Shown piece after piece: positions 1 to 64,000 of a stretch of 64,000 nucleotides of DNA (the stretch's first letter is position 1; each line of letters begins with the position of its first letter). Both the position numbers and the translations under genes were made by a program. Origin of the DNA: Thraustochytrium sp. TN22 (Eukaryota > Sar > Bigyra > Thraustochytrida > Thraustochytriidae); the NCBI GenBank assembly GCA_013306675.1, contig JABLUY010000111.1, positions 1 to 64,000 of the forward strand. Reading direction: 5' to 3'. Under the pieces are notes generated by a model. It worked only from the letters and a program-made list of their open reading frames with translations. It did no database searches and was not told where the DNA came from.

Positions 1-6
1 CGCGGA

Positions 7-31
7 CGGCGGCGGCGGCGGCGGCGGCGGG

Positions 32-70
<39 letters not shown>

Positions 71-71
71 T
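7..71. repeat. (CGG)n trinucleotide tract
   Basis: About 20 near-perfect CGG units with a few interruptions lie about 135 bases upstream of the first gene's ATG, in its probable 5' leader or promoter. The rest of positions 1-204 is GC-rich and shows no other gene. Confidence 0.9.
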
Positions 72-204
72 GGCGGTCCCGCCCGCGAGTTGACGGCAGG
101 CGCGGGCGGCGCGCGCGGCGCGTGCTGCGGAAGTGAGGCCGGCCAGGGCGAGGCGTCTCAGCAGCGTCTGCTTTAGTTTTCGGAGCGCGCGGCGTGGTGG
201 CGGC

Positions 205-3200
205 ATGGGCGGCGCGGGCGCGCGCAAAGCCGTGGTGCGCGCGGGGGAGGCGTCCGTGGAGTCGTCGAACGCGATGTACCGGCGCGAGGCGGCGGGCGCG
301 GGCGCGGCGCCGGCGCGCGGCGACGGGCGCGTGGCGCCGGCGGCGCCGCCGCGGGCGCCGGCGCCGGCGCCGCGCGCGGCGGCGCCGCCGCCGCTGCCGG
401 AGGGCCCGCTGCCCGAGGCGAGGCCGGCGCCGCCGGTGCCGACGAGCGCGCCGCCGACGGCCGAGGAGGTGGACTGGACGCCGTGGCACTTCGTGTCGCG
501 CGTGTCGGCGCGCTTCAGCCTGGGCCGCAGCAGCGGCCGCGGGCGGACGAGCGTGGGGGGCACCAGGCGGCGCAGCACGCTGCACATGCCGCACATCTTC
601 CAGAGGGACAATGAGCACCACGAGTACGCCTTCGAGGAGTCGGGCGCCTCGTCGGACGAGGAGGACATGGAGACCGTGGTGGCCACGCCTGTGGCCGATA
701 CGCCGGCCTCCAAGACCGCCATGACGAGGGTCAAGGGCGGCGTCAAGGGCGCCGGCATGGCCGTCGGCCATCGCGTGATGGACCGCAAGTATGGCCAGCG
801 CATCTGGCTGGCGCTGATCGCCGTTTGCTGGCTCTGGGCCACCTCGTACGGCGTGGCGCGCTACATCGTCCAGTCCTACATCCCGGTGCCCGAGCTCGAG
901 CAAGTCTACGACTTGGCCGAGTTCGCCTACTCGAGCACGCTCACCACACGCAGCAATTACGCGACTGACGTTGCCGTCGTGGCGGATGCCTGCGAGCGCG
1001 AGTTCAATCTGACGTACGCCGCCGAGATCACACGCCGTAACGCCGCCAAGGTGATCAATGTGAAATGGCTCGAGTGGCTCGCCGCCAACATCACCATCGC
1101 CGAAACGCTGTACAACACCACGCAGCAGGAGCTCAACACTCTGACTGAGCTCGGTAACATCACGCTGGACGCGTCGTCCCCGGACCGCTCCAACTCGACG
1201 GCCGAGGAGTGCGAGCTCATTGACGCGCTCGTGGCCGGCGAGGCCGCCGCGCTCAACTCGCTCCGGGAGGGCCTCGACTACCAGTCCAACTCGGAAGCGG
1301 TAGCCGAGGACCTGGCCTTTCAGCTCGAGCGCAAGCGCCGCTATGACACAGAGTACTACGCCAACAAGACGGCCGAGATGGAGGCCATCGAGGCGGAGCT
1401 CCTTAAGAGCGTGCCCAACATCACCGAAGTCTACGAGAACTTCCAGGCCAATATCGAAGCGCTCAAGGGCTGTATTGAGACCGGCGGCTCCTGCTCCTCG
1501 GGAATCTCCATCTTTGACAAGCTTGCGAGCATGTACAATGACGGCACCGCTTTGTTCGGCGAGCTCAAGACCGGCGCCACCTACTACGTGAACAATGCCA
1601 CGCAGCAGATGACCGAGTACAAGAAGACCATCAGCGCTGTCAACGCAAACCTGGCGACTATCAACGACCTCATTGGCTCTGTGGGCAACATTCCGTCCGA
1701 GTCGGATGCCACGGCCCCCTCCTTTAACACTGCAGCATACAGCTTCAGTGGTGTTCAGGATACCTCCTCGGTCATCTCGGGCTTTGATTCTCTGTACAGC
1801 GGCATGACTACGGGCGTCTCTGACACCAGCGCACCTTTTGAGGCTGCCACGGCCGACTCGGTTTCGCGCGCCACGGGCTTCTCGGGCGGCTGGGACTCGG
1901 ACTACGATCCGCCCGATGTCGGCTACGACGCGAATGAGACTCTGGACGAGCTCGCCGCAGCCGGCGAAGCCTTTGGAATCAACTACACTTCCAGCCTGAA
2001 CAATATCTTCGCCACGTCCAGTTCAGACGACGTGTCCGAGGCTCCCGACGCCAACGTGACCACGTCCTCCTACAGCGCCAACATCACCACCAAGGACCTC
2101 CTTGCATCTCTCACGGACCATTCGACCTGGGACTTTTACGCCTATGACGAGAGCGTCATTCTGCAGGTATCCAGCGGTATGCAGGAGATGAGCGACCTCA
2201 TCCTCGTGTTCGACACCGTCTTCCGCGTCATGCAGACTGTTCTCATCATCCACAAGTACTGGTCGCTCACAGGCCTGGCCACGCCGCCTGGCGATGCCCG
2301 CATCAAGGCCGACGCCGGCGCCGGCTGGGGCCCCAAGAAGACCCCGCTGCAGAAGATTGCCGCTATCCTCCTCAACCCGATCGTCATCACCATTCTCTCC
2401 GTCACCGCCATTGGCGTCTGCTTTGGCAGCTTCTGGTACGCCTACAGCCCGCTCTACTACGAGTACATCGACTCGTGCGTGAGCACCGACTGGCGCGGCG
2501 TCCGGGACGGCGAAGCCACCGGCACCATGCTTTACCGCAACGGTTACGAGGCCAGCTTCCAATATGCCTGCACGGAGGGCGACACCCTCGCCATCGAGCG
2601 CACCGACGATATCAATGTCGGTCGCGACCTCGAGTGCAACGTGCAGACCTTCGACGACACCGTGCTGTACAACGCGCAGGTCGACCGTTTCGACGAACTT
2701 TACGAGCGCTACCTCACCGTCGCTGCGCAGAACGAGGCCATGGCCGAGTGCATGGACTTTGCCGCCATCGACCTGCGCCTCGGCACGACCCTTGAGGCGC
2801 AGAACCTCGACGCGGTCTTCTCTTTGCAGTTCGGCCCGCTCACGCAAACAGCCATCTATGTCTGTGACAACGTCGTTGGCTGCGAGGCCATTCGTGGCAA
2901 GAACGAGGTTTCCAGCCAGGCCGAGGGTCCCAACGAGGCCGTCCTGCGCTCCGTCACCTTCGACGCCGCGTGCTCCGCCGAGTACTGGGTTCATGCCAAC
3001 TTCTTCGTCGGCATGGGCATCTTCGCTGTCTTTGTCATTCTCAACATCTCCCGCATCATCGGCGCACGCGCCCTCGTGCGCATCCTCTGGCGCCAGGTCG
3101 TCATCCACAACTTCTCCGTCCTCATGTCCTGTTCTGACCGCGGCGACATCATCTACCCCGAGCGCGTCACCGAGAAGGGCGACACCATGAAGGAGACCAT

Positions 3201-3342
3201 CCGCCTCGCCGTGAAAAAGGCTATCCGCACGTGGGAGCGCCAGGGCTACATTCTCTTCATTCTCGCGATCGTCATGAACGTCCCCTGGATCTGGGCCCTC
3301 CTGTGGGTCTCCGACAACATCGAGTACATCAGCGAGAACTGA
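205..3342 (+). CDS. Large N-glycosylated multipass membrane protein, unknown function
   Basis: I do not recognise this 1,045-residue protein. The reading frame is open upstream of 205, but 205 is the first ATG in frame; everything before it would need a non-ATG start. The first 180 residues are Ala/Pro/Arg-rich and look disordered and cytosolic. A first membrane span lies near residues 200-222, followed by a roughly 450-residue loop with at least ten N-x-S/T sequons (for example NLT, NIT, NTT, NST, NAT). Further hydrophobic spans lie near 664-690, 726-750, 933-953 and 1015-1036. Between the last spans is a second extracellular segment with several cysteines that could form disulfides. This fits a plasma-membrane or endomembrane protein with a large glycosylated ectodomain. 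The protein-coding call is firm; function is unknown and the family may be lineage-specific. Confidence 0.85.
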   Translation: MGGAGARKAVVRAGEASVESSNAMYRREAAGAGAAPARGDGRVAPAAPPRAPAPAPRAAAPPPLPEGPLPEARPAPPVPTSAPPTAEEVDWTPWHFVSRVSARFSLGRSSGRGRTSVGGTRRRSTLHMPHIFQRDNEHHEYAFEESGASSDEEDMETVVATPVADTPASKTAMTRVKGGVKGAGMAVGHRVMDRKYGQRIWLALIAVCWLWATSYGVARYIVQSYIPVPELEQVYDLAEFAYSSTLTTRSNYATDVAVVADACEREFNLTYAAEITRRNAAKVINVKWLEWLAANITIAETLYNTTQQELNTLTELGNITLDASSPDRSNSTAEECELIDALVAGEAAALNSLREGLDYQSNSEAVAEDLAFQLERKRRYDTEYYANKTAEMEAIEAELLKSVPNITEVYENFQANIEALKGCIETGGSCSSGISIFDKLASMYNDGTALFGELKTGATYYVNNATQQMTEYKKTISAVNANLATINDLIGSVGNIPSESDATAPSFNTAAYSFSGVQDTSSVISGFDSLYSGMTTGVSDTSAPFEAATADSVSRATGFSGGWDSDYDPPDVGYDANETLDELAAAGEAFGINYTSSLNNIFATSSSDDVSEAPDANVTTSSYSANITTKDLLASLTDHSTWDFYAYDESVILQVSSGMQEMSDLILVFDTVFRVMQTVLIIHKYWSLTGLATPPGDARIKADAGAGWGPKKTPLQKIAAILLNPIVITILSVTAIGVCFGSFWYAYSPLYYEYIDSCVSTDWRGVRDGEATGTMLYRNGYEASFQYACTEGDTLAIERTDDINVGRDLECNVQTFDDTVLYNAQVDRFDELYERYLTVAAQNEAMAECMDFAAIDLRLGTTLEAQNLDAVFSLQFGPLTQTAIYVCDNVVGCEAIRGKNEVSSQAEGPNEAVLRSVTFDAACSAEYWVHANFFVGMGIFAVFVILNISRIIGARALVRILWRQVVIHNFSVLMSCSDRGDIIYPERVTEKGDTMKETIRLAVKKAIRTWERQGYILFILAIVMNVPWIWALLWVSDNIEYISEN

Positions 3343-3622
3343 TGCGTGACGTCCCCTGCCCATTACTTTTTTGTGTGTTCCCTGCCCCTGCATGCCTTGC
3401 CTGCCTGCCTTGGTGCGGCGTTCTTTCCAGATTCTGTCATCCATTTTCCATCCTGTTGTTGTCAATCACGTCGTGATCCGGCCGCGACTCTTTTATCACG
3501 GCAGGCGTCGGCAGCGACGCCGACCGGTGATCACCGCCACCTTTTGCACAAGTTTTTCTGCGCGGCTGGCCACTGGCATTGCACTGCAGTTCCACTGTCC
3601 GCGTCAAGGACTACCACCACCG
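3343..3622. other. Intergenic, 3' flank of membrane protein gene up to hAT element
   Basis: 280 bases of mixed composition with pyrimidine-rich stretches. I see no gene. The last eight bases (3615-3622, CACCACCG) are the left target-site duplication of the transposon. Confidence 0.7.
3615..3622. repeat. Left target-site duplication of hAT copy 1
   Basis: CACCACCG here is repeated exactly at 7867-7874, on the other side of the element. Eight bases is the length known for hAT transposition. Confidence 0.93.
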
Positions 3623-3640
3623 CAGACATCGCAAGTTATT
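3623..3640 (+). repeat. Left terminal inverted repeat of hAT copy 1
   Basis: CAGACATCGCAAGTTATT. It differs from the other end at three positions (9, 11 and 16). The first eight bases, CAGACATC, are identical at both ends. This is the transposase 3' end of the element. Confidence 0.9.
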
Positions 3641-3928
3641 AGCGGACTCGCCTCTGAGCCAAGTCCGTCTCCCTCAGCGGCCCACACTCCCCACAATCTC
3701 TCCGTCATTCTCAATCCGTGTTCGCGTACAGGGGAGTGTATCTTTCCGTGTCTCTCCAAACGATCGATGGAGCACGCACGAGTCTTTCCAAGCTTCTCCA
3801 GTGAAGGCCCATTGCGAAGCGGCTCCGTCCGAGTCCCCCAAGATTCACCAGCGCGACCGGGCCTTTCCGCGTTTATCCCGAGTTCGTAGGTGGGTGGATG
3901 CGTGGTACTTCTCAAGGTGGAAATGTTC

Positions 3929-6900
3929 TTAATTTTTTACTTGGGGAGCGCGAACACGATTCTTCGCAGTCGCCTCGATGTGCCGGAGGACTTCGGTGCT
4001 GTCGCAGAGGTTGGACCCGTTGTTCCTAAGGAAGGCGTACGTAGACAGGCTCTGGGAGAGAAGTCGGCCCTTGCGGCGCTGGCTCTGCGCGAGCGCCACA
4101 GTACTAAACATGCTCTCGGTTGAGCAGGTCGTTGGATCGACCACGTAGTTGTGCGCAAAGACCATTGCAACGTGCTTGACGTGGCTCTCGTAGGTCTTGA
4201 ACCATTTGGTGCTGATGTCCTTGCCCAGGCTGGCTTCTGTGCAATCCATTGAGTAGGACCACAGCTTCGAATACGTCATACCTTGTAGATTCCGCGACTC
4301 GTTCTGTTCCATCTTGCGGGTCTCCTCGCGAATAAAGGATAGCTCGCGCGAAGCCACCTCCTTGGCTCTCTCTCGGGTGCTTTTGGTACGGTCGGTGTCC
4401 GCGTGGGTCAGAGAGGCCGGCGAGATGGGTACCACCTTGAAGATGAAGTCGTCCAGAACCTCGTCCTCATTGTCGCCAGACCTGTCGCTGTCGCCCAAGG
4501 TATAATCGTTTGGGAATGTGTCTGGCGTTGTGCAGACCTCAGGTGTCGGCGGCTCCTCGTTCAGTAGCTCCTCGACGATGAGCTCCATGACCTGGCTCTC
4601 GATGAAGTCCCGTGCGATGAAAGATCGATCCTTGATCTTGCTCTGGCAGGTGTTAGCGACCGTCTTCATCAGACCAAGCAGGATAGGCTTGGTCAACGCA
4701 TTCTCGTGCATCCTCCTCAGGCCGTCCACCTCCGAGCCGAAGCCACGCAGCCCCACAGAACGACCGAATGCGACTTCGCGCAGCAGCTCAGCACGGCCGA
4801 CGCAGATAAGAACGGATGCGCGGGCGAGGAGCATCTGAGGCAGCTGCGTCGAGCGAAAAGGGATCTCGAGGGCGAGCATGATTGATGCTGGGTCTGTGCC
4901 GGGCCTCGCATCGGAACCCTTGGGTGATGTCCAAAGCGGGTCGAAGTACCGGTCCAGGAAGGCAACGAGGCGGTGCGCGACCATGCGGGTCACGGGGTGA
5001 AGCTTCAGGAATTTGATTGTGCGCGCCTCGGGCTCGAGGTTCGCCTCTGCCATGGTGCTGGACGAGATGTCGCCGCGGAGCTTGATCGCCGCCTTCACGC
5101 TCTGCGATGAGACGACGTTGTAGGAGTCGTAGAGAGCACCCTTGAGGCCCTCCACAGCGACGAAGATCTGCGCGCGCGTTTTGTGAAAGCGCTGCGCAAA
5201 GGCTTGCACGCGGTAGGTCTGCGACAGGAGTTGCTGAAGTTCCGGGAGTATGAGCTCCTCGTCGCCCGTGGCGCGCAGCGCGCTCATCTTATCGAACCTG
5301 CCTGAGCAGGTGATGCGCTCAGCGATCTTCATGATCGTCTCCTGCTGAGCCTTGTTGATCCACTTGCAGTTCTTGATGTCCTTCTTTGTTGAGATGAGCA
5401 GCTCGAAGGCGGGCCACACTGTAGCATGAAACTCGACGAGCGACAGGAAGCCGCTCCAGCGCGTCGCGCATTCGCGTGGCGCCCGGGTCTTCTTGATTCC
5501 GAGTACCTTGCAGATAGCCGTCAGCGCGTTCGCGGCGACATGTGAGCGCGTCAAGAAGCTGTTGCGCAGCTTAATTCGGGCTACTAGCGTCGTAAGCACG
5601 CGCTTCTCGTTCGTCCATATCGTCTCGCCTCCTTGCAAGACGCGTGCGGCCTGACGGCCGCGCTCTTCAAAGAACTCGTAGGAGACGTTTTTGGCGATGA
5701 TATCGCTGCGAAGGTCGTCAAGTGGCGCTTGCTGGGACGGGGCGCCGTAAATTCCTGCCGAGATCTCCCAGAGCTGGTGCAGGTTGTGCTGGTCGACATC
5801 CACGCTGGATGCCGTGCCCTGTGAAGTCGTTGTGAGGGCGAACATCCGCACGAGTGAGTCCGCGGTTGGCACCGCACTCGCCTCGAGTTCTGGGCCCATG
5901 GCATCGGCGAGCTCGTCGACATCCTTGAGGCCGGTCAGGCCGACGGTCTGCAGCAGCTCGTTGGTCAGCTTGGAGCTGATGAGGAAGCCGAAGGCGTGCT
6001 GCACGCAGAGGTTGAGTCGATGCGCAGCGCAATGCTCGTATGGCACGCCCAGCGCCTCGTTTGCGGCGATGCAGTTGCTTGCGCCGTCTGAGATGACCGC
6101 GGCCACCTGCTTCTTGAACTTTGCATCCTCCACGACGCTGCCAACCTCCTGGTTTTCGTCGTCTTCCTCCGCGTCCTGGCTAGTCGCTTCCGCGTCGGCA
6201 GAGGCGTCGTTGAGCAGATCTGAAACGGTCTCGCGCAGGCGCTGCGCGATGTTCATGCCGGTGTGCTTCTCGTTGAAGGGGTCCATGCCGAGAGTCATGA
6301 CGCGCACTTTCCAATCGTCCAGCCAGCGAAGCTGGATCCCTAGGAAGGAGTCACCTTTGTAGCTGCTCCAGGCGTCGTGTTGCAGGACAAGCCGTGGCAG
6401 CCCCGCGCGGTCGCACAACGCCCTGATGCTCGCGTACATAGACTGCACCATACAGGTCTTCTCGGCATGCATGATCTCCTTCACGGTGCTCTCAACGGGC
6501 GGTGTGTAGTCAAATGGGCACATCAGACTCACCCACCTACGCAGCGAAGGCAGCCTACCATGGCTGAACGGGAGGCTGGCGTCGATGATCATGCGCGTGA
6601 ACTCGATGTTGAGCAAGCGCCGCTCGCGAAGGGTTGCCGCCGGGCGCTTCGAGTTGCCAAACGTCTGTTGAGCCCGGACCAGCTTCGCTTCGACCTCGGC
6701 GTCAACCTCGGCCTCGATCCTGGACGCGAGCTCCTCGATCGCCTTGAGCACGAGCCCGTGATGCTCCTTGTGACAGCGCTTGAAGTGACGGTAGCAGTTC
6801 GCACGGTTCGTGCTCCAGCTTTGAGGCTGGTTACACACCTTGCACACGTGGGAGTCGCCTTCCTCGGCCGGGTTGATCTCGACAAGGTCATGATCGATTG

Positions 6901-7630
6901 CAATCTGGACGTACTGCTTGTGGTCCATGCGCTCGTTCTTCCGGCACGTGCCTTGCTTCGGTGTCACCTCGTTGGCCGTGGCTCCGGTCTTCGCCTGGGC
7001 CTTTGACGACTTCAGCCGCTTCGGCTTCACGGCCTGAACCTTCTTCGTCGGCTTCCGCTTCATGCCTCCAAAATATGTCGCCCAGGACCCCGGGTTGGTG
7101 TGGTCCGTCGTTTTCGCTTGGGAGGACGAGCTACTAGATGTGGATATCAGTTCCGAGCCCGAGTTCCCGCCTGAGCTCGCAGTCGCTGGACTGCCGCACG
7201 TTTTAGCGGCAGCATCAGAGCCTGGCTCCGACGTGGACAGCACGGAGGGGCTTGATCTACCCTGAGAACTGTCTCCTTGTTCGCCAACAAGGTCGCGGCC
7301 GACGCCGTCGTCATCGTCGCTGTCGTCGCTGCCGTCGTTGTCGCTCAGGCTCATCGGTCTTGGAGTCGAGGTTGAGCCAACCAGTGCAACCACGGACTGG
7401 GCTCCGCATGTACCCATCGGCGCCTCAGCCTGCGGCCCCGCTGCTGTCGCAGCCGCTGCCGCCGCCACCGCCACCGCCACCGCCGCCGCCGCCGTCACCG
7501 CCGCCGCCACCGCCACCGCCGCTGCAGACGCGGCTGCCGCGACGCCTTTGACGGTTTGCAGGCTGAGCTTAACCACCAGCCGCAGCGTCGCAGCGCCGCA
7601 GCTCAACCACCGGCCCCGGACTTTCGTCAT
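3929..7630 (-). CDS. hAT-family transposase (BED zinc finger, RNase H-like core, hATC domain)
   Basis: A 1,233-residue transposase that should bind its element's ends and cut and paste it. I start at the ATG at 7630; the frame stays open upstream but only with non-ATG codons. After an Ala-rich and acidic/Ser-rich N-terminus comes a BED-type zinc finger (C263, C266, H282, H287). The RNase H-like core shows the first catalytic Asp in HDAWSS (D419) and the second in SDGASNC (D515). The hAT-typical C-x2-H follows (C534, H537 in HCAAHRLNLC). The C-terminal dimerisation motif, STESMFSTVALAQ near residues 1170-1182, ends in a FLRNN-like tail and probably supplies the acidic third residue. No stop interrupts the frame. 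It is longer than classic hAT transposases (600-900 residues), mainly through its low-complexity N-terminus. Ala codons there form a GCN repeat (about 7450-7545). Confidence 0.93.
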   Translation of the reverse strand: MTKVRGRWLSCGAATLRLVVKLSLQTVKGVAAAASAAAVAVAAAVTAAAAVAVAVAAAAAATAAGPQAEAPMGTCGAQSVVALVGSTSTPRPMSLSDNDGSDDSDDDDGVGRDLVGEQGDSSQGRSSPSVLSTSEPGSDAAAKTCGSPATASSGGNSGSELISTSSSSSSQAKTTDHTNPGSWATYFGGMKRKPTKKVQAVKPKRLKSSKAQAKTGATANEVTPKQGTCRKNERMDHKQYVQIAIDHDLVEINPAEEGDSHVCKVCNQPQSWSTNRANCYRHFKRCHKEHHGLVLKAIEELASRIEAEVDAEVEAKLVRAQQTFGNSKRPAATLRERRLLNIEFTRMIIDASLPFSHGRLPSLRRWVSLMCPFDYTPPVESTVKEIMHAEKTCMVQSMYASIRALCDRAGLPRLVLQHDAWSSYKGDSFLGIQLRWLDDWKVRVMTLGMDPFNEKHTGMNIAQRLRETVSDLLNDASADAEATSQDAEEDDENQEVGSVVEDAKFKKQVAAVISDGASNCIAANEALGVPYEHCAAHRLNLCVQHAFGFLISSKLTNELLQTVGLTGLKDVDELADAMGPELEASAVPTADSLVRMFALTTTSQGTASSVDVDQHNLHQLWEISAGIYGAPSQQAPLDDLRSDIIAKNVSYEFFEERGRQAARVLQGGETIWTNEKRVLTTLVARIKLRNSFLTRSHVAANALTAICKVLGIKKTRAPRECATRWSGFLSLVEFHATVWPAFELLISTKKDIKNCKWINKAQQETIMKIAERITCSGRFDKMSALRATGDEELILPELQQLLSQTYRVQAFAQRFHKTRAQIFVAVEGLKGALYDSYNVVSSQSVKAAIKLRGDISSSTMAEANLEPEARTIKFLKLHPVTRMVAHRLVAFLDRYFDPLWTSPKGSDARPGTDPASIMLALEIPFRSTQLPQMLLARASVLICVGRAELLREVAFGRSVGLRGFGSEVDGLRRMHENALTKPILLGLMKTVANTCQSKIKDRSFIARDFIESQVMELIVEELLNEEPPTPEVCTTPDTFPNDYTLGDSDRSGDNEDEVLDDFIFKVVPISPASLTHADTDRTKSTRERAKEVASRELSFIREETRKMEQNESRNLQGMTYSKLWSYSMDCTEASLGKDISTKWFKTYESHVKHVAMVFAHNYVVDPTTCSTESMFSTVALAQSQRRKGRLLSQSLSTYAFLRNNGSNLCDSTEVLRHIEATAKNRVRAPQVKN

Positions 7631-7848
7631 TGGACCAGAAGTTCCGGAATTCCGACTTATCCACAGCCAATGCCCACAGCTTCCGTCCGAGTGCGTCCAA
7701 CCCAAGACTCGGCGCCTCGACAATCTTTCCGCGTCTTTCCACGACCAGGTCCGGGAAAGTATATCCTTCCCCTTCTGTCATGAAGCGGACGGAGTCGGAC
7801 AAACCTGGATAAACAAGTCCGGTAGGATTATCACAGACGGAAAGGTTC

Positions 7849-7866
7849 AACAACTAGTGATGTCTG
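7849..7866 (-). repeat. Right terminal inverted repeat of hAT copy 1
   Basis: On the minus strand CAGACATCACTAGTTGTT, the transposase 5' end of the element. It is identical to the start of copy 2 at 61,304. The right target duplication CACCACCG follows at 7867-7874. Confidence 0.9.
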
Positions 7867-8437
7867 CACCACCGCACCGCTGCCGCGGCACCACTGCCAT
7901 CCGAGTCCTCATCCTGATGACCACTGCATGCAAGACTTGCAAGTCCGAGTCGTGAAAAGCACCGAGGGCGGTTGCAGCGGGACCGGCCGGGGCCGTCCCG
8001 GTCTGTAATGCGCACCGCGGCTTGCACCCGGCCCTGCTCGCGCCGGGGCCAGTCCCATTGAAATCGAAATTGCGCGCGCGGGGCTGCAGCGCAGTGCAGG
8101 GCAGCGCACTGGCAGCGCAGCGCAGCGCGGCGCGGGGCTGCGAGGGCGCGGCCGCAGCGCGCCATACCCCGAACTGGCCTGGCACAGGCCCGGCAGCGCA
8201 GGCCGCGCAGGCGTAGTGGAACCAGCCTCGGTCGCTGCGCGTCACGAGAGGGAGGGCGGTATCTATCTGGTATCCATCTATCAATCAATCATTGTTTCCG
8301 AGGCCGGCCCGGGGGCCGAGTGCAAGCAAATCTAAAGTCGAAACGCGCGGCGGCGGCGGCGGCGGAGGATCCACGCGCGGACGGCGGCGCGAGCGGCGGC
8401 GGGAGCAGCGGCGCGGCGACTCTCGGAGGCGAGAAAG
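7867..8437. other. Intergenic, hAT right flank and HADHA upstream region
   Basis: Starts with the right target duplication. Positions about 8085-8165 are rich in GCAGCGCAG-type repeats. 8267-8292 holds a short ATCTATCAATCA-like stretch. No gene supported. The promoter and 5' leader of the downstream beta-oxidation gene should lie here. Confidence 0.65.
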
Positions 8438-10687
8438 ATGCTGGGGCTGGGCGCGGGCGCGGCCCGGCGCGCGGGCGGCGCCGCGGCCGCCAGCCTGGGC
8501 GCGGCGCAGCAGCGCGTGGCGATGCTGTCGGCCGCCGCCACGGGCGGGCGGTTCTCGCTGGAGAAGGTGGGCGAGGTGGCCGTGGTGACGCTGGACGACC
8601 CGGAGTCCAAGGTGAACACCATCAGCACCAAGATGCAGGCGGAGTTCTCGGACCTGCTGGACACGCTGGAGCAGGACAGCTCCATCAAGGCGGCCGTGCT
8701 CATCTCGGGCAAGAAGGATAACTTCATCGCCGGCGCCGACATCAAGGAGCTGGACAACATGCAGTCCGCGGCGGACGCGGAGAAGGCCTCGCAGATGGGC
8801 CAGGCCATGTGCGACCGCCTGGCCAACAGCAAGAAGCCCATCGTGGCGGCCATCAACGGCAGCTGCCTGGGCGGCGGCCTCGAGGTGGCCATGGCGTGCA
8901 CCTACCGCATCGCGACCTCCGGCAAGAAGACCTCGCTGGGGCTGCCCGAGGTCCAGCTCGGCCTGCTCCCGGGCGCCGGCGGCACGCAGCGCCTGCCGCA
9001 GCTCGTGGGCATCCAGGCCGCGCTGCCCATGATCCTCACCGGCGCGCCGGCCAAGCCGGACAAGGCCAAGCGCCTGGGCCTCGTCGACGAGGTCGTGGAC
9101 CCTTTCGCGCTGCGCGACGCCGCCGTGGCGGCCGCGCGTGAGATCGCCGAGGGCTCGCTCAAGGTCAAGCGCAAGAAGAAGAACCTCATGGGCCGCCTGC
9201 TCGAGGACAACCCGCTCGGCCGCATGGTGCTCTTCGACCAGGCCTCCAAGCAGGCGCTCAAGCAGAGTGGCGGCCTCTACCCGGCCATCCCCAAGATCCT
9301 CGACGTGGTGCGCGCCGGCGCCGACAACGGCCCCAAGGCCGGCTTCGCCGCCGAGTCCAAGGCCTTCGGCGAGCTCACGCAGACCGAGGTCTCCGAGAAC
9401 CTGCGCGGCATCTTCTTCGGCTCCACGGCGCTCAAGCAGAACAAGTTCGGCAAGCCCTCCGACCCGGTCAAGAAGGTCGCCGTCATTGGCGCCGGCCTCA
9501 TGGGCGCCGGTATCGCGCAGGTCTCCACCATGAAGAGCATCGACGTGCTGCTCAAGGACGTCAACCAGAAGGGCCTCAGCCGCGGTCTGGGCCAGATCCA
9601 GGGCGAGCTCGACAAGCGCGTCAAGAAGCGCAAGATGGAGCCCTACGCCCGCGACGTCGCCATGGCCCGCATCGTCGGCCTCACCAACGACGACAACTGG
9701 CAGGCGCACTTCAAGAACGTCGACTGCGTCATCGAGGCCGTCCTCGAGGAGATCAACCTCAAGCACCGCGTCATCCAGGAGCTCGAGGAGGTCGTCCCGT
9801 CCTCGGCCATCATCGCCACCAACACCTCGGCCATCCCCATCGCCGAGATCGCCAAGGGCGCCAAGCGCCCGGAGAACGTCCTCGGCATGCACTACTTTTC
9901 CCCGGTCCCCAGCATGCCCCTGCTCGAGATCATCCCGCATGAGGGCACCTCCAAGGAGATCATCTCGCGCGCCGTTGACCTTGGCATGCGCCAGGGCAAG
10001 ACCGTCGTCGTCTGCAAGGACGTCCCGGGCTTCTTCGTCAACCGCTGCCTCGCCACCTCCATGGCTGCCACCACCGGCCTCCTGGTCGAGGGCGCCGACT
10101 TCGAGGCCATCGACAAGGCCATGAAGAACTTTGGCAACCCGGTGGGCCCCGTCACGCTCTGTGACGAGGTCGGCATGGATGTCGCCATGCACGTCGAGCA
10201 CACCATGGCCGCCGACCTCGGCGTCCGCATGACCGGCGGCGAGCCCAAGCTCCTCCAGGCCCTCGTCGACGCCGGCCTCCTCGGCCGCAAGTCCTCCAAG
10301 GGCTTTTACACCTACCCGACCGGCAAGGCCGCCAAGAAGGCCAAGAAGGAGGTCAACCCGGAGGCCAAGGCCATTATCGAAAAGTTCAAGCGCGACGGCC
10401 CCAAGCTCGATGAGGAGGAGATCCAGAAGCGCGTCGCCTACCCCTTCATCAACGAGGCGCTCTACTGCATCCAGGAGGAGGTCGTCGCCACCCCGGTCGA
10501 CGCCAACATGGCCGCCATTATGGGTGCCGGCATTGGCATCCCGCGCGGTGGCCCCATCAAGATCTTCGACCGCCTCGGCCAGAAGTGGGTTGACGACATG
10601 AACCGCATGGCTGACCAGTACGGCGAGCAGTTCCTCCCGGCCCCCATTGCCGTTGACTATGCCAAGGCCGGCAAGAAGTTCCTCTAA
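8438..10687 (+). CDS. HADHA: Mitochondrial trifunctional enzyme alpha subunit (enoyl-CoA hydratase / 3-hydroxyacyl-CoA dehydrogenase)
   Basis: A 749-residue bifunctional beta-oxidation enzyme, close to the human subunit's 763. It hydrates enoyl-CoA and oxidises the hydroxyacyl product with NAD in the mitochondrial matrix, normally bound to a thiolase beta subunit, which is not in this window. The N-terminal 35 residues are Ala/Arg-rich without acidic residues, as in a mitochondrial presequence. The hydratase domain has the oxyanion-hole motif IAGADIKEL (about 97-105) and both catalytic glutamates, E149 in GGGLEVA and E171 in LPEVQLG. The dehydrogenase domain begins near 345 with the NAD-binding loop VIGAGLMGAG and has the catalytic His in GMHYFSPV (H485). 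The frame is intact. The start ATG is the first in frame and has an A at -3. Confidence 0.97.
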   Translation: MLGLGAGAARRAGGAAAASLGAAQQRVAMLSAAATGGRFSLEKVGEVAVVTLDDPESKVNTISTKMQAEFSDLLDTLEQDSSIKAAVLISGKKDNFIAGADIKELDNMQSAADAEKASQMGQAMCDRLANSKKPIVAAINGSCLGGGLEVAMACTYRIATSGKKTSLGLPEVQLGLLPGAGGTQRLPQLVGIQAALPMILTGAPAKPDKAKRLGLVDEVVDPFALRDAAVAAAREIAEGSLKVKRKKKNLMGRLLEDNPLGRMVLFDQASKQALKQSGGLYPAIPKILDVVRAGADNGPKAGFAAESKAFGELTQTEVSENLRGIFFGSTALKQNKFGKPSDPVKKVAVIGAGLMGAGIAQVSTMKSIDVLLKDVNQKGLSRGLGQIQGELDKRVKKRKMEPYARDVAMARIVGLTNDDNWQAHFKNVDCVIEAVLEEINLKHRVIQELEEVVPSSAIIATNTSAIPIAEIAKGAKRPENVLGMHYFSPVPSMPLLEIIPHEGTSKEIISRAVDLGMRQGKTVVVCKDVPGFFVNRCLATSMAATTGLLVEGADFEAIDKAMKNFGNPVGPVTLCDEVGMDVAMHVEHTMAADLGVRMTGGEPKLLQALVDAGLLGRKSSKGFYTYPTGKAAKKAKKEVNPEAKAIIEKFKRDGPKLDEEEIQKRVAYPFINEALYCIQEEVVATPVDANMAAIMGAGIGIPRGGPIKIFDRLGQKWVDDMNRMADQYGEQFLPAPIAVDYAKAGKKFL

Positions 10688-11138
10688 AGAAGGACTATCT
10701 TCGGCAGCGACGCTAACAACGATGACCATGGCAACGACACACTCTCGTGTGCGCCTATGCGACGCGCATTAGACTCGAAAAGGTGAGGAACTGGGCGAGT
10801 CGTGGCGAGAGGTTGTATGTAGCAGCAACGAGGTACTCCTTCACTCTCGGCTCGTACACTGTCAGTGCGTCCTTGAAAAGAGCTTCAGTGCGTCCTTGAA
10901 AAGAGCTGGCTGCCTGCCTGCCTGGCTCTAGCGAGCGGGCCTGCTATCACGAGGAGCGTCGACCTCCTCAGCCCTTTTTTCTCCTTTTCTTTTGGGGCCT
11001 CTCTGCTGCAGTGGCGCGATGGTCGTACACATAACCTCACATGAAACATGTTTAGCAGACAAGCAGGGGATGCCTTTCTTGTTTCGCTGCTCCGGCAGGG
11101 AGCCAAACCAAAAAACCGAATTGTCCTCCTTTGCGTCT
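10688..11138. other. Intergenic between convergent HADHA and AGC-like kinase
   Basis: 3' flanks of two genes facing each other. It contains an exact 23-base tandem duplication at 10862-10907 and short CTGC-type repeats. No gene seen. Confidence 0.7.
10862..10907. repeat. Exact 23-base direct tandem duplication
   Basis: Two adjacent identical copies (10862-10884 and 10885-10907) starting TCAGTGCGTCC and ending AAAAGAGCT, in the 3' flank of the beta-oxidation gene. Confidence 0.95.
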
Positions 11139-12512
11139 TCAAAAAGACGCCGAGAAGAGCGCACGCGACGGTGCTGTCATCGTGAGGGATAGAGAGAGAT
11201 GCTCGTCTCGCCGACGGATGCAGTCGCCACAGCAACCAACGGGTCGTGACGCCGCCTCGCAAGCGTCTTGCCCTTGCTCAGCAGCCAGCCAGTGCGGCGC
11301 CGGCAGGACACCGCGGTCCAGGTCCATGACCGTCCAGGCCGCCGCCTGCGCGCTGACCGTCCAGGCCACCGCCTGCGCGCCCCCGTGGTTGAGCATTGGC
11401 AGGTGCTTCAAAGGAGTTGGTCCGCGCAGGAAGCGGTGTGCCTTCACCTCCTCAGCATCACCGTGGGAGCCGAGGCGGTCCATCGAGTTCTTCCGCAACA
11501 GCTCCTCCAAAAAGCTCATGAGAGAAATCTCCTCCCATATGTTGACCGCATCCTGGGCCCTACCGTGAGTAAAGTCTTCCACGCAGATCGCGTCGCACAG
11601 GTCTTGCGGGTCCTCCCGGTAGAATGGCACGCTGCCGTACGCAAGCTCGTAGACAAGCACCCCGAAGCTCCACCAGTCGGGTTCCATGCGGTGCGGCAGT
11701 CGGCGCAGGACCTCGGGCGCCGCGTAAATGAGGGAGCCCGCCTCGCTGATCGTCTGTTGGTCCTCCTTGAGAAACTTGCAGAGGCCAAAATCTATAAGCT
11801 TGCAGTGCCCTCCGCTGTCCAAGGCCACGTTCTCGCACTTGAGGTCGCCATGCACAAAGCCCAATGCATGCACGAAGCCCAGAGCGCTCGCGATCTCCGC
11901 TGCGTACAGACGCGCATCATGTGCGCAGAGGCGCTCCTCGCGACTCGCGAGATCGAAGAGATCCCCGTTAGAGCAGTGCTCAAGGCCGAGGAGCACCGTC
12001 CCACTCATGGTCTCCCAGAACAGGAGCTTGACGACGAAAGCCCGACCGATGGCGTCGCCGTCCACCTGCATCCTGGCCTTGCGAAAGAATCGCAGCTCGG
12101 ACCACGCAGCAGTCAAGGAATAGCCCGAATCTGCGCTCGTGTCCACAGATTTGATCGCGACCTTGCCCCATGGCTCGCGCTCCACCACCTGCACCGCTCT
12201 GCGTGGCATTTCACCCGACGCCTCCATGTCCTGCTCTTCCTGTGCGGTCGTGGAAGGGGACGTAGTTGACGCAGAAGGTGTTTGCGAGGAGCACCGCAGA
12301 CTTGGGACTGCAGCGCACGCCGCCTCGGCTCCAATGGAGCTTGCCTCGCCAAGTCGTGGTGCGAGATGCTGCGCATATGCAGTAGCCCATACCTCGGCCA
12401 CACTGGCAGCGGCATCGTCAACCGCACCAACCTCCTCGCAAGCTGAGGTGGAGCCGTCGTCGTGCGTCGGCGCCGTTCTCCTGGGCGCGCCTGCCAGCGT
12501 GTGGCGCAGCAT
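11139..12512 (-). CDS. AGC-like serine/threonine protein kinase with HGD catalytic loop
   Basis: A 457-residue protein with a kinase domain at about 105-365, started at the ATG at 12512. Recognisable features: VAIK with the ATP lysine K121, the helix-C glutamate near E139, a catalytic loop HGDLKCEN (D223, K225, N228), DFG at 241-243, and APE at 265-267. DWWSFGVLVYEL and a C-lobe ending RLGSHGDAEEVKAHRFL are both AGC-group traits. Two oddities: the usual HRD arginine is glycine (HGD), and the glycine-rich loop is poor (REPWGKVAIK instead of GxGxxG). The first 100 residues are Ser/Ala-rich and low in complexity. Near the C-terminus a nine-residue unit AQAVAWTVS is nearly repeated, from a 27-base tandem duplication at about 11330-11385. 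The catalytic Lys, Glu and both Asp remain, so activity is likely. Substrate unknown. Confidence 0.85.
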   Translation of the reverse strand: MLRHTLAGAPRRTAPTHDDGSTSACEEVGAVDDAAASVAEVWATAYAQHLAPRLGEASSIGAEAACAAVPSLRCSSQTPSASTTSPSTTAQEEQDMEASGEMPRRAVQVVEREPWGKVAIKSVDTSADSGYSLTAAWSELRFFRKARMQVDGDAIGRAFVVKLLFWETMSGTVLLGLEHCSNGDLFDLASREERLCAHDARLYAAEIASALGFVHALGFVHGDLKCENVALDSGGHCKLIDFGLCKFLKEDQQTISEAGSLIYAAPEVLRRLPHRMEPDWWSFGVLVYELAYGSVPFYREDPQDLCDAICVEDFTHGRAQDAVNIWEEISLMSFLEELLRKNSMDRLGSHGDAEEVKAHRFLRGPTPLKHLPMLNHGGAQAVAWTVSAQAAAWTVMDLDRGVLPAPHWLAAEQGQDACEAASRPVGCCGDCIRRRDEHLSLSLTMTAPSRALFSASF

Positions 12513-12535
12513 CTGCCAGTGTGCAGTGCAACGCC

Positions 12536-12567
12536 TGCCAGTGCTGGTGCGCGGCGCAGCACTGGCA
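12536..12567. repeat. Perfect inverted repeat (hairpin) just upstream of kinase start
   Basis: Arms TGCCAGTGCTG and CAGCACTGGCA (11 bases each, perfect complement) surround a 10-base loop. It lies 24 bases upstream of the kinase ATG at 12512, within a cluster of CCAGTG/CACTGG motifs. It could form a stem in the 5' leader or be a dyad protein-binding site. Confidence 0.8.
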
Positions 12568-15510
12568 CCTGCCAGTGCGCACCTGTCACTATGTTGCCTT
12601 CGCGCGCGAGCGCGCTACGCTGGTACGCAGTGCTGCGCGGCTAGCTCGTACGTGCAGGCAGTGCCCACGACCCTCGCGTGTGCGCACACAGCCACGCAGG
12701 TGCACCTCAGGTTCTCCACGCCACCTTGCGCTTCCAAACAAGGTCGCGTCCTGACGGTCAGCGCAGTCTGCGTAGGCGTTCGGCCTCTTGCGTTGCCTTG
12801 GCTCGCGGCGCCGTACCGACCGCCCGACTCAACGCTTCACCGCCAAGAGCGGCACCTCTGGCGCGCTTCGAGGTGCGGCCCCGGATTCTAGCTTTGCTGG
12901 CGAATGTGGCCCGGCCCGGCCGCTCACAGCACAGGGGGGACTAGGCCTACAAGAAGGGACAGCACAGCACAGCTCTGTCGGTGAATGAGTGCAGGGGCCT
13001 CGCGAACTTCAAGGTCGAGCTACAGCTCTGCGCTTCGAGCTAGTCTGCTTCCCGGCGAGGGCCCACTGACGAAAGCTCTGGACGTAAATTCGGGGCTCCG
13101 CGGCTCAGCTCGTCCTTGGTCCGCACCTGTGGGAGAGAGAAACTTGCCCGGCCAACCCGACAGTGAGCAAGCCAACCTGTGTCTGAGCACGTCCGAGCCC
13201 GCGCCGCCCTGTGCCGCGCTGTTTGGTGGTAGCCGGGCGGACGAGTAGCGACATATTTTATCACCTGCGAGCGAGCCCCGCCGCCAGCATCTGGCCGCCA
13301 CGCCCGCCAACCCAGTGCGGCGGCCTCGAGTCGCAGCGCCGAGTCGGCGACCGCACCGAGACTGGGAGGGTATCGAAGCCGCGCTGCCGGTGCGTGAGTG
13401 TGGCCGCGTCCGCAGCCGACAGCTCAGCGCGGCAGTGTCGTCGAGCCAACTGTGGCCCGGTCGGTCTGCGATACAGCGCTGATGATGCGCTCGCCTGCTC
13501 GCTTGCACATTGCTACCCGCACACTCACTTCCGCCTGACAGACTGATGCTCTCACCGAACACCTAATCTCCCTTCGGAACTCGAGAAGGAGCCCCAAGGG
13601 TCATAGGTGCTGCAGAGAAGGAGCCGCGAGCAAGCTGCAAGGGATGCAGCAGCAGGCAGCAGCTTGTGCCTAGGGCAGCTTGGGTTGCTGGTGCCCCCGC
13701 GTGATTCACAGTCGTAGGCTGCACACCACCCGCGTGATCTCCGGACTCCGGATTTGAGACGTACGTCTGCTGAAGGCACCGGAGCCCCTGCATTGGCAGC
13801 GGCCAGCCCTGCCCGGGCTCAAATCCGCATCCGATGAACTCTTCGTCGCAGCTTTGAGCGTCCTCGAGAAGGCGCCGCCCCCACCCCCGGCCCGGGCCCG
13901 GGAACCTCGCTCGAGCCCGACGAGGCCGACGAGAGAGCTCGCGGGAGAAGGCTCTTTCCTGGCTGGCCGGCTTGGCAACTTCGCCAGGGAGCCTGGTGCT
14001 CAATGCTGGCTGACTCGCAAGCTGCTTACGCTGGCCAAATGTACGCAGTTTATTGCGAGCGAGTTGTAGGCGACGGCCAAGCGGCAAGCGAAGTTTAGGG
14101 ACCTGCGGTTTTGCCGCCAACGCGCGGCGCAGAGGCCAGCGCAGACCAGCGGTAGTCGCACTGTGGTGCGCTGTACGAGCTGCTGGCGCGTCACTCACAT
14201 CGATCCAGACTTTGAGCGGAGCATGGCGTCGGCCTTTCCAGAGAGATCTCCGGAAGCCCGCCGGACCAATCCCTCCCCTCTCGGAGACTCCACAATGCAC
14301 GAGGTCTCTGTGGTGGGTGGTGCCAGGTTTCCTGGTCCCGTAAATCTGGTCAGCTTCGAGACTACTTGCCCTCTGGCCATGATGGTTGTTTGTCGGGCAC
14401 AAGGTCAGCGTCACGTCCAAGGCCCTAGGAAAGGGCCCCCTCACCTTGACGAGGTGATCGACACCCGAGACGCCGAGACACGAACCGCGAGCCCGCGAAG
14501 CGACCCCCTATCTGTCGCCTGGCGGCTCACAGAAGCGAGAAGCGGTTGGGAGGAGAAGGATTGCGATATCGTTAGCTTCTGGCTGCCAAAGTCGTGACGC
14601 GTCGTGAACTAGGTTGCTCGGTGTTCTCTGATCTTGCCAAATCACTTGGCTTTGCGTGGCTTTGCGTAGCGCGGCTTCATGAGCCTTGCCGTCTCACTCA
14701 GCGCCGTCAGCTCACTCCAATTTTCCTTTTTCCGGGATACCTTGGTACCCCCTGAAACCCGAAGGCTTTCGTTACCTTCCTCTCAGTGGCCGCTGCACTG
14801 CGCGGCTGCAGCCTCTGCGGCCGCGGGCCTGCCTCCTTGCTCCGGGCTGGCCCTACCGGGCCTGCTGCCCCTCTCTCTCACCATCACTGCTATAATCGCC
14901 GCTGGCTCGGCCCCCTCCCTCCCTCCGGATCACTTGTCACCTCCCTCACTGATCATTGATCAGGCTGCCCATTGATCAGGCTGCCCACCCAGCATCTCAC
15001 ATCAGATGCCATCAGCTGATCAGATCGGGCTCCGAGTTGCCGCAGCCCTCGCCCGCCTCGCTGCCCTCGCTCGCCGCGCCTCGCCCGCCTTTCTCCATCC
15101 GAGTCCGAGTCGCCGCCCGCCCGCGCCGGGTCACGGCGGCGCGGGCAGCGGCTCTGCCACGGCTCTTCGGCGTCGCCACGCGCGCGCACGCGCCGCGCCG
15201 GCCGCCGCTGCCCGCCCAGGCAGGCTCCGAGTCCCCGGCCGGTCAAGGCTCGCGGCGCCGCGCCGCGCCGCGCCCGGCGAGCCGCCGCGCCGCGACGCAC
15301 GCGCGCGGGCGACTCGCCGCGACGCGCCGCCTGCCGCGCCGGCCGCGCCTCGCTGGCGGCTGCCCGCTCGCGCGCCGGCTGGCCGCACGTCGCCGGGGGC
15401 GCGCGGCGCTGCCCGCTCGCGCGCGCGCCTGCCGCTCGCGGGCGCGCGCGCGCCCGCGCCCGCGCCCGCGCTCGCGCTCGCGCTCGCGCTCGTGGAGGCG
15501 AGTGGCGAGC

Positions 15511-15544
15511 GGCGAGGCGAGGCGAGGCGAGGCGAGGCGAGGCG
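15511..15544. repeat. (GGCGA)n pentanucleotide tract
   Basis: About six GGCGA units. The same pentamer, as CGCCT/TCGCC, recurs in upstream regions at 24040-24068, 24165-24186 and 57841-57999. Confidence 0.85.
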
Positions 15545-15908
15545 GCGGAGGGCGCGACCAGGGCGCGACCCGGGCGCGACTCGGGCGCGGCGGCGGCGGC
15601 GGCCTCGCGGCCTCGGCGGCCGCGCGTGCACAAGTCGAAGCCCGCCGCACTTGAGCGGCGGTGCAGCGCGCGCGGCGCAGCGCGGCGCAGGGCTGAGCGC
15701 ACTGGCAGCGCGACGACTGTGCTGGAGCGGCGGCGGCGGCGGGGCGGCGCTCAGGGCGCTGGAAGCCAAGAGTCCATTTCGGAAAGTCAGAGTTACTCAG
15801 TAGGGTAGTGGTAGGTGGCTGGGCGGCCGTGGCGCCGCGGACTCGGACACGCGCGCCGGCAGAGTCAGACCGGCATCAACTCGCCCGCACGCGTGCCCGC
15901 TCGAGCGA

Positions 15909-15961
<53 letters not shown>

Positions 15962-15969
15962 CGGCGCGG
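15909..15969. repeat. (CGG)n trinucleotide tract
   Basis: About 18-20 CGG units with one GTG interruption, some 185 bases upstream of the STE20-like kinase ATG. Confidence 0.9.
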
Positions 15970-16153
15970 CGGCGAGGGCCAGGACGACAGCACGCCCCGC
16001 GCGGAAGTGGGGCGCAGGCGCGGCGCGGCGCCGCGCGGCGCGAGTTGACGGGCCTCGCTCCCCCCTCTCTCTCTCTCTCTCTCTCGCTCGCGCTCGCGCT
16101 CTCGCTCTCTCCCTCCACGGCGCGCGCTCCGCTCGGACCGGTGCTGATCCAAG

Positions 16154-18004
16154 ATGGCGGCGGCGCTGAGGCGGTCGCTGGGCCGCAAGCAGCGGTACAA
16201 GTTCGAAGGGTTTGAAAAGGGAGACCCGGCGAAGAACTTCGACCTGCTGGAGTGCCTGGGCGAAGGCACCTACGGGTCGGTGTACATCGCGTTCGACAAG
16301 AAGAACCAGACGCAGGTGGCACTCAAGGTGGTGAAGCTGGACAATGACGAGGAGGAGGTGCAGCTGGAAATCGATTGCATGCGCATGTGCGACACGCCGT
16401 ACGTGCTCAAGCTCTTCTCGGCGTACGAGAGCGTCGACCACACCCACGTGTACATGGGCATGGAGATCTGCGACGCCGGCAGCGTCAACGACCTCATGTT
16501 CGCCACGGACCGCACGCTGGAGGAGCCGCAGATCCGCGATGTGGCGGCCGGCATCGCGCTCGGTCTCGCCTACGTGCACGACATGAACATTATTCACCGC
16601 GACATCAAGGCGGGCAACGTGCTGCTCAACGCGGCCGGCCAGGTCAAGCTGGCCGACTTCGGCGTCTCGGCGCTCGTGCAGAGCCGCTTCGACCGCTGCC
16701 ACACCGCCATCGGCGCGCCCTTTTGGATGTCGCCCGAGTGCATCTCCGAGGAGCCCTACGATGGCCGCACCGACGTGTGGAGCCTGGGCATTACACTCAT
16801 TGAGATGGCCGAGGGCCGCCCGCCCAACTCGCACATCCACCCCATGCGCGCGCTCTTCCTCATCCCCACGCAGAGCCCACCGCGCTTCTCCGAGCCCGAG
16901 GACTGGTCGCGCGACCTGCGCGAGTTCGCCCACGCCTGCCTGACCAAGGCGCACGACAGCCGTCCCACCTCGGCCGACCTGCTGCAGTACAAGTTCATTG
17001 CCAAGACCTGCAAGAAGCTCAACAGTCGCAACGGCTGCTCCAACATCGTCGAGAAGCTCGTGGCCGCCTCCATGCCGGCCATCCTCGAAATTCGCGAGGT
17101 CGACGCCGACTCCGACTCGGACGACGACGACAACGTGCGCGAGGCCGTCTTCAACTCGGACGACGACGACTACGATGACGGCAACGATGATGGCGACGAC
17201 GGCATGCACCGCGATGCCGTCGTGCCCTTGTCGTCCGCGCCCGCCGCTGCCGAGGCACAAAAGGCCAAGCAGGCCTCTGGCAAGAAGGGCGGCCTTTTTG
17301 GCTTCACCTTCCGTCGCAAGAGTGCCACCGCGACCAAGAAGAATCAGGCGCCGGCGCCGGCGCCGGCCCCTGCGGCGGCTGCGGCCCCGGCGCCCCCGCC
17401 GTCGCACAGGCAGGCGGCACCCGCGCCCGCTGCCTCGCCCGCTTTGCCGCCGCGCCAGCCCGCCTCGACTGCGCCCTCGCCCGTGCGGACCATGATGGAC
17501 ATGGACCCCGACGTGCGCCACAGCGCCGTCTCCCTCCGCCAGGCGCCCCCCGGCACGGCGCACGAGGGCCGCGCGCCGGTCTCCGAGCGACGCGTCGCGC
17601 CCGTGCGCCCGCCCTCGCTCAAGAAGACCAAGGCCACCCTCAAGAAGGCCAAGCAGGGCCAGCCCATCTCCATGGCAGCCATGGTCAGCACCTCCGACGC
17701 CGAGGCTCTCTTCAGGCTTGGCGAGGACGACGTGCGCAAGATCCTCGAGCCTTCGGCTGCCGTTGTCGATGACGCCGATGCCGACGAGGAGGCTGCGCGC
17801 AAGGAGCAGGAGGCCGTCGAGCAGTACGGTGCCATGGTCATGTCCAAGGCATTCATCAAGATGATCAAGAGCATCCAGAAGAGCCACCCCAAGCTCTTCC
17901 TGCTCACCGAGGACGCGGAAAACCCCGAGCAGATTATGGCCCGCACCGTCGCCGCGCTTCGTCTCGCCGCCGGCAAGGAGGTCATCCGCGAGGACCAGCT
18001 TTGA
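16154..18004 (+). CDS. STE20-family protein kinase, MST/GCK-like
   Basis: A 616-residue kinase. The domain spans about 30-285: glycine loop GEGTYGSV at 36-43, VALK with K58, HRDIKAGN at 148-155, DFG at 168-170, and the STE20 signature GAPFWMSPE at about 187-195. The domain sequence, especially the catalytic and activation segments, most resembles MST/Hippo kinases of the GCK group. It is followed by an Asp-rich stretch (about 318-350), a basic patch, an Ala/Pro-rich linker and a helical C-terminus that could be a degenerate dimerisation helix, though I cannot identify a SARAH domain with confidence. The ATG at 16154 in an AAGATGG context is the first in frame near the domain. The last 20 codons and the 3' flank are repeated just downstream (see 17942-18276). 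It probably acts in a kinase cascade for growth, cytoskeleton or stress control. Confidence 0.92.
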   Translation: MAAALRRSLGRKQRYKFEGFEKGDPAKNFDLLECLGEGTYGSVYIAFDKKNQTQVALKVVKLDNDEEEVQLEIDCMRMCDTPYVLKLFSAYESVDHTHVYMGMEICDAGSVNDLMFATDRTLEEPQIRDVAAGIALGLAYVHDMNIIHRDIKAGNVLLNAAGQVKLADFGVSALVQSRFDRCHTAIGAPFWMSPECISEEPYDGRTDVWSLGITLIEMAEGRPPNSHIHPMRALFLIPTQSPPRFSEPEDWSRDLREFAHACLTKAHDSRPTSADLLQYKFIAKTCKKLNSRNGCSNIVEKLVAASMPAILEIREVDADSDSDDDDNVREAVFNSDDDDYDDGNDDGDDGMHRDAVVPLSSAPAAAEAQKAKQASGKKGGLFGFTFRRKSATATKKNQAPAPAPAPAAAAAPAPPPSHRQAAPAPAASPALPPRQPASTAPSPVRTMMDMDPDVRHSAVSLRQAPPGTAHEGRAPVSERRVAPVRPPSLKKTKATLKKAKQGQPISMAAMVSTSDAEALFRLGEDDVRKILEPSAAVVDDADADEEAARKEQEAVEQYGAMVMSKAFIKMIKSIQKSHPKLFLLTEDAENPEQIMARTVAALRLAAGKEVIREDQL

Positions 18005-18276
18005 TTGAGGACCACCCACAGCTTCCCATGGGACCCCACCTCGCACTTCCCCGCGCGTGCGCCTCTTTGAGGACGCCGCCCCCTGCTGCTTCGTGCGTGC
18101 CTTTGGCTCGCACCGTCGCCGCGCTTCGCCTCGCCGCCGGCAAGGAGGTCGTCATCCGCGAGGACCAGCTTCTTGGAGGACCAATCACAACTTCCCATGG
18201 GAACCCACCTCACGCCGCTCCGCGCGCGCGCCTCTTCGAGGGCGCCACTCGTGCTTTCTCCGTGCCTTTGGCTGCC
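17942..18276 (+). repeat. Tandem partial duplication of the kinase 3' end
   Basis: Positions 17942-18108 (last 20 codons, stop and 3' flank) are repeated at 18109-18276 with about 85 percent identity by eye. The second unit again encodes RTVAALRLAAGKEV(V)IREDQL but in a different frame relative to the gene, and has one extra Val codon. Where unit 1 has its TGA, unit 2 reads through. Confidence 0.9.
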
Positions 18277-19360
18277 CCTCACGTTGTTCTTTACCCGTTC
18301 ATGTTGTTGTTTCCCACCATCGTGCTGATGATCATCCCATCCCCATCACCTTTTCGGAGCGGGGCTCGCTAAAGTGAGTCTGGCATGGCTGCGATGCTTG
18401 CGAACCCTGTTTGCGACCAGCGTTCTTGGATGAGGCAGTCTCCCCAGCCCTGCTGGCTGGCCTTGCTCGCGCTGGGCGGCCCGCGTGAAAGCGCTCGCCG
18501 TCCCATCCACCGCCTCTCCGGGCGGAAGACGACCCGGACGAGCCGACGCCGGAGAGCCTTTGGCTTCTAGGCCTACATAGCCCAAGGCCTAACTTTCTCA
18601 GTGTTGACGTTGACCGTGAGTGAAGTGACAGTGAGAGAGACTCTGTGGCCGCTTTGACAGAAAGAGACAGACTCGGACAGCCCAGACAAACAACCAAGCG
18701 AGGCGAGCGAGGCGTGGCTGCGCGCGCGCGGCAGCGGCAGCGGCGGCGGCGGCAGCGGCGGCGGCGGCGCGGCGGCGGCGGCGGCTGCAGCGGCGGCGCG
18801 CCGGCAGACACCTCCCCACGCCCGCCTGCCCTGCCCTACCCGGCCGGCTTGCGGCAGAGCGAGCGAGGCGACCAAGCCTTCGGCACGGCGGAAGGCATCA
18901 TCGTCGCTGGAGCCGCCGTTGGAGGCGGGCGCAACAGGTGTTCCGGCAAGACGCGCGCAGGCGCGAGGCAGGCTCACTGCGGCGGAAGAGGCGAAACTCG
19001 CAGCTGCGAAGCCCTACCCGCGGCCCAGACGGCCGCGGGGCGCCTCGCGCTGGCGGGATTTTGAATTGGGAGGCTACCGTCCCAAGGAGGTTGGGGGCAC
19101 GTGGACCGCGTCGCCTTGGGCACGTGGGGCACGTGGACCGCGTCGCCTTGGGTACGTAGACTGCATCGTCTTGGGGTACGTAGACTGCATCGTCTTGGGG
19201 TACGTGGACCGCATCGTCTTGGGGTACGTGGACCGCATCGCCTGGAGTACGTGGACTGCATCGCAAGGGGGTTACGTGGACCGCGTCGCCTTGGGTACGT
19301 GGACCGCATTGAGGGCGTGGTCCACGTCGCCTTGGGAACGTGCACCGCATCGCTGGCAAA
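18005..19360. other. Intergenic, kinase 3' flank and AP-3 delta upstream region
   Basis: Contains the second unit of the kinase tail duplication (18109-18276), a TAGGCCTA palindrome (18568-18575), a CGG/CAG-rich tract (about 18720-18800) and the minisatellite at 19097-19355. Open frames here have no domain and arise from the repeats. No gene supported. Confidence 0.65.
19097..19355 (+). repeat. Minisatellite (about 24-base unit) abutting the AP-3 delta start
   Basis: Roughly ten head-to-tail units of 20-25 bases with consensus TACGTGGACCGCATCG then CTTGGGG, ending six bases before the ATG at 19361. Two early units and one truncated unit contain the palindrome CACGTG; later units carry TACGTG or TACGTA. 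The array therefore forms the immediate 5' leader or promoter of the gene. Confidence 0.9.
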
Positions 19361-22300
19361 ATGTTCGAAAAGAGCTTGCAGGACCTCATCAAGGGGATCC
19401 GCAACCACAAGCGCGACACCGGTTCGTACATAAGCAAAGCCATGGTGGAGATCAAAAAGGAGCTGCGGAGCACCGACAAGCATCTCAAGTACGTGGCTGT
19501 GCAAAAGATCACCTACCTGCAGATGCTGGGCGTGGACGTGGGGTTCGCGAGCTTCCACATCATCGAGGTGATGAGCGCGCCGCGTTTCCTGCATCGACGC
19601 GCAGGCATGCTGGCCGCCACGCAGATCTTCGACACCAAGACGGAGGTCGTGCTGCTGACGACCAATCTCATCAAAAAGGACCTTCAGGCATCCAACATGT
19701 ACGAGGCCGGCACGGTGCTGAACTGCCTGAGCAACATCGCGACGCGTGAGTTGGCACGCGACCTGGTCGAGGACGTGGCGTCCATGCTCAACAGCTCGCG
19801 GCCCTTCGTTCGAAAGAAGGCCGTGCTCACACTCTACAAGCTGTACGTGCGCTACCCGCAGGGCCTGCCGCAGACCTTTGACCGTCTTCGCTTGCGCCTG
19901 GACGACAGTGACATGTCTGTTGTGTCCTGTACCATCAACGTGATCTGCGAGTTGAGTCGCAAAAATCCGCGCAACTTTTTGGCGCTGGCGCCTCAGCTCT
20001 TCCAGCTGCTCACCACCTCGTCCAACAACTGGATGCTCATCAAGATTGTCAAGCTCATGTCCTCTCTCTTGCCCGAGGAGCCTCGTCTCGCCCGCAAGCT
20101 GCTCGAGCCGCTGGCCAAAGTCGTCGAGTCCACTCAGGCCAAGTCGCTGCTCTATGAGTGCATTCACGCCATCACGCAGGCGCTTCCGTACACAGCGCGG
20201 CCGGACGGCTCGCAGCCCAAGGCCGTGCCGGCCATCGTGGAGCTCTGCACGGTCAAGCTGCGCGATTTCGTCGAGGATCCGGACCAGAACCTCAAGTACC
20301 TCGGCCTCGTCGGCCTCGTCAACCTCATGCGCTCGCACCCGCGCGTCGTCGCCGAGCACAAGGAGATGGTGCTGCAGTGCCTCATGGACGATGACGTCAC
20401 CGTGCGCATGCGCGCGCTTGAGCTCCTCACCGGCATGGTCACCAAGCGCAACCTGATCGACATCGTGCAGAAGCTGCTGCTGCACGTCGAGACTGCCGAG
20501 GGCGCGTACCGCGACGAGCTCATTGACAAGATCGTCTTTGTCTGCTCACGAGACAAGTACGCCTTTCTCGGTAACTTCGCCTGGTACATTTCCATCCTCG
20601 TGCAGCTCGCGCACATTCACGGTGCCCCGCGCGGCCGCCTCCTGCGCGAGCAGCTCATCGACGTCGCCGTGCGCGTCCCGGACGTGCGCCCCTTCGCCGC
20701 GCGCGCCATGCGCGGCCTCCTTCTGGACCGCAGGTTGGCCCTGCGGAACCTGCAGGCGCCGCTCGAGACCGAGGACGACGGCGTGGCGCACATCCTCTTC
20801 GCCGCCTCCTGGATCGCGTGCGAGTACGCGCCGCTGCTGGCGCAGGACCCGGCCGCGGCCGGCGCCGAGGCCAATGCCGACACCACCGTCGACGCCGACC
20901 TCGTCTCGGGCGCCTCGCTCCTTGAGAGCTACTGTGCCATGGCCACCGCCATGCTGTCCGAGGACTCGCGCACCATGGCGCCCTTTGTGCAGGCCGCCTT
21001 TGTGCATAACGTTCTCAAGCTGGTCGCAGCCGCAGCGCAGGCCGAAGCTCCTGCCGGCGCCGCGGGCCTGGCCCGTGTCGCCGACCTCGCCTCCCTGGTC
21101 GGCGCCCGTCTCGAGACCTTTGCCACCTCCGAGCACATTGTCGTGCAGGACCGCGCCGTGCACGCTCTTGCGTTGCTCGCCGCGCTCGACCTCTACCACG
21201 CTGCGCCCGTGCCCGCTGGCGGGGGCTCCTCTTCGCGCCCGGCTGCCGCTCTCGCGCCCGAGATCGACCTCCTCGGCGAGCTCGTCGCGCCCGTAGACCA
21301 GCGCCAGACCAACGGTGCGGAGGGCGACGAACCGGCGCCCGAGCAAGCGGCCGATGCTGGCCCGCTGCGCAAGGCGCTACTGCTTCGCGAGCTCTTTGAG
21401 GAGGATTTGCTGCCCGTCAGCGAGCGCGCGCAGCAGAAGGTGCGCCGACCGGCGGACCTCGACCTGGATGCGCCCCTCCAACTTGTGGCAACGGGCTTCG
21501 CCGAGACGGAGGCGGACCGCGCGCTCGAGTCGCAGCTTGCCGCGGGCGGCGGCGCGCTCCGCATCTCGTTCCGCGACACGTACGCGTCAGGCGGCGGCGG
21601 CCTTGGCGGCGGCGGCAGTTATGGCGCTGCCTCGGAGGCCTACCCGTACAACTTCAGCGATGCCGAGGAGGACTCGATGGAGGGCGGGTCAACGTCCAAG
21701 GCGAGCCTCCTCCGCTCTGGCGAGGCGCAGGATCGGCGCGCGCAGCGCGAGGCGCGCCGCAAGGCCAAGGCTGCGGCCAAACAGGGCGGCGCGGACCCCG
21801 GCACGCACAAGCATGACCCCTTCTACCTGCGTTCCAGCAGCGCGGACCACGGCAACGGCCTCCCGGCGGACGACCTGCCGGGCGTGCCCGTTGTGCGGCT
21901 AGAATCTGGGTCTCTCGAGGCCGGCGGGAGTGGCGGTGTCGGCAGCGAGGCTGGCAGCATGAGCATCAATGACCTGTACATGCAGAGTATGAAGCAGCCG
22001 CAGCGGCAGGGCGGCGGCGCCATCCTGGTGGACGACGCCATGCCGGATGACGCCTCGGTGAGCGACGAGGAGGACGCCAAGCGGCGTCTGGCATCGTCCC
22101 TCGACGAGGAGAACTTGACGCTAGCTGACATTGACCTCAATGCGCCGCACGAGGCGCCGCGAAACCAGACCGTCGCATATGCCGCTTACGGGGCGCCGCA
22201 ACTCGGTGGCGTTGCCGCTGGAGCTGGCGTCGTCACCGGCAGCGGCAGGCACGACCAAAGCAGGAGCGCCGGCGAGGCCGGCGAGAAGAAGGCCAAGAAG

Positions 22301-22528
22301 AAGAAGCACCACAAGCACAAGAGCAGCAACAACAACAGCAGCAGGTACGGCAGGGTGCAGGATGCGGACGCCGCCGTTACCAGCACGGGCGCCGACCTCG
22401 CGGCGGCGGACGCGGATCGTTCTGAGAAGCGGGACAAGAAGCACAAGAAGCACAAGAAGCATAAGCGGGACAAGGCGGAGCACTCGTCGTCCGCACAGGC
22501 GGGCGAAGAGCCCCTCCTCGCATTGTAG
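19361..22528 (+). CDS. AP3D1: AP-3 adaptor complex subunit delta
   Basis: A 1,055-residue large adaptin of the AP-3 complex, which sorts cargo from Golgi/endosomes to lysosome-related compartments. The ATG at 19361 opens MFEKSLQDLIKGIRNHK, the typical delta N-terminus. The N-terminal trunk (about 1-560) has adaptin HEAT repeats with diagnostic runs such as STDKHLKYVAVQKITYLQML and DLQASNMYEAGTVLNCLSNI. The region after 600 is a low-complexity hinge with acidic and Gly-rich segments. The C-terminus carries several Lys/His clusters (KKAKKKKHHKHK and KKHKKHKKHKRDK), as in metazoan delta. No ear domain is obvious. The other AP-3 subunits are not in the window. Confidence 0.95.
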   Translation: MFEKSLQDLIKGIRNHKRDTGSYISKAMVEIKKELRSTDKHLKYVAVQKITYLQMLGVDVGFASFHIIEVMSAPRFLHRRAGMLAATQIFDTKTEVVLLTTNLIKKDLQASNMYEAGTVLNCLSNIATRELARDLVEDVASMLNSSRPFVRKKAVLTLYKLYVRYPQGLPQTFDRLRLRLDDSDMSVVSCTINVICELSRKNPRNFLALAPQLFQLLTTSSNNWMLIKIVKLMSSLLPEEPRLARKLLEPLAKVVESTQAKSLLYECIHAITQALPYTARPDGSQPKAVPAIVELCTVKLRDFVEDPDQNLKYLGLVGLVNLMRSHPRVVAEHKEMVLQCLMDDDVTVRMRALELLTGMVTKRNLIDIVQKLLLHVETAEGAYRDELIDKIVFVCSRDKYAFLGNFAWYISILVQLAHIHGAPRGRLLREQLIDVAVRVPDVRPFAARAMRGLLLDRRLALRNLQAPLETEDDGVAHILFAASWIACEYAPLLAQDPAAAGAEANADTTVDADLVSGASLLESYCAMATAMLSEDSRTMAPFVQAAFVHNVLKLVAAAAQAEAPAGAAGLARVADLASLVGARLETFATSEHIVVQDRAVHALALLAALDLYHAAPVPAGGGSSSRPAAALAPEIDLLGELVAPVDQRQTNGAEGDEPAPEQAADAGPLRKALLLRELFEEDLLPVSERAQQKVRRPADLDLDAPLQLVATGFAETEADRALESQLAAGGGALRISFRDTYASGGGGLGGGGSYGAASEAYPYNFSDAEEDSMEGGSTSKASLLRSGEAQDRRAQREARRKAKAAAKQGGADPGTHKHDPFYLRSSSADHGNGLPADDLPGVPVVRLESGSLEAGGSGGVGSEAGSMSINDLYMQSMKQPQRQGGGAILVDDAMPDDASVSDEEDAKRRLASSLDEENLTLADIDLNAPHEAPRNQTVAYAAYGAPQLGGVAAGAGVVTGSGRHDQSRSAGEAGEKKAKKKKHHKHKSSNNNSSRYGRVQDADAAVTSTGADLAAADADRSEKRDKKHKKHKKHKRDKAEHSSSAQAGEEPLLAL

Positions 22529-22779
22529 TAAGTAGTAGCTGGTCAGCACACCAGCCAACAAGCCAGCCAACAGGCCGGTCAACGAGCCTCAGCTCGACCT
22601 GACCAGGCTGGCCTGCTTCGTCGTAGAGCGAGGCGGCATGGCATGAAACTGTGTGTGTGTGTGAATGAAGATTTGAGAGACTGTGAATCATGATGAGAAA
22701 GGATAGGCCTAGCCCAGGCCTAGATCATGGCAAAAGGATGCAAATGTCACACGGCGAGCTTGAAGATGAGATCCCTCCT
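22529..22779. other. Intergenic between convergent AP-3 delta and downstream membrane-protein gene
   Basis: 251 bases with CCAGCCAACA-type short repeats, a (GT)n stretch at about 22648-22662, and TAGGCCTA at 22704-22711 followed by a second AGGCCTAG. No gene. Confidence 0.7.
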
Positions 22780-23865
22780 CTAGCAGACAAAGAGCGCCGT
22801 AGCGAGACCAGCAAAGCCGGCGGCCGCCACAGTCCGGCGCAGAGCGCCAGCCTTGGCCGCGTCCGCGTCCGCGTCAGCTGGGTCCTCGAGGAAGCCGCGC
22901 AGCGACGCCTCGCAGACACGCCACCAGGTGTACATGATCATGAGGTTGCGACGGCTCTCCGGCTCGAGCAAAAAGGCCCCCGTGCTGGCCGCAGCGCTCA
23001 GCGAGACGTGAAGCGCGTCGTTGCGGCGCACGGGCTGCGAGTCGCCCTTGCTGCGCATCAAATAGTCGTAGATGCAGGGGAACTCCGTGAGCAGATAGGG
23101 CAGGGAGGCGAGCACCGTGGAGGTGCGCACGATACGCATGCCGAGGTGGGCGACGTAGTAGATGCCGTCGGCCGGGCCCGAAAACGTCTTGATCGTGGTG
23201 CGCGCGGCGAGCAGATGAGGCACAATGTACAAGCCCGCGATGATGGGCATCTGCGAGCGGATCGACGACTTAAACTTGGTCGGGATCTGCTTGAGGCGGT
23301 CCTCGCCGACCTGGTCCTCCTGGTAGCGCTCATGCTTGGAGACCGACTTGGAGTGGAAATGCGCGTACCATTGCTCGGCGGACGAGTAGCCGCGCACTGC
23401 CCCGAGCCAGAGCTTGAGGTAGGCGGGATCGACCGCCTCGGCGCGCGTGACCAAGATGCCGTTGTGCAGCAGGTGGCTGGCGAAGATGGCGGCCGGCTTG
23501 AGGTGCACGGGGGTGCCGCGCTCCAGCAGGCGGCCGATGATGGCGCGCACCGTGATGTTGAGCGCCAGCGTCCACGTGAAGGCGCGCACGGCCGTGTTGA
23601 GCATGGCGCCGCACGCCAAGACCACCGGGACCGAGTTGTTCCGCCGCAGCACCTCGCGCACGCCCACGTAGAAGGCGCCAATGCGCGCGAGCTTCTCCGC
23701 CGCCTCCTTGGCGCGTGCGTTCCGCGCCGCCACCGCCGCGCCGCCGTCGTCCTTGGCCGCGCGCGCGCGCGCGTGCATCCCGAGCACCGCCAGGGTCTCC
23801 CCGATCACCACGAGCGGCAGCGTGGCCCGCACCAGCTTCTGCGTGGCCACCTTGGCGTCCGTCAT
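22780..23865 (-). CDS. Predicted membrane-associated protein, unknown family
   Basis: A 361-residue protein I do not recognise. The frame is open further upstream through a Gly/Ala/Arg repeat region but without an ATG, so I start at 23865 (MTDAKVATQKL). Hydrophobic stretches lie near residues 15-35, 80-110, 235-255, 265-290 and 340-360. Conserved-looking segments include WTLALNITVRAIIGRLLERG, ASHLLHNGIL and FPCIYDYLMRSKGDS. The C-terminal hydrophobic run could be a tail anchor. The pattern is loosely like organelle-membrane proteins of the peroxisomal/mitochondrial solute type, but that is speculation. Its upstream DNA is a polypurine/polypyrimidine repeat block. Confidence 0.75.
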   Translation of the reverse strand: MTDAKVATQKLVRATLPLVVIGETLAVLGMHARARAAKDDGGAAVAARNARAKEAAEKLARIGAFYVGVREVLRRNNSVPVVLACGAMLNTAVRAFTWTLALNITVRAIIGRLLERGTPVHLKPAAIFASHLLHNGILVTRAEAVDPAYLKLWLGAVRGYSSAEQWYAHFHSKSVSKHERYQEDQVGEDRLKQIPTKFKSSIRSQMPIIAGLYIVPHLLAARTTIKTFSGPADGIYYVAHLGMRIVRTSTVLASLPYLLTEFPCIYDYLMRSKGDSQPVRRNDALHVSLSAAASTGAFLLEPESRRNLMIMYTWWRVCEASLRGFLEDPADADADAAKAGALRRTVAAAGFAGLATALFVC

Positions 23866-23930
23866 CCTGCCTTCCTCGTGCCTGTATCCCCCTGGCACCG
23901 TCCAGCGCTCGCCTCGCCTCGCCCGCGCAG

Positions 23931-24186
23931 CTCCAGCTCCAGCTCCAGCTCCAGCTCCAGCTCCAGCTCCAGCTCCTCGTCCAGCTCCAGCTCTAGCTCC
24001 TCCGGCTCCAGCTCCTCGTCTTCGTCCTCCGCGCCGGCCTCGCCTCGCCTCGCCTCGCCTCGCCTCGCTCAAGCTCCAGCTCCTCGTCCAGCTCCAGCTC
24101 CAGCTCCAGCTCCTCCGGCTCCAGCTCCTCGTCCTCGCCCTCGCCCTCCGCTCCGGCCTCGCCCCGCCTCGCCTCGCCTCGCCTCG
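23931..24186. repeat. Compound (AGCTCC)n and (CCTCG)n repeat block, duplicated
   Basis: Hexamer AGCTCC repeats (first run about 23935-23980) and pentamer CCTCG repeats alternate twice. The order AGCTCC-rich, CTCGTC, CTCCGGCTCC, then CCTCG is seen at about 23966-24068 and again at about 24072-24186. It is a higher-order tandem duplication of roughly 110 bases, strongly pyrimidine-biased on the plus strand. It fills the space between two minus-strand genes. Confidence 0.85.
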
Positions 24187-24201
24187 CGCGCGCGCGGTCG
24201 G

Positions 24202-26916
24202 TCAGCCTGGGCCTGCGCAAGCGGGTCTGGCGCGCGGCGGCGCGCGGCGGCGGTCTGACTCTGAGCGCGGGGCGGCCTGGGCGGCGGCGCGGGCGGCGGA
24301 GGCGGCCTGGGCGGCATGGCCGGCATGGCCGGCATGGCGCGCGGGGTCGGGCTGGGGCGGCTGCCGGACTGACCGGCGCAGAAGGCGCGCGCGCGCGGGC
24401 GCAGAAGGCGCGAGCGCGCGGCTTGCGGCGGCGAGCGCGGCGAGCGAGGGCGGGCAGGCGCGCGTGGCGGGCGGCGGCGCGGCGCGGAAGCGGGCGGCGG
24501 CGTCGTGGATGCGCTGCACGCGGCGCGCGGCGTCGAGCGGCGCCATGGCGAAGATGCGCGCGAGCAGCAGCGCAGCCAAGAGACCCGCGCGGCCCGAGCC
24601 GCCGTTGGAGAAGATGAAGAGACGCTCGCCGCGCCGGAGCCGAGCCTCGAGCTGCTCGCACAGCGAGACCAGCGAGGCGTCGTCCTCGGCGCGCAGACCC
24701 GCGCCGCCGCCGCCGCGGGGCAACGGCGCGCGGACGTGCTGCAGGCGCTCGGCGAAGTTGTCCAGGCGCGCCTTGGCCTTGCGGTAGTCCTGCGCGCGAT
24801 TCGCCTCGGCGCGGTCCAGCGCCTCCTGCTGCGGCCGCCCGTAGCCCACCTGGCGGCCGCGCGCCGCGCGCTGCGCCGCCGTGTCCCAGGCCTCCTTGGA
24901 CGCCGCCACGCCCACACTGAGCTCCGCGCGGATCTCCGCGCAAAGGGCGTCCGCCTCCGCGTCGAAGGCCAGCCCCTGCGGGTGCTCGTCCGCGCGCCGC
25001 CGCTCCTCCTCGGGCGTCAAGAGGCTTACGAAGGTGTCCACGCCCGCCACCAGCACGGCCGCCACGGCGCCACTGCGGCTCGTCACCTTGCGCTCCGCCT
25101 TGCGTGCCTGGCCCGCCGGGTACGCGCCAAAGAGCACGCGCGCGTACGCGCCCTTGAACAGCCACACCGTGTCGTCCGTCGGCCCGCGCTGCGCCTGCTT
25201 GAACTTCTCGTACGCCTCGAAGCTCTCCACGGACAGCGTACCCTTGGGGGTCAGCTCCGCGCCGGGCGACGCCAGCCCCGGCAGCCGCATCCCGGTCCAC
25301 GGGTACTCGGGCCGCACCGCCTCCCGCGCCGCGCGTTCTTCGTTGCCGCGCGCCGCCTGCAGCGCGGCCACGCGGCACAGCTTGGCGTCCAGGTCGCCCA
25401 GCTCCGCCGCCGCCTGCTCGTCCTGCAGCTCTCGCTGCAGCATCTCCTCCAGCCCGCCCACGTCCCGCGACAGGCCCTCCACGTCCAGGTGCGCCGGTGG
25501 CAGCACGCGTGCCAGGTACACGCGCCACCGCTGCAGGGCCTGCGCCTTGAGCGCGCTGGCCAGCTGGTCGGCCTGCGCCGCGAGCCGCCCGCACGTGCGT
25601 TCCAGGCGCGCATAAAACGCCTCCAGCTCCTCCTGCGTCTCAAAGAAGAAGACGCCATCGCGCGTCACGCCATGCTCTCGGAGATAGGCATCTCGGGCGC
25701 GCTTTCGTTCCGCCTCTGCCGCTGCCTCCCGCTCACGCTCCGCTTGCCGTTCCCGCTGCTCTGCGGCCATTTGCGCCGCGATGCGCTTCTCCAGTGTCAG
25801 TCGCTGCGCTAGCACGCGCCGCCAGAAGCCCTGCAGCACCTGCGCGGCCGCCTCGCGCCGCTCTGCCTCTCGCTCCGCCAGCACGAACTCATGCCACCGG
25901 CGCACGCCGTGCGCCAGGTACCGCAGCAGCCACTTGTTCACCACCGTGCGTAGCTTGCGCTCCCTTGTCTCCGCGGGCGACTCCAGCACTTGCAGCGGCA
26001 GCAACTCGTACCTTGTGCGCCTTCGCCGTCGCTGTGCTCGCGCTGGCGGCGGCTGCTGCTCCGTCTCGGTCTCAGTCTCAGTCTCTGGCCCCGTTGTGTG
26101 TCGCCCAAGGCGCCGCGTTCTGCGAGACGCCTCGTACTCGCGAATAATCTTGTCGTACTCGTGCTCCTGGGCGCCCAAAATGCCGCCAAGAATCGTGGTG
26201 GCCACCACCTCCACCTTATACAGGCCATTGCCCTGCAATCCACGGCGCACCACCGCCTTGTCCGGGTCTGTAGCGCGCTGTGCGAACTGCTGCTGCTGTT
26301 GCTGTTGCTGCGCGCGCACGCTCACATGCGCGTTGAACGGCGAGCAGGCGATCCGTCCGGTCCACTCGGCTGGCCTGCTCGTGCCCTCGCGAGGCCGCGG
26401 GTCCTCAAAGATGACCACGTCGCCCACCAGAAAGTGTCGGTCCCTGTTGGTCGTCCTGCGTGTCGCGGTCACCACGCGCGGCCGCGGCGTCTCGTAATGG
26501 TAGCCCGTGGACGACCAAAAGTCCACGCGCTCGTCGTCGTTCTCAAACAGCAAGTGCTGCTGCCCTCGCCGCGCTGCGTGAAAGTCGCTCTCGTCCACGC
26601 AACGCTCGTCGATCTCTTGCCGCTCCAGCAGCTCGCGCAGTTTGCGCGTCGCCTCGGTGTCATTTTTGGCAAACCATGGTCTCGACCTTCGCCTCGACGT
26701 GGTCAGCAGCGAGTTGTTCTGAGATGACCTTGCCGACGACCTTGCTGATGACGCTGTTGCTTGCGACTCCGCTGGTGCTGCTGCTGCTGCTGCTGCTGCT
26801 GACGCCGCGAGCGCTGGCTCGGACTCTGCGACCTCACAGTCAGCCCGCGCGCCGGCCGGGACGGGTGACTCCGCGACTACTGTCTCCTGTGCCTTGGCCA
26901 AGGCGAAGCTCGCCAT
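24202..26916 (-). CDS. Coiled-coil protein with C-terminal pseudophosphatase-like domain
   Basis: A 904-residue protein. The frame is open upstream to 27105 but the first ATG is at 26916 (MASFALAKAQ). The N-terminal third is polar and Ala/Ser-rich with a Gln run (about 200). The middle (about 310-440) is rich in Glu, Arg and Ala and has an IQ-like LQGFWRRVLAQR, consistent with a coiled coil. From about 590 comes a region with the order of a dual-specificity/tyrosine phosphatase: GAYARVLFGAYP, AGVDTFVSLLTPEEE, and then LFIFSNGGSGRAGLLAALLLARIFAM at about 767-790. The last matches the HCxxGxxR(T) active-site loop in position and following helix, but the nucleophilic Cys is Asn and the His is Ser, so it should be inactive. 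The C-terminal 90 residues are Ala/Pro/Arg-rich. The gene is firm; the pseudophosphatase reading is inference. Confidence 0.75.
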   Translation of the reverse strand: MASFALAKAQETVVAESPVPAGARADCEVAESEPALAASAAAAAAAAPAESQATASSARSSARSSQNNSLLTTSRRRSRPWFAKNDTEATRKLRELLERQEIDERCVDESDFHAARRGQQHLLFENDDERVDFWSSTGYHYETPRPRVVTATRRTTNRDRHFLVGDVVIFEDPRPREGTSRPAEWTGRIACSPFNAHVSVRAQQQQQQQQFAQRATDPDKAVVRRGLQGNGLYKVEVVATTILGGILGAQEHEYDKIIREYEASRRTRRLGRHTTGPETETETETEQQPPPARAQRRRRRTRYELLPLQVLESPAETRERKLRTVVNKWLLRYLAHGVRRWHEFVLAEREAERREAAAQVLQGFWRRVLAQRLTLEKRIAAQMAAEQRERQAEREREAAAEAERKRARDAYLREHGVTRDGVFFFETQEELEAFYARLERTCGRLAAQADQLASALKAQALQRWRVYLARVLPPAHLDVEGLSRDVGGLEEMLQRELQDEQAAAELGDLDAKLCRVAALQAARGNEERAAREAVRPEYPWTGMRLPGLASPGAELTPKGTLSVESFEAYEKFKQAQRGPTDDTVWLFKGAYARVLFGAYPAGQARKAERKVTSRSGAVAAVLVAGVDTFVSLLTPEEERRRADEHPQGLAFDAEADALCAEIRAELSVGVAASKEAWDTAAQRAARGRQVGYGRPQQEALDRAEANRAQDYRKAKARLDNFAERLQHVRAPLPRGGGGAGLRAEDDASLVSLCEQLEARLRRGERLFIFSNGGSGRAGLLAALLLARIFAMAPLDAARRVQRIHDAAARFRAAPPPATRACPPSLAALAAASRALAPSAPARARLLRRSVRQPPQPDPARHAGHAGHAAQAASAARAAAQAAPRSESDRRRAPPRARPACAGPG

Positions 26917-27823
26917 TGCCAGCGCGCGTGGGCAAGGGCGCCCCGCTCTGCCAGGCCAGGCCACGGCGCGGCGCTGATTTGCGAGCCTCGTGCAGTGGCT
27001 GTCTCGTGCCAATGCGGATGTGCTCCAACAATCCGTTATGCACGTGTCTGCCGTCAGCACGTGTCTGCCGTCAGCACGTGTCTGCACTGGGGTGTGGCTC
27101 ACCACTCACTTGTCAGTGGAGAGCCCAGCGCATGCCGCCGTGTCCACGCCGCGGGTCGTAGCGCCGGCCGCTGGCACTCACGTAATCAGCCTGCGTTCAA
27201 GTTCGGGATGGCAGGCTGCACTGCAGCCGGGGATGTGAACCTCATTTCCGCGGGGCAACTTGAAGCAAAAAAGTTCATAAAATGAGCCTTCACACGCCCT
27301 CACGTGCACTGCGTGCGCTGCACCTGCGCTGCACCTGCGCATCTGACCTGCACAGCCCTTCTTCTCCCGCTCCACGCCGTTCTCGGCCAACATCGCGGAC
27401 CTTGACCTGCTTTCGCGGCTTTGCTTTAGCTTGGCCTGCACCGGTACAGTGCGCGTCTGTCAAAACCTGGTCAACTCCCATTTCTCCGAGCGCCCTCGCT
27501 CCTGGCTAAGGCTCCCTCCTGCGCTCAAACGCAGCGAGCGCGGCCATCAAGATGGCTGCCCCCTGCCCCCAGCGCCGCGCGGCCGCGCGCCGCCCGCGCG
27601 GCCGCGGCCCGCGCGGCCGCGCGCGCCGCGCCGGCCCGGAGCGGCGCCGGCGAATCCAGGGAGGTTTCGCCGCTGGAGCGCTTGGCGCAGCGCAGAGCCA
27701 CTGCGAGGCGGCGCGCGAGTCCGCGCGCGGCTCCGGCGGGGCGGCGGCGAGGCGCGGCGCGGCGCGGCGAGGGCCGGCGCAGGCCGGCCGAGCCCGGCGC
27801 GGCCCCGGGCCCCTCCCGGCGCG
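26917..27823. other. Divergent intergenic region (pseudophosphatase gene / MIC19-like gene)
   Basis: 907 bases containing the start regions of two genes transcribed away from each other. It carries a triple CACGTG array (27041-27087). The right half (27570-27820) is extremely GC-rich and forms the 5' leader of the CHCH gene. An open frame from 27431 joins the CHCH gene in frame, but its composition is random-like before the MGNSQ start. Confidence 0.65.
27041..27087. promoter_or_regulatory. Three CACGTG boxes in a 17-base tandem repeat
   Basis: Two full copies of a 17-base unit (CACGTGTCTGCCGTCAG) plus a third partial copy put three CACGTG palindromes exactly 17 bases apart, between two divergent genes. 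CACGTG is the core E-box/G-box bound by bHLH and bZIP factors in eukaryotes. Function here is inferred only from position and motif. Confidence 0.55.
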
Positions 27824-28267
27824 ATGGGCAACTCGCAGGCGAGCGGGCCCGCGGAGGCCGAGGAGCCCTACGAGGAGGAGCTGGAGCGCGAGGACGAGGA
27901 GCTGGAGGACGAGGACGACGAGGAGGAGGGCGAGGAGCATGAGGGCGGCGGCGAGGACGTCCCGGAAGAGCGCGGGTTCAACATGGTATTCTCGCCGGAG
28001 CTGGTGCGCAGGCTGCAGGGCAGGGCCGAGGACGAGGAGGACAGCGACGAGGGCGAGCAGGGCGGCGCGGGCCGCGAGCGCGACTACGACGCGAGCGTGG
28101 AGGCGCAGCTGGCCGAGGCGGAACGGATGGAGCGCGAACGCCGCGAGCAGGAACGCCGTGCCTTTGCGAACCTGTCGCGGCAGGAGCGCGCGGCGGCTGC
28201 CGAGGTGGAGAGTCTCCTCCAGAGCGTGGACACGGACGGGCAGCAGCAGCAGCAGCAGCAGCAGTTT

Positions 28268-28305
<38 letters not shown>

Positions 28306-28492
28306 GCAACAACAGCAGAGCGCCAGTGTGGCGGGGCGCCGCGCAGGCGGGGCCGCGCCCGCGGCCGGCTCGCCCTGCGCGGAAGAACAGGCCGCCTGCA
28401 TGGAGTGCATCCGTGAGAGCGGGTCCATTCCGGCGTGCCAGGACGCCATTCGTCGCTTCGAGGCTTGCGCCGCGGCACAGAGCACGGCATAG
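27824..28492 (+). CDS. MIC19/CHCHD3-like MICOS subunit with polyglutamine tract
   Basis: A 222-residue protein. The start MGNSQASG fits an N-myristoylation signal (Gly2, Ser at position 4), as in CHCHD3/MIC19, and is preferred over the long open extension upstream. Acidic stretch 11-46. Segment FNMVFSPELVRRL (52-64) resembles the short conserved motif of MIC19. A charged helix follows (90-130). Gln140-147, Phe148 and Gln149-165 form a polyQ tract coded by CAG/CAA (28241-28318). The C-terminus is a CHCH domain with exact twin CX9C spacing: C185/C195 and C205/C215, plus C192. In the family this protein sits on the inner mitochondrial membrane facing the intermembrane space, imported by Mia40, and links MICOS to the outer membrane at crista junctions. 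The polyQ tract is unusual for the family. Confidence 0.85.
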
Positions 28493-29415
28493 ACGGACGC
28501 TAGCTAGAGCTAGAGAGAGCGAGAGTAGTGGAGCGAGATTGTAGAGTGAGTGGTAGGTGCGAAGCGGAGCATCTGCGCTGTGAGGCTCCAGTGGCGCTGC
28601 TGCCTCATGCAGCGCAAGGGAGCGAGAGACTGTGCACTGGCGCGGGCTGGTTTGGTTCCAGGTGGTAGCTGGGCGCGACGTCAGGACTGATTGAGAGCGT
28701 TCCTTTCTTCTCCGATCCCTCTCCGTCTTTTTGCGCTGCGCAAAGCACGCAGTGCGTGAAGCCTGCGATGCAAGGAACAAGTAGTAAGGTGCTGTCCACG
28801 TCTTCGCGTGCGGGTGATCGTGCAGCACGCAGAAAGAATTGGCATGAAGTTCATCCGACAATGTTGCTGCGAGCGAGGCTTTGATGTCGCCACCAGCGTA
28901 CTTTTTGTGGAGACGGAGACCGCGCAGGTTGCGGTGGCACGGGTAGTGTGTGAAGCTTGTGGTGCCCGAGCATCCTCACTTCATGCGAGCAGATCCCATC
29001 GAGTGAAAAAACTCGAGTGGTGCCTGTAAGCAGCTGAAGCATCTGAGGTCTTCAGCGCCTGGCACATGGCATGGCGGGAGCGGTCTCAAGAACGAACGCT
29101 GTGCAGAAGTCAAGAAGCACCGATTGAGAAAGCGGGTGTCGTAGTGCCTCGTCGTTGCGAGTCAAGAAGCACCGATTGAGAAAGCGGGTGTCGTGGTGCC
29201 TCGTCGTTGCGAGTCGGAGATTCGCATCGCATTGCTCTACTCGGTGCAAACATCGCTTCCCGTCATCAACGAAACATCTCTCTCTCTCTCTCTCTCTCGT
29301 GACACCGCGTCTCTCTCTTTGCATGTCCTCGCATGCAAAGAACAGGTTCACGTGTAGGCTAGCTAGCTAGTGGAGCAGAGCGAGGCAGCTGTACCCGAGA
29401 GCAACCAGCTCATGA
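28493..29415. other. Intergenic between convergent MIC19-like and HslU genes
   Basis: 923 bases with no supported gene. Features: CTAGAGCTAGAGAG-like runs at 28500-28525, an exact-but-one 52-base tandem duplication at 29109-29212, a (CT)n tract at 29278-29302 and CTAGCTAG at about 29358-29370. Confidence 0.65.
29109..29212. repeat. 52-base direct tandem duplication
   Basis: Units 29109-29160 and 29161-29212 differ at one position only (GTAGTG versus GTGGTG), so the duplication is recent. Confidence 0.95.
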
Positions 29416-31329
29416 TCAGAGGATGAAGCGGTCAAAGTCGGAGGCCTGGAGCAGGTCGCCGATCTTGTTGAGCACAATGTCCTTGGAGATGGTGATGGTG
29501 GGAAGGCCGTCGGCGTCCTCCGGCGCCGTGAGCTTGTACGTGTCGGCGAGGGAAGGGTCGGAGAGTGGGGTACCGTCCTTGTGGTTGGCAAGGAGCTCGG
29601 GCGCGTAGAAGGAGACCTCCTCGACGACGCGCTCCATGATGGTGTGCAGGCGGCGCGCGCCAATGTTCTCGATGGTGTTGTTGACCTCGGCGGCGATGCG
29701 CGCCATCTCCTTGATGGCATCCGGCGCGAAGGCGACCTCGACACCCTCGGTGCGCAGCAGGTTGATCTGCTGCGTAATGAGGTTGGCCTGCGGCACGGTG
29801 AGGATGCGGTAGAGGTCCTTCTCGGTGAGACCGTTGAGCTCGACGCGAATGGGCAGGCGACCCTGGAGCTCCGGCAGGAGGTCGGAGGGCGAGCAGACGT
29901 GGAAGGCACCCGAGGTCACGAAGAGGATGTGGTTCGTGTTGACGTTGCCATGCTTGGTGTTGACGACGGAACCCTCGATGAGCGGGAGCAGGTCGCGCTG
30001 CACGCCCTCCGCGGAGGCATCAGCGGAGCTGCGTGAGTCGCCACTGACGATCTTGTCGATCTCGTCGATGAAGACGATGCCGTTCTGCTCGGCGAGCTGA
30101 ATGGCCTCCTTCGTGAGGTCGATATTCTCGAGGCGCTGCTCCATCTCCATGTCGGCCAGCACGCGGCGCGCCTCGGCAATGGTCATCTTGCGGCGCTCCT
30201 TCTTTTGAGCGCCCATCATCTTGCCGAGCTGTGCGAAGAGCTGGTTCATCTGGACCGGGTTGGGCGTGTTGCCCTCGATGGCGAGCGGGAAGGCACCGGC
30301 GCCACCAGGGCCGCCCTGCACAGGCGCCTCGATGGTGATGCTGTGCTTGTCAAGCTCACCCTTGCGCAGGAGCTCGCGAAAGGACTTGCGCGTGGCCTTG
30401 CTCGACTTGCCCGTGAGGATGTCGAGGATCTGCGCCTCGACGGCGCGGTCCACCTCGCGCGCCTGCGCCTCGGTCTTGAGCTGCTTGGTGATCTGGACGC
30501 TCGCCTCGACCAGGTCCTGGATGATCTTGTCCACGTCGCGGCCGTGGAAGCCCACCTCGGTAAACTTGGTGGCCTCCACCTTGACAAAGGGCGCCTGCGC
30601 CAGCTTGGCTAGCCGCCGCGCGATCTCCGTCTTGCCGCAGCCCGTGGGGCCGATCATGAGAATGTTCTTGGGCTGCACCTCGTCGCGCAGGTCCTCGCCC
30701 AGCTGCAGGCGCCGCCAGCGGTTGCGCAGGGCGATCGCCACGGACCGCTTCGCGTCGCGCTGGCCCACGATGTGCTTGTCCAGCTCTGCCACGATCTCGC
30801 TCGGCTTGAGCGGCGTCTGGGTCAGCAGGCTCTGCATCTTGTCATCGCCGCCGAGCGCACCGCCGAGCGCCGCCACGTCGTCCTCGTCGTCGTCCTCGTC
30901 GTCGTCCTCATCCTCGTCGTCGCCGTCACCACCGGACTTGTTCGACTTGGACTCCTCCTCGCCCTCCTCGCGCGCGCCGTCCTTCTTGCCGTGCAGCCGG
31001 TGCGGCCTGAACTGGCGCCGTACCGCGAAGTCCTGCTGTCCGTCCGCCGCCAGCAGCTCCTGCAGCTGCGCAAGCAGCGCCTGCGCCTCCTGCTGCTGCT
31101 GCAGCTGCAGTGGCTGCTCCTCGTCACGCTCCTGCGCCGCCACGGCCGCGGCGTTTGCCAGGAGCTCGTGCGAGTCGCAGCCCAGCGCCGCGCCGCCGCG
31201 CCGCGCGTCCGCGCCGCCGGCCGCCGCCGCCGTCGCGCGCGCCGCCGCCGCGCGCGTGCCCAGCAGCCTCCGCGACGTCGCCGCCGCCGCCGTCGCCGGC
31301 CCGCACGCCCTGCGCACTGCGCCCAGCAT
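29416..31329 (-). CDS. HSLU: Mitochondrial HslU (ClpY) AAA+ unfoldase
   Basis: A 637-residue AAA+ ATPase that in bacteria and in mitochondria of many protists feeds substrates to the HslV peptidase. The N-terminal 35 residues (MLGAVRRACGPATAAAATSRRLLG) look like a matrix-targeting signal. About 165 residues, including a long Asp/Glu tract (136-151), precede the HslU core. The core begins TPLKPSEIVAELDKHIVGQ and carries Walker A GPTGCGKT (227-234), the pore-loop region ATKFTEVGFHGRDVDKII, Walker B IVFIDEIDKI, and the conserved C-terminal RFIL that inserts into HslV. An intermediate I-domain with a Gly/Pro-rich stretch lies between Walker A and B. Codon use is like the neighbours', so any bacterial transfer is old (mitochondrial ancestry). 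HslV is not in the window. Confidence 0.96.
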   Translation of the reverse strand: MLGAVRRACGPATAAAATSRRLLGTRAAAARATAAAAGGADARRGGAALGCDSHELLANAAAVAAQERDEEQPLQLQQQQEAQALLAQLQELLAADGQQDFAVRRQFRPHRLHGKKDGAREEGEEESKSNKSGGDGDDEDEDDDEDDDEDDVAALGGALGGDDKMQSLLTQTPLKPSEIVAELDKHIVGQRDAKRSVAIALRNRWRRLQLGEDLRDEVQPKNILMIGPTGCGKTEIARRLAKLAQAPFVKVEATKFTEVGFHGRDVDKIIQDLVEASVQITKQLKTEAQAREVDRAVEAQILDILTGKSSKATRKSFRELLRKGELDKHSITIEAPVQGGPGGAGAFPLAIEGNTPNPVQMNQLFAQLGKMMGAQKKERRKMTIAEARRVLADMEMEQRLENIDLTKEAIQLAEQNGIVFIDEIDKIVSGDSRSSADASAEGVQRDLLPLIEGSVVNTKHGNVNTNHILFVTSGAFHVCSPSDLLPELQGRLPIRVELNGLTEKDLYRILTVPQANLITQQINLLRTEGVEVAFAPDAIKEMARIAAEVNNTIENIGARRLHTIMERVVEEVSFYAPELLANHKDGTPLSDPSLADTYKLTAPEDADGLPTITISKDIVLNKIGDLLQASDFDRFIL

Positions 31330-32711
31330 CCTCGATCAAGCTCGCGCCCGACCCACCGAGCGCCCGACGACCGACGACCGACCGAGCGACCGAGCGAACG
31401 AAGCCAGCTCGCGCCCTGTCGCACCGCGTCGCGCCGCGCGCCGCCCGCCGCCACGCCGCTGCCGCTGCCGCCGATCCGAGTCTGTCTGCCTGCCTGCCTG
31501 TCTGCCCACGCGCGCTCGCTGCGCTTCTGCGCCTTCTTTGTTTCTTTGTTTCCTTGCCGACCGTGGCCTGAGCCGCGTGCTCCTGTCTTTCCGCCTTGAT
31601 TTCCTATGATCCAGAGTCAGCGTCTGTGTCAGAACGGCAGATGATCTTCGTGGCGGGCCTTCGCAGCCTCGCCTCGCCCCGCCGAGGCGCCTCGCAGTCA
31701 GGCGCTGCAGGCAGGCAGCCAGGCAGGCAGCGCCAGGCAACTGAGCAGCTGAGCAGCTGTGCAGCGCAGCGGCGGAGCAGCGCAGCTACTGAGCAGCGCT
31801 CCTTCTTCACCGACTTACCCGAGTGACGAGCTGCGGCGAGCTTCTGGAGCCCGGACTCCGCCGCTGCCCGCCCTCGCCCCGCGCGCGTGCTGGCCGACGC
31901 TGCCGCTACGCCGTCGTAGCCGCCGCCGCGACGGCGACACGCCCTATGCGCAAAGGGAAGAGCGCGGGCCGCGCGGCGCTGCGAGCCGCTGGGGCGAGGA
32001 GTCCGAGGACGCCCGGCCCGGCGTGAGCAGGAGCGAGCGGGCGAGCGGGCGGCCGGCCAGGACGAGCAGCCTCGCGCCGCGCCGCGCAAGCGAGCGAGCG
32101 CAGGCCGCCGCGATCGACGCCGCGCGATTGGGCTCTGGGCTCTGGATTCGAATTCGAACTGGCCTGTTTCAAGCAGCTGCGCGATTTGAATTATGACTTG
32201 TTGATTGACAGTGAATTCAAATCCAGCCTCAGATTCGACTCGAGCGCGGCTGCCGATCTCTCGCGAAGCCAGCCTGCGTGGCGGGGCTCGCGTCGCGACC
32301 TAGCAGTAAGATAAGTCAGCTGGCGGTTGCTCGGCGCGCGCCGGCCCGTGCCTCTTCGGAAGACGGCTGCGCTCGCTTTCGGGTCTCGCTCGAGTTCCTG
32401 GGCCGCTTCTTCTTCGGGTCGTCGTCGAGCTCGTACTAGTTCTGCGCGGTGCTGGCGTATCCGAGTGGAGGTCCTTACTGCGCCGAGCGCGGAGTGGGCG
32501 AGCGGGGCGCGGGTTAAGGTGGAGAGGTTGTCCGCCAGCGACGCCGTGGTGTCCGAGTGCCAGCTACACAGACTAGCCTGCCTACGAAAGGAAAACAAAA
32601 ACAAGGAAAGGAACAAGCAACAAAAGGATCCTTCTTTCGGGAAAGCAAGTAAGTAAGAATGGAAAAGCAGAGCAACACAGGAGGGCCAGAGCAGGTACAG
32701 CGCAGCCCGGA
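31330..32711. other. Intergenic, HslU upstream region and 3' flank of giant ARM gene
   Basis: 1.4 kb with CTGCCTGC and GAGCAGCGCAG-type short repeats (31480-31510, 31690-31800). It includes a less GC-rich segment at 32125-32230 with TTCGAATTCGAA, and an A-rich stretch at 32590-32660. I see no supported gene. The HslU promoter should lie in the left part. Confidence 0.6.
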
Positions 32712-35700
32712 TCAACGGAGCCACTGGGGGTCGTTGCGGTAGGTCTGAATCAGCGTGGAGAGCGCAGCGACCCAGCGGCGGCGGTCCTCCTCGCTGGCGG
32801 TCTCGAAGTCGAGGCTCTGTGCGCGCGCCACGATGGTGAAGGCGCACTTCTCGTTGGCCTGGCGGCGACGCTGCTTGTGGCCGTCATGCAGACCGGAGCG
32901 GACGTGGCGAATGTCGCGCAGGTAGAGCACGAGCTCGGAGCGGGCGCCCTTCTTGGGGTCCTTCCAGGCGATGGCCTTCCAGTCCGGCTTGACGTACAGG
33001 TGACGCGACTGCGGGCCGCCATTGGACCACTCCGTAAAGACGGCGCCCGTCTTGAGCATGTTGCGGTACTCCTTGAGCGGGTCCTCGCCGGTGGGGCGGA
33101 ACTCCTCCTTGCGGTCGCCAAAGGCGTAGCGCGGCTTGGCCTTGCGGCGCTCCACGGCAGGCTGCATGGACAGCAGCGCGGACTTGCAGACCTGCACGAC
33201 CTCGGCGTCGTGCGCGTAGGCGGCGGCGACCTCCTTGATGGTCTCCTGGCCGCCGGCGTCCGCAACGATCTTGGAGTGCTCGGCCGAGGTGGACGCGAGG
33301 TTGTCCAGGGACTGGATGCCGCGGATGACGAGCGGCTTGGAGTCCGGGTGCTCGAGGATACTCTCGATGATCACGGTGACGCCACCGTACTGGATGATGG
33401 ACTTGAGGTTGGCCGGCGCGAAAGCAAGGTGGCCAATGAGGGTGAATGCCGGGATGAGGAAGTTAACGTCGTCCTTGTAAACCTCCAGCGCCTCCAGGAT
33501 GAGGTTCATGCCCTTGGTGGTGATCTCCTCGGACAGGTGCTCGGAGCGCGAGAGGCGGATGAAGAGCGTCGTGGCCTCCTGCAGGAACAGAAGCGAGCGG
33601 ATGTTCTTCTCCCAGAGCTGCAGCATCGTGGGGATGCCGCCGACCTTGCCAATCTCCTCGCGCAGATCTTCAACGGCCGCGAGGTTCTTGAGCGCGGCGG
33701 CGCCGTTGGCGAGAAACTCGACCTGGTCCTCGTGCGCCTCCATGGCGGCCAAGATGACCTGCACGCCGTCACACTCGGCGATGACGCGGACAGCGTCGGG
33801 CGAGTACGTGAGAATGGCGACGAGGCGCATCGCCTTCTCGACGAGGTCCTCGTCCCAGTCGTACTTGGTCATGGCCTCGAAGACGATGGGCACGATGCCC
33901 ATGTGCACGAGCTTGTCGACGACGACAGAGCTCGACGAGAGGTTGGAGAGCGCCTCGAGGCCGCTCATCATCAGCGAGGCCTCCTCGGTCTGCGCAATCG
34001 TCTCGAGAATGCGCTTGGCGCCGCCCTCCACCACGATGATGTCATAGACCGAGGCCTGCTCGCCACGCTGAATTTTGCTGCGCAGGCGTGGGTCGTCCTC
34101 GGAGTAAGAGCCCATGTTGCCCATGACCTCGATGGCGAGTTGCTGCAGCTCGAGGTCGGCCTCGTTGGCCTTCATGCCGGCCACGATGCACTTGACCGCG
34201 CCGTTGGTAACGACAAAGAGAATGTTCTCGTCGAGGAAGGTGAGGTTACCCAGAGCGCGCAGCGCGGCCTTGAAGAGCTTGGCATCTTTAAAGTGCGTGC
34301 GCAGCACCTGAATGACCTGCAGGCCGACCTCGCGGCCGACGATGAGCTTGTTCTCGTCCTTGCCGAACATGAGGTTGGACAGGAGCACCATGGCCGAGTA
34401 AAGCATGGTGGTCTCCTGCGGGTAGCGGCGCATGGCCTCGCCCACGGCTGGTACGCCGTCGTAGTGGATCACCTGCTCAACGTTGGCGGGCGCCTGAAAG
34501 CAGAGGTTGGCCAAGGTGGCGATGCACTTCTCCACGACGTTGATGTGGTCCATGAACTTGATCAGGAGCAGAATGATGGCCTCGATGCCGCCAAGCTCGG
34601 CGATCTGCTTCTTGAAGAAGTCGTTGCGCGCGAACTGGTTCAGCAGGTGCAGCGCGGCGGCCAGGAACTCCGGGTCCACGTTCTCGCCGTTGAGCGCCGA
34701 GATGATCGCCTCGAGGCCGCCGGCGCGTACGATCTCCTGGCGGTTCGACTCGTTGGTCGCCAGCACGCTGAGCGTCTGCGCCAGGTCCGTGAGGCGCGCC
34801 GGCTCCTCAGAGTGGTCCTGGAAGCGCAGAACGGCCGCGGACAGCACACTCGGGTCCACCTGCTGCACGTTGTCCTTGTGCGACTGCGTGAGCTTGGCCG
34901 CGGCGGCCATGGCGCCCATGGCGTCGCGGTACTCCTCGGGCGCCTCCCACGTGGTCTCGCCCGTCTTGGTGTTGTGATAGTAGGCGCGACCGTTCTCGTC
35001 GTAGAGCAGCTTGACGTGGGCGGCACCCGTCATGGCGCCTAGCGCCCCGTTGAGACGGGCCGCCACCATGTCAACCGAGTCCTCCTTGTAAATGCCCGAG
35101 AGACCAGCCACGAGCTTGGTGGCATCCCGCTTGAAGGCCTTGTCCTCGGCGCCGAAGGTGTCGAGCGCGCGGTTGACGAGGCGCATGGTCTCGGCAGTCA
35201 TACCGGTCTTAGCCATACCGCGCGCCGCGGCCAGCTTCGAGAGCAGGTCCACGGCCTCGCGGTTGAGGTCAAAGTCGTCCGGATGCGTCTTCATGGCGGC
35301 CGTGATGGCGGCCGCAGCGTCCAGCTCCACGAGCTTGGCCGCGCCGGCCTTGTTGCCGGCCGCGAGGCGGTTCAGCGCCTGCAGGGCCTTGGTCACGGCC
35401 ACCGGGTCCTCGCCAGTCTGGTCGCGCACGATCTGCAGGAGCTTCTCGACACCGCCGGCCGCCACAAAGGGCGCCGAGGCCGGGCCCGGGTTCAGCGAGG
35501 CCAGGAGGTCGAGCGCCTCGTTCGGGTGCGTCTCGAGCGCCGCGAGAATGGCCGACATCTCGGCGGGCGAGGAGATCTTGAGGTCGTCGCCCGCCTCGGC
35601 GCGGCGCGTGAGCGCGCTCAGGAGAGCGGCGCGCACGTGCGCCGGCGCGTCGGCAAAGGCGCCGGCGCCCAGCATGGCGAGCAGGTCGGCGCCGCCCGTG

Positions 35701-38700
35701 CGGCCGGCGCCGATCTCCTCCAGGTAGCTGGACATGGCGGCCGGGTCGTTGCCCTCGGCCTTGAGCACCTCGGCGAGCGCGTTGGCGCCCATGGGGTCGC
35801 GCGAGAGCACCGAGGCGCCGCCGGCCGCGGCCGCACGCACCTTCTCGAGCGCGCGCGAGGCAGCGTCGCGAAGATGCTCGTTCTCGCCCGACTCCTGCAG
35901 CGTCTGCTCCAGCAGCGCAATGCCGCCCGCCGCGGCCATGGCGCGCACGGCGGCCGGGCTGGTAGCGGCCAGGTTGCCGAGAGCGAACATGGCGGCCTCC
36001 AGCACGGTCTCGTCGCCGCGGTTGGCCTGGACAATGGCGAGGATCTTCTGCACAGCGCGCTCGGCGTCGAGCTTGGCGCCAGCGCCTGCCACGAGCGCCG
36101 TGCGGCCCAGCAGCTGCATGGCGGCGGCCAGGATCTCAGAGCGCGTCGGGCCCTCGGGCAAGACGGCCTGCGCCGTCTCCATGGCGTCCGTCGCGGCCTT
36201 GGCGATCTCGGGCGCCACCTTGGGCGTGACGACGCCCTCGATCAGCGCGAGGTTGGCGAGGTTCCGCAGCGCCGTGGAAAGCGCCATCTGCGTCTCGCGG
36301 TCGCCGGGCTTCTTCTTGAGCGCCGCGGTGAGGCGGGCGATGTCGCCCACGAGCGCGCGGACCGTGTCGCCCGAGGACCCCAAGAGCGCCTGGAGTGCCT
36401 TGGAGCCCACGAGCGCGACGTTCTCGTTGGTGGCGTTGAGCTGCATGGCGGCCATGATGAGGTCCACGGCGCCCGCCTTGGCGAGCGTCTCGTGCGTCTC
36501 GCTGAGCATGGCGCAGGTCTCGATCAGGAACAGCACCGCTTCCATGCACTCCGGGTCGCTCTGGTAGACGACGCTGGACTGTGCGATGCCAATAACCTTG
36601 GTGACGGCGCCCTTGCGCACGATGCTGCGAATCGTGGCCTCGGTCGTGCAGAGGCGCTGCAGCGCGGCCACAGCGGCCGTGAGCACGCGCGGCTCGGGCG
36701 CGGCCGGGTCGTCGCAGTGCTGGTCCAGGGTGGCCGTGACGAGGTCCACGACGCCGCCCTCGAGCTGCTCGGCGATGTTGGAGTCGACGAGCGCCAGGTT
36801 GGCGAGCAGCGTGAGGCCCTCCTCGGAGAAGCGCGCCGAGGACGAGTCCTGGTGGTTGCGCATGTGCTGCAGGACGAACTTGTTGAGCCCGAGGCGCGTG
36901 CACTTCTCGGCGCCGGCCTGGTGCTGCGCGAGCGAGGCAAGGGCGCCAAAGGCCGCCGTGACCAGGGCCTCGTCGTTGGACTGACGCTTGACGAGGTCGA
37001 AGATCAGCTCCGCGACGCCGGCGCGCACCAGGGCGGCGGCGCTGGGCTCCACGTTGCCCATGCTCTTGACGCAGTTGAGCGCGCCGATCTTCTCGATGAG
37101 CGTGACCTTGGCGTCCGGTGCCGAGAGCGCCTCGACGATGAGCTCCTCGACGCCGAGGCTCTTGGAAAGCGGGCCGACCGAGGCGCCGAGCTGGCCGAGC
37201 GCGCGGAAGCCGGCGCGGCGCGCGAACTCGCGCTCCTTGGTGAGCGGGAGCGCGCCGATGGTGTTGAGCGCGTCGACGACAATGGCGGCGGCGTTCTTCT
37301 TCACCATGACGGGGCCGTTGGCCGGCGTGAGCGCGAGCGCGCCGACCGTGGCCATGGCGCGCGCCAGCTTGGGCAGCACCGTGTCCGGGCGCGCACTCTT
37401 CTTGAGCTCGCCCACGAGGTACTCCATCTTGTCGATCTCGGCCTCGACGCTGCTGGCGTCCAGCAGGCGGCTCAACAGCCGCGAGCCGACCGACTCGATG
37501 ACCTCGGACCACGGGTAGGCATCCATGGCGCGCGTGGTGGCGTCCACGGCGCCCTGCTTCACCAGGTTGCTGCGGATCTCCTCCGGCTTGGTGTGCGTGC
37601 CGGCGACGCGCTCCATGACCATGAGCGCGCGCTCCGTGGGGCGCTCAAAGTCGTCCAGGGAGGCGTTGTCCTGGATCATCTTGATGCCCTGGCGCGTGGC
37701 GCCCTTGAAGGCCACGTCGCGGCAGAGGTCGTCCGAGCTGGCCAGCGTGAGGAAGAGGTCCATGGAGGCGACCGCCACGTGCGGGTCGTCCGGATTGGCG
37801 CGCATGGCGCCCACAACAGCCTCGATGACACCCTCGGCGGCGAGCTTGGCGCGCAGCACCTTGGTGGACGCAAAGGCGCGCAGCGCGCGCAGGCAGCAGA
37901 TGGTGCTGTCCGAGGCCTTGCCGTGACGCTTGACCGTGTCGACCAGCACGCGCGGCAGGCCAGCCGCGTCGAGGGCCGCCACGTGCTCGGCGCCGGCGCG
38001 CGCCACCGAGGCGGCGGCCAGCGCAAAGGCCGCCATGACCTGGCTCTGCATGGGCAGGCCGCTGGCGTCCGAGACCTGCTTGAAGCTGGAGACGAGCGTG
38101 GCGCCCAGGCCGGCGGCAGCCATGGCCTTGGCGAGCGAGGGCTCCCAGGCATACACGGCCACGGCCATGAGCGCGGACTCGAGCGCCTCGGCGCTCTCAG
38201 CGCGGCCAGCCACCATGCCGCCCGTCTCGCCGCCCAGGGCCTTGACGGGTGCCGCGGCGTCGCGCTTGTTGACGAGCGCCTGCATGAGCGTGCGAACGTT
38301 GACCTCAAAGGTGCGCGAGAGCGCGCCCGACGCCTGGACCGAGCCGAGCGCGGCCGCCAGCATCTGCGTGAATACAGCCGAGACGACCGACTCGGTGGCC
38401 TTGGCCTTGGCCAGCTTGTCGGCCGCGGTCTTCTCGCTGCCCACCAGGACAGCCAGCGTCTCGATGGCCGGCACCACCACGAGGTCACGCGAGCGGTGCA
38501 GCTCGAGGCTGTTGACCATGACGGTTACACCGCCCTTGAAGGAGAGAATGGCCACGGGCGCCGACTTGATGCCGGAGCCGCCCTTCTTGCCGGCGCTGGC
38601 GGACGCGCCCTCGGCCTTCATGACGGCCGTGAGCGCGCGGAAGCCCGAGCGCTGCACCTCGGCGCTGCTCAGGTTGGCCTCCATGGCCGTGAGAATGCCC

Positions 38701-40013
38701 TCGATGGCGCCCATGTGCACGAGCTTGTTCACATCGAAGCCAATGGACGCCAGCTGGCTCATCATGGTGAGCGCCGCCTGCGCGTTGGTCTCGAACTCGG
38801 GGTGCTGCTGCAGCGAGGTGAGCACGGCCTGCAGGCCGCCGCGCGCGTCGACCGCGTTGGCGTTCTCCAGGCTCGAGGTGGCCAGGTTGGCCAAGGCCTG
38901 CGTGCAGGCGGAGACGAGCTCCTCGTTGTTTGGCTCGTTGCGCATGGCCTCCACGATGACTTCGACGCCGCCCGCGGCGATGATCTCCGAGGCGTTGGCC
39001 TTGGTGGCGTGCGCCAGGCGGCCCAGAGCGCGCGCCGCGGCCACCTGGCTCTTGGGGCTGAACTGCGAGAAGTTGCTGATGAGGACCGCCACGCCGCCGT
39101 TGGCGATGATGCGCTCCACGTTCTCGGGAGAGAGCGCGAGGTTGGCCAGGAGCGCCGTGGTAAACTCGAGCGCGTCCTCCGACAGCCCGCCGCGGCGCAG
39201 GCGCTCGATGGCGGCCTCCAGGTCGTCGCCCGCGACGCGAGCCAGCAGGCGGCCGCCGGCGCGCAAGAGGCCCTCGTTGCCGGCGTGCGCCTCGAGCTGC
39301 AGCACGAGCGCCTCCACCAGGCCCATGTCCTTCATGGTGGCCAAAATGGCCGGGTCCTGCGCGAAGCGCTCCAGCAGGCGGAAGGTGGGCTTGAGCATCT
39401 CCTCCGAGACCTCGCGGCCCGGCGCGATGGCCGCCACGAAGGCGTCCAGGGCGCCGTTGTCCAGCAGGACGCGCGCGCCGCGCTCCGTCATGCCCACGCG
39501 GTCCGCCACCGTGGCGCACGCCGCCTGCACGCGGTCGTTGTGCGAGCTCTGCACGCCCTCCAGCACGGCCTCCACGCTGCCCTTGGAGTTCATGATGGCC
39601 TCCGGGTTGAAGCGCGCCATCTTCTCCAGCAACGACGACCCGGCCTCGGCCACCTCCTGTTCGTCCAGCGAGCCCTCGTCGCTCAGACTCAGCATCGCCT
39701 GCAGCGCCGCCTCCACGCCGCCGGCCTTGGCCAGACGCCCGGCGTTCTCCGGGTTGGTCGTCAGGCCGGCCAGGCCCTCCGTCGCGCCGCGCAGCAGCTC
39801 CCGGTCCTTGGGGTGCTTTTGCAGCAGCGCCACGATGGCCTCCAGGCCGCCCGCCTCGATGCACGCGTCCACGTTCTCGCGCCACCCAGGGTTGGGCGGC
39901 AAGATGTGGCTCATCAGGCACGAGCAGTTGTACTTGGCCATTTGCCCGAAGTTCGAATACTGCTTCAGCGACGTCACAATCGACCGCACCTGCGCCGGGT
40001 CGCCCGCGCCCAT
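32712..40013 (-). CDS. Giant armadillo-repeat protein with WW-like and C-terminal PH domain
   Basis: 2,433 residues in one uninterrupted frame from the ATG at 40013. Almost the whole length is armadillo/HEAT-like repeats of about 42 residues, recognisable by recurring phrases such as GGVEAALQAM, NGGVAVLISNF, GAIEGILTAM and ALGNLA. A WW-like segment near residue 1655 (YDENGRAYYHNTKTGETTWEAPEEY) has the aromatic pair and second Trp, while the usual first Trp is missing (LLYDENG). ARM repeats resume to about 2,280. The last 130 residues (VFTEWSNGGPQSRHLYVKP to RRRWVAALSTLIQTYRND) read as a PH-type domain with the conserved C-terminal helix Trp. Such proteins act as scaffolds; the PH domain suggests membrane or phosphoinositide binding. 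I cannot name an orthologue with certainty. Confidence 0.92.
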   Translation of the reverse strand: MGAGDPAQVRSIVTSLKQYSNFGQMAKYNCSCLMSHILPPNPGWRENVDACIEAGGLEAIVALLQKHPKDRELLRGATEGLAGLTTNPENAGRLAKAGGVEAALQAMLSLSDEGSLDEQEVAEAGSSLLEKMARFNPEAIMNSKGSVEAVLEGVQSSHNDRVQAACATVADRVGMTERGARVLLDNGALDAFVAAIAPGREVSEEMLKPTFRLLERFAQDPAILATMKDMGLVEALVLQLEAHAGNEGLLRAGGRLLARVAGDDLEAAIERLRRGGLSEDALEFTTALLANLALSPENVERIIANGGVAVLISNFSQFSPKSQVAAARALGRLAHATKANASEIIAAGGVEVIVEAMRNEPNNEELVSACTQALANLATSSLENANAVDARGGLQAVLTSLQQHPEFETNAQAALTMMSQLASIGFDVNKLVHMGAIEGILTAMEANLSSAEVQRSGFRALTAVMKAEGASASAGKKGGSGIKSAPVAILSFKGGVTVMVNSLELHRSRDLVVVPAIETLAVLVGSEKTAADKLAKAKATESVVSAVFTQMLAAALGSVQASGALSRTFEVNVRTLMQALVNKRDAAAPVKALGGETGGMVAGRAESAEALESALMAVAVYAWEPSLAKAMAAAGLGATLVSSFKQVSDASGLPMQSQVMAAFALAAASVARAGAEHVAALDAAGLPRVLVDTVKRHGKASDSTICCLRALRAFASTKVLRAKLAAEGVIEAVVGAMRANPDDPHVAVASMDLFLTLASSDDLCRDVAFKGATRQGIKMIQDNASLDDFERPTERALMVMERVAGTHTKPEEIRSNLVKQGAVDATTRAMDAYPWSEVIESVGSRLLSRLLDASSVEAEIDKMEYLVGELKKSARPDTVLPKLARAMATVGALALTPANGPVMVKKNAAAIVVDALNTIGALPLTKEREFARRAGFRALGQLGASVGPLSKSLGVEELIVEALSAPDAKVTLIEKIGALNCVKSMGNVEPSAAALVRAGVAELIFDLVKRQSNDEALVTAAFGALASLAQHQAGAEKCTRLGLNKFVLQHMRNHQDSSSARFSEEGLTLLANLALVDSNIAEQLEGGVVDLVTATLDQHCDDPAAPEPRVLTAAVAALQRLCTTEATIRSIVRKGAVTKVIGIAQSSVVYQSDPECMEAVLFLIETCAMLSETHETLAKAGAVDLIMAAMQLNATNENVALVGSKALQALLGSSGDTVRALVGDIARLTAALKKKPGDRETQMALSTALRNLANLALIEGVVTPKVAPEIAKAATDAMETAQAVLPEGPTRSEILAAAMQLLGRTALVAGAGAKLDAERAVQKILAIVQANRGDETVLEAAMFALGNLAATSPAAVRAMAAAGGIALLEQTLQESGENEHLRDAASRALEKVRAAAAGGASVLSRDPMGANALAEVLKAEGNDPAAMSSYLEEIGAGRTGGADLLAMLGAGAFADAPAHVRAALLSALTRRAEAGDDLKISSPAEMSAILAALETHPNEALDLLASLNPGPASAPFVAAGGVEKLLQIVRDQTGEDPVAVTKALQALNRLAAGNKAGAAKLVELDAAAAITAAMKTHPDDFDLNREAVDLLSKLAAARGMAKTGMTAETMRLVNRALDTFGAEDKAFKRDATKLVAGLSGIYKEDSVDMVAARLNGALGAMTGAAHVKLLYDENGRAYYHNTKTGETTWEAPEEYRDAMGAMAAAAKLTQSHKDNVQQVDPSVLSAAVLRFQDHSEEPARLTDLAQTLSVLATNESNRQEIVRAGGLEAIISALNGENVDPEFLAAALHLLNQFARNDFFKKQIAELGGIEAIILLLIKFMDHINVVEKCIATLANLCFQAPANVEQVIHYDGVPAVGEAMRRYPQETTMLYSAMVLLSNLMFGKDENKLIVGREVGLQVIQVLRTHFKDAKLFKAALRALGNLTFLDENILFVVTNGAVKCIVAGMKANEADLELQQLAIEVMGNMGSYSEDDPRLRSKIQRGEQASVYDIIVVEGGAKRILETIAQTEEASLMMSGLEALSNLSSSSVVVDKLVHMGIVPIVFEAMTKYDWDEDLVEKAMRLVAILTYSPDAVRVIAECDGVQVILAAMEAHEDQVEFLANGAAALKNLAAVEDLREEIGKVGGIPTMLQLWEKNIRSLLFLQEATTLFIRLSRSEHLSEEITTKGMNLILEALEVYKDDVNFLIPAFTLIGHLAFAPANLKSIIQYGGVTVIIESILEHPDSKPLVIRGIQSLDNLASTSAEHSKIVADAGGQETIKEVAAAYAHDAEVVQVCKSALLSMQPAVERRKAKPRYAFGDRKEEFRPTGEDPLKEYRNMLKTGAVFTEWSNGGPQSRHLYVKPDWKAIAWKDPKKGARSELVLYLRDIRHVRSGLHDGHKQRRRQANEKCAFTIVARAQSLDFETASEEDRRRWVAALSTLIQTYRNDPQWLR

Positions 40014-40417
40014 CTTGCCCGTGCCCTCGGGCGTGTACTTGTCACTCCTCCGCGCTGCTCCCCGTCGATACCGTCTGCGCGAACGAGCCGGCCCGCCGCG
40101 GCCCGCCCAGCGGCAGCCGCCCGGTGCCGCCCTGCGCCGCTCTGCCGCGCCGCCGCCCTCCGCCGCGCCGCGCCCGGCCGCGCCGCCGCGCCTCCGCGCC
40201 GCGCCGCCGCCGCCGCCGCGCCGCCGGCCTTACGCGTCTGCCCGCGCGCCGCGCCGCGCGCGGCCTCCCTCGCGCGCTCGGCCTCCGCCCTGCCTGCCTG
40301 CCCTGCCTGCCCCCAGAGAGGAGAGAGAGAGAGAGAGAGAGACACTGCCTCCTCCCTCCAGCGAGGGACCGGCGCGCGCCGCTTTCCCTTTTTCAAAAAG
40401 ACACGCGCACCGCAACG

Positions 40418-40462
40418 AGCGAGCGAGCGAGCGAGCGCGCGAGCGAGCGAGCGAGCGAGCGC
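40418..40462. repeat. (GAGC)n tetranucleotide tract
   Basis: About ten GAGC units with GCGC interruptions. The same GAGC repeat occurs at about 43908-43932. Confidence 0.85.
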
Positions 40463-41000
40463 GCGCGCTGCCCGCCACGCCCGCCGCTGCCTGCCTGCGC
40501 CCGCCTGCCTGCCTGCCTGCCGCCGCCGCCGCCTGCCGCCGCCGCCTCGCCCCGCGCGCTCCTGGGTCTGCGGCCGCGCCGCGCCGCGCCGCGCCCGCCC
40601 GCACCCGCGCCGCGCCGCGCCGCGCTCGTCTCTTTCGGGATCTGAGCGAGCGCGCACGCCCCCCCCTCCTCCCGCGCTCCCGCTGATTATGTATGATTCG
40701 CAGCGCCGGCCTGGCCTGGGCGGCGCTGTGCAGAGCTCCAGCCTCCAAGTCGGCGCTGCAGGCAGCGGCTGGCAGCCGCACTTGCGACAAGCTGGTCGGC
40801 CGACTTGCAGCGCTGCGCTGCGGTGCTGCGCCGCGGCGGCTTGTTAGTTCAACTTCCGTGGCGGGGCTGGCGTGGCCGGCGCCGCCGCGCGCGACTCGAC
40901 CCGACTCGGACGGCCGCGGGCAAGCACTTCGGCCGGCGGGGGCACGACGCGCGCCCGCGCCGGCGCCCAGTCAAGGCTGGCGCGAGACGACCCTGTCTCC

Positions 41001-41060
41001 GCGCAAGGCCGCGCAAGGCCGCGCAAGGCCGCGCAAGGCCGCGCAAGGCCGTACAAGGCC
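41001..41060. repeat. Six tandem 10-base units (GCGCAAGGCC)
   Basis: Five perfect GCGCAAGGCC units followed by one GTACAAGGCC, phased at exactly ten bases, close to one turn of the DNA helix. Confidence 0.97.
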
Positions 41061-42179
41061 GCTTCGGCCCGGTCGACTCGCGCGCTGCCCCCTCCGAAAG
41101 AGCGCGCTCGCAGCACCGCGACTCGCAGCGTGCACCTGCCGCGCGCGTGCCGCCGCGGTGAGACTATGCACTGTGGAACTCATGGAACTGGACTCGGGGG
41201 ACAGGAGATGAGTGCGGGCACGTGCCTTGCACACGCTCGCCGCAAGGGTGTTGTTGTCCTGACGGACACCACCGCCACGGGCAGCCTGGAGGCCCTGGAG
41301 GCGTAGGTCAGCGTAGGACAGGAGCCCTGCCAGCGCCGCTCGCTAGGCCTAGTTAGCGGTGGCCGACGGAGCGTAAATTACTGCTACGGACCGGCTTCGC
41401 CTCTCATGGCCAGCGTTCGTCGTTGTGTTTCACTGACTCCAACACTCTGGCATCTTTACCATTGTAGTAGGTACCATGGTAGCATCTAAATTAAAAAGGA
41501 CCTAAAAGGGAGGATACGCCACTTGGAGCGCACCACTTGGGTGCACAAGTGCACCAGCCAAGGCGCGCCAGGGCGCGTAACAGGGCCACTTGAGTGTCGT
41601 GGTTGGTCGGTCGAGTCGGTCCATCGAGTCCGATCGACCGCCAGTGGCGCTGGCTACTACTTTTATACTGCGGCAGGCAGGCAGCCTGCAGCGGGTGGCC
41701 GGCCGTTGCAGCGCGGCGGCGGCCGCGGCGAGCGCACTGTAGCCGGCCGACCGATGGCGGCGGGCCTGGGGCAGTCGACGGCGGGCCCTGCCCGTTTGGA
41801 GCCGCCAAAAAGAAAGTCGTGGCCGGTCGTGGCCTCATTGGGATCGGATACTAGAGGCCTAGTAGCCACAACCAACTTTACCAGCGGCGAATCAGAGTGG
41901 GCTGTCGTTGCATGAGACACCGCCGGAGCACTGACCGACATGTGAGGGTGAGCATACATGCACGCCGCGCGGCTGGCTTGCACGAACGTTAACTGCTGCA
42001 GGCAGGACTCGAGTCGGCAGCCGCGCCACCTCCTGCGGCAGTGTGGCAGTGTGGCTGCTGCACAAGATCGGATCTTCGTTGCGAGCTTCCCACCAGCCCA
42101 CACGCATCGCCACGCATCGCCACGCTACTCAGAGGCTCACCTCACCAGCGCCTCGCGGCTTCGCCTCGCCTCGCCATGC

Positions 42180-43526
42180 TCAACCGCCAAAGGGATTGAG
42201 TGAACGCCAAGACCAACCGCCATCCCGCTCCTTCGGCTCCTGGGCCGCGTCCTCACGATCTTGCGTGCTGGAGGATTGGGTGGCGTTCGCGCCGTTGCTG
42301 GCGCCCTCGTCGACGCGATCATTGGCGCCCTCCTCGGCATCGTCTGCCTCGTTGTCGAGAACCGCGGTCTGCACCCAGGAGGAGATGCTCTTGGCGAGTG
42401 CGCGGTCCTGGCGCTGCGCGGCGAGGCGGCGCTGCTTGATGGCGGTAACGAGTTGCCGCGCGCGTGCGTCGCGCGGGTCGCACTGGAGGACTCGCTTCAC
42501 GTCAACGGCGGCGGCCGTGAACTTGGCCTGGAGAACGTGCGCGCGGCACTTGAGCAAAAGTGCGTCCTTGCGGAGCGTCAGCAGGGCCTCGGCGTCCAGC
42601 GCATCGGCGCCCACAGCGAAGGGCCCCAGGCCCGACCGAAGTGCACCGGCCAAACATAGGGCCAGTGACGCAAGACAGACCGCCTCCCCAGCCGCCTCGG
42701 GCTGCTGCTGGAGGGCGAACTTGGCGCCTGTGAGTGCGTGGCGCGCGAAGCGGAGCGCGGCCGCCGCCTCGCTCGGCACGGCCAGCGCGTTCGCGCTGGG
42801 CACAGTGACCTCCTCTTCCTCTTGTGCATAGGGCGCCGCAGTACCAGGCTCTTCCTCGCCGCCCTCCAAGAAAATCTCTGCGCTCTCACCTTCCAGAGTA
42901 GCGACCATGCCGAGGCGGGGCGGCGGCTCCAGCAGCCCGCGCTCGCTGTATGTTCCTGCATACACCACGACCGTGCAGCCGACTGAGGTGGGACCACTCA
43001 GCGCCCGCAGGATGCTGACGATCTGCGCACGCGCGCTGCGAAAGTCGCGGTGCCGGCCAGCGAGAAATTGTGCGCGCCGCAGCGTCCTCTCCTCGGTCTC
43101 GCGCGAGACTTGTCCCTCTTGCTCCTGCCCCCGCTGCTCCTCCCGGCCCGAGGGCCGCGCCTGGTCCCCGATCTCGCCCGGCCCAAGCTCCCATTTCTCC
43201 AGGGCCTGCAGCCGGTGAAGCGGGACGCGCTCTAGCTCCACGCCCGCCGCCCGCGCGGTCCTCCGCGGCTCACCCACGGGCGGCGGCGCCAGGTCGGCCT
43301 CGCTGCCGTCCAAAAGATCCACATCCACGAATTCCGGCAACTGCGCGCCTTCTCCCCTCGCATGCACGAGCGTCACCATGCCCACTCTGCGCTGCTCCTT
43401 GTCCGCCTCGCGGCCGGTCCCGCCGCCGCTGCCGTCGCTGCCGCCGCCGCCGCCGCCGCGCCCCTCCCCAGCGCCAACGACCGCCACGCGCACCAGCTGG
43501 CCCACGCTCACCCCGGCCTCCTCCAT
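42180..43526 (-). CDS. TPR-domain protein, unknown partner
   Basis: A 448-residue protein started at the ATG at 43526 (MEEAGVSVGQLVRV). Residues 15-45 are Gly/Ser-rich. The middle has a long charged stretch (Glu/Arg/Gln, about 125-165). From about 265 to 385 helices occur in the pattern of tetratricopeptide repeats: AAAALRFARHALTGAKFAL, LLTLRKDALLLKCRAHVLQAKFTAAAVDVKRVLQCDPRDARARQLV. This resembles the C-terminal TPR of immunophilin or Hsp90 co-chaperone proteins, but no peptidyl-prolyl isomerase domain is visible. The C-terminus ends SWRSLNPFGG. It could be a chaperone adaptor; this is inference from the TPR alone. Confidence 0.75.
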   Translation of the reverse strand: MEEAGVSVGQLVRVAVVGAGEGRGGGGGGSDGSGGGTGREADKEQRRVGMVTLVHARGEGAQLPEFVDVDLLDGSEADLAPPPVGEPRRTARAAGVELERVPLHRLQALEKWELGPGEIGDQARPSGREEQRGQEQEGQVSRETEERTLRRAQFLAGRHRDFRSARAQIVSILRALSGPTSVGCTVVVYAGTYSERGLLEPPPRLGMVATLEGESAEIFLEGGEEEPGTAAPYAQEEEEVTVPSANALAVPSEAAAALRFARHALTGAKFALQQQPEAAGEAVCLASLALCLAGALRSGLGPFAVGADALDAEALLTLRKDALLLKCRAHVLQAKFTAAAVDVKRVLQCDPRDARARQLVTAIKQRRLAAQRQDRALAKSISSWVQTAVLDNEADDAEEGANDRVDEGASNGANATQSSSTQDREDAAQEPKERDGGWSWRSLNPFGG

Positions 43527-44131
43527 GGCCGGCTCCCGCCCGCGACGCGCCGCGCCCGCCGCCCGCCCGCCCGCCCGCCCGCGCGCGCGCCCGCGCGCTC
43601 CCTGCGCGCCTCCCCGCGCGCCGCTGCGCCGCGCCGCCGCCCGCCGCCGGGCCCTCTCGCGCCCGCGCGCCGCCCGCGCGCCGCGCTCCCGCGCTCCCGC
43701 TCTGGCGCGGGCGCAGCGCCGCCGGGCGCCGGGTTCCGGACGCGTCGCCGACGTCCGGAACCGGTCCGAGACGCCTGCGCGAGGGCCTGGCCACTCGGAC
43801 AGGCAGCCTGAGGCAGGTCCAGAAAGGGAAATGAGCAGTCACGCGGCAGACAAACCCGAAACCAAGCAGCGCTCGGAGCGGGCGAGCGGGCCGGCGCGCT
43901 TGCGTGCGAGCGAGCGAGCGAGCGAGCGAGCGTGCGTGCGCGCGTGCGGGCGGGCGGGCGGCGGGCGAGCTGGAGCGCGCTGGCTGGCGCCGTGCTGGCG
44001 ACGGCGAGAGCAGCCTCCTCCGGGCGTCTGGGAAAAGTCTGCCTGGCGGCGGGCTGGAGCTGCACACAAAGGCTGGCGGCAGCGGAAGCAGCAGCAGCAG
44101 GAGCAGGAGGAGGCGGAGGAGGAGCGCCGCC
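43527..44131. other. Divergent intergenic region (TPR gene / lipase gene)
   Basis: 605 bases, very GC-rich at both ends, with CCCGCC and GCGC runs at 43555-43700, GAGC repeats at 43908-43932 and GCAGCAGCAGGAGCAGGAGGAG purine repeats just before the lipase ATG. No gene. Confidence 0.65.
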
Positions 44132-44986
44132 ATGAGTGGGCCGAGGCGCGTGGGTCTGGCGCTGGCCGTGGCCGCGACGGTGGCACTGGCCGCTGCGCAA
44201 AGCGCGAGCACGGTGCAGGAGGCGCTGCCCGCGAGCTTCGACCGCGAGCTTGTGGCAGCGGCCGCGCGCAGCATGAGCGAATTCATGGACCCCTTCACGG
44301 CCAACGACGACGTGATGGCGGTGCAAAAGCAAGGCAACCGGTGCTTTGTCAAGGTGCAGGGCTCAGACAGCCTGCAAGACTGGATCAACAACATCTCCTT
44401 CATCAAGGGCGCCATCATGGGGCTCCGCTGCCGCGTCGGCGGCGCCGTCGCGCTCCCGGAGGACGACTGCAAGTCCTGGAAGGCGCTCGGCGTCGGCATG
44501 CGCGGCTTTGTGGAAGGCTGGAACCAGCTGCGCTTCCAGATGCTGCGCCAGATGCGCGACAAGTGCGACCTGCGGCAGGATCAGGTCGTCGTCGTGGGCC
44601 ACTCTCGCGGCGGCGCCATCGCGCAGGTGGCTGCCTCGGCGCTCTACCTGGATGGGATCGTCGATGCCCCGCGCCTCGCGCTCATCACCTTTGGCAGCCC
44701 TCGCGTGCTCGAGGCCTCGCTCAGCGACAGGGTGCACGGCGAATTCACGCAGTATCGCTTCATCAACGAGGAGGACCCCGTGCCTAGCACCCCTCCCTGG
44801 TGGCTCAGCTTCCGCCACGTCGGCCAGATGTTCTGCCGTGAGTGCGGATACCCCATGGTGCGCGACGAGCCCAAGATTGCCTTCAACGTCTTCGAAGTCG
44901 CAGACCACTTCCTCGAATCCTACCAGCTCTGGATTGCCACCATTGCGGGTGCAGGCCCCTCGGATGCGTTTGCGGTCTCGCACTGA
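44132..44986 (+). CDS. Secreted class 3 (fungal-type) lipase
   Basis: 284 residues with an alpha/beta-hydrolase lipase-3 pattern. The ATG at 44132 gives a clear signal peptide (GPRRVGLALAVAATVALAAA). The nucleophile elbow is GHSRGG (GxSxG) at about residues 153-158 after the strand QVVVV. The likely catalytic Asp lies in FINEEDPVPSTP and the His in ADHFLES, in the usual order. The strand ALITFGSPRV is typical of the family (ITFGxPRV). An upstream FVKVQGSD... stretch matches the family's first strand and oxyanion region. It probably hydrolyses ester bonds of acylglycerols outside the cell or in a vacuole, fitting a saprotrophic lifestyle. The upstream open frame lacks a signal peptide, so the later ATG is preferred. 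Confidence 0.92.
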   Translation: MSGPRRVGLALAVAATVALAAAQSASTVQEALPASFDRELVAAAARSMSEFMDPFTANDDVMAVQKQGNRCFVKVQGSDSLQDWINNISFIKGAIMGLRCRVGGAVALPEDDCKSWKALGVGMRGFVEGWNQLRFQMLRQMRDKCDLRQDQVVVVGHSRGGAIAQVAASALYLDGIVDAPRLALITFGSPRVLEASLSDRVHGEFTQYRFINEEDPVPSTPPWWLSFRHVGQMFCRECGYPMVRDEPKIAFNVFEVADHFLESYQLWIATIAGAGPSDAFAVSH

Positions 44987-45296
44987 TTGTGATGATCGCA
45001 CTGACGGTGAAGATCGCGCTGACGGTGAAGATTGCACATGTAGATTCTCTCCTTGTCTTTGTAACTAAAATTTGCATGGCCCTCTGATTGCGATTCGTTA
45101 TCCATCAGCAAGCTGCATCACGTCATGCCGCCAGCTTTCATCTGACCATCACTCTGCAAAGCACGTGGTCGCGTCATACATCCATCACCACGCCGCCTTC
45201 GGATGCTCCCCAATTTACAGACGGTGTTCGCCGCCCCCTTGCCGCCATAAAACTTGTCCAGGTGACCCTGGAGCGGCTGCCGATCTTGATTATCCA
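44987..45296. other. Intergenic between convergent lipase and small TPR gene
   Basis: 310 bases. Directly after the lipase stop an 18-base unit (GATCGCACTGACGGTGAA, one mismatch) is repeated in tandem at 44994-45029. The rest is average-GC DNA with no gene. Confidence 0.7.
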
Positions 45297-45647
45297 TTAC
45301 GGCTGCCCAAGGTTTGGATTGTCCAGATGGAGCTCGATGAGGGGCTGCCAATCGGTCTCGTTGCCCATCTTGACGGACTTGCTGAAGGCGGCCGCCGCGG
45401 CCTCGGGCTGGCCTGTGTGCAGGAGAGAAAAGCCGAGCAGGTGCTGCGCCTCTTTGAGCGTCTTGTGGCTGCGCAAGCAGTGCGAGAGCGCCTCAATGCA
45501 GAGGTGATAGTCGCCGAGCTTGTACAAGCCGCGGGCCGCGTACATCCACGCCACGGCGTGCGTCGGGTAGAAGCCCACGCGCTCCAGCAGCACGTCCTTG
45601 ACGGCCGTCGCGGTGCCCGGCGCGCCCGCGCTCGCCGCAGGCGCCAT
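45297..45647 (-). CDS. Small TPR protein, divergent from DNAI2
   Basis: 116 residues from the ATG at 45647. After an Ala-rich N-terminus it has two helix-turn-helix units in TPR phase: VAWMYAARGLYKLGDYHLCIEALSHCLRSH and KEAQHLLGFSLLHTGQPEAAAAAFSKSVKMG. It ends DWQPLIELHLDNPNLGQP. The TPR hallmarks (G-Y/L pattern, A at position 20) are visible, so it is very likely a real gene despite its size. It lies head-to-head with the axonemal dynein gene, 351 bases apart, so a shared promoter and a ciliary role are possible. No specific orthologue recognised. Confidence 0.75.
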   Translation of the reverse strand: MAPAASAGAPGTATAVKDVLLERVGFYPTHAVAWMYAARGLYKLGDYHLCIEALSHCLRSHKTLKEAQHLLGFSLLHTGQPEAAAAAFSKSVKMGNETDWQPLIELHLDNPNLGQP

Positions 45648-45998
45648 GGCTGCGCTTGCCGTTCCTGCGCGCGCCGTGCCCGCCCGCCCGCCCGCCCGCC
45701 CGCTCGGCGGTGGCGCCACGGCGGCCACGGCGCGAATGCCGTTGCGCGCCTAGCGTTTCCCGTAGCGCGCCTAGCGGGCGCGTCCCACTGGCAGCCAGGC
45801 TTCATAGAGGGAATCGTCCCAGCGGCGGGCGCAGCGGCGCGGCAGGCAAACTCAAAGAGAGGGAGGGAGGGAGGAGGGAGAGGGAGGGGAAAGAGGGAGC
45901 GGCGCGCGCGCGGGCGCGGGCGCGGGCGGCGGGGGCGCGGGCAGGCGTTGCTGCGGCGCGCGGCGCGGCGGCGGGCGGCGTGGCTCAGGGCCGGCAGG
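45648..45998. promoter_or_regulatory. Divergent promoter region, small TPR gene / DNAI2
   Basis: 351 bases separating two genes that start in opposite directions. It includes a GAGGGAGGGAGGGAGGA purine run at about 45860-45895 and a GCGGGC-rich segment. Bidirectional control is inferred from layout alone. Confidence 0.45.
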
Positions 45999-47918
45999 AT
46001 GGAGAGCTCGGTGGTGGAGGTGCGCAAGAAGTTCGGCCGGGACACGAGCTACCTGCGCGAGACGTACGTGAACGAACTGGAGTACTTTGGGAGCGACAAG
46101 GCGGCAGAGGAGAACTTCATCGAGGAGAACCCATGCACGATCGAGCTGGACACGACGTGCGAGACGAGCCTCAGCTCGGTGTCCACGCTCGTGTCCAAGA
46201 GTCAGGCCATGACCATGACGCACCGAGAGGGCGGCTGGCCCAAGGACATTGACCCGACAGAGAAGGCAGACGTGCTGCGGTACCGCAAGAAGGTGGAGAA
46301 GACCGAAGACTTCAAGCAGACGATCAAGGGGCTGGGGCCCGTGATCGAGCGCGCCGCCATGCACAATAACACCATTGACATCTACGAGGAGTACTTCGAG
46401 GGCACCTGGATCGACCACAGCAGCGAGCCGCCGTCGGCCAAGGGCCTGGCCGTCTTTCGCGATCCGAGCGAGGTGCGACGCACCGCCACGAGCATCGACT
46501 GGCAGCCCGAGAGCAACCGCCTGGCCGTCTCCTACAGCGTGCTGCGCTTCCAAGACCCGCGCTTCCTGGGCGACGCCGCGGCCCTGCCCATGCAGAGCTA
46601 CATCTGGGACGTCACCAACCCGAATACGCCCGAGATGGAGCTCCTGCCCAGCTCGCCGCTCTGCTGCCTGCGCTACAACCCAAAGCAGCCCGAGCAGCTC
46701 GTTGGCGGGTCCTACAACGGCCTCATCACCTTCTTTGACTCGCGCAAGAGCGGCTCCAAGCCCTGCGAGACCTCCGTCATCGAGAACTCGCACCACGACC
46801 CAGTCTACGACGTCTTCTGGACCTCTTCCAAGACTGGCAACCTCTGCGCCAGCTGCTCCAGCGACGGCACCATGCTCTGGTGGGACACGCGCCGCCTGCG
46901 TGAGCCGCTCGAGCGCATCGAGCTCAACACCGGCAAACACCCTCACCTGGCCAACACGACGCTCGGCGCCACCGCCATGGAGTACAACCAGGAGGCTGGG
47001 CCCTCCAAGTACCTCGTCGGCACCGAGCAGGGCGTCGTCATGTCCGTCAATTTGCGCAACAAAAAGGTCAACAATGGCATCACCGTCTTTGATACCATGG
47101 CCGGCAGGCACCACGGTCCCATCTACTCCATCCAGCGTAACCCGGTGCATTCCAAGTTCTTCCTCACGGTCGGCGACTGGACCGCGCGCATCTGGATGGA
47201 GGACCTCAAGACGCCCATCCTCACCACCAAGTACCACCCGGCCTATCTCACCGGAGGCTGCTGGAGCCCCACGCGCCCGGGCGTCTTTTACGTCACGCGC
47301 GAGGACGGCGTCCTCGACTTTTGGGACTACTTTTACCGCCAGAACGAGGTCGCATACAGCCACAAGGTCAGCGATGCCCCGCTGTCCAGCATCTCCGTTC
47401 ACTCCCAGGGCAAGCTTGTCGGCGTCGGCGATCGCACTGGCACCGTCTCGCTGCTCCAGGTCTGCGACTCGCTCGCTGTGCAGCAGAGCAACGAGAAGAT
47501 TGCCATCTCCGGCATGTTTGAGCGCGAGACCAAGCGCGAGAAGAACCTAGAGGTGCGCTCGCGCGAGCTCGCGCGCAAGCAGGAAAAGATCTCCCAGCAG
47601 CAGGCGCAGCAGCAGGCGCAGGGCGCTGATGATGAGGTCGCGCAGGCTGAAATGACCGCGCTTTTGCAGAAGCTCGACGAGGACTTCCTCAAGATCGTGC
47701 AGGCCGACGAGGACCCGGCCGACCTCGCCTCTGGTGCCGGGGCGGCAGCGGCGGCGACAACAACGGCGACGTCGGCACAGGCCCCGACTGACGCTGCGGC
47801 CCTTTCCTCCGCTGCTGCACCATCGCATTCTGAAGCGGATGCGGAGCAGCTCCTTGCCTCCGCCTCCAACGCATCCTCCACGACCGAGTGCAAGGACAGT
47901 GCCGATGCTTCGAACTGA
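45999..47918 (+). CDS. DNAI2: Axonemal outer-arm dynein intermediate chain 2
   Basis: 639 residues, a WD-repeat intermediate chain that anchors outer dynein arms to the axonemal doublet. The ATG at 45999 gives MESSVVEVRKKFGRDTS. The N-terminal region has the family's REGGWPKDIDPTEKADVLRYRKKVEK and HNNTIDIYEEYFEGTW, followed by the WD repeats. Highly conserved landmarks are AVSYSVLRFQ, SYIWDVTNPNTPE, GGSYNGLITFFDSRK, MLWWDTRRLREP, FMVGTEQG-like YLVGTEQG, HGPIYSIQRNP, and FLTVGDWTARIW near the middle-late repeats. A charged helix FERETKREKNLEVRSRE follows, then Gln-rich and Ala/Ser-rich tails. The open frame upstream to 45072 has no family similarity, so the later ATG is right. This gene shows that the organism builds motile cilia. 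The docking-complex gene lies tail-to-tail with it. Confidence 0.97.
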   Translation: MESSVVEVRKKFGRDTSYLRETYVNELEYFGSDKAAEENFIEENPCTIELDTTCETSLSSVSTLVSKSQAMTMTHREGGWPKDIDPTEKADVLRYRKKVEKTEDFKQTIKGLGPVIERAAMHNNTIDIYEEYFEGTWIDHSSEPPSAKGLAVFRDPSEVRRTATSIDWQPESNRLAVSYSVLRFQDPRFLGDAAALPMQSYIWDVTNPNTPEMELLPSSPLCCLRYNPKQPEQLVGGSYNGLITFFDSRKSGSKPCETSVIENSHHDPVYDVFWTSSKTGNLCASCSSDGTMLWWDTRRLREPLERIELNTGKHPHLANTTLGATAMEYNQEAGPSKYLVGTEQGVVMSVNLRNKKVNNGITVFDTMAGRHHGPIYSIQRNPVHSKFFLTVGDWTARIWMEDLKTPILTTKYHPAYLTGGCWSPTRPGVFYVTREDGVLDFWDYFYRQNEVAYSHKVSDAPLSSISVHSQGKLVGVGDRTGTVSLLQVCDSLAVQQSNEKIAISGMFERETKREKNLEVRSRELARKQEKISQQQAQQQAQGADDEVAQAEMTALLQKLDEDFLKIVQADEDPADLASGAGAAAAATTTATSAQAPTDAAALSSAAAPSHSEADAEQLLASASNASSTTECKDSADASN

Positions 47919-48265
47919 CCGCGACGCAAATAGTGTTCTACCAACAAGGAAAGCCAAAACGTGTTTGCTCGTCTCCCTCCAGCATGGTCTTTTTCAGGCG
48001 TGCGTGTGTGTATGGAGGGGGGGGGGGAGGGTAGGCTTGCAGCCGACGTAGTGAGGGTAGGCTTGCAGCCGACGTAGTGTCCTGCCTGCTTGTGAGACAC
48101 AGCTGCGTCGCTGCAGTGTGCCCAGTGCTTGCTTGCAAAACCTCCAGCGAGGCGGCTGCGTCATTGCTGTCTGCAGCCGGAGTTCCACGCGCTGGCTTTC
48201 GGTCGCTTGCGCGCTCAAAGGCAATTCACATTCCGGAAAAGCACAACATCATACACATCATCAAA
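47919..48265. other. Intergenic between convergent DNAI2 and docking-complex gene
   Basis: 347 bases with a poly-G run (about 48015-48027) followed by an exact 26-base tandem duplication (48028-48053 and 48054-48079, starting AGGGTAGGC). No gene. Confidence 0.7.
48028..48079. repeat. Exact 26-base tandem duplication
   Basis: Two identical adjacent units beginning AGGGTAGGCTTGC and ending GACGTAGTG, next to a run of about 13 G. Confidence 0.95.
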
Positions 48266-50569
48266 TCAAAAGGCTGCATCCATCGGCATATTCTCGCGCA
48301 CCGTCATCTCGCGAAGCTGCTCCGAGGAAAAGGGCCGTTCCTCCTCGACATCGTCGTCGTCGTCGTCGTTGTCATCCTGCCGGTCGCGACCGTGCAGGTG
48401 CCGCTGGTGCGGGTGATGCAGGCCGGCGGCCGGAGCACGGTCCAGGATGGTGCGCGAGCCAATGTCAGCTGGCGCCTGGGCCCGGTCGTCGCGAGCGCCC
48501 TGCCGGCGACGAACGGAGGGCGCCTCCACCTCAAGCTTGACTGCGCCGCGTGGCAGCGCGGGCACCAGCACGCCGGATATTGAGAGCCTCTCCGCGCCCT
48601 TGAAGGTGGGCTGCGCACGCACGCAGAACTTGCGGTACAGCTGCATAATCTCCGTCGTGCGTTGCTCGATCGTGCCCAGGTACAGCATGATGTTGCCCTC
48701 GGAGACCTTGGTGCCGAGCCGCAACATGAGCGCCTTGTCGCTCTCGGCTGCCGAGTTTGCTGCGGTCGGTACAAGCGCCTCCGACGAGGCAGGCAGACCG
48801 GAGGCGCCTGACCCCGCCATCGTGCTGCGATTCTGCGCCGACCGCTTCCCGCGAAATGACGCGCCGCGGGACGCGGGCGCAGGCCCGCCGCCGGTGGAGC
48901 CAGACGCCGCGGCACGCTTGGTGCTGGTGCGCACCAGACTGAGACGACCGCGTTGAAGGTCGGCGGCGCTGACCAGGGCGGCCGCGCTGACGTCCACCTC
49001 GCCAAAGCCGACGATCTCCGGGGCACGGAAGTTCTCCATGCCGCGCATCGAGGGACACCCGATGCGAAAGAAGAGGTTCTCGGTGGCCTGGCAAATAGCC
49101 TCCAGACTCTGGTCATTGTCCGTGATGCGATCCGTGAGCTCCGCCACCTGTGAACGGTAGCGATTGAGGCGGTCTTCCAGGTCCGCCACGATGCGCTCGC
49201 GATTGCCCTCGTTGCTGCTGAGCTCCTTCTTGTACTTGTCCATCTCGCTGACGAGCCGGCGCAGTACCTCCTCATCGCGCTCCGTGTCTCGCGTCACGTG
49301 CTGCACGTGGTTGTACAGCGCGAAGTTGCTATCCTCGTTGCGAACGAACTGCGTCACGATGGCGTTCATGTCGCGCACGCCCGTCGCCGTGTACAGCTTC
49401 TCGAAAGCCTCCTCGAAGGATTGGATGCTTTCGTTCGACTCGTTGATGCTCTCCTCCTGCTTCTTGAGCTCGCGGCTGAGCGTCGACAGTTTACTCTTGA
49501 GCAGCGCCTCCTCCTCGGCGTCCAGGTTGCCGGCCGCGATGCGCTCTGCAATCTGTCGTTCCTTGCGCTTGATGGCAGTCTGCTGCACGTGGGAGCTGAT
49601 GAGCGCCTGCTCCTGCACCAGAGACCCGAGCTCGTTGAACTCCTTGTCGAAATCCTCCGCCTCGAGCTGCGCGCGGACCGTGGCTTCCTCGAGCTGCAGA
49701 AGCGCCTCCTGGCGGCCCTCGTATGCGAGGTTGCTCTGCTCCAACATGACGGCCATCTCGCGCTGCTTGACGCGGAAAGCACGCTTCAGCTTCTTGTAGC
49801 TGCGCTCAAAGGTTTGCCGTTCCAGCCGCCGCGCGTTGATGGCATCCACCAGCACGTTGTTGCTCGCCTCAAACTCCGACGCGCGGATGTTCAGCTTGTT
49901 CAGCCGATTCTCTAGGATTTGCTTCTGCTTCGTCTTTTGGTTCTGCACCATGCGCATGGCCTTGACGCCGCCCATCTCGCGGCGCGCCCGCTTCTCCTCC
50001 ACCATCTGCTGACGCACGCTCTCGATTGCCCGCGCGTGCTTGATGGCCTGGATCTCCAGCTGGTCCGCCTTGGACGCCAGCTTCTCCACGAAGACCTGCT
50101 TCTCCGCCAGCGCCTTTGGCGTCTGCTGCGCGGACACTCTCCTGCGACGTGCGCTCTCCCGGTCCGCGCCGCCACCCATGGACCCCATGCCCAGACCCGG
50201 AGTCAGGCTCAGGCCTGCCGCGCCGTCCTTGCCCCTCGCGCCGCCCAGGTGGGCGCCGCCCATGGCGCCCATCATCACGGCGAGCTGCTGCGGGTTGATG
50301 AGCATCATCTCCGCGAACTCACGCTCGCGCCTGGCCTCGCGCCGGTCGCGTCGCCGCTTCGCCTTGGCGGCCTGATCCAGCGGCTTGGCAGCCTTGGCCT
50401 CGCCCTCCCCGTCCTTCTTGCCCTTGCCCTGGCTGCGCTTGCGCGCCCTGCCGAGCGTCGACTGCGGCCGCCGCGCGCCCGAGGGCGCGAGGCCGTCCAA
50501 GAGCGCCAGCATCGACGCCTCCAGCTCAGGCGCCGCGCCGCGCCCCGTCGGCGCCGTGCCGGGCCGCAT
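48266..50569 (-). CDS. Outer dynein arm docking complex coiled-coil protein (ODAD1/CCDC114/CCDC63/ODA1 type)
   Basis: 767 residues from the ATG at 50569 (MRPGTAPTGRG); the longer open frame starts without an ATG. A basic linker precedes a long coiled coil from about 145 to 500. The segment KQKQILENRLNKLNIRASEFEASNNVLVDAINARRLERQTFERSYKKLK is the typical ODA1/CCDC114 arrangement: register-forming helix, Asn-x-x-Leu, then an Arg-rich E-R-x-x-F-x-x-x-Y-x-K-L block. C-terminal parts are Ser/Ala-rich with a final Asp run coded by a GTC/GAC repeat (about 48346-48372). In the family the protein forms the docking complex that places outer dynein arms every 24 nm on the A-tubule. Its place next to DNAI2 agrees with that role. 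The exact paralogue (ODAD1, ODAD3 or CCDC63) is not certain. Confidence 0.83.
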   Translation of the reverse strand: MRPGTAPTGRGAAPELEASMLALLDGLAPSGARRPQSTLGRARKRSQGKGKKDGEGEAKAAKPLDQAAKAKRRRDRREARREREFAEMMLINPQQLAVMMGAMGGAHLGGARGKDGAAGLSLTPGLGMGSMGGGADRESARRRRVSAQQTPKALAEKQVFVEKLASKADQLEIQAIKHARAIESVRQQMVEEKRARREMGGVKAMRMVQNQKTKQKQILENRLNKLNIRASEFEASNNVLVDAINARRLERQTFERSYKKLKRAFRVKQREMAVMLEQSNLAYEGRQEALLQLEEATVRAQLEAEDFDKEFNELGSLVQEQALISSHVQQTAIKRKERQIAERIAAGNLDAEEEALLKSKLSTLSRELKKQEESINESNESIQSFEEAFEKLYTATGVRDMNAIVTQFVRNEDSNFALYNHVQHVTRDTERDEEVLRRLVSEMDKYKKELSSNEGNRERIVADLEDRLNRYRSQVAELTDRITDNDQSLEAICQATENLFFRIGCPSMRGMENFRAPEIVGFGEVDVSAAALVSAADLQRGRLSLVRTSTKRAAASGSTGGGPAPASRGASFRGKRSAQNRSTMAGSGASGLPASSEALVPTAANSAAESDKALMLRLGTKVSEGNIMLYLGTIEQRTTEIMQLYRKFCVRAQPTFKGAERLSISGVLVPALPRGAVKLEVEAPSVRRRQGARDDRAQAPADIGSRTILDRAPAAGLHHPHQRHLHGRDRQDDNDDDDDDVEEERPFSSEQLREMTVRENMPMDAAF

Positions 50570-52084
50570 CCTCGCGCGCGCGCGCCGCGCCCGCGTGCCT
50601 TCGCGCCCTGGCGCGACAATGGCGAACGCGAGCACGGACCTGACTGTGCGCAGACCATCGATGACCGCCTCGCCTCGCCTATCCGTTGGGGGAGGTTCGC
50701 TTTCTCGCCGCCGCGGCTGCCGCACTTGCAAGGCGGTGAGACAGCACGATTTTCTCCCTTGCACTCTTCCATGGCGCGTGGTATACTACACTTGCCCAGC
50801 ACCGCGCGGTGGCACCAACCTGCCCGGCCTTACGGCGGTTAGCATCAGCTTGGCTAGGCGAGGCGTCCTGGGCCTGGCCGCTCGTGCATTTGGCGCGATG
50901 ACGGCTGGACCGCGCTGCAGGAATTGGTGTGCTGCGTCGAAGGAGCCCCATCTCTGACTGGAGCGTCTCAGCATAGCGGCACTGGGTGCTCTGCAGTTGA
51001 CTTATCCGATGCATGCTGCGTACGAGCACCTCACAGACTGAGATTGCCCGGATCGAGGCCTCGGCGATCCCAGTCCGTCAGGCGCGCGCGCTACAAGCCT
51101 GCGCCTCTACGTTTACCACTGCGAAGCCCTGGAGAAATTTCCTGTGTGGCAGCTGACGGCCGCGACCATCGTCGTTGTGCTCGCGCGTCCATCTTGTCCG
51201 CCATGAAGATCGCGACCTGTGGTCTTCGAAACGGCGCCCGTGGGACGGGCAGGCGACGTCGCGGTGCCGTGTGTGTGTATGTGAGTGACGACGACCAAAA
51301 CGTGGCTCAGAGACGCTCTGGTCTTTTACACCAAGGGCGCGTTGCCTGCTGCTACTGAGGACGACAGTCACGCGGGCGGGGCTTGACGAGACTCTTGAGT
51401 GTTGAAGTTCCCGTGATGACGCGAATGCGAAAATCCAGAACATGTCCCAAACCGCCTGCGCTGGAAGAGGATCCGAAAGTTCGATGCCCCTCCCACCCAA
51501 CGAGGCCTCATCAGCGACCCGAAGCTGAGCACGGGCTGTGCGCACTTCGGAAGAAGTAAGATTGACTACGGCAGCCAACCAGTGCATGGGATCCTCGTTC
51601 ACGAACTGAAAGGCCCGAGCTGGTTGCAAACTTCATCATCCATGCTGCACTGCCACTTCGTTGTCGCCGCCGCCGCCGTCGCCATCACGAAGTTCAAGTT
51701 CGAGGCGTGGCCTTTCGGCAAGTAAAAGTTCAACCCGAAGGTGACTTCGAGTTCCAGGTCAACTTGAAGTTTAATTTCGAGTTGGAGTTCGAGTTCACTG
51801 TCCTGAGAGGTGACGACTTCCGGGTCCGAGTCGAGCTACGGTTAATTTACATCTTCTCAGAATCACTTCAAGTTGTGATTGGCGGCACTGCCAGTGCAGT
51901 GTGCACTGCAAGTTGTCAAGAGAGGTCACAAGTGACGGGGCTCGCCGCGCCCGCTCCTCCGAGGACGGGCACAACCACCGCGGGCGCGACCTCTGCGAGC
52001 GCGGCCACTGGCACTTCAAGCGGCGCGGCACAACCTCCGGCAGAACTTTGGCGAGCTCGCTGCCGCGGCGGCAGACCGGCACCC
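50570..52084. other. Divergent intergenic region, docking-complex gene / XRCC3
   Basis: 1.5 kb without a supported gene. 51680-51800 holds a degenerate repeat of AAGTTC/GAGTTC hexamers that, read in one frame, gives alternating Phe/Glu/Lys and runs openly into XRCC3, though without an ATG. The rest is of moderate GC with no recognisable coding similarity. Confidence 0.6.
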
Positions 52085-53071
52085 ATGGCGACGGCGCGCG
52101 GGGGAGCACGAGGCGCGCCGCCGGCGTCGGCGGCGGGCGCGGCCGGGCGGGATGGGGCGCGAGAGGGCACGTTGCGGGGCCGGCCGCCGCGCCCGAGGTC
52201 GGCCCTCGCGCTGCGGCGCGCGTCGGCGCCGTGCGCGCTTGCGACGGGCTGCGCTACGCTGGACGGCGGACTGCGTGGCGGACTGCCCCGTGCTGGCATC
52301 GTGGAGGTCTGTGGCGAGGCGAGCTGCGGCAAGACGCAGCTCGTGCTGCGGCTCCTGGCGAGTGCCGTCGTGGACGCGGAGGGCCGCGCGCACGGGCGCA
52401 GCGTGTACATTTGCACGGAGGGGCGGGCGCCGATGGGCCGGCTGCGGGAGATGCTGCGAAGTCAGCGCGAGGCTGGCGCGTCCTGCAGCCACCCGGGCCT
52501 GGCGCGCGTCACGGACGAGTCGGACGTGCTCGACCGGGTCCTCGTCAAGGAGGTGCACGATCGGGAGCGCCTCACGCAGACGCTCTTGGACGGCCTGCCC
52601 GGGCTCCTACGACGCGCATCGGCCAAGGGTGAGCCGGTGCGCCTTGTTGTTATCGACTCTCTCGCGGCCGTGCTGCGGCTCGGCGTGGCCGCACGCCGCT
52701 CGGACCTCACGGAGCGTAGCCAGTGGTTCCTCCGCATCTCGCGCGCGCTGCGCGAGCTCGGCGATCGCTTCGGCTGCGCCTTTGTGGTTGTGAACCAGGT
52801 CACATCCGGGGCGCGTGATTTGCACGCCGCGCTGGGGCTCACGTGGTCCAACTGCATCAACACGCGTATCATGCTCTCACGGTCGTCCGCCAGCCGCAAC
52901 TTCACCGTTTGCTTCTCGCCAAGCCTGCCGGACGTGCACACCGCATACCATGTGAATGCATGCGGCATTTGCGCCTGTACAGCGAGCCAGCCTGTCCCGC
53001 ATGCGAGTCCGATTGAGGTGCTGTCTGACCCGCCATTGCCGGCCGCTTCAAGAACACAAACAGCCGCGTGA
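52085..53071 (+). CDS. XRCC3: RAD51 paralogue XRCC3 (homologous recombination)
   Basis: 328 residues (human 346), started at the ATG at 52085 (MATARGGARG). A poorly conserved N-terminus is followed by the RecA core: LATGCATLDGGLRGGLPRAGIVEVCGEASCGKTQLVL with Walker A GEASCGKT at 77-84, then VYICTEGRAPMGRLREML. Next come Walker B LVVIDSLAAVLR, CAFVVVNQVT (the loop after Walker B) and ALGLTWSNCINTRIMLSR near the C-terminus. All of these match XRCC3 rather than RAD51 or DMC1. In animals and plants XRCC3 pairs with RAD51C to help load RAD51 and resolve crossovers. The C-terminal 40 residues are not conserved. It is tail-to-tail with ASF1. Confidence 0.93.
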   Translation: MATARGGARGAPPASAAGAAGRDGAREGTLRGRPPRPRSALALRRASAPCALATGCATLDGGLRGGLPRAGIVEVCGEASCGKTQLVLRLLASAVVDAEGRAHGRSVYICTEGRAPMGRLREMLRSQREAGASCSHPGLARVTDESDVLDRVLVKEVHDRERLTQTLLDGLPGLLRRASAKGEPVRLVVIDSLAAVLRLGVAARRSDLTERSQWFLRISRALRELGDRFGCAFVVVNQVTSGARDLHAALGLTWSNCINTRIMLSRSSASRNFTVCFSPSLPDVHTAYHVNACGICACTASQPVPHASPIEVLSDPPLPAASRTQTAA

Positions 53072-53113
53072 GTTCGGACTCTCAGCGTCTTTTCCATGTC
53101 GAGTCAGTCAGCT

Positions 53114-53148
<35 letters not shown>

Positions 53149-53210
53149 TTGTCTGTGAATCAGTCAGTCAGTCAGGAAGGTCAATCGTTTTACTTTGGCC
53201 CTTTGTACGG
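53072..53210. repeat. (AGCC)n tetranucleotide tract in the XRCC3/ASF1 3' gap
   Basis: The only 139 bases between two convergent genes hold about nine AGCC units (53114-53148) followed by GTCA repeats (about 53160-53175). Confidence 0.9.
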
Positions 53211-54236
53211 TTAGTCCCAGTCAATCATCATGCGCGTGATGCGCGGCTTGCCGTCCAGAATGTTGCGCTTGATCTTGTCAACGGAGAAGTTCGGCGGGAG
53301 CTGGAGGCTCTCCGGCTTGGCCGTGGTGGCAGGCTCGGCAGCCCGTGCCAAGCCCGAGCCCGCAGGCTTGGCCTTTGGGAGGGCTTCGGCCTCCTCGTCC
53401 TCGTTGTCGTCGCCCTGCACCTCCTCCGTCTTGGCGCGCTTCGAGGGTGGCTCCGCAGACCGGTCCGCAGGTGCGAGCACGCGGTTTCTTGAGCTGGAGG
53501 AGCCGCGCAGGTTGTCGGCGTCCGTATCGCCCCCTGCGTCGGCCTCGCCGTCCGCGCCGGCGTCCGCGTCGGCCTCGCCGTCCTCCTCGTCGCCGTCTGC
53601 CTCTTCCTCGCCCTCGTCGCCTTCGTCATCCTCCTCGTCGTCGACGCCGGTCTCCGCTTCCTTTTTGGCCTTTTTGGACTTCTTCTTGGCGGCCTTGGTC
53701 TTGACGTTGCCCTCCTCGTCCTGCTCCTCGTCCTCGTCGTCCTCGTCGTCCTCGTCGTCCTCGACGATGCCGTCGTTCTCCTCTTCTTCGTCCTCGTCCT
53801 CCTCCTCTTCCTCGTTGTCGGACTCCTCAATGGCCGTGCCGAGTTGGTCCTCGCTCGGCTTGAGCGCCTCGGCCTCCGGGTCGTCGTACTCATTGTTTAC
53901 GTAGTAGCCGACACGGATGAATTCCTTGTTCTTGTACAAGCACGCCAGCAGGCAGACCGTCGCGCCGAGGAGATCGTCGCGCGGGATCTTGGTGTGATCT
54001 GGCGGCGGCGTGACCAGCTCGAAGCGGTTCACGCCAAGCGGAACGGGCCCCACCAGCACGGACTCCAGCTCCTGGTCATACTTTTCGCTGTCGGGCGACC
54101 CGACGTAGGTGAGCCGCCACTCGAGGTCGTCCGAAAGTTCCTTGAGGCACTCAAAGGTCACCTCGAACCTGAACGGGTCCGTGAACTTGCCCGGATTGTT
54201 GTGCACCTGAATGGCCGTCACGTTTACCGACGCCAT
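53211..54236 (-). CDS. ASF1: Histone chaperone ASF1
   Basis: 341 residues. The first about 157 form the immunoglobulin-like ASF1 core: MASVNVTAIQVHNNPGKFTDPF, FECLKELSDDLEWRLTYVGS, DQELESVLVGPVPLGVNRF, and TVCLLACLYKNKEFIRVGYYVNNEY. These include the residues known to bind histone H3-H4 (V94/R108-type positions in LLAC and RVGYYV). After the core comes an unusually long, very acidic tail (Asp/Glu runs), a basic nuclear-localisation-like KAAKKKSKKAKKEAE, and a final SVDKIKRNILDGKPRITRMMIDWD. The length exceeds yeast ASF1 (279). It escorts H3-H4 during replication and transcription. The ATG at 54236 is the only sensible start. Confidence 0.97.
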   Translation of the reverse strand: MASVNVTAIQVHNNPGKFTDPFRFEVTFECLKELSDDLEWRLTYVGSPDSEKYDQELESVLVGPVPLGVNRFELVTPPPDHTKIPRDDLLGATVCLLACLYKNKEFIRVGYYVNNEYDDPEAEALKPSEDQLGTAIEESDNEEEEEDEDEEEENDGIVEDDEDDEDDEDEEQDEEGNVKTKAAKKKSKKAKKEAETGVDDEEDDEGDEGEEEADGDEEDGEADADAGADGEADAGGDTDADNLRGSSSSRNRVLAPADRSAEPPSKRAKTEEVQGDDNEDEEAEALPKAKPAGSGLARAAEPATTAKPESLQLPPNFSVDKIKRNILDGKPRITRMMIDWD

Positions 54237-56123
54237 GCTGCTTGCTGCCAGAGCACCTTGAACGCGCGCCTCGCCACGGCCGCTGCTTCGCTAGGGCCGG
54301 GCCCTGATCGATGAGCCCCGCCCGCCCCCGTGCCCGTTTCTCTGTTGCTGCCGTTTGAGCCGAGCGCAACGCCGGCTGCGCCGCCGCCGCGCAGCGCCCG
54401 CTCCCGCCGCCGCGCCGCCGCCGCCCGCGCCGCCCTCGCTCACCCGCGCGCGTCCGCCGCGGTCGCCGGTCGTTAGAAGTCTGCTGCTGCTGCGCCGTGA
54501 GGCCGGGTTATGTCACTCACTCACTGGCCGGGCAGTGGTGGTGGTTAGGCCTAGCTTTCTTGGATGACTCTGCCAGTGCGAACAGCCAGATGAGATCAAC
54601 GGCGGAACTTGCCAGGCCTCTAGCTAGAGCTAGCCAGTAGACTAGCTAGCTACAGGCCTACCAGGCCAAGGCCCAGCTAGAGGCGGGCTCCACGCCGTCC
54701 TGCGCCGGCCCTGCGGCCTCCAAGAGCCTTGACTGGGACCAGGAGCGCGTTGGGAGCGCACGAGTCGCGGTAGAGACGTCGACGGCGACGTTGGATTCCG
54801 GCCACCGAGGCCGAGCCGATTCCTTCTTCAAAGTAGATTGATGCACAACACTGTGTGCATTGGGTGACGGGAAAGCCGGCGGTTCACTCGGAGGAGCAGC
54901 AACGCCGGGATTGAGAGAAGCGGACGATCGTGGTTGCAGCGAGGTGAAGAGATCGTTTGGGGCCCGAGGGGGCGGAGGCTTGCTGGCTCGGAGCCTGCTG
55001 CGCCGGTCGACTTGCGTGAGATCTAAATTCTCTCAGGAACCAGAATCACCAAGCAGGAGAAGCGCCAAGTGAGTTGCAGACAAGCCCTTTGCGCTGCTTT
55101 GGAGCAAGAGTACATTCTATTTTCCTGCAAAGGTGTCCCTTCGGCCCAATCTCCCTTCCGCAAGCTCATCTCAAGCCTGGCACTGCATTCTTGGTGGAGT
55201 CTGGCTGGCTAGTCCTCCAGTGCAAGTGGAGCAATGAGCGAGCGTGAGGCAAGAATGCCACGGAGAGTTGGCCTGCGTAGTTCGAAGCGTATCACGGAAA
55301 CTTCACAGCACAGACACCGTGACGACCGTGACGTGACCTCGGAGCGTGATCTGTTTGTCGTAGCCGGCGGTTTTGCGCGTGCAGCGGGGTCCTTTTTCTG
55401 ATCCGGTCCTTGCCTTGTCCTCTGACGACTCGGACATTGGCTTTTTTTTCACTTCAACGCCCGCGGCAGTGACACACGCAACGCGCATAATCCTGTCCGC
55501 AGCTCGAGCGACAGCGGCCGTGGGCGGCGGGCGGCCGCGGGACTGAAGCGGGGCTGACAGTGAAGCGGGCTCTGCCCGTGCAGCAGAGCGCATCGTAGTG
55601 CAGTGAAGCGTAGCGGGCGACGCGCTTGTGCTGTCGTTGTGGAGGTGGGCATTTCATTTCCGCTCGCCCGGGCCGAGTCGCTCGCACGCAAATCCGCTCG
55701 CTCGCGAGCTTGCTCACACGCAGCTGCGAGAGCGCCCTGACGCACGCACGCGCGGCTTTGCAGTCGGGCTCGTCAGCGCCTGCGCGCGCCTCGACGACTG
55801 AGTGCGGCTGCACGGCGTCGTTCGGCATGCTGCGGCACGTCGACCGGTAGCGACGTGACCAGCTCCACCACTTCAACTCCAGCTCTCGCTCTCGCTCTCG
55901 CGCTCGCTCGTGTTCTCGCTCTTGCGCTCGCTCGTACTCTTGCTTTCGCCTTTGCCAGAAAAGGATGGGATGGCGGCAAGCAAGCGCGAGCAAGAGCGGG
56001 CTACTCTTACTCCCGGTGGAGGCGGAGCGGGCCAGTGGGGGCGTGCAGGATCCAACGCCGGCGCCGTATTGCCCCAAAGACAAGACCGGGTCCAGCCTAA
56101 CAGTGAGCGCACGCACGCGCGCC
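54237..56123. other. Divergent intergenic region, ASF1 / metallophosphoesterase
   Basis: 1.9 kb with no supported gene. It holds a TAGGCCTA palindrome at 54546-54553, a cluster of CTAGCTAG-type motifs at 54615-54665 and CTCGCT-type repeats at 55870-55935 close to the phosphoesterase start. The reading frame of that gene is open upstream to an ATG at 55965, but see the entry for the chosen start. Confidence 0.6.
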
Positions 56124-57467
56124 ATGGTGTTGGTGCGCCACCATTGCTTGTTCGTGTTGGTGTACGCGCTCGCGGTGATCGTTCTCCTGGCAACCTTTTC
56201 GGTGCTCGCTTCGTCCGCTGAGCAGTACCGCGAACTATGGAACACGCGCTTCGTGGAGCCACCAAGCGCGTCGGCTGCCGACACAGGCATCATGAACCCG
56301 CCGAGCGCGTCAGCGGCAGCTCTAGCGACCGCAGCTTCTGCTATCGCTTCGCCAATGCAGGATCAGGAGGCGGAAACCGAGAAACTCCCAAACGTGACGC
56401 GCGTGGCAATTTTGGCAGACTCGGCGCTCAATCCGGCAACGGTGCGCGTGTTGGAGCTCGTGGCGGCGGAGGGCGCGGCCATGGTCCTGCACCCGGGCGA
56501 CATCGACTACACGGGCGACGTGGACCGGTGGGAAGCGCAGATGCGTGGCGCTCTGGGACCGCACGTAGGCTACTTTTTCTCGGCAGGCAACTACGAGACG
56601 AAGCGACCGAAGCTGACTCGCAATGCCCCGGCGGGCGTTGTGCAGGACGAGAAGTGGAAGGCGTACGTGAAAAAGCGCGACGCCATCCTGGCGGCACTGG
56701 GCGTGGATTGCCCGCTCGCGACGCCGAACCGGAGCCAGCTCGCATGTCATTTCAAGGGCGTCTCCTTTGTGCTGTCGAACCTGTCGAACCGCCAGGAGCG
56801 CCTGCAAGCCAACGCAGACTTTGTGCGCTCCGGCTTGGCCGCCCTGCGCGCCAAGTATCCACGCACACGCTGGACCTTTTGCCTCTGGCATGCGCCGTTT
56901 TGGCGGATGCAGGTTGGCTTCCGCGCGCCGCCCGAGATCATGCGTTCGCCGACGCTGGAGGCAGCCTACGAGACCTGCCGCGCGGCGGGCGCCATCGTGC
57001 TCACAGGCCACGAGCACTACTACGTACGCACGCACACCATGACGAGCTACCGCCACCCATACAGTTTCCGCGCGCCGGAGATGCGCGACGGCCTGCCGGT
57101 GCTCGAGGCGAGGCCGGGGCGCAACTTTGCGGTCGTGTCCGGGCTTGGCGGACACTCTGTGAGCGTGCCATCTAGGTCTAACTTCGAGACGCGCCCACAT
57201 CTTGCGGCCGTGCACCCGCGGGACATGCTCACAGACGAGGACCCGGGCGGCAAGATCTTCTTTCCGGACGTCGGCGGCATTGCAGCCCCAGTCACGTCCT
57301 CCAGCGTGATCACGGCAGACCCGAGGGTAGACCAAAGCTACCCGTTCGGCGCCCTATTTTGCGACCTCCCTACGGGCACGGCGGCCGCCACCACGCCCGG
57401 CCAGTGCTACTTCAAGACCATTGATGGTGACGTCGTGGACCGCTTCCTCGTAGAGGCGAGCTTGTAA
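56124..57467 (+). CDS. Membrane-anchored calcineurin-like metallophosphoesterase with GNYE motif
   Basis: 447 residues from the ATG at 56124, which places a hydrophobic signal anchor at residues 8-30 (LFVLVYALAVIVLLATFSVLA). An in-frame ATG at 55965 would add 53 residues and bury that signal. The dimetal phosphoesterase motifs are in order: ILADSALN (D99), HPGDIDYTGD (GDxxY, 125-129), SAGNYE (155-158), LWHAPF (H256) and GHEHYY (295-298), all typical of purple-acid-phosphatase-like enzymes. The usual GNH(D/E) reads GNYE, so the catalytic His is Tyr while the metal-binding Asn stays. Several N-x-S/T sequons suggest passage through the secretory route. It probably acts on phosphate esters in the lumen or outside; the Tyr may change rate or specificity. 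Substrate unknown. Confidence 0.85.
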   Translation: MVLVRHHCLFVLVYALAVIVLLATFSVLASSAEQYRELWNTRFVEPPSASAADTGIMNPPSASAAALATAASAIASPMQDQEAETEKLPNVTRVAILADSALNPATVRVLELVAAEGAAMVLHPGDIDYTGDVDRWEAQMRGALGPHVGYFFSAGNYETKRPKLTRNAPAGVVQDEKWKAYVKKRDAILAALGVDCPLATPNRSQLACHFKGVSFVLSNLSNRQERLQANADFVRSGLAALRAKYPRTRWTFCLWHAPFWRMQVGFRAPPEIMRSPTLEAAYETCRAAGAIVLTGHEHYYVRTHTMTSYRHPYSFRAPEMRDGLPVLEARPGRNFAVVSGLGGHSVSVPSRSNFETRPHLAAVHPRDMLTDEDPGGKIFFPDVGGIAAPVTSSSVITADPRVDQSYPFGALFCDLPTGTAAATTPGQCYFKTIDGDVVDRFLVEASL

Positions 57468-57529
57468 TCTCAGACTCGAGCAAGACAAAAAAAAAGAGAA
57501 GGGGTTGGATTATGCACATGATCCTGGCA

Positions 57530-57820
57530 TCAAGGATTGACAGCGAGTGCCTTCCCGTTGCCCGTGTTGTACGGTGGCGCGTAGAAGTTCCGCATTGCCG
57601 CGCCCTTTTGATAGAAGCAGTATGCCGCGATGGCGCCCGGAATTGTGATCAGGAGGACGATCACCGCCGCGACGAACTGGTATATCCGGACGATCGTCTC
57701 GCCCTCGTCGTCGCCAAGGTCATCGGGGCCGAAGCTCTGTGCCGTGCTCACCGTGGCCCCGACCAGCAGCAGCCCCAGCGTCCTCCCCAGCGCGCTCACG
57801 GTCAGTTTGTTGTGCTGCAT
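57530..57820 (-). CDS. Small type I membrane protein
   Basis: 96 residues from the ATG at 57820, convergent with the phosphoesterase gene and only 62 bases from its stop. It has a signal peptide (TLGLLLVGATVSTAQ), a short acidic luminal part (FGPDDLGDDEGE), one membrane span (IYQFVAAVIVLLITIPGAIAAYCFY) and a short cytosolic tail. The frame is open upstream through a pentanucleotide repeat, but that part has low-complexity Arg/Glu composition and lacks a credible start. Unknown function. The layout (short signal peptide, one TM) is like the next gene upstream. Confidence 0.7.
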   Translation of the reverse strand: MQHNKLTVSALGRTLGLLLVGATVSTAQSFGPDDLGDDEGETIVRIYQFVAAVIVLLITIPGAIAAYCFYQKGAAMRNFYAPPYNTGNGKALAVNP

Positions 57821-58700
57821 CGGCCCTGCTGCGAGGCGACTCGCCTCGCCTCGCCTCGCCTCGCCTCGCCTCGCCTCGCTTCGCCTCGCCTCGCCTCGCC
57901 TCGCCTCGCCTCGCGTCGCCTCGCGTCGCCTCGCGTCGCCTCGCGTCGCCTCGCCTCGCGTCGCCTCGCGTTGCCTCGCGTTGCCTCGCCTCGCGTCGCA
58001 GTACGCGGCGCTAGCTAGTAGCTGGTCTGCCTCCCTCTCCCGAGTTGAGACTGCCTGCAAAAGCGTACCGCCGCAGGTGCACGCGCTAACCTGGTAGATA
58101 GTGGCTCGGCCAAGCGCTGGACTGGGTTTGCTACGCGATGCAGACCGCGTTGGCCAAAGCATGGTATGCCGCCTTCCGGGGCGTGCGGTCACGGTAGCGT
58201 GGTGCATGTAGTCATGGCGGCCAGATGAAGAGTGGTGGGGCCGGGCTTGTTCGACCTTCTTGTAGTAGTTGGCTCGAGAAAGCTCGCACTTCGTCCGCCG
58301 TGATTCACGTGCGAGGCGGCGGCGTCGCACTGCGCGCGCTTCAGCCTGCGCGCGCTGCATCAACAGTGTGGCAACGCCGTGCAACTGACCGGACCAAGCC
58401 TGAGAGAGAGATAAACATCTTTCATGACTCGGAACGTCTTTTCCTTCCGCCCGCAGCAGCGCGGCCTGCAGCAGGCTGAGCAACTGGCCAGACCGGGCAC
58501 AGCTCACAAAGTGCATGTAGGCTGGAACGCTCAGATCATTGCAGGCTAAGTGGGCTGCACACGTTGGACAAGGTTTGCAGCGGCTGACTGGCGGAGACCA
58601 GTGCCACCGCGAAGTTATAGGTCGCCTGCATGACGCGCAAACGACGCCAAAAGATCATCTTCTTGTCTCGACATGAAAACACGCCAATTGTGTTCACCCT
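57821..58700. other. Intergenic between two small membrane-protein genes
   Basis: 880 bases. The first 180 are mostly the TCGCC/TCGCG repeat. The rest (58000-58700) has moderate GC and no supported gene. Confidence 0.6.
57841..57999. repeat. (TCGCC/TCGCG)n pentanucleotide array
   Basis: About 32 consecutive five-base units, drifting from TCGCC toward alternating TCGCC-TCGCG and a few TTGCC. It lies only about 20 bases upstream of the small membrane protein's ATG, in its 5' leader or promoter. Confidence 0.95.
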
Positions 58701-59234
58701 CTAAGCGGACCACGACGCCTGCGTATCTTTGCTCGGGACGATAGTTGCTGTCGGCACACTTGGAAGTCCGGAGGTGGCGGCCGGAGCGGCGGTCCCGCCG
58801 GCTGTAGTCGCGTAAGTTGAATTCCAGCTTGCGACGAATGCAGCTTGCTCATTTCGTTGATGAAGAGTACACATGACGCTGATGACGCCGATGAGTAGAA
58901 GAACCCCTCCAAGACACGCGAGGACGATGATCAGCAGATTGTCGTACCAATCAATGCCATTTTCCTCCCGACCACACGGGCAACCATTCTTCAGCGGATC
59001 AGAGAACCAGGTTTCTTTGCAGTCAGAGGCATTTCCCGGGCAGCTGCAGCGGTTAGAAACTGAAAGGACGCATGACAAGTCACCAAGGCAACCGTTGAGC
59101 TGTGCCCAGCACTCGCATGAGATGTCGCCAATGTTATCGTACGAGGCTGGACAGTTTTGCGTCGTCGTATTCTGCGCCAGGCTCAGCACAGCCCCGGCCA
59201 TCAGCAACGCTGCCGTGCGGATCAGCGCCTTCAT
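58701..59234 (-). CDS. Cysteine-rich type I membrane protein
   Basis: 177 residues from the ATG at 59234. It has a signal peptide (LIRTAALLMAGAVLSLAQ) and a luminal domain of about 70 residues with ten cysteines (CPASYDN, ISCECWAQLNGC, LSCVLSVSNRCSCPG, DCKETW, NGCPCG) and two N-x-S/T sequons. One membrane span follows (LLIIVLACLGGVLLLIGVISVMC) and then a Ser/Thr/Ala-rich tail. I do not recognise the family. A related but broken copy lies at 60600-60987. The upstream leader is a CTCTG-type pentamer array, much as the neighbouring small membrane gene has TCGCC pentamers. Confidence 0.75.
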   Translation of the reverse strand: MKALIRTAALLMAGAVLSLAQNTTTQNCPASYDNIGDISCECWAQLNGCLGDLSCVLSVSNRCSCPGNASDCKETWFSDPLKNGCPCGREENGIDWYDNLLIIVLACLGGVLLLIGVISVMCTLHQRNEQAAFVASWNSTYATTAGGTAAPAATSGLPSVPTATIVPSKDTQASWSA

Positions 59235-60599
59235 CGCGTCCCGCTCTGCTTCGCACTGCCCTGCCCTGCTCTGCTCTGCTCTTCTCTTCTCTGCTCTGCT
59301 TTGCTTTGCCCTGCCCTGCTCTGCTCTGCTCTGCTCTGCGCAGCTTTGGAGTCTGCTTGCCCGGCTGGCCGGCCTCAGGCTCGGACGTAGCCCAGGCTGC
59401 AGCGGCGGTGCGCGAAGCGATCAACCTAGAAAATGAGCTCTTGAGCGCGCCGCACACCGGCAACGAACAGCTGCGCCGGAGGCCCGGGAAGTACCACCCT
59501 GATTTCACCAAGGGCCCCAGACCGCGCTGCTCGAGCTGCTCGCGCACAAGTGGCCAAACGCCGCGCCCGAGTTCAAGTTCTGTGGGCACGGACGAGCCGC
59601 AGCCAGCCGGAGCGCGGCTCGTCCTCAGCTCCCCAGGCCGGTAACCGAGCTCCGCAGCCTCCGCTCCAACTTGAAGCCGCCTTCACAGCAGTCAAGGTCC
59701 AGCGAGGGCCGGCGTGACTCGCGGGCGACGCGACGTAGCCCAGAGGACAGCCCACGCCGAGAGATGGCCGCCCGGGACATCGTGCAGTGGCCGCCCGGGA
59801 CATCGTCATCCGTGCGGGCGCGCGTGCAGCCTGCCAGTGAGAGATGGCCGTCGGGGACATCGTCATTTTTCCGGGCGCCCGCACGTGCAGTCTGCGTGCA
59901 ACCTGCGCCTTTGCAGGCTGGCGACGTGGAGATGATCTCAATCGGCTGCTCGAGGCAGTGGTTCGGGCCCCACGAAGCACGGGCGCATGCGTCGTCGTCG
60001 GTCCATCGTCCGGCCCGGGACGAGCCCTACTGACAGTGAGAGGCAGAAATTGCGGAGCGCACGGCGAATTGGCCAAAGTCGTCTTGAGCTCCGAGTCGGC
60101 CCAGGCTCGCGATTCGCCGCCTTTGCTTTGCAGATGTCTGACTTGCCGGCCTGCGGGACATCGGAGTGTCCAAAGAAGCTGCGCCGCCGCGGGCGTGTCT
60201 GGCGTGCATAGCCCGTGCAGCTGCGTCAGCCTGCGTGAACAAAGTGGCAAACAAGGTTGTCCATACCGTGACATGATGCTGCGTGTTGTGGGGAAGTGAA
60301 TTCTCTTCTGAAAAATCCCGCAGCCAAGCAGCGCGGGCTTTGTCCTCGTGGCTTTGGGACCTTCAAAGGAGCTGTCGCTTGCTGGTGCCTTGCGTCGAAG
60401 TAGACAGGCAGGCATCGTGGAATGTCCCTTTGCAAGCTGAGGGCTCCTTGCTTCTCCCTTGGAACAGACTGGCTGTCGCCTGCAGCAAGTGTGGCTGTCG
60501 GGAGTGCACTTGATGAGACCATACTAGTAGTCGGTGGGTAGCTGCCGAAGGGACCAAAGAGACCAGGTTGAGGATAGATGGCGCCGAGGCTTGCCTGAT
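59235..60599. other. Intergenic, Cys-rich gene upstream region with degenerate repeats
   Basis: Holds a pyrimidine pentamer array (59256-59339), then a region of three degenerate repeats around GATGGCCGCCCGGGACATCGT (about 59762, 59786 and 59842). Open frames exist on both strands here (for example 59844-60299 plus) but show no domain. I do not call a gene. Confidence 0.5.
59256..59339. repeat. (CTCTG/CCCTG)n pentanucleotide array
   Basis: About 16 units of five bases with variants CCCTG, CTCTG, CTCTT and CTTTG, directly upstream of the Cys-rich gene's ATG. Confidence 0.9.
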
Positions 60600-60987
60600 T
60601 CAGACCGCGCATTGGCTTGCATTAGTGCGAAGTAGGAGGACCACAAACTCGATGGGAGGGACAATGCAAAGGCGAACAACAATCCCCCCCATAATGATGA
60701 AGGGCAGCCGCCCAGGGTCGCTCGACATTCTCCGAAGAACGAGTCGCTACCCAAGTCCTGGTCGCATGAACGATCATACCGCTGGAAATTCCTCGCAGGC
60801 TGCATGCATTGGAGTGTCGCAGCGGTTTGATTACAGACACTGCAACGCCGTCCAGGCAACCCATGTGTGCTGCCCAACACTCGCATGAGATCTCGGAGAT
60901 GAGGGAGGACGACGAGGGCAGTCCTGCGCCGCACAAAGTGCGGCCCTGGTCACCAGGAGCGCTGCACTGTGCAAGAGCGCCCTTCAT
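60600..60987 (-). pseudogene. Degenerate paralogue of the Cys-rich membrane protein
   Basis: On the minus strand an ATG at 60987 (MKGALAQCS) is followed by SLISEISCECWAAHMGCLDG, clearly related to NIGDISCECWAQLNGCLGD of the gene at 58701-59234. The DNA matches too (the plus strand shares CACTCGCATGAGAT and its surroundings). Beyond that point the similarity shifts between frames: later Cys- and TM-like segments occur in other frames, for example a hydrophobic stretch around 60600-60690. It is either a frameshifted pseudogene or a gene with introns. A signal peptide as clear as the intact copy's is not visible. Confidence 0.45.
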
Positions 60988-61303
60988 CTCAGCTCCCGGG
61001 GTACCTAGGCAACGGAAGCCGTGCCATCCCATAGCACGCGCGCCCTGCTGTGCCCGGATCTCGCCTTACTTCGCGCAAACGCAGCCGCGGCCGCAGTCGT
61101 ACGTGCCAGTGCAGGCACAAGCAAGCCGCAGCTGAGCTGCCCCCGCGCTCGTGCAGCGCCTCGCCCGCCGGCGGTTGCTGGTGCGGCCCAGGACTTTCCA
61201 GCGCCGCATTCCAGGCCCTGACCATGCACTACTACACGCAGTTCAAGTTGAGTACCCCTGGGTACGACTAAGTTATGACCAGCGGCTACCACTGCCCGGC
61301 GGC
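60988..61303. other. Intergenic up to hAT copy 2
   Basis: 316 bases with no supported gene. The last eight bases (61296-61303, CCGGCGGC) are the expected left target-site duplication of the second hAT copy; its partner lies outside the window. Confidence 0.6.
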
Positions 61304-64000
61304 CAGACATCACTAGTTGTTGAACCTTTCCGTCTGTGATAATCCTACCGGACTTGTTTATCCAGGTTTGTCCGACTCCGTCCGCTTCATGACAGAAGGG
61401 GAAGGATATACTTTCCCGGACCTGGTCGTGGAAAGACGCGGAAAGATTGTCGAGGCGCCGAGTCTTGGGTTGGACGCACTCGGACGGAAGCTGTGGGCAT
61501 TGGCTGTGGATAAGTCGGAATTCCGGAACTTCTGGTCCAATGACGAAAGTCCGGGGCCGGTGGTTGAGCTGCGGCGCTGCGACGCTGCGGCTGGTGGTTA
61601 AGCTCAGCCTGCAAACCGTCAAAGGCGTCGCGGCAGCCGCGTCTGCAGCGGCGGTGGCGGTGGCGGCGGCGGTGACGGCGGCGGCGGCGGTGGCGGTGGC
61701 GGTGGCGGCGGCAGCGGCTGCGACAGCAGCGGGGCCGCAGGCTGAGGCGCCGATGGGTACATGCGGAGCCCAGTCCGTGGTTGCACTGGTTGGCTCAACC
61801 TCGACTCCAAGACCGATGAGCCTGAGCGACAACGACGGCAGCGACGACAGCGACGATGACGACGGCGTCGGCCGCGACCTTGTTGGCGAACAAGGAGACA
61901 GTTCTCAGGGTAGATCAAGCCCCTCCGTGCTGTCCACGTCGGAGCCAGGCTCTGATGCTGCCGCTAAAACGTGCGGCAGTCCAGCGACTGCGAGCTCAGG
62001 CGGGAACTCGGGCTCGGATCTGATATCAACATCTAGTAGCTCGTCCTCCCAAGCGAAAACGACGGACCACACCAACCCGGGGTCCTGGGCGACATATTTT
62101 GGAGGCATGAAGCGGAAGCCGACGAAGAAGGTTCAGGCCGTGAAGCCGAAGCGGCTGAAGTCGTCAAAGGCCCAGGCGAAGACCGGAGCCACGGCCAACG
62201 AGGTGACACCGAAGCAAGGCACGTGCCGGAAGAACGAGCGCATGGACCACAAGCAGTACGTCCAGATTGCAATCGATCATGACCTTGTCGAGATCAACCC
62301 GGCCGAGGAAGGCGACTCCCACGTGTGCAAGGTGTGTAACCAGCCTCAAAGCTGGAGCACGAACCGTGCGAACTGCTACCGTCACTTCAAGCGCTGTCAC
62401 AAGGAGCATCACGGGCTCGTGCTCAAGGCGATCGAGGAGCTCGCGTCCAGGATCGAGGCCGAGGTTGACGCCGAGGTCGAAGCGAAGCTGGTCCGGGCTC
62501 AACAGACGTTTGGCAACTCGAAGCGCCCGGCGGCAACCCTTCGCGAGCGGCGCTTGCTCAACATCGAGTTCACGCGCATGATCATCGACGCCAGCCTCCC
62601 GTTCAGCCATGGTAGGCTGCCTTCGCTGCGTAGGTGGGTGAGTCTGATGTGCCCATTTGACTACACACCGCCCGTTGAGAGCACCGTGAAGGAGATCATG
62701 CATGCCGAGAAGACCTGTATGGTGCAGTCTATGTACGCGAGCATCAGGGCGTTGTGCGACCGCGCGGGGCTGCCACGGCTTGTCCTGCAACACGACGCCT
62801 GGAGCAGCTACAAAGGTGACTCCTTCCTAGGGATCCAGCTTCGCTGGCTGGACGATTGGAAAGTGCGCGTCATGACTCTCGGCATGGACCCCTTCAACGA
62901 GAAGCACACCGGCATGAACATCGCGCAGCGCCTGCGCGAGACCGTTTCAGATCTGCTCAACGACGCCTCTGCCGACGCGGAAGCGACTAGCCAGGACGCG
63001 GAGGAAGACGACGAAAACCAGGAGGTTGGCAGCGTCGTGGAGGATGCAAAGTTCAAGAAGCAGGTGGCCGCGGTCATCTCAGACGGCGCAAGCAACTGCA
63101 TCGCCGCAAACGAGGCGCTGGGCGTGCCATACGAGCATTGCGCTGCGCATCGACTCAACCTCTGCGTGCAGCACGCCTTCGGCTTCCTCATCAGCTCCAA
63201 GCTGACCAACGAGCTGCTGCAGACCGTCGGCCTGACCGGCCTCAAGGATGTCGACGAGCTCGCCGATGCCATGGGCCCAGAACTCGAGGCGAGTGCGGTG
63301 CCAACCGCGGACTCACTCGTGCGGATGTTCGCCCTCACAACGACTTCACAGGGCACGGCATCCAGCGTGGATGTCGACCAGCACAACCTGCACCAGCTCT
63401 GGGAGATCTCGGCAGGAATTTACGGCGCCCCGTCCCAGCAAGCGCCACTTGACGACCTTCGCAGCGATATCATCGCCAAAAACGTCTCCTACGAGTTCTT
63501 TGAAGAGCGCGGCCGTCAGGCCGCACGCGTCTTGCAAGGAGGCGAGACGATATGGACGAACGAGAAGCGCGTGCTTACGACGCTAGTAGCCCGAATTAAG
63601 CTGCGCAACAGCTTCTTGACGCGCTCACATGTCGCCGCGAACGCGCTGACGGCTATCTGCAAGGTACTCGGAATCAAGAAGACCCGGGCGCCACGCGAAT
63701 GCGCGACGCGCTGGAGCGGCTTCCTGTCGCTCGTCGAGTTTCATGCTACAGTGTGGCCCGCCTTCGAGCTGCTCATCTCAACAAAGAAGGACATCAAGAA
63801 CTGCAAGTGGATCAACAAGGCTCAGCAGGAGACGATCATGAAGATCGCTGAGCGCATCACCTGCTCAGGCAGGTTCGATAAGATGAGCGCGCTGCGCGCC
63901 ACGGGCGACGAGGAGCTCATACTCCCGGAACTTCAGCAACTCCTGTCGCAGACCTACCGCGTGCAAGCCTTTGCGCAGCGCTTTCACAAAACGCGCGCGC
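61304..64000 (+). mobile_element. hAT-superfamily DNA transposon, copy 2 (runs off the window)
   Basis: It starts with the same terminal repeat CAGACATCACTAGTTGTT as the right end of copy 1 and matches it in inverted orientation (positions add up to 69,170) with no length change. I find only two substitutions, at 62019 and 62028, in the 2.7 kb that can be compared. By copy 1's length its other end should lie near 65,547. Flanking DNA differs from copy 1, so it is a separate insertion and not part of a large inverted duplication. Confidence 0.93.
61540..64000 (+). CDS. hAT transposase, copy 2, partial (5' 820 codons)
   Basis: Same protein as the copy at 3929-7630, from the same ATG, open to the window edge. 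One of the two differences changes Glu to Asp in the Ser-rich N-terminal part (GSDLIST for GSELIST); the other is silent. The zinc finger and both Asp motifs (D419, D515) are present. The C-terminal hATC domain lies outside the window. Confidence 0.92.
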   Translation, partial: MTKVRGRWLSCGAATLRLVVKLSLQTVKGVAAAASAAAVAVAAAVTAAAAVAVAVAAAAAATAAGPQAEAPMGTCGAQSVVALVGSTSTPRPMSLSDNDGSDDSDDDDGVGRDLVGEQGDSSQGRSSPSVLSTSEPGSDAAAKTCGSPATASSGGNSGSDLISTSSSSSSQAKTTDHTNPGSWATYFGGMKRKPTKKVQAVKPKRLKSSKAQAKTGATANEVTPKQGTCRKNERMDHKQYVQIAIDHDLVEINPAEEGDSHVCKVCNQPQSWSTNRANCYRHFKRCHKEHHGLVLKAIEELASRIEAEVDAEVEAKLVRAQQTFGNSKRPAATLRERRLLNIEFTRMIIDASLPFSHGRLPSLRRWVSLMCPFDYTPPVESTVKEIMHAEKTCMVQSMYASIRALCDRAGLPRLVLQHDAWSSYKGDSFLGIQLRWLDDWKVRVMTLGMDPFNEKHTGMNIAQRLRETVSDLLNDASADAEATSQDAEEDDENQEVGSVVEDAKFKKQVAAVISDGASNCIAANEALGVPYEHCAAHRLNLCVQHAFGFLISSKLTNELLQTVGLTGLKDVDELADAMGPELEASAVPTADSLVRMFALTTTSQGTASSVDVDQHNLHQLWEISAGIYGAPSQQAPLDDLRSDIIAKNVSYEFFEERGRQAARVLQGGETIWTNEKRVLTTLVARIKLRNSFLTRSHVAANALTAICKVLGIKKTRAPRECATRWSGFLSLVEFHATVWPAFELLISTKKDIKNCKWINKAQQETIMKIAERITCSGRFDKMSALRATGDEELILPELQQLLSQTYRVQAFAQRFHKTRA

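Follow-up and report, generated by a model that had tools for sequence, protein, structure and literature searches.

Probable independent insertions of a divergent hAT-like transposon, and a mosaic form of it, in the genome of Thraustochytrium sp. TN22

The window analysed here, the whole stretch of 64,000 nucleotides, contains two copies of a 4244-bp transposon in inverted orientation, spaced 53 kb apart (Table 1). We conclude that both are very probably recent insertions, made independently, of a single autonomous transposon of the cut-and-paste kind, for which a divergent hAT element is the best reading. Other copies in the genome carry a mosaic transposase sequence, for which gene conversion followed by transposition would be the simplest explanation.

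Table 1. Coordinates of the transposon features in the window
Feature	Position	Strand	Remark
Copy 1 (locus L001) of the 4244-bp hAT-like transposon	3623..7866	-	full length
Left target duplication of copy 1, CACCACCG	3615..3622		
Right target duplication of copy 1, CACCACCG	7867..7874		
5' terminal inverted repeat of copy 1, CAGACATCACTAGTTGTT	7849..7866	-	matches 3' repeat at 15/18
3' terminal inverted repeat of copy 1, CAGACATCGCAAGTTATT read inward	3623..3640	+	
5' subterminal region of copy 1	7537..7866	-	GGAAAG x4, GACGGA x3
3' subterminal region of copy 1	3623..3952	-	GGAAAG x3, GACGGA x3
Transposase frame of copy 1 from the likeliest start	3929..7417	-	1162 aa + stop; frame open back to 7723
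Stretch of copy 1 matching the mosaic tract	6290..7258	-	other (non-L006) version
Copy 2 (locus L002), first 2697 bp	61304..64000	+	continues to C13:65547 past window
Left target duplication of copy 2, CCGGCGGC	61296..61303		partner C13:65548-65555, outside window
5' terminal inverted repeat of copy 2	61304..61321	+	
Transposase frame of copy 2	61753..64000	+	cut by window edge
Same mosaic stretch in copy 2	61912..62880	+	other (non-L006) version

The two copies in the window

Comparison of the window with itself by BLAST aligned 61304-64000 with 7866-5170 over 2697 bp, with 2 mismatches and 0 gaps, and across the full 4244 bp the copies differ by 2 substitutions and no indels. The differing positions are 716 and 725 of the element (window 7151/7142 and 62019/62028), and among the five intact copies both substitutions are private to copy 1. 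A perfect 8-bp target duplication is present at each copy, and the flanks of the two differ. A sequence-only reading had described a near-identical inverted pair with unlike flanks and an uninterrupted transposase, and had placed the right end of copy 2 near 65,547; all of this held, the whole-genome search locating that end exactly at C13:65547. Its proposal that an intact element transposed very recently is well supported by the near-identity, the intact frames and the separate duplications CACCACCG and CCGGCGGC.

The same reading had also suggested that the pair could drive inversion of the 53 kb between the copies, or that the outer ends could mobilise the whole segment. Both are possible in principle, and near-identical inverted copies of 4.2 kb offer enough homology for recombination. 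As past events, neither was borne out, and no trace of the pair acting as an inversion or a composite unit is seen in the target duplications or outer flanks. In Galileo of Drosophila buzzatii, according to the available part of PMC2775673, inversion is recognised by target duplications exchanged between two inverted copies. Here, each copy is flanked by its own identical pair of duplications, and the two pairs are unlike; there is therefore no support for a single crossover, which would exchange the duplications. The outer flanks are CACCACCG on one side and CCGGCGGC on the other, and there is therefore no support for a move of the segment, which would leave one duplication around it. The element resembles Galileo in having similar inverted copies on one chromosome and in the occurrence of chimeric copies, but the Galileo copies at inversion breakpoints have exchanged duplications (same part of PMC2775673) and these have not, and the chimeric copies here lie on other contigs than the pair. 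We therefore consider it very unlikely that the pair reflects a past rearrangement, be it a 53-kb inversion by recombination or a segment moved by its outer ends; exchanges in even number, or non-crossover conversion, might still have occurred. An inversion hotspot should not be cited as a result for this pair. The spacing is most simply explained by two insertions into the same contig, to which local hopping may have contributed.

Ends, transposase and relation to hAT elements

The terminal inverted repeats are 18 bp long, identical at 15 of the 18 positions and begin CAGACATC; the element ends are CAG...CTG. The subterminal repeats were counted on copy 2: GGAAAG occurs seven times and GACGGA six times in the 660 end bases, and each occurs once in the 3584 interior bases. 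No hexamer reached seven occurrences in any of 300 mononucleotide shuffles of the element ends. The counts are the same in copy 1, because element positions 716 and 725 are the only ones at which the two copies differ, and the repeats are kept in all three non-autonomous derivatives found in the genome. Concerning the transposase, each of the five 4244-bp copies has an unbroken frame of 1264 codons. The coding region probably starts near the ATG at 7417 and not at 7630, because the diverged copy L006 is frameshifted, with stops, upstream of that ATG. L002 and L006 give an uncorrected pN/pS of 0.76, and coding constraint therefore looks weak.

The available part of PMC3942097 gives hAT elements short terminal inverted repeats of 10-25 bp and a length of 2.5-5 kb; the 8-bp duplications, short terminal inverted repeats, length and subterminal repeats found here all agree with hAT. 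Like Hermes, Ac, hobo and Tip100, the element combines 8-bp duplications, short imperfect inverted ends starting with CAG and a length of 2.5-5 kb with subterminal repeats, candidate catalytic-core motifs that are weakly collinear, and non-autonomous derivatives that have the same ends; unlike in those elements, the transposase (about 1160 aa) is unrecognised by Pfam. No Pfam family matched it at E<=1, nor at E<=10, and as a single sequence it matched none of the PDB chains at E<=1. The transposases of hAT elements are RNase H-like, with D, D and E residues and a conserved W. Along the full-length Hermes chain (8edg), profile A1 aligns in the same order at three places, namely the first catalytic Asp, the motif TRW and the Glu of the catalytic site; counting puts the match at residues 180 and 572. 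This match is weak (E 0.12-0.31, with unrelated archaemetzincin chains next at E 0.41-0.42); the three pieces of the alignment score 9.7, 0.9 and -4.3 bits, the Glu piece being negative, and the match is lost with the wider alignment A2. The second catalytic D was assigned by eye (SDGASN).

A relative on C199 (tblastn E 6.7e-45) matched Dimer_Tnp_hAT (PF05699) with 22.4 bits in the genome search (cut-off 21.4) and with 17.8 bits, below the cut-off, as a whole protein. Three of the six members of A2 match PF05699 at E<=1; this C-terminal dimerisation region was not detected by the Pfam search in the element's own transposase. The window protein contains a putative BED-type finger (C192-x2-C195-x15-H211-x4-H216) without a Pfam match, whose four C/H residues are invariant in four aligned proteins. 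Single-sequence structure prediction of the window transposase gave a mean pLDDT of 38 and was useless. The target consensus is nTnnnnAn for Ac and nnnTAnnn for Buster; by inspection, none of eight target duplications fits either string (L006 was represented by its 5' copy and the C299 derivative, which lacks a duplication, was left out).

On balance, the earlier assignment to hAT is supported by the 8-bp duplications, the CAG...CTG ends, the subterminal repeats and the weak collinear match to Hermes. The transposase without a Pfam match, and the Hermes and Dimer_Tnp_hAT evidence that is weak and partly gone with other alignments, would also suit a cut-and-paste transposon with 8-bp duplications and a non-hAT ancestry. 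Against this stand the 8-bp duplications in all five intact copies, the CAG-type ends, the subterminal repeats and a catalytic core collinear, if weakly, with Hermes at residues 180 and 572, and we regard such an ancestry as improbable. A divergent hAT element is the best reading of these sequences.

Copies elsewhere in the genome and the mosaic tract

Nine copies with the family ends were found in the whole-genome search: five intact ones, one diverged copy with a damaged 3' end (L006) and three non-autonomous derivatives. The intact copies (L001-L005), which include both window copies, are all 4244 bp long and lie on four contigs, and their perfect 8-bp duplications all differ from one another. 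L001-L003 are 1-3 substitutions apart, and L004 and L005 differ by 4. Private substitutions number two in copy 1, one in L003 and none in copy 2; L004 and L005 also carry some. Among the other copies, target duplications are perfect in two of the three derivatives and agree at 7 of 8 bases in L006; the C299 derivative has none. The derivatives retain both ends. Their foreign interior matches another hAT-like family and includes a 164-bp tandem array, which is not equally long in the three copies. Unoccupied paralogues are present for the site of copy 2 (C13:67389-68997, aligned through the junction over 1644 columns at 85%) and for that of L004 (on C101; 2061 columns, 10 mismatches, 45 gap columns). 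The joined flanks of the nine copies (110 bp per side) match their own places, these two paralogues and three short partial matches only. Searches for relatives gave 27 pattern stretches in viral_contigs (query A1) and 21 in genome_contigs (query P0003), none of which was confirmed by tblastn. A search with PF00504 at E<=0.001 brought up no chlorophyll a/b-binding gene. At the insertion point, the unoccupied paralogue of the L004 site is longer by 13 bases, among them a second GTGTGGC; we do not claim an excision footprint, since slippage in GTG-rich DNA explains these bases equally well.

L004 and L005 contain a tract of at least 969 bp (element 609-1577) which is identical to L006 and about 5% different from the window copies, with the same borders in the two copies on different contigs. 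Informative sites number 213: at 48, all inside 609-1577, L004 agrees with L006 against L002, and none of the 165 with the opposite pattern lies inside. The chance of such contiguity is about 1e-46 if the informative sites are dealt at random. The tract spans the putative DNA-binding region of the transposase; the two versions of the protein are 33 residues apart in that region and at most 4 elsewhere. The simplest explanation would be ectopic gene conversion, most simply with L006 or a near-identical sibling as donor, and then further transposition of the chimera. One chimera is found at two sites with different intact target duplications, and has therefore moved, by means of its own transposase or that of another copy.

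Repeated 4-kb elements trouble assemblers, and the contigs of this assembly are not long (114 kb for C13); one element placed twice, or reads of different copies merged, could mimic the pair and also create the mosaic of L004 and L005. Such an artefact is quite improbable given five copies on four contigs with five different perfect duplications, private substitutions in copy 1, L003, L004 and L005 (copy 2 having none), mosaic borders shared by two copies on different contigs, and unoccupied paralogues of two sites. The extra copies could also stem from segmental duplication of element-bearing DNA instead of transposition, since two insertion sites lie within locally duplicated DNA. In both of these pairs, however, one member only holds the element, and the flanks of the nine copies otherwise match their own places, bar the three short partial matches; we hold this origin to be extremely unlikely. 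Independent insertion remains our preferred reading of the two window copies.

Comparison with other transposons and implications

In the mechanism we propose, the transposase would bind the subterminal repeats, the element would be excised at its CAG...CTG ends and inserted with an 8-bp staggered cut, and refilling of the donor gap from a homologous copy would raise the copy number. Refilling from an ectopic copy would be the likely route to both the mosaic tract and the foreign interior of the derivatives. Ac/Ds-type gap-repair derivatives keep both ends around a foreign interior; the derivatives here do likewise, and conversion from an ectopic template would use the same repair route, but their interior matches another hAT-like family, with the 164-bp tandem array of varying length. 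SDSA and filler DNA are described in the available part of PMC4423477, and that of PMC2686159 concerns conversion among maize p1 genes and not between hAT copies. In Pokey, a DNA transposon of Daphnia, mosaic transposase sequences likewise result when diverged copies recombine; the accessible portion of PMC3575242 reports these from sequences without element ends and leaves open the mobility of the recombinants, whereas the chimera here occupies two sites with separate intact target duplications.

It is possible, and we put it forward tentatively, that an end-damaged relative is copied during gap repair and the family in this way renews the N-terminal, putatively DNA-binding half of its transposase; immobile copies would then serve as a reservoir of variants, and both versions would have been spread by transposition. 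Since two natural versions of the transposase exist, one can test whether end recognition changes when the putative DNA-binding half is swapped. The transposase is divergent enough for Pfam to miss, and such families may therefore be under-annotated in protists. The element belongs to a known type; its mosaic history is instructive. The family, small and nearly complete, shows insertion, probable ectopic conversion and the birth of non-autonomous copies in one snapshot of a compact protist genome, and to the question raised for Pokey in that portion of PMC3575242, whether recombinants can still move, this family adds a case in which one chimera did.

The inverted pair and the family around it

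The observation of an inverted pair of transposons, made from the sequence alone, is correct to the base. On comparison of the window with itself, 61304-64000 gives a single long inverted match to 7866-5170 (2697 bp, two mismatches, no gaps). In the genome searched (37.9 Mb, 453 contigs, with the window covering bases 1-64000 of its contig C13), the right end of copy 2, which had been predicted near 65,547, is found at C13:65547. Both copies are 4244 bp long, and the claim of two substitutions and no indels also holds over this full length: the only differences are at element 716 and 725 (positions within the transposon), both private to copy 1. The window also contains a short-period tandem repeat, detected in the same self-comparison, and a frame with an ODAD1 coiled-coil domain (outer dynein arm docking), which suggests a flagellated host.

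Coordinates of the features discussed (C-numbers are contigs of the same genome)
Feature	Location	Strand	Description
Copy 1 (L001)	window 3623-7866	minus	intact copy
Copy 2 (L002)	C13:61304-65547	plus	intact copy, passing the window edge
Duplicated stretch holding copy 2	window 60614-61303 and C13:65548 onward		other member C13:67389-68997
L010	C299:3267-5546		derivative, intact ends; 8-bp flanks non-matching: CGGCGACC, CCATTCTC
L048	C101:26798-27033		unoccupied paralogue of the L004 site
L035	3015-6431 of locus L035, on C199		second uninterrupted hAT-like transposase frame, 1138 aa, about 25% identical
ODAD1-domain frame	window 48266-50764		E 2.1e-34
Tandem repeat	window 57837-57999		short-period

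For the census, the 18-bp end was sought with up to two mismatches allowed and the reversed pattern as control. Of the 17 exact matches, 16 are the paired ends of eight copies and the last is a single end of L006, a diverged copy; a further four carry two mismatches, compared with three matches for the control. The search for further copies proposed earlier thus gives nine with family ends: five intact and length-identical (L001-L005), L006 on C57 and three derivatives (C343, C299, C255). Copies without ends were detectable by DNA search alone, with 40 of 541 candidates scored, and the count from that search is a lower bound. A perfect 8-bp target duplication flanks all five 4244-bp copies (C13 twice, C15, C101, C32) and all five duplications differ; together with the near-identity of the copies, this bears out recent transposition. 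Continued activity of the element, which the sequence-only reading called probable, is possible. L006 lacks 12 bp in its 3' end, its target duplication has one mismatch and its frame has 1192 open codons.

What the derivatives (2608, 2280 and 2116 bp) retain of the element is 291 bp corresponding to its positions 1-270 (90%) and about 325 bp corresponding to its 3' end (93%). Their interior matches other genomic loci, the longest on C375, C397, C435 and C29, and contains a tandem array of 164-bp units, of which the C343 copy has 7.3, and, on the opposite strand, a fragment of another hAT-like transposase (20.7 bits, under the Pfam cut-off). The length steps among the three, 328 and 164 bp, equal two units and one of the array. 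Target duplications are perfect in two derivatives, with none at the C299 copy (L010), whose mismatched flanks may come from flank deletion or recombination; no reciprocal partner for them is found among the nine copies. Another repeat family matches the interior of all three derivatives: arrays related to the 164-bp unit are found on C375, C435, C397 and C449 (L037, L038 and L039 among the loci), and C375, C435 and C29 carry a fragment coding for a hAT-like C-terminus.

Empty sites and the segment between the copies

The empty-site check proposed earlier was made with the flanks of the nine copies joined (110 bp per side). Besides their own places, these find two unoccupied paralogues and, over short partial stretches, three further matches. 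The copy 2 site has a local paralogue on C13 (85% identity over 1644 aligned columns), and that of the L004 site lies on C101, where 2061 columns align with 10 mismatches and 45 gap columns; judged from these alignments, the two show the sites without the element. In the paralogue of the L004 site, the target is longer by 13 bases that include a second GTGTGGC, possibly an excision footprint or slippage.

The sequence-only reading had also allowed for inversion of the 53 kb between the copies, or mobilisation of the whole segment by its outer ends. When inverted copies recombine ectopically, their target duplications end up exchanged (PMC2775673). Those of copies 1 and 2 are matched within each copy, therefore no single exchange between them is recorded and the inversion is unsupported. 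Had the whole 62-kb unit been mobilised, identical 8-bp sequences would be expected at 3615-3622 and C13:65548-65555, where CACCACCG and CCGGCGGC are found instead. That one contig carries two of the five intact copies is mildly unusual (by a rough hand estimate, chance would produce this in a few per cent of cases) and would fit local hopping.

Coding region and probable hAT affinity

In copy 1 the frame is open from 7723 to 3929. We infer a start near the ATG at 7417, not 7630, because L006 upstream of the 7417 equivalent is frameshifted and carries stops, while the L002-L006 indels in the frame downstream (12, 21 and 18 bp) are all multiples of three. The only private change of L003, at element 3761, replaces F1104 by L and adjoins a putative catalytic glutamate, E1101.

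The element is best read as divergent hAT, which would make the family new within a known kind; in favour are the 8-bp duplications, the ends and the length of the element. The subterminal hexamers GGAAAG and GACGGA, also in favour, occur 7 and 6 times in the 660 end bases against once each in 3584 interior bases; no hexamer reached 7 occurrences in 300 mononucleotide shuffles of the ends, and both are retained in all three derivatives. Hermes binds subterminal repeats via its BED domain (PMC10368747), which would fit the putative zinc finger here. Against it, the element's own transposase has no Pfam match, and the structure predicted from its single sequence has a mean pLDDT of 38. Profile A1 is collinear with Hermes over its full length at three motifs, the aligned pieces scoring 9.7, 0.9 and -4.3 bits; by counting, these include Hermes residues 180 and 572, which are catalytic. 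This match is weak (E 0.12-0.31, the next two being archaemetzincin chains at E 0.41-0.42) and absent with the wider alignment A2. The relative on C199 (L035) narrowly exceeds the Dimer_Tnp_hAT cut-off when the genome is searched and is below it as a whole protein; one search around its frame found no convincing pair of ends with an 8-bp duplication. By inspection, the Ac and Buster consensus strings fit none of eight target duplications, and the element is therefore placed in neither group.

Mosaic copies

L001-L003 differ among themselves by 1-3 substitutions and L004 from L005 by 4, with 49-53 between the groups. Of the 213 sites informative on L002, L004 and L006, 48 unite L004 with L006, and all of these lie inside element 609-1577; the other 165 unite L004 with L002, and none lies inside that range. 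L004 and L006 have no differences over element 572-1688, where about 60 are predicted from the 5.5% by which L002 and L006 diverge elsewhere (chance of zero about 6e-28). L005 carries the same tract. The simplest history would be gene conversion, in which a single event copied 969 to about 1117 bp of L006, or of a near-identical sibling, into an ancestor of L004 and L005, after which the chimera transposed; the reverse direction is less simple because a second event is then needed to explain L001-L003.

The tract alters 33 transposase residues, in a region including the putative zinc finger and, from the alignment, a putative first catalytic Asp. Between L002 and L004, 34 residues differ, of which residue 39 lies outside the tract; between L002 and L005, 36 differ. 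Uncorrected pN/pS values are 0.77 for L002 vs L004 in the tract and 0.76 for L002 vs L006 over the frame, therefore there is no sign of selection for the swap.

Insertion with an 8-bp duplication, recent spread, one mosaic tract and derivatives with foreign interior are shown by the sequences. As a mechanism, the transposase would bind the subterminal repeats, the element would be excised by cut-and-paste, and the gap could be refilled by synthesis-dependent copying of a sister or ectopic template; gene conversion and filler DNA where transposons have been excised are described as arising in this way (PMC4423477). DNA transposons with mosaic copies are already known, such as the recombinant Pokey elements of Daphnia, whose capacity to transpose is left to future work in that account (PMC3575242). 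In contrast, the chimera here is found at two sites with different target duplications and has therefore moved after forming; the chimeric copies are the most instructive part of this family.
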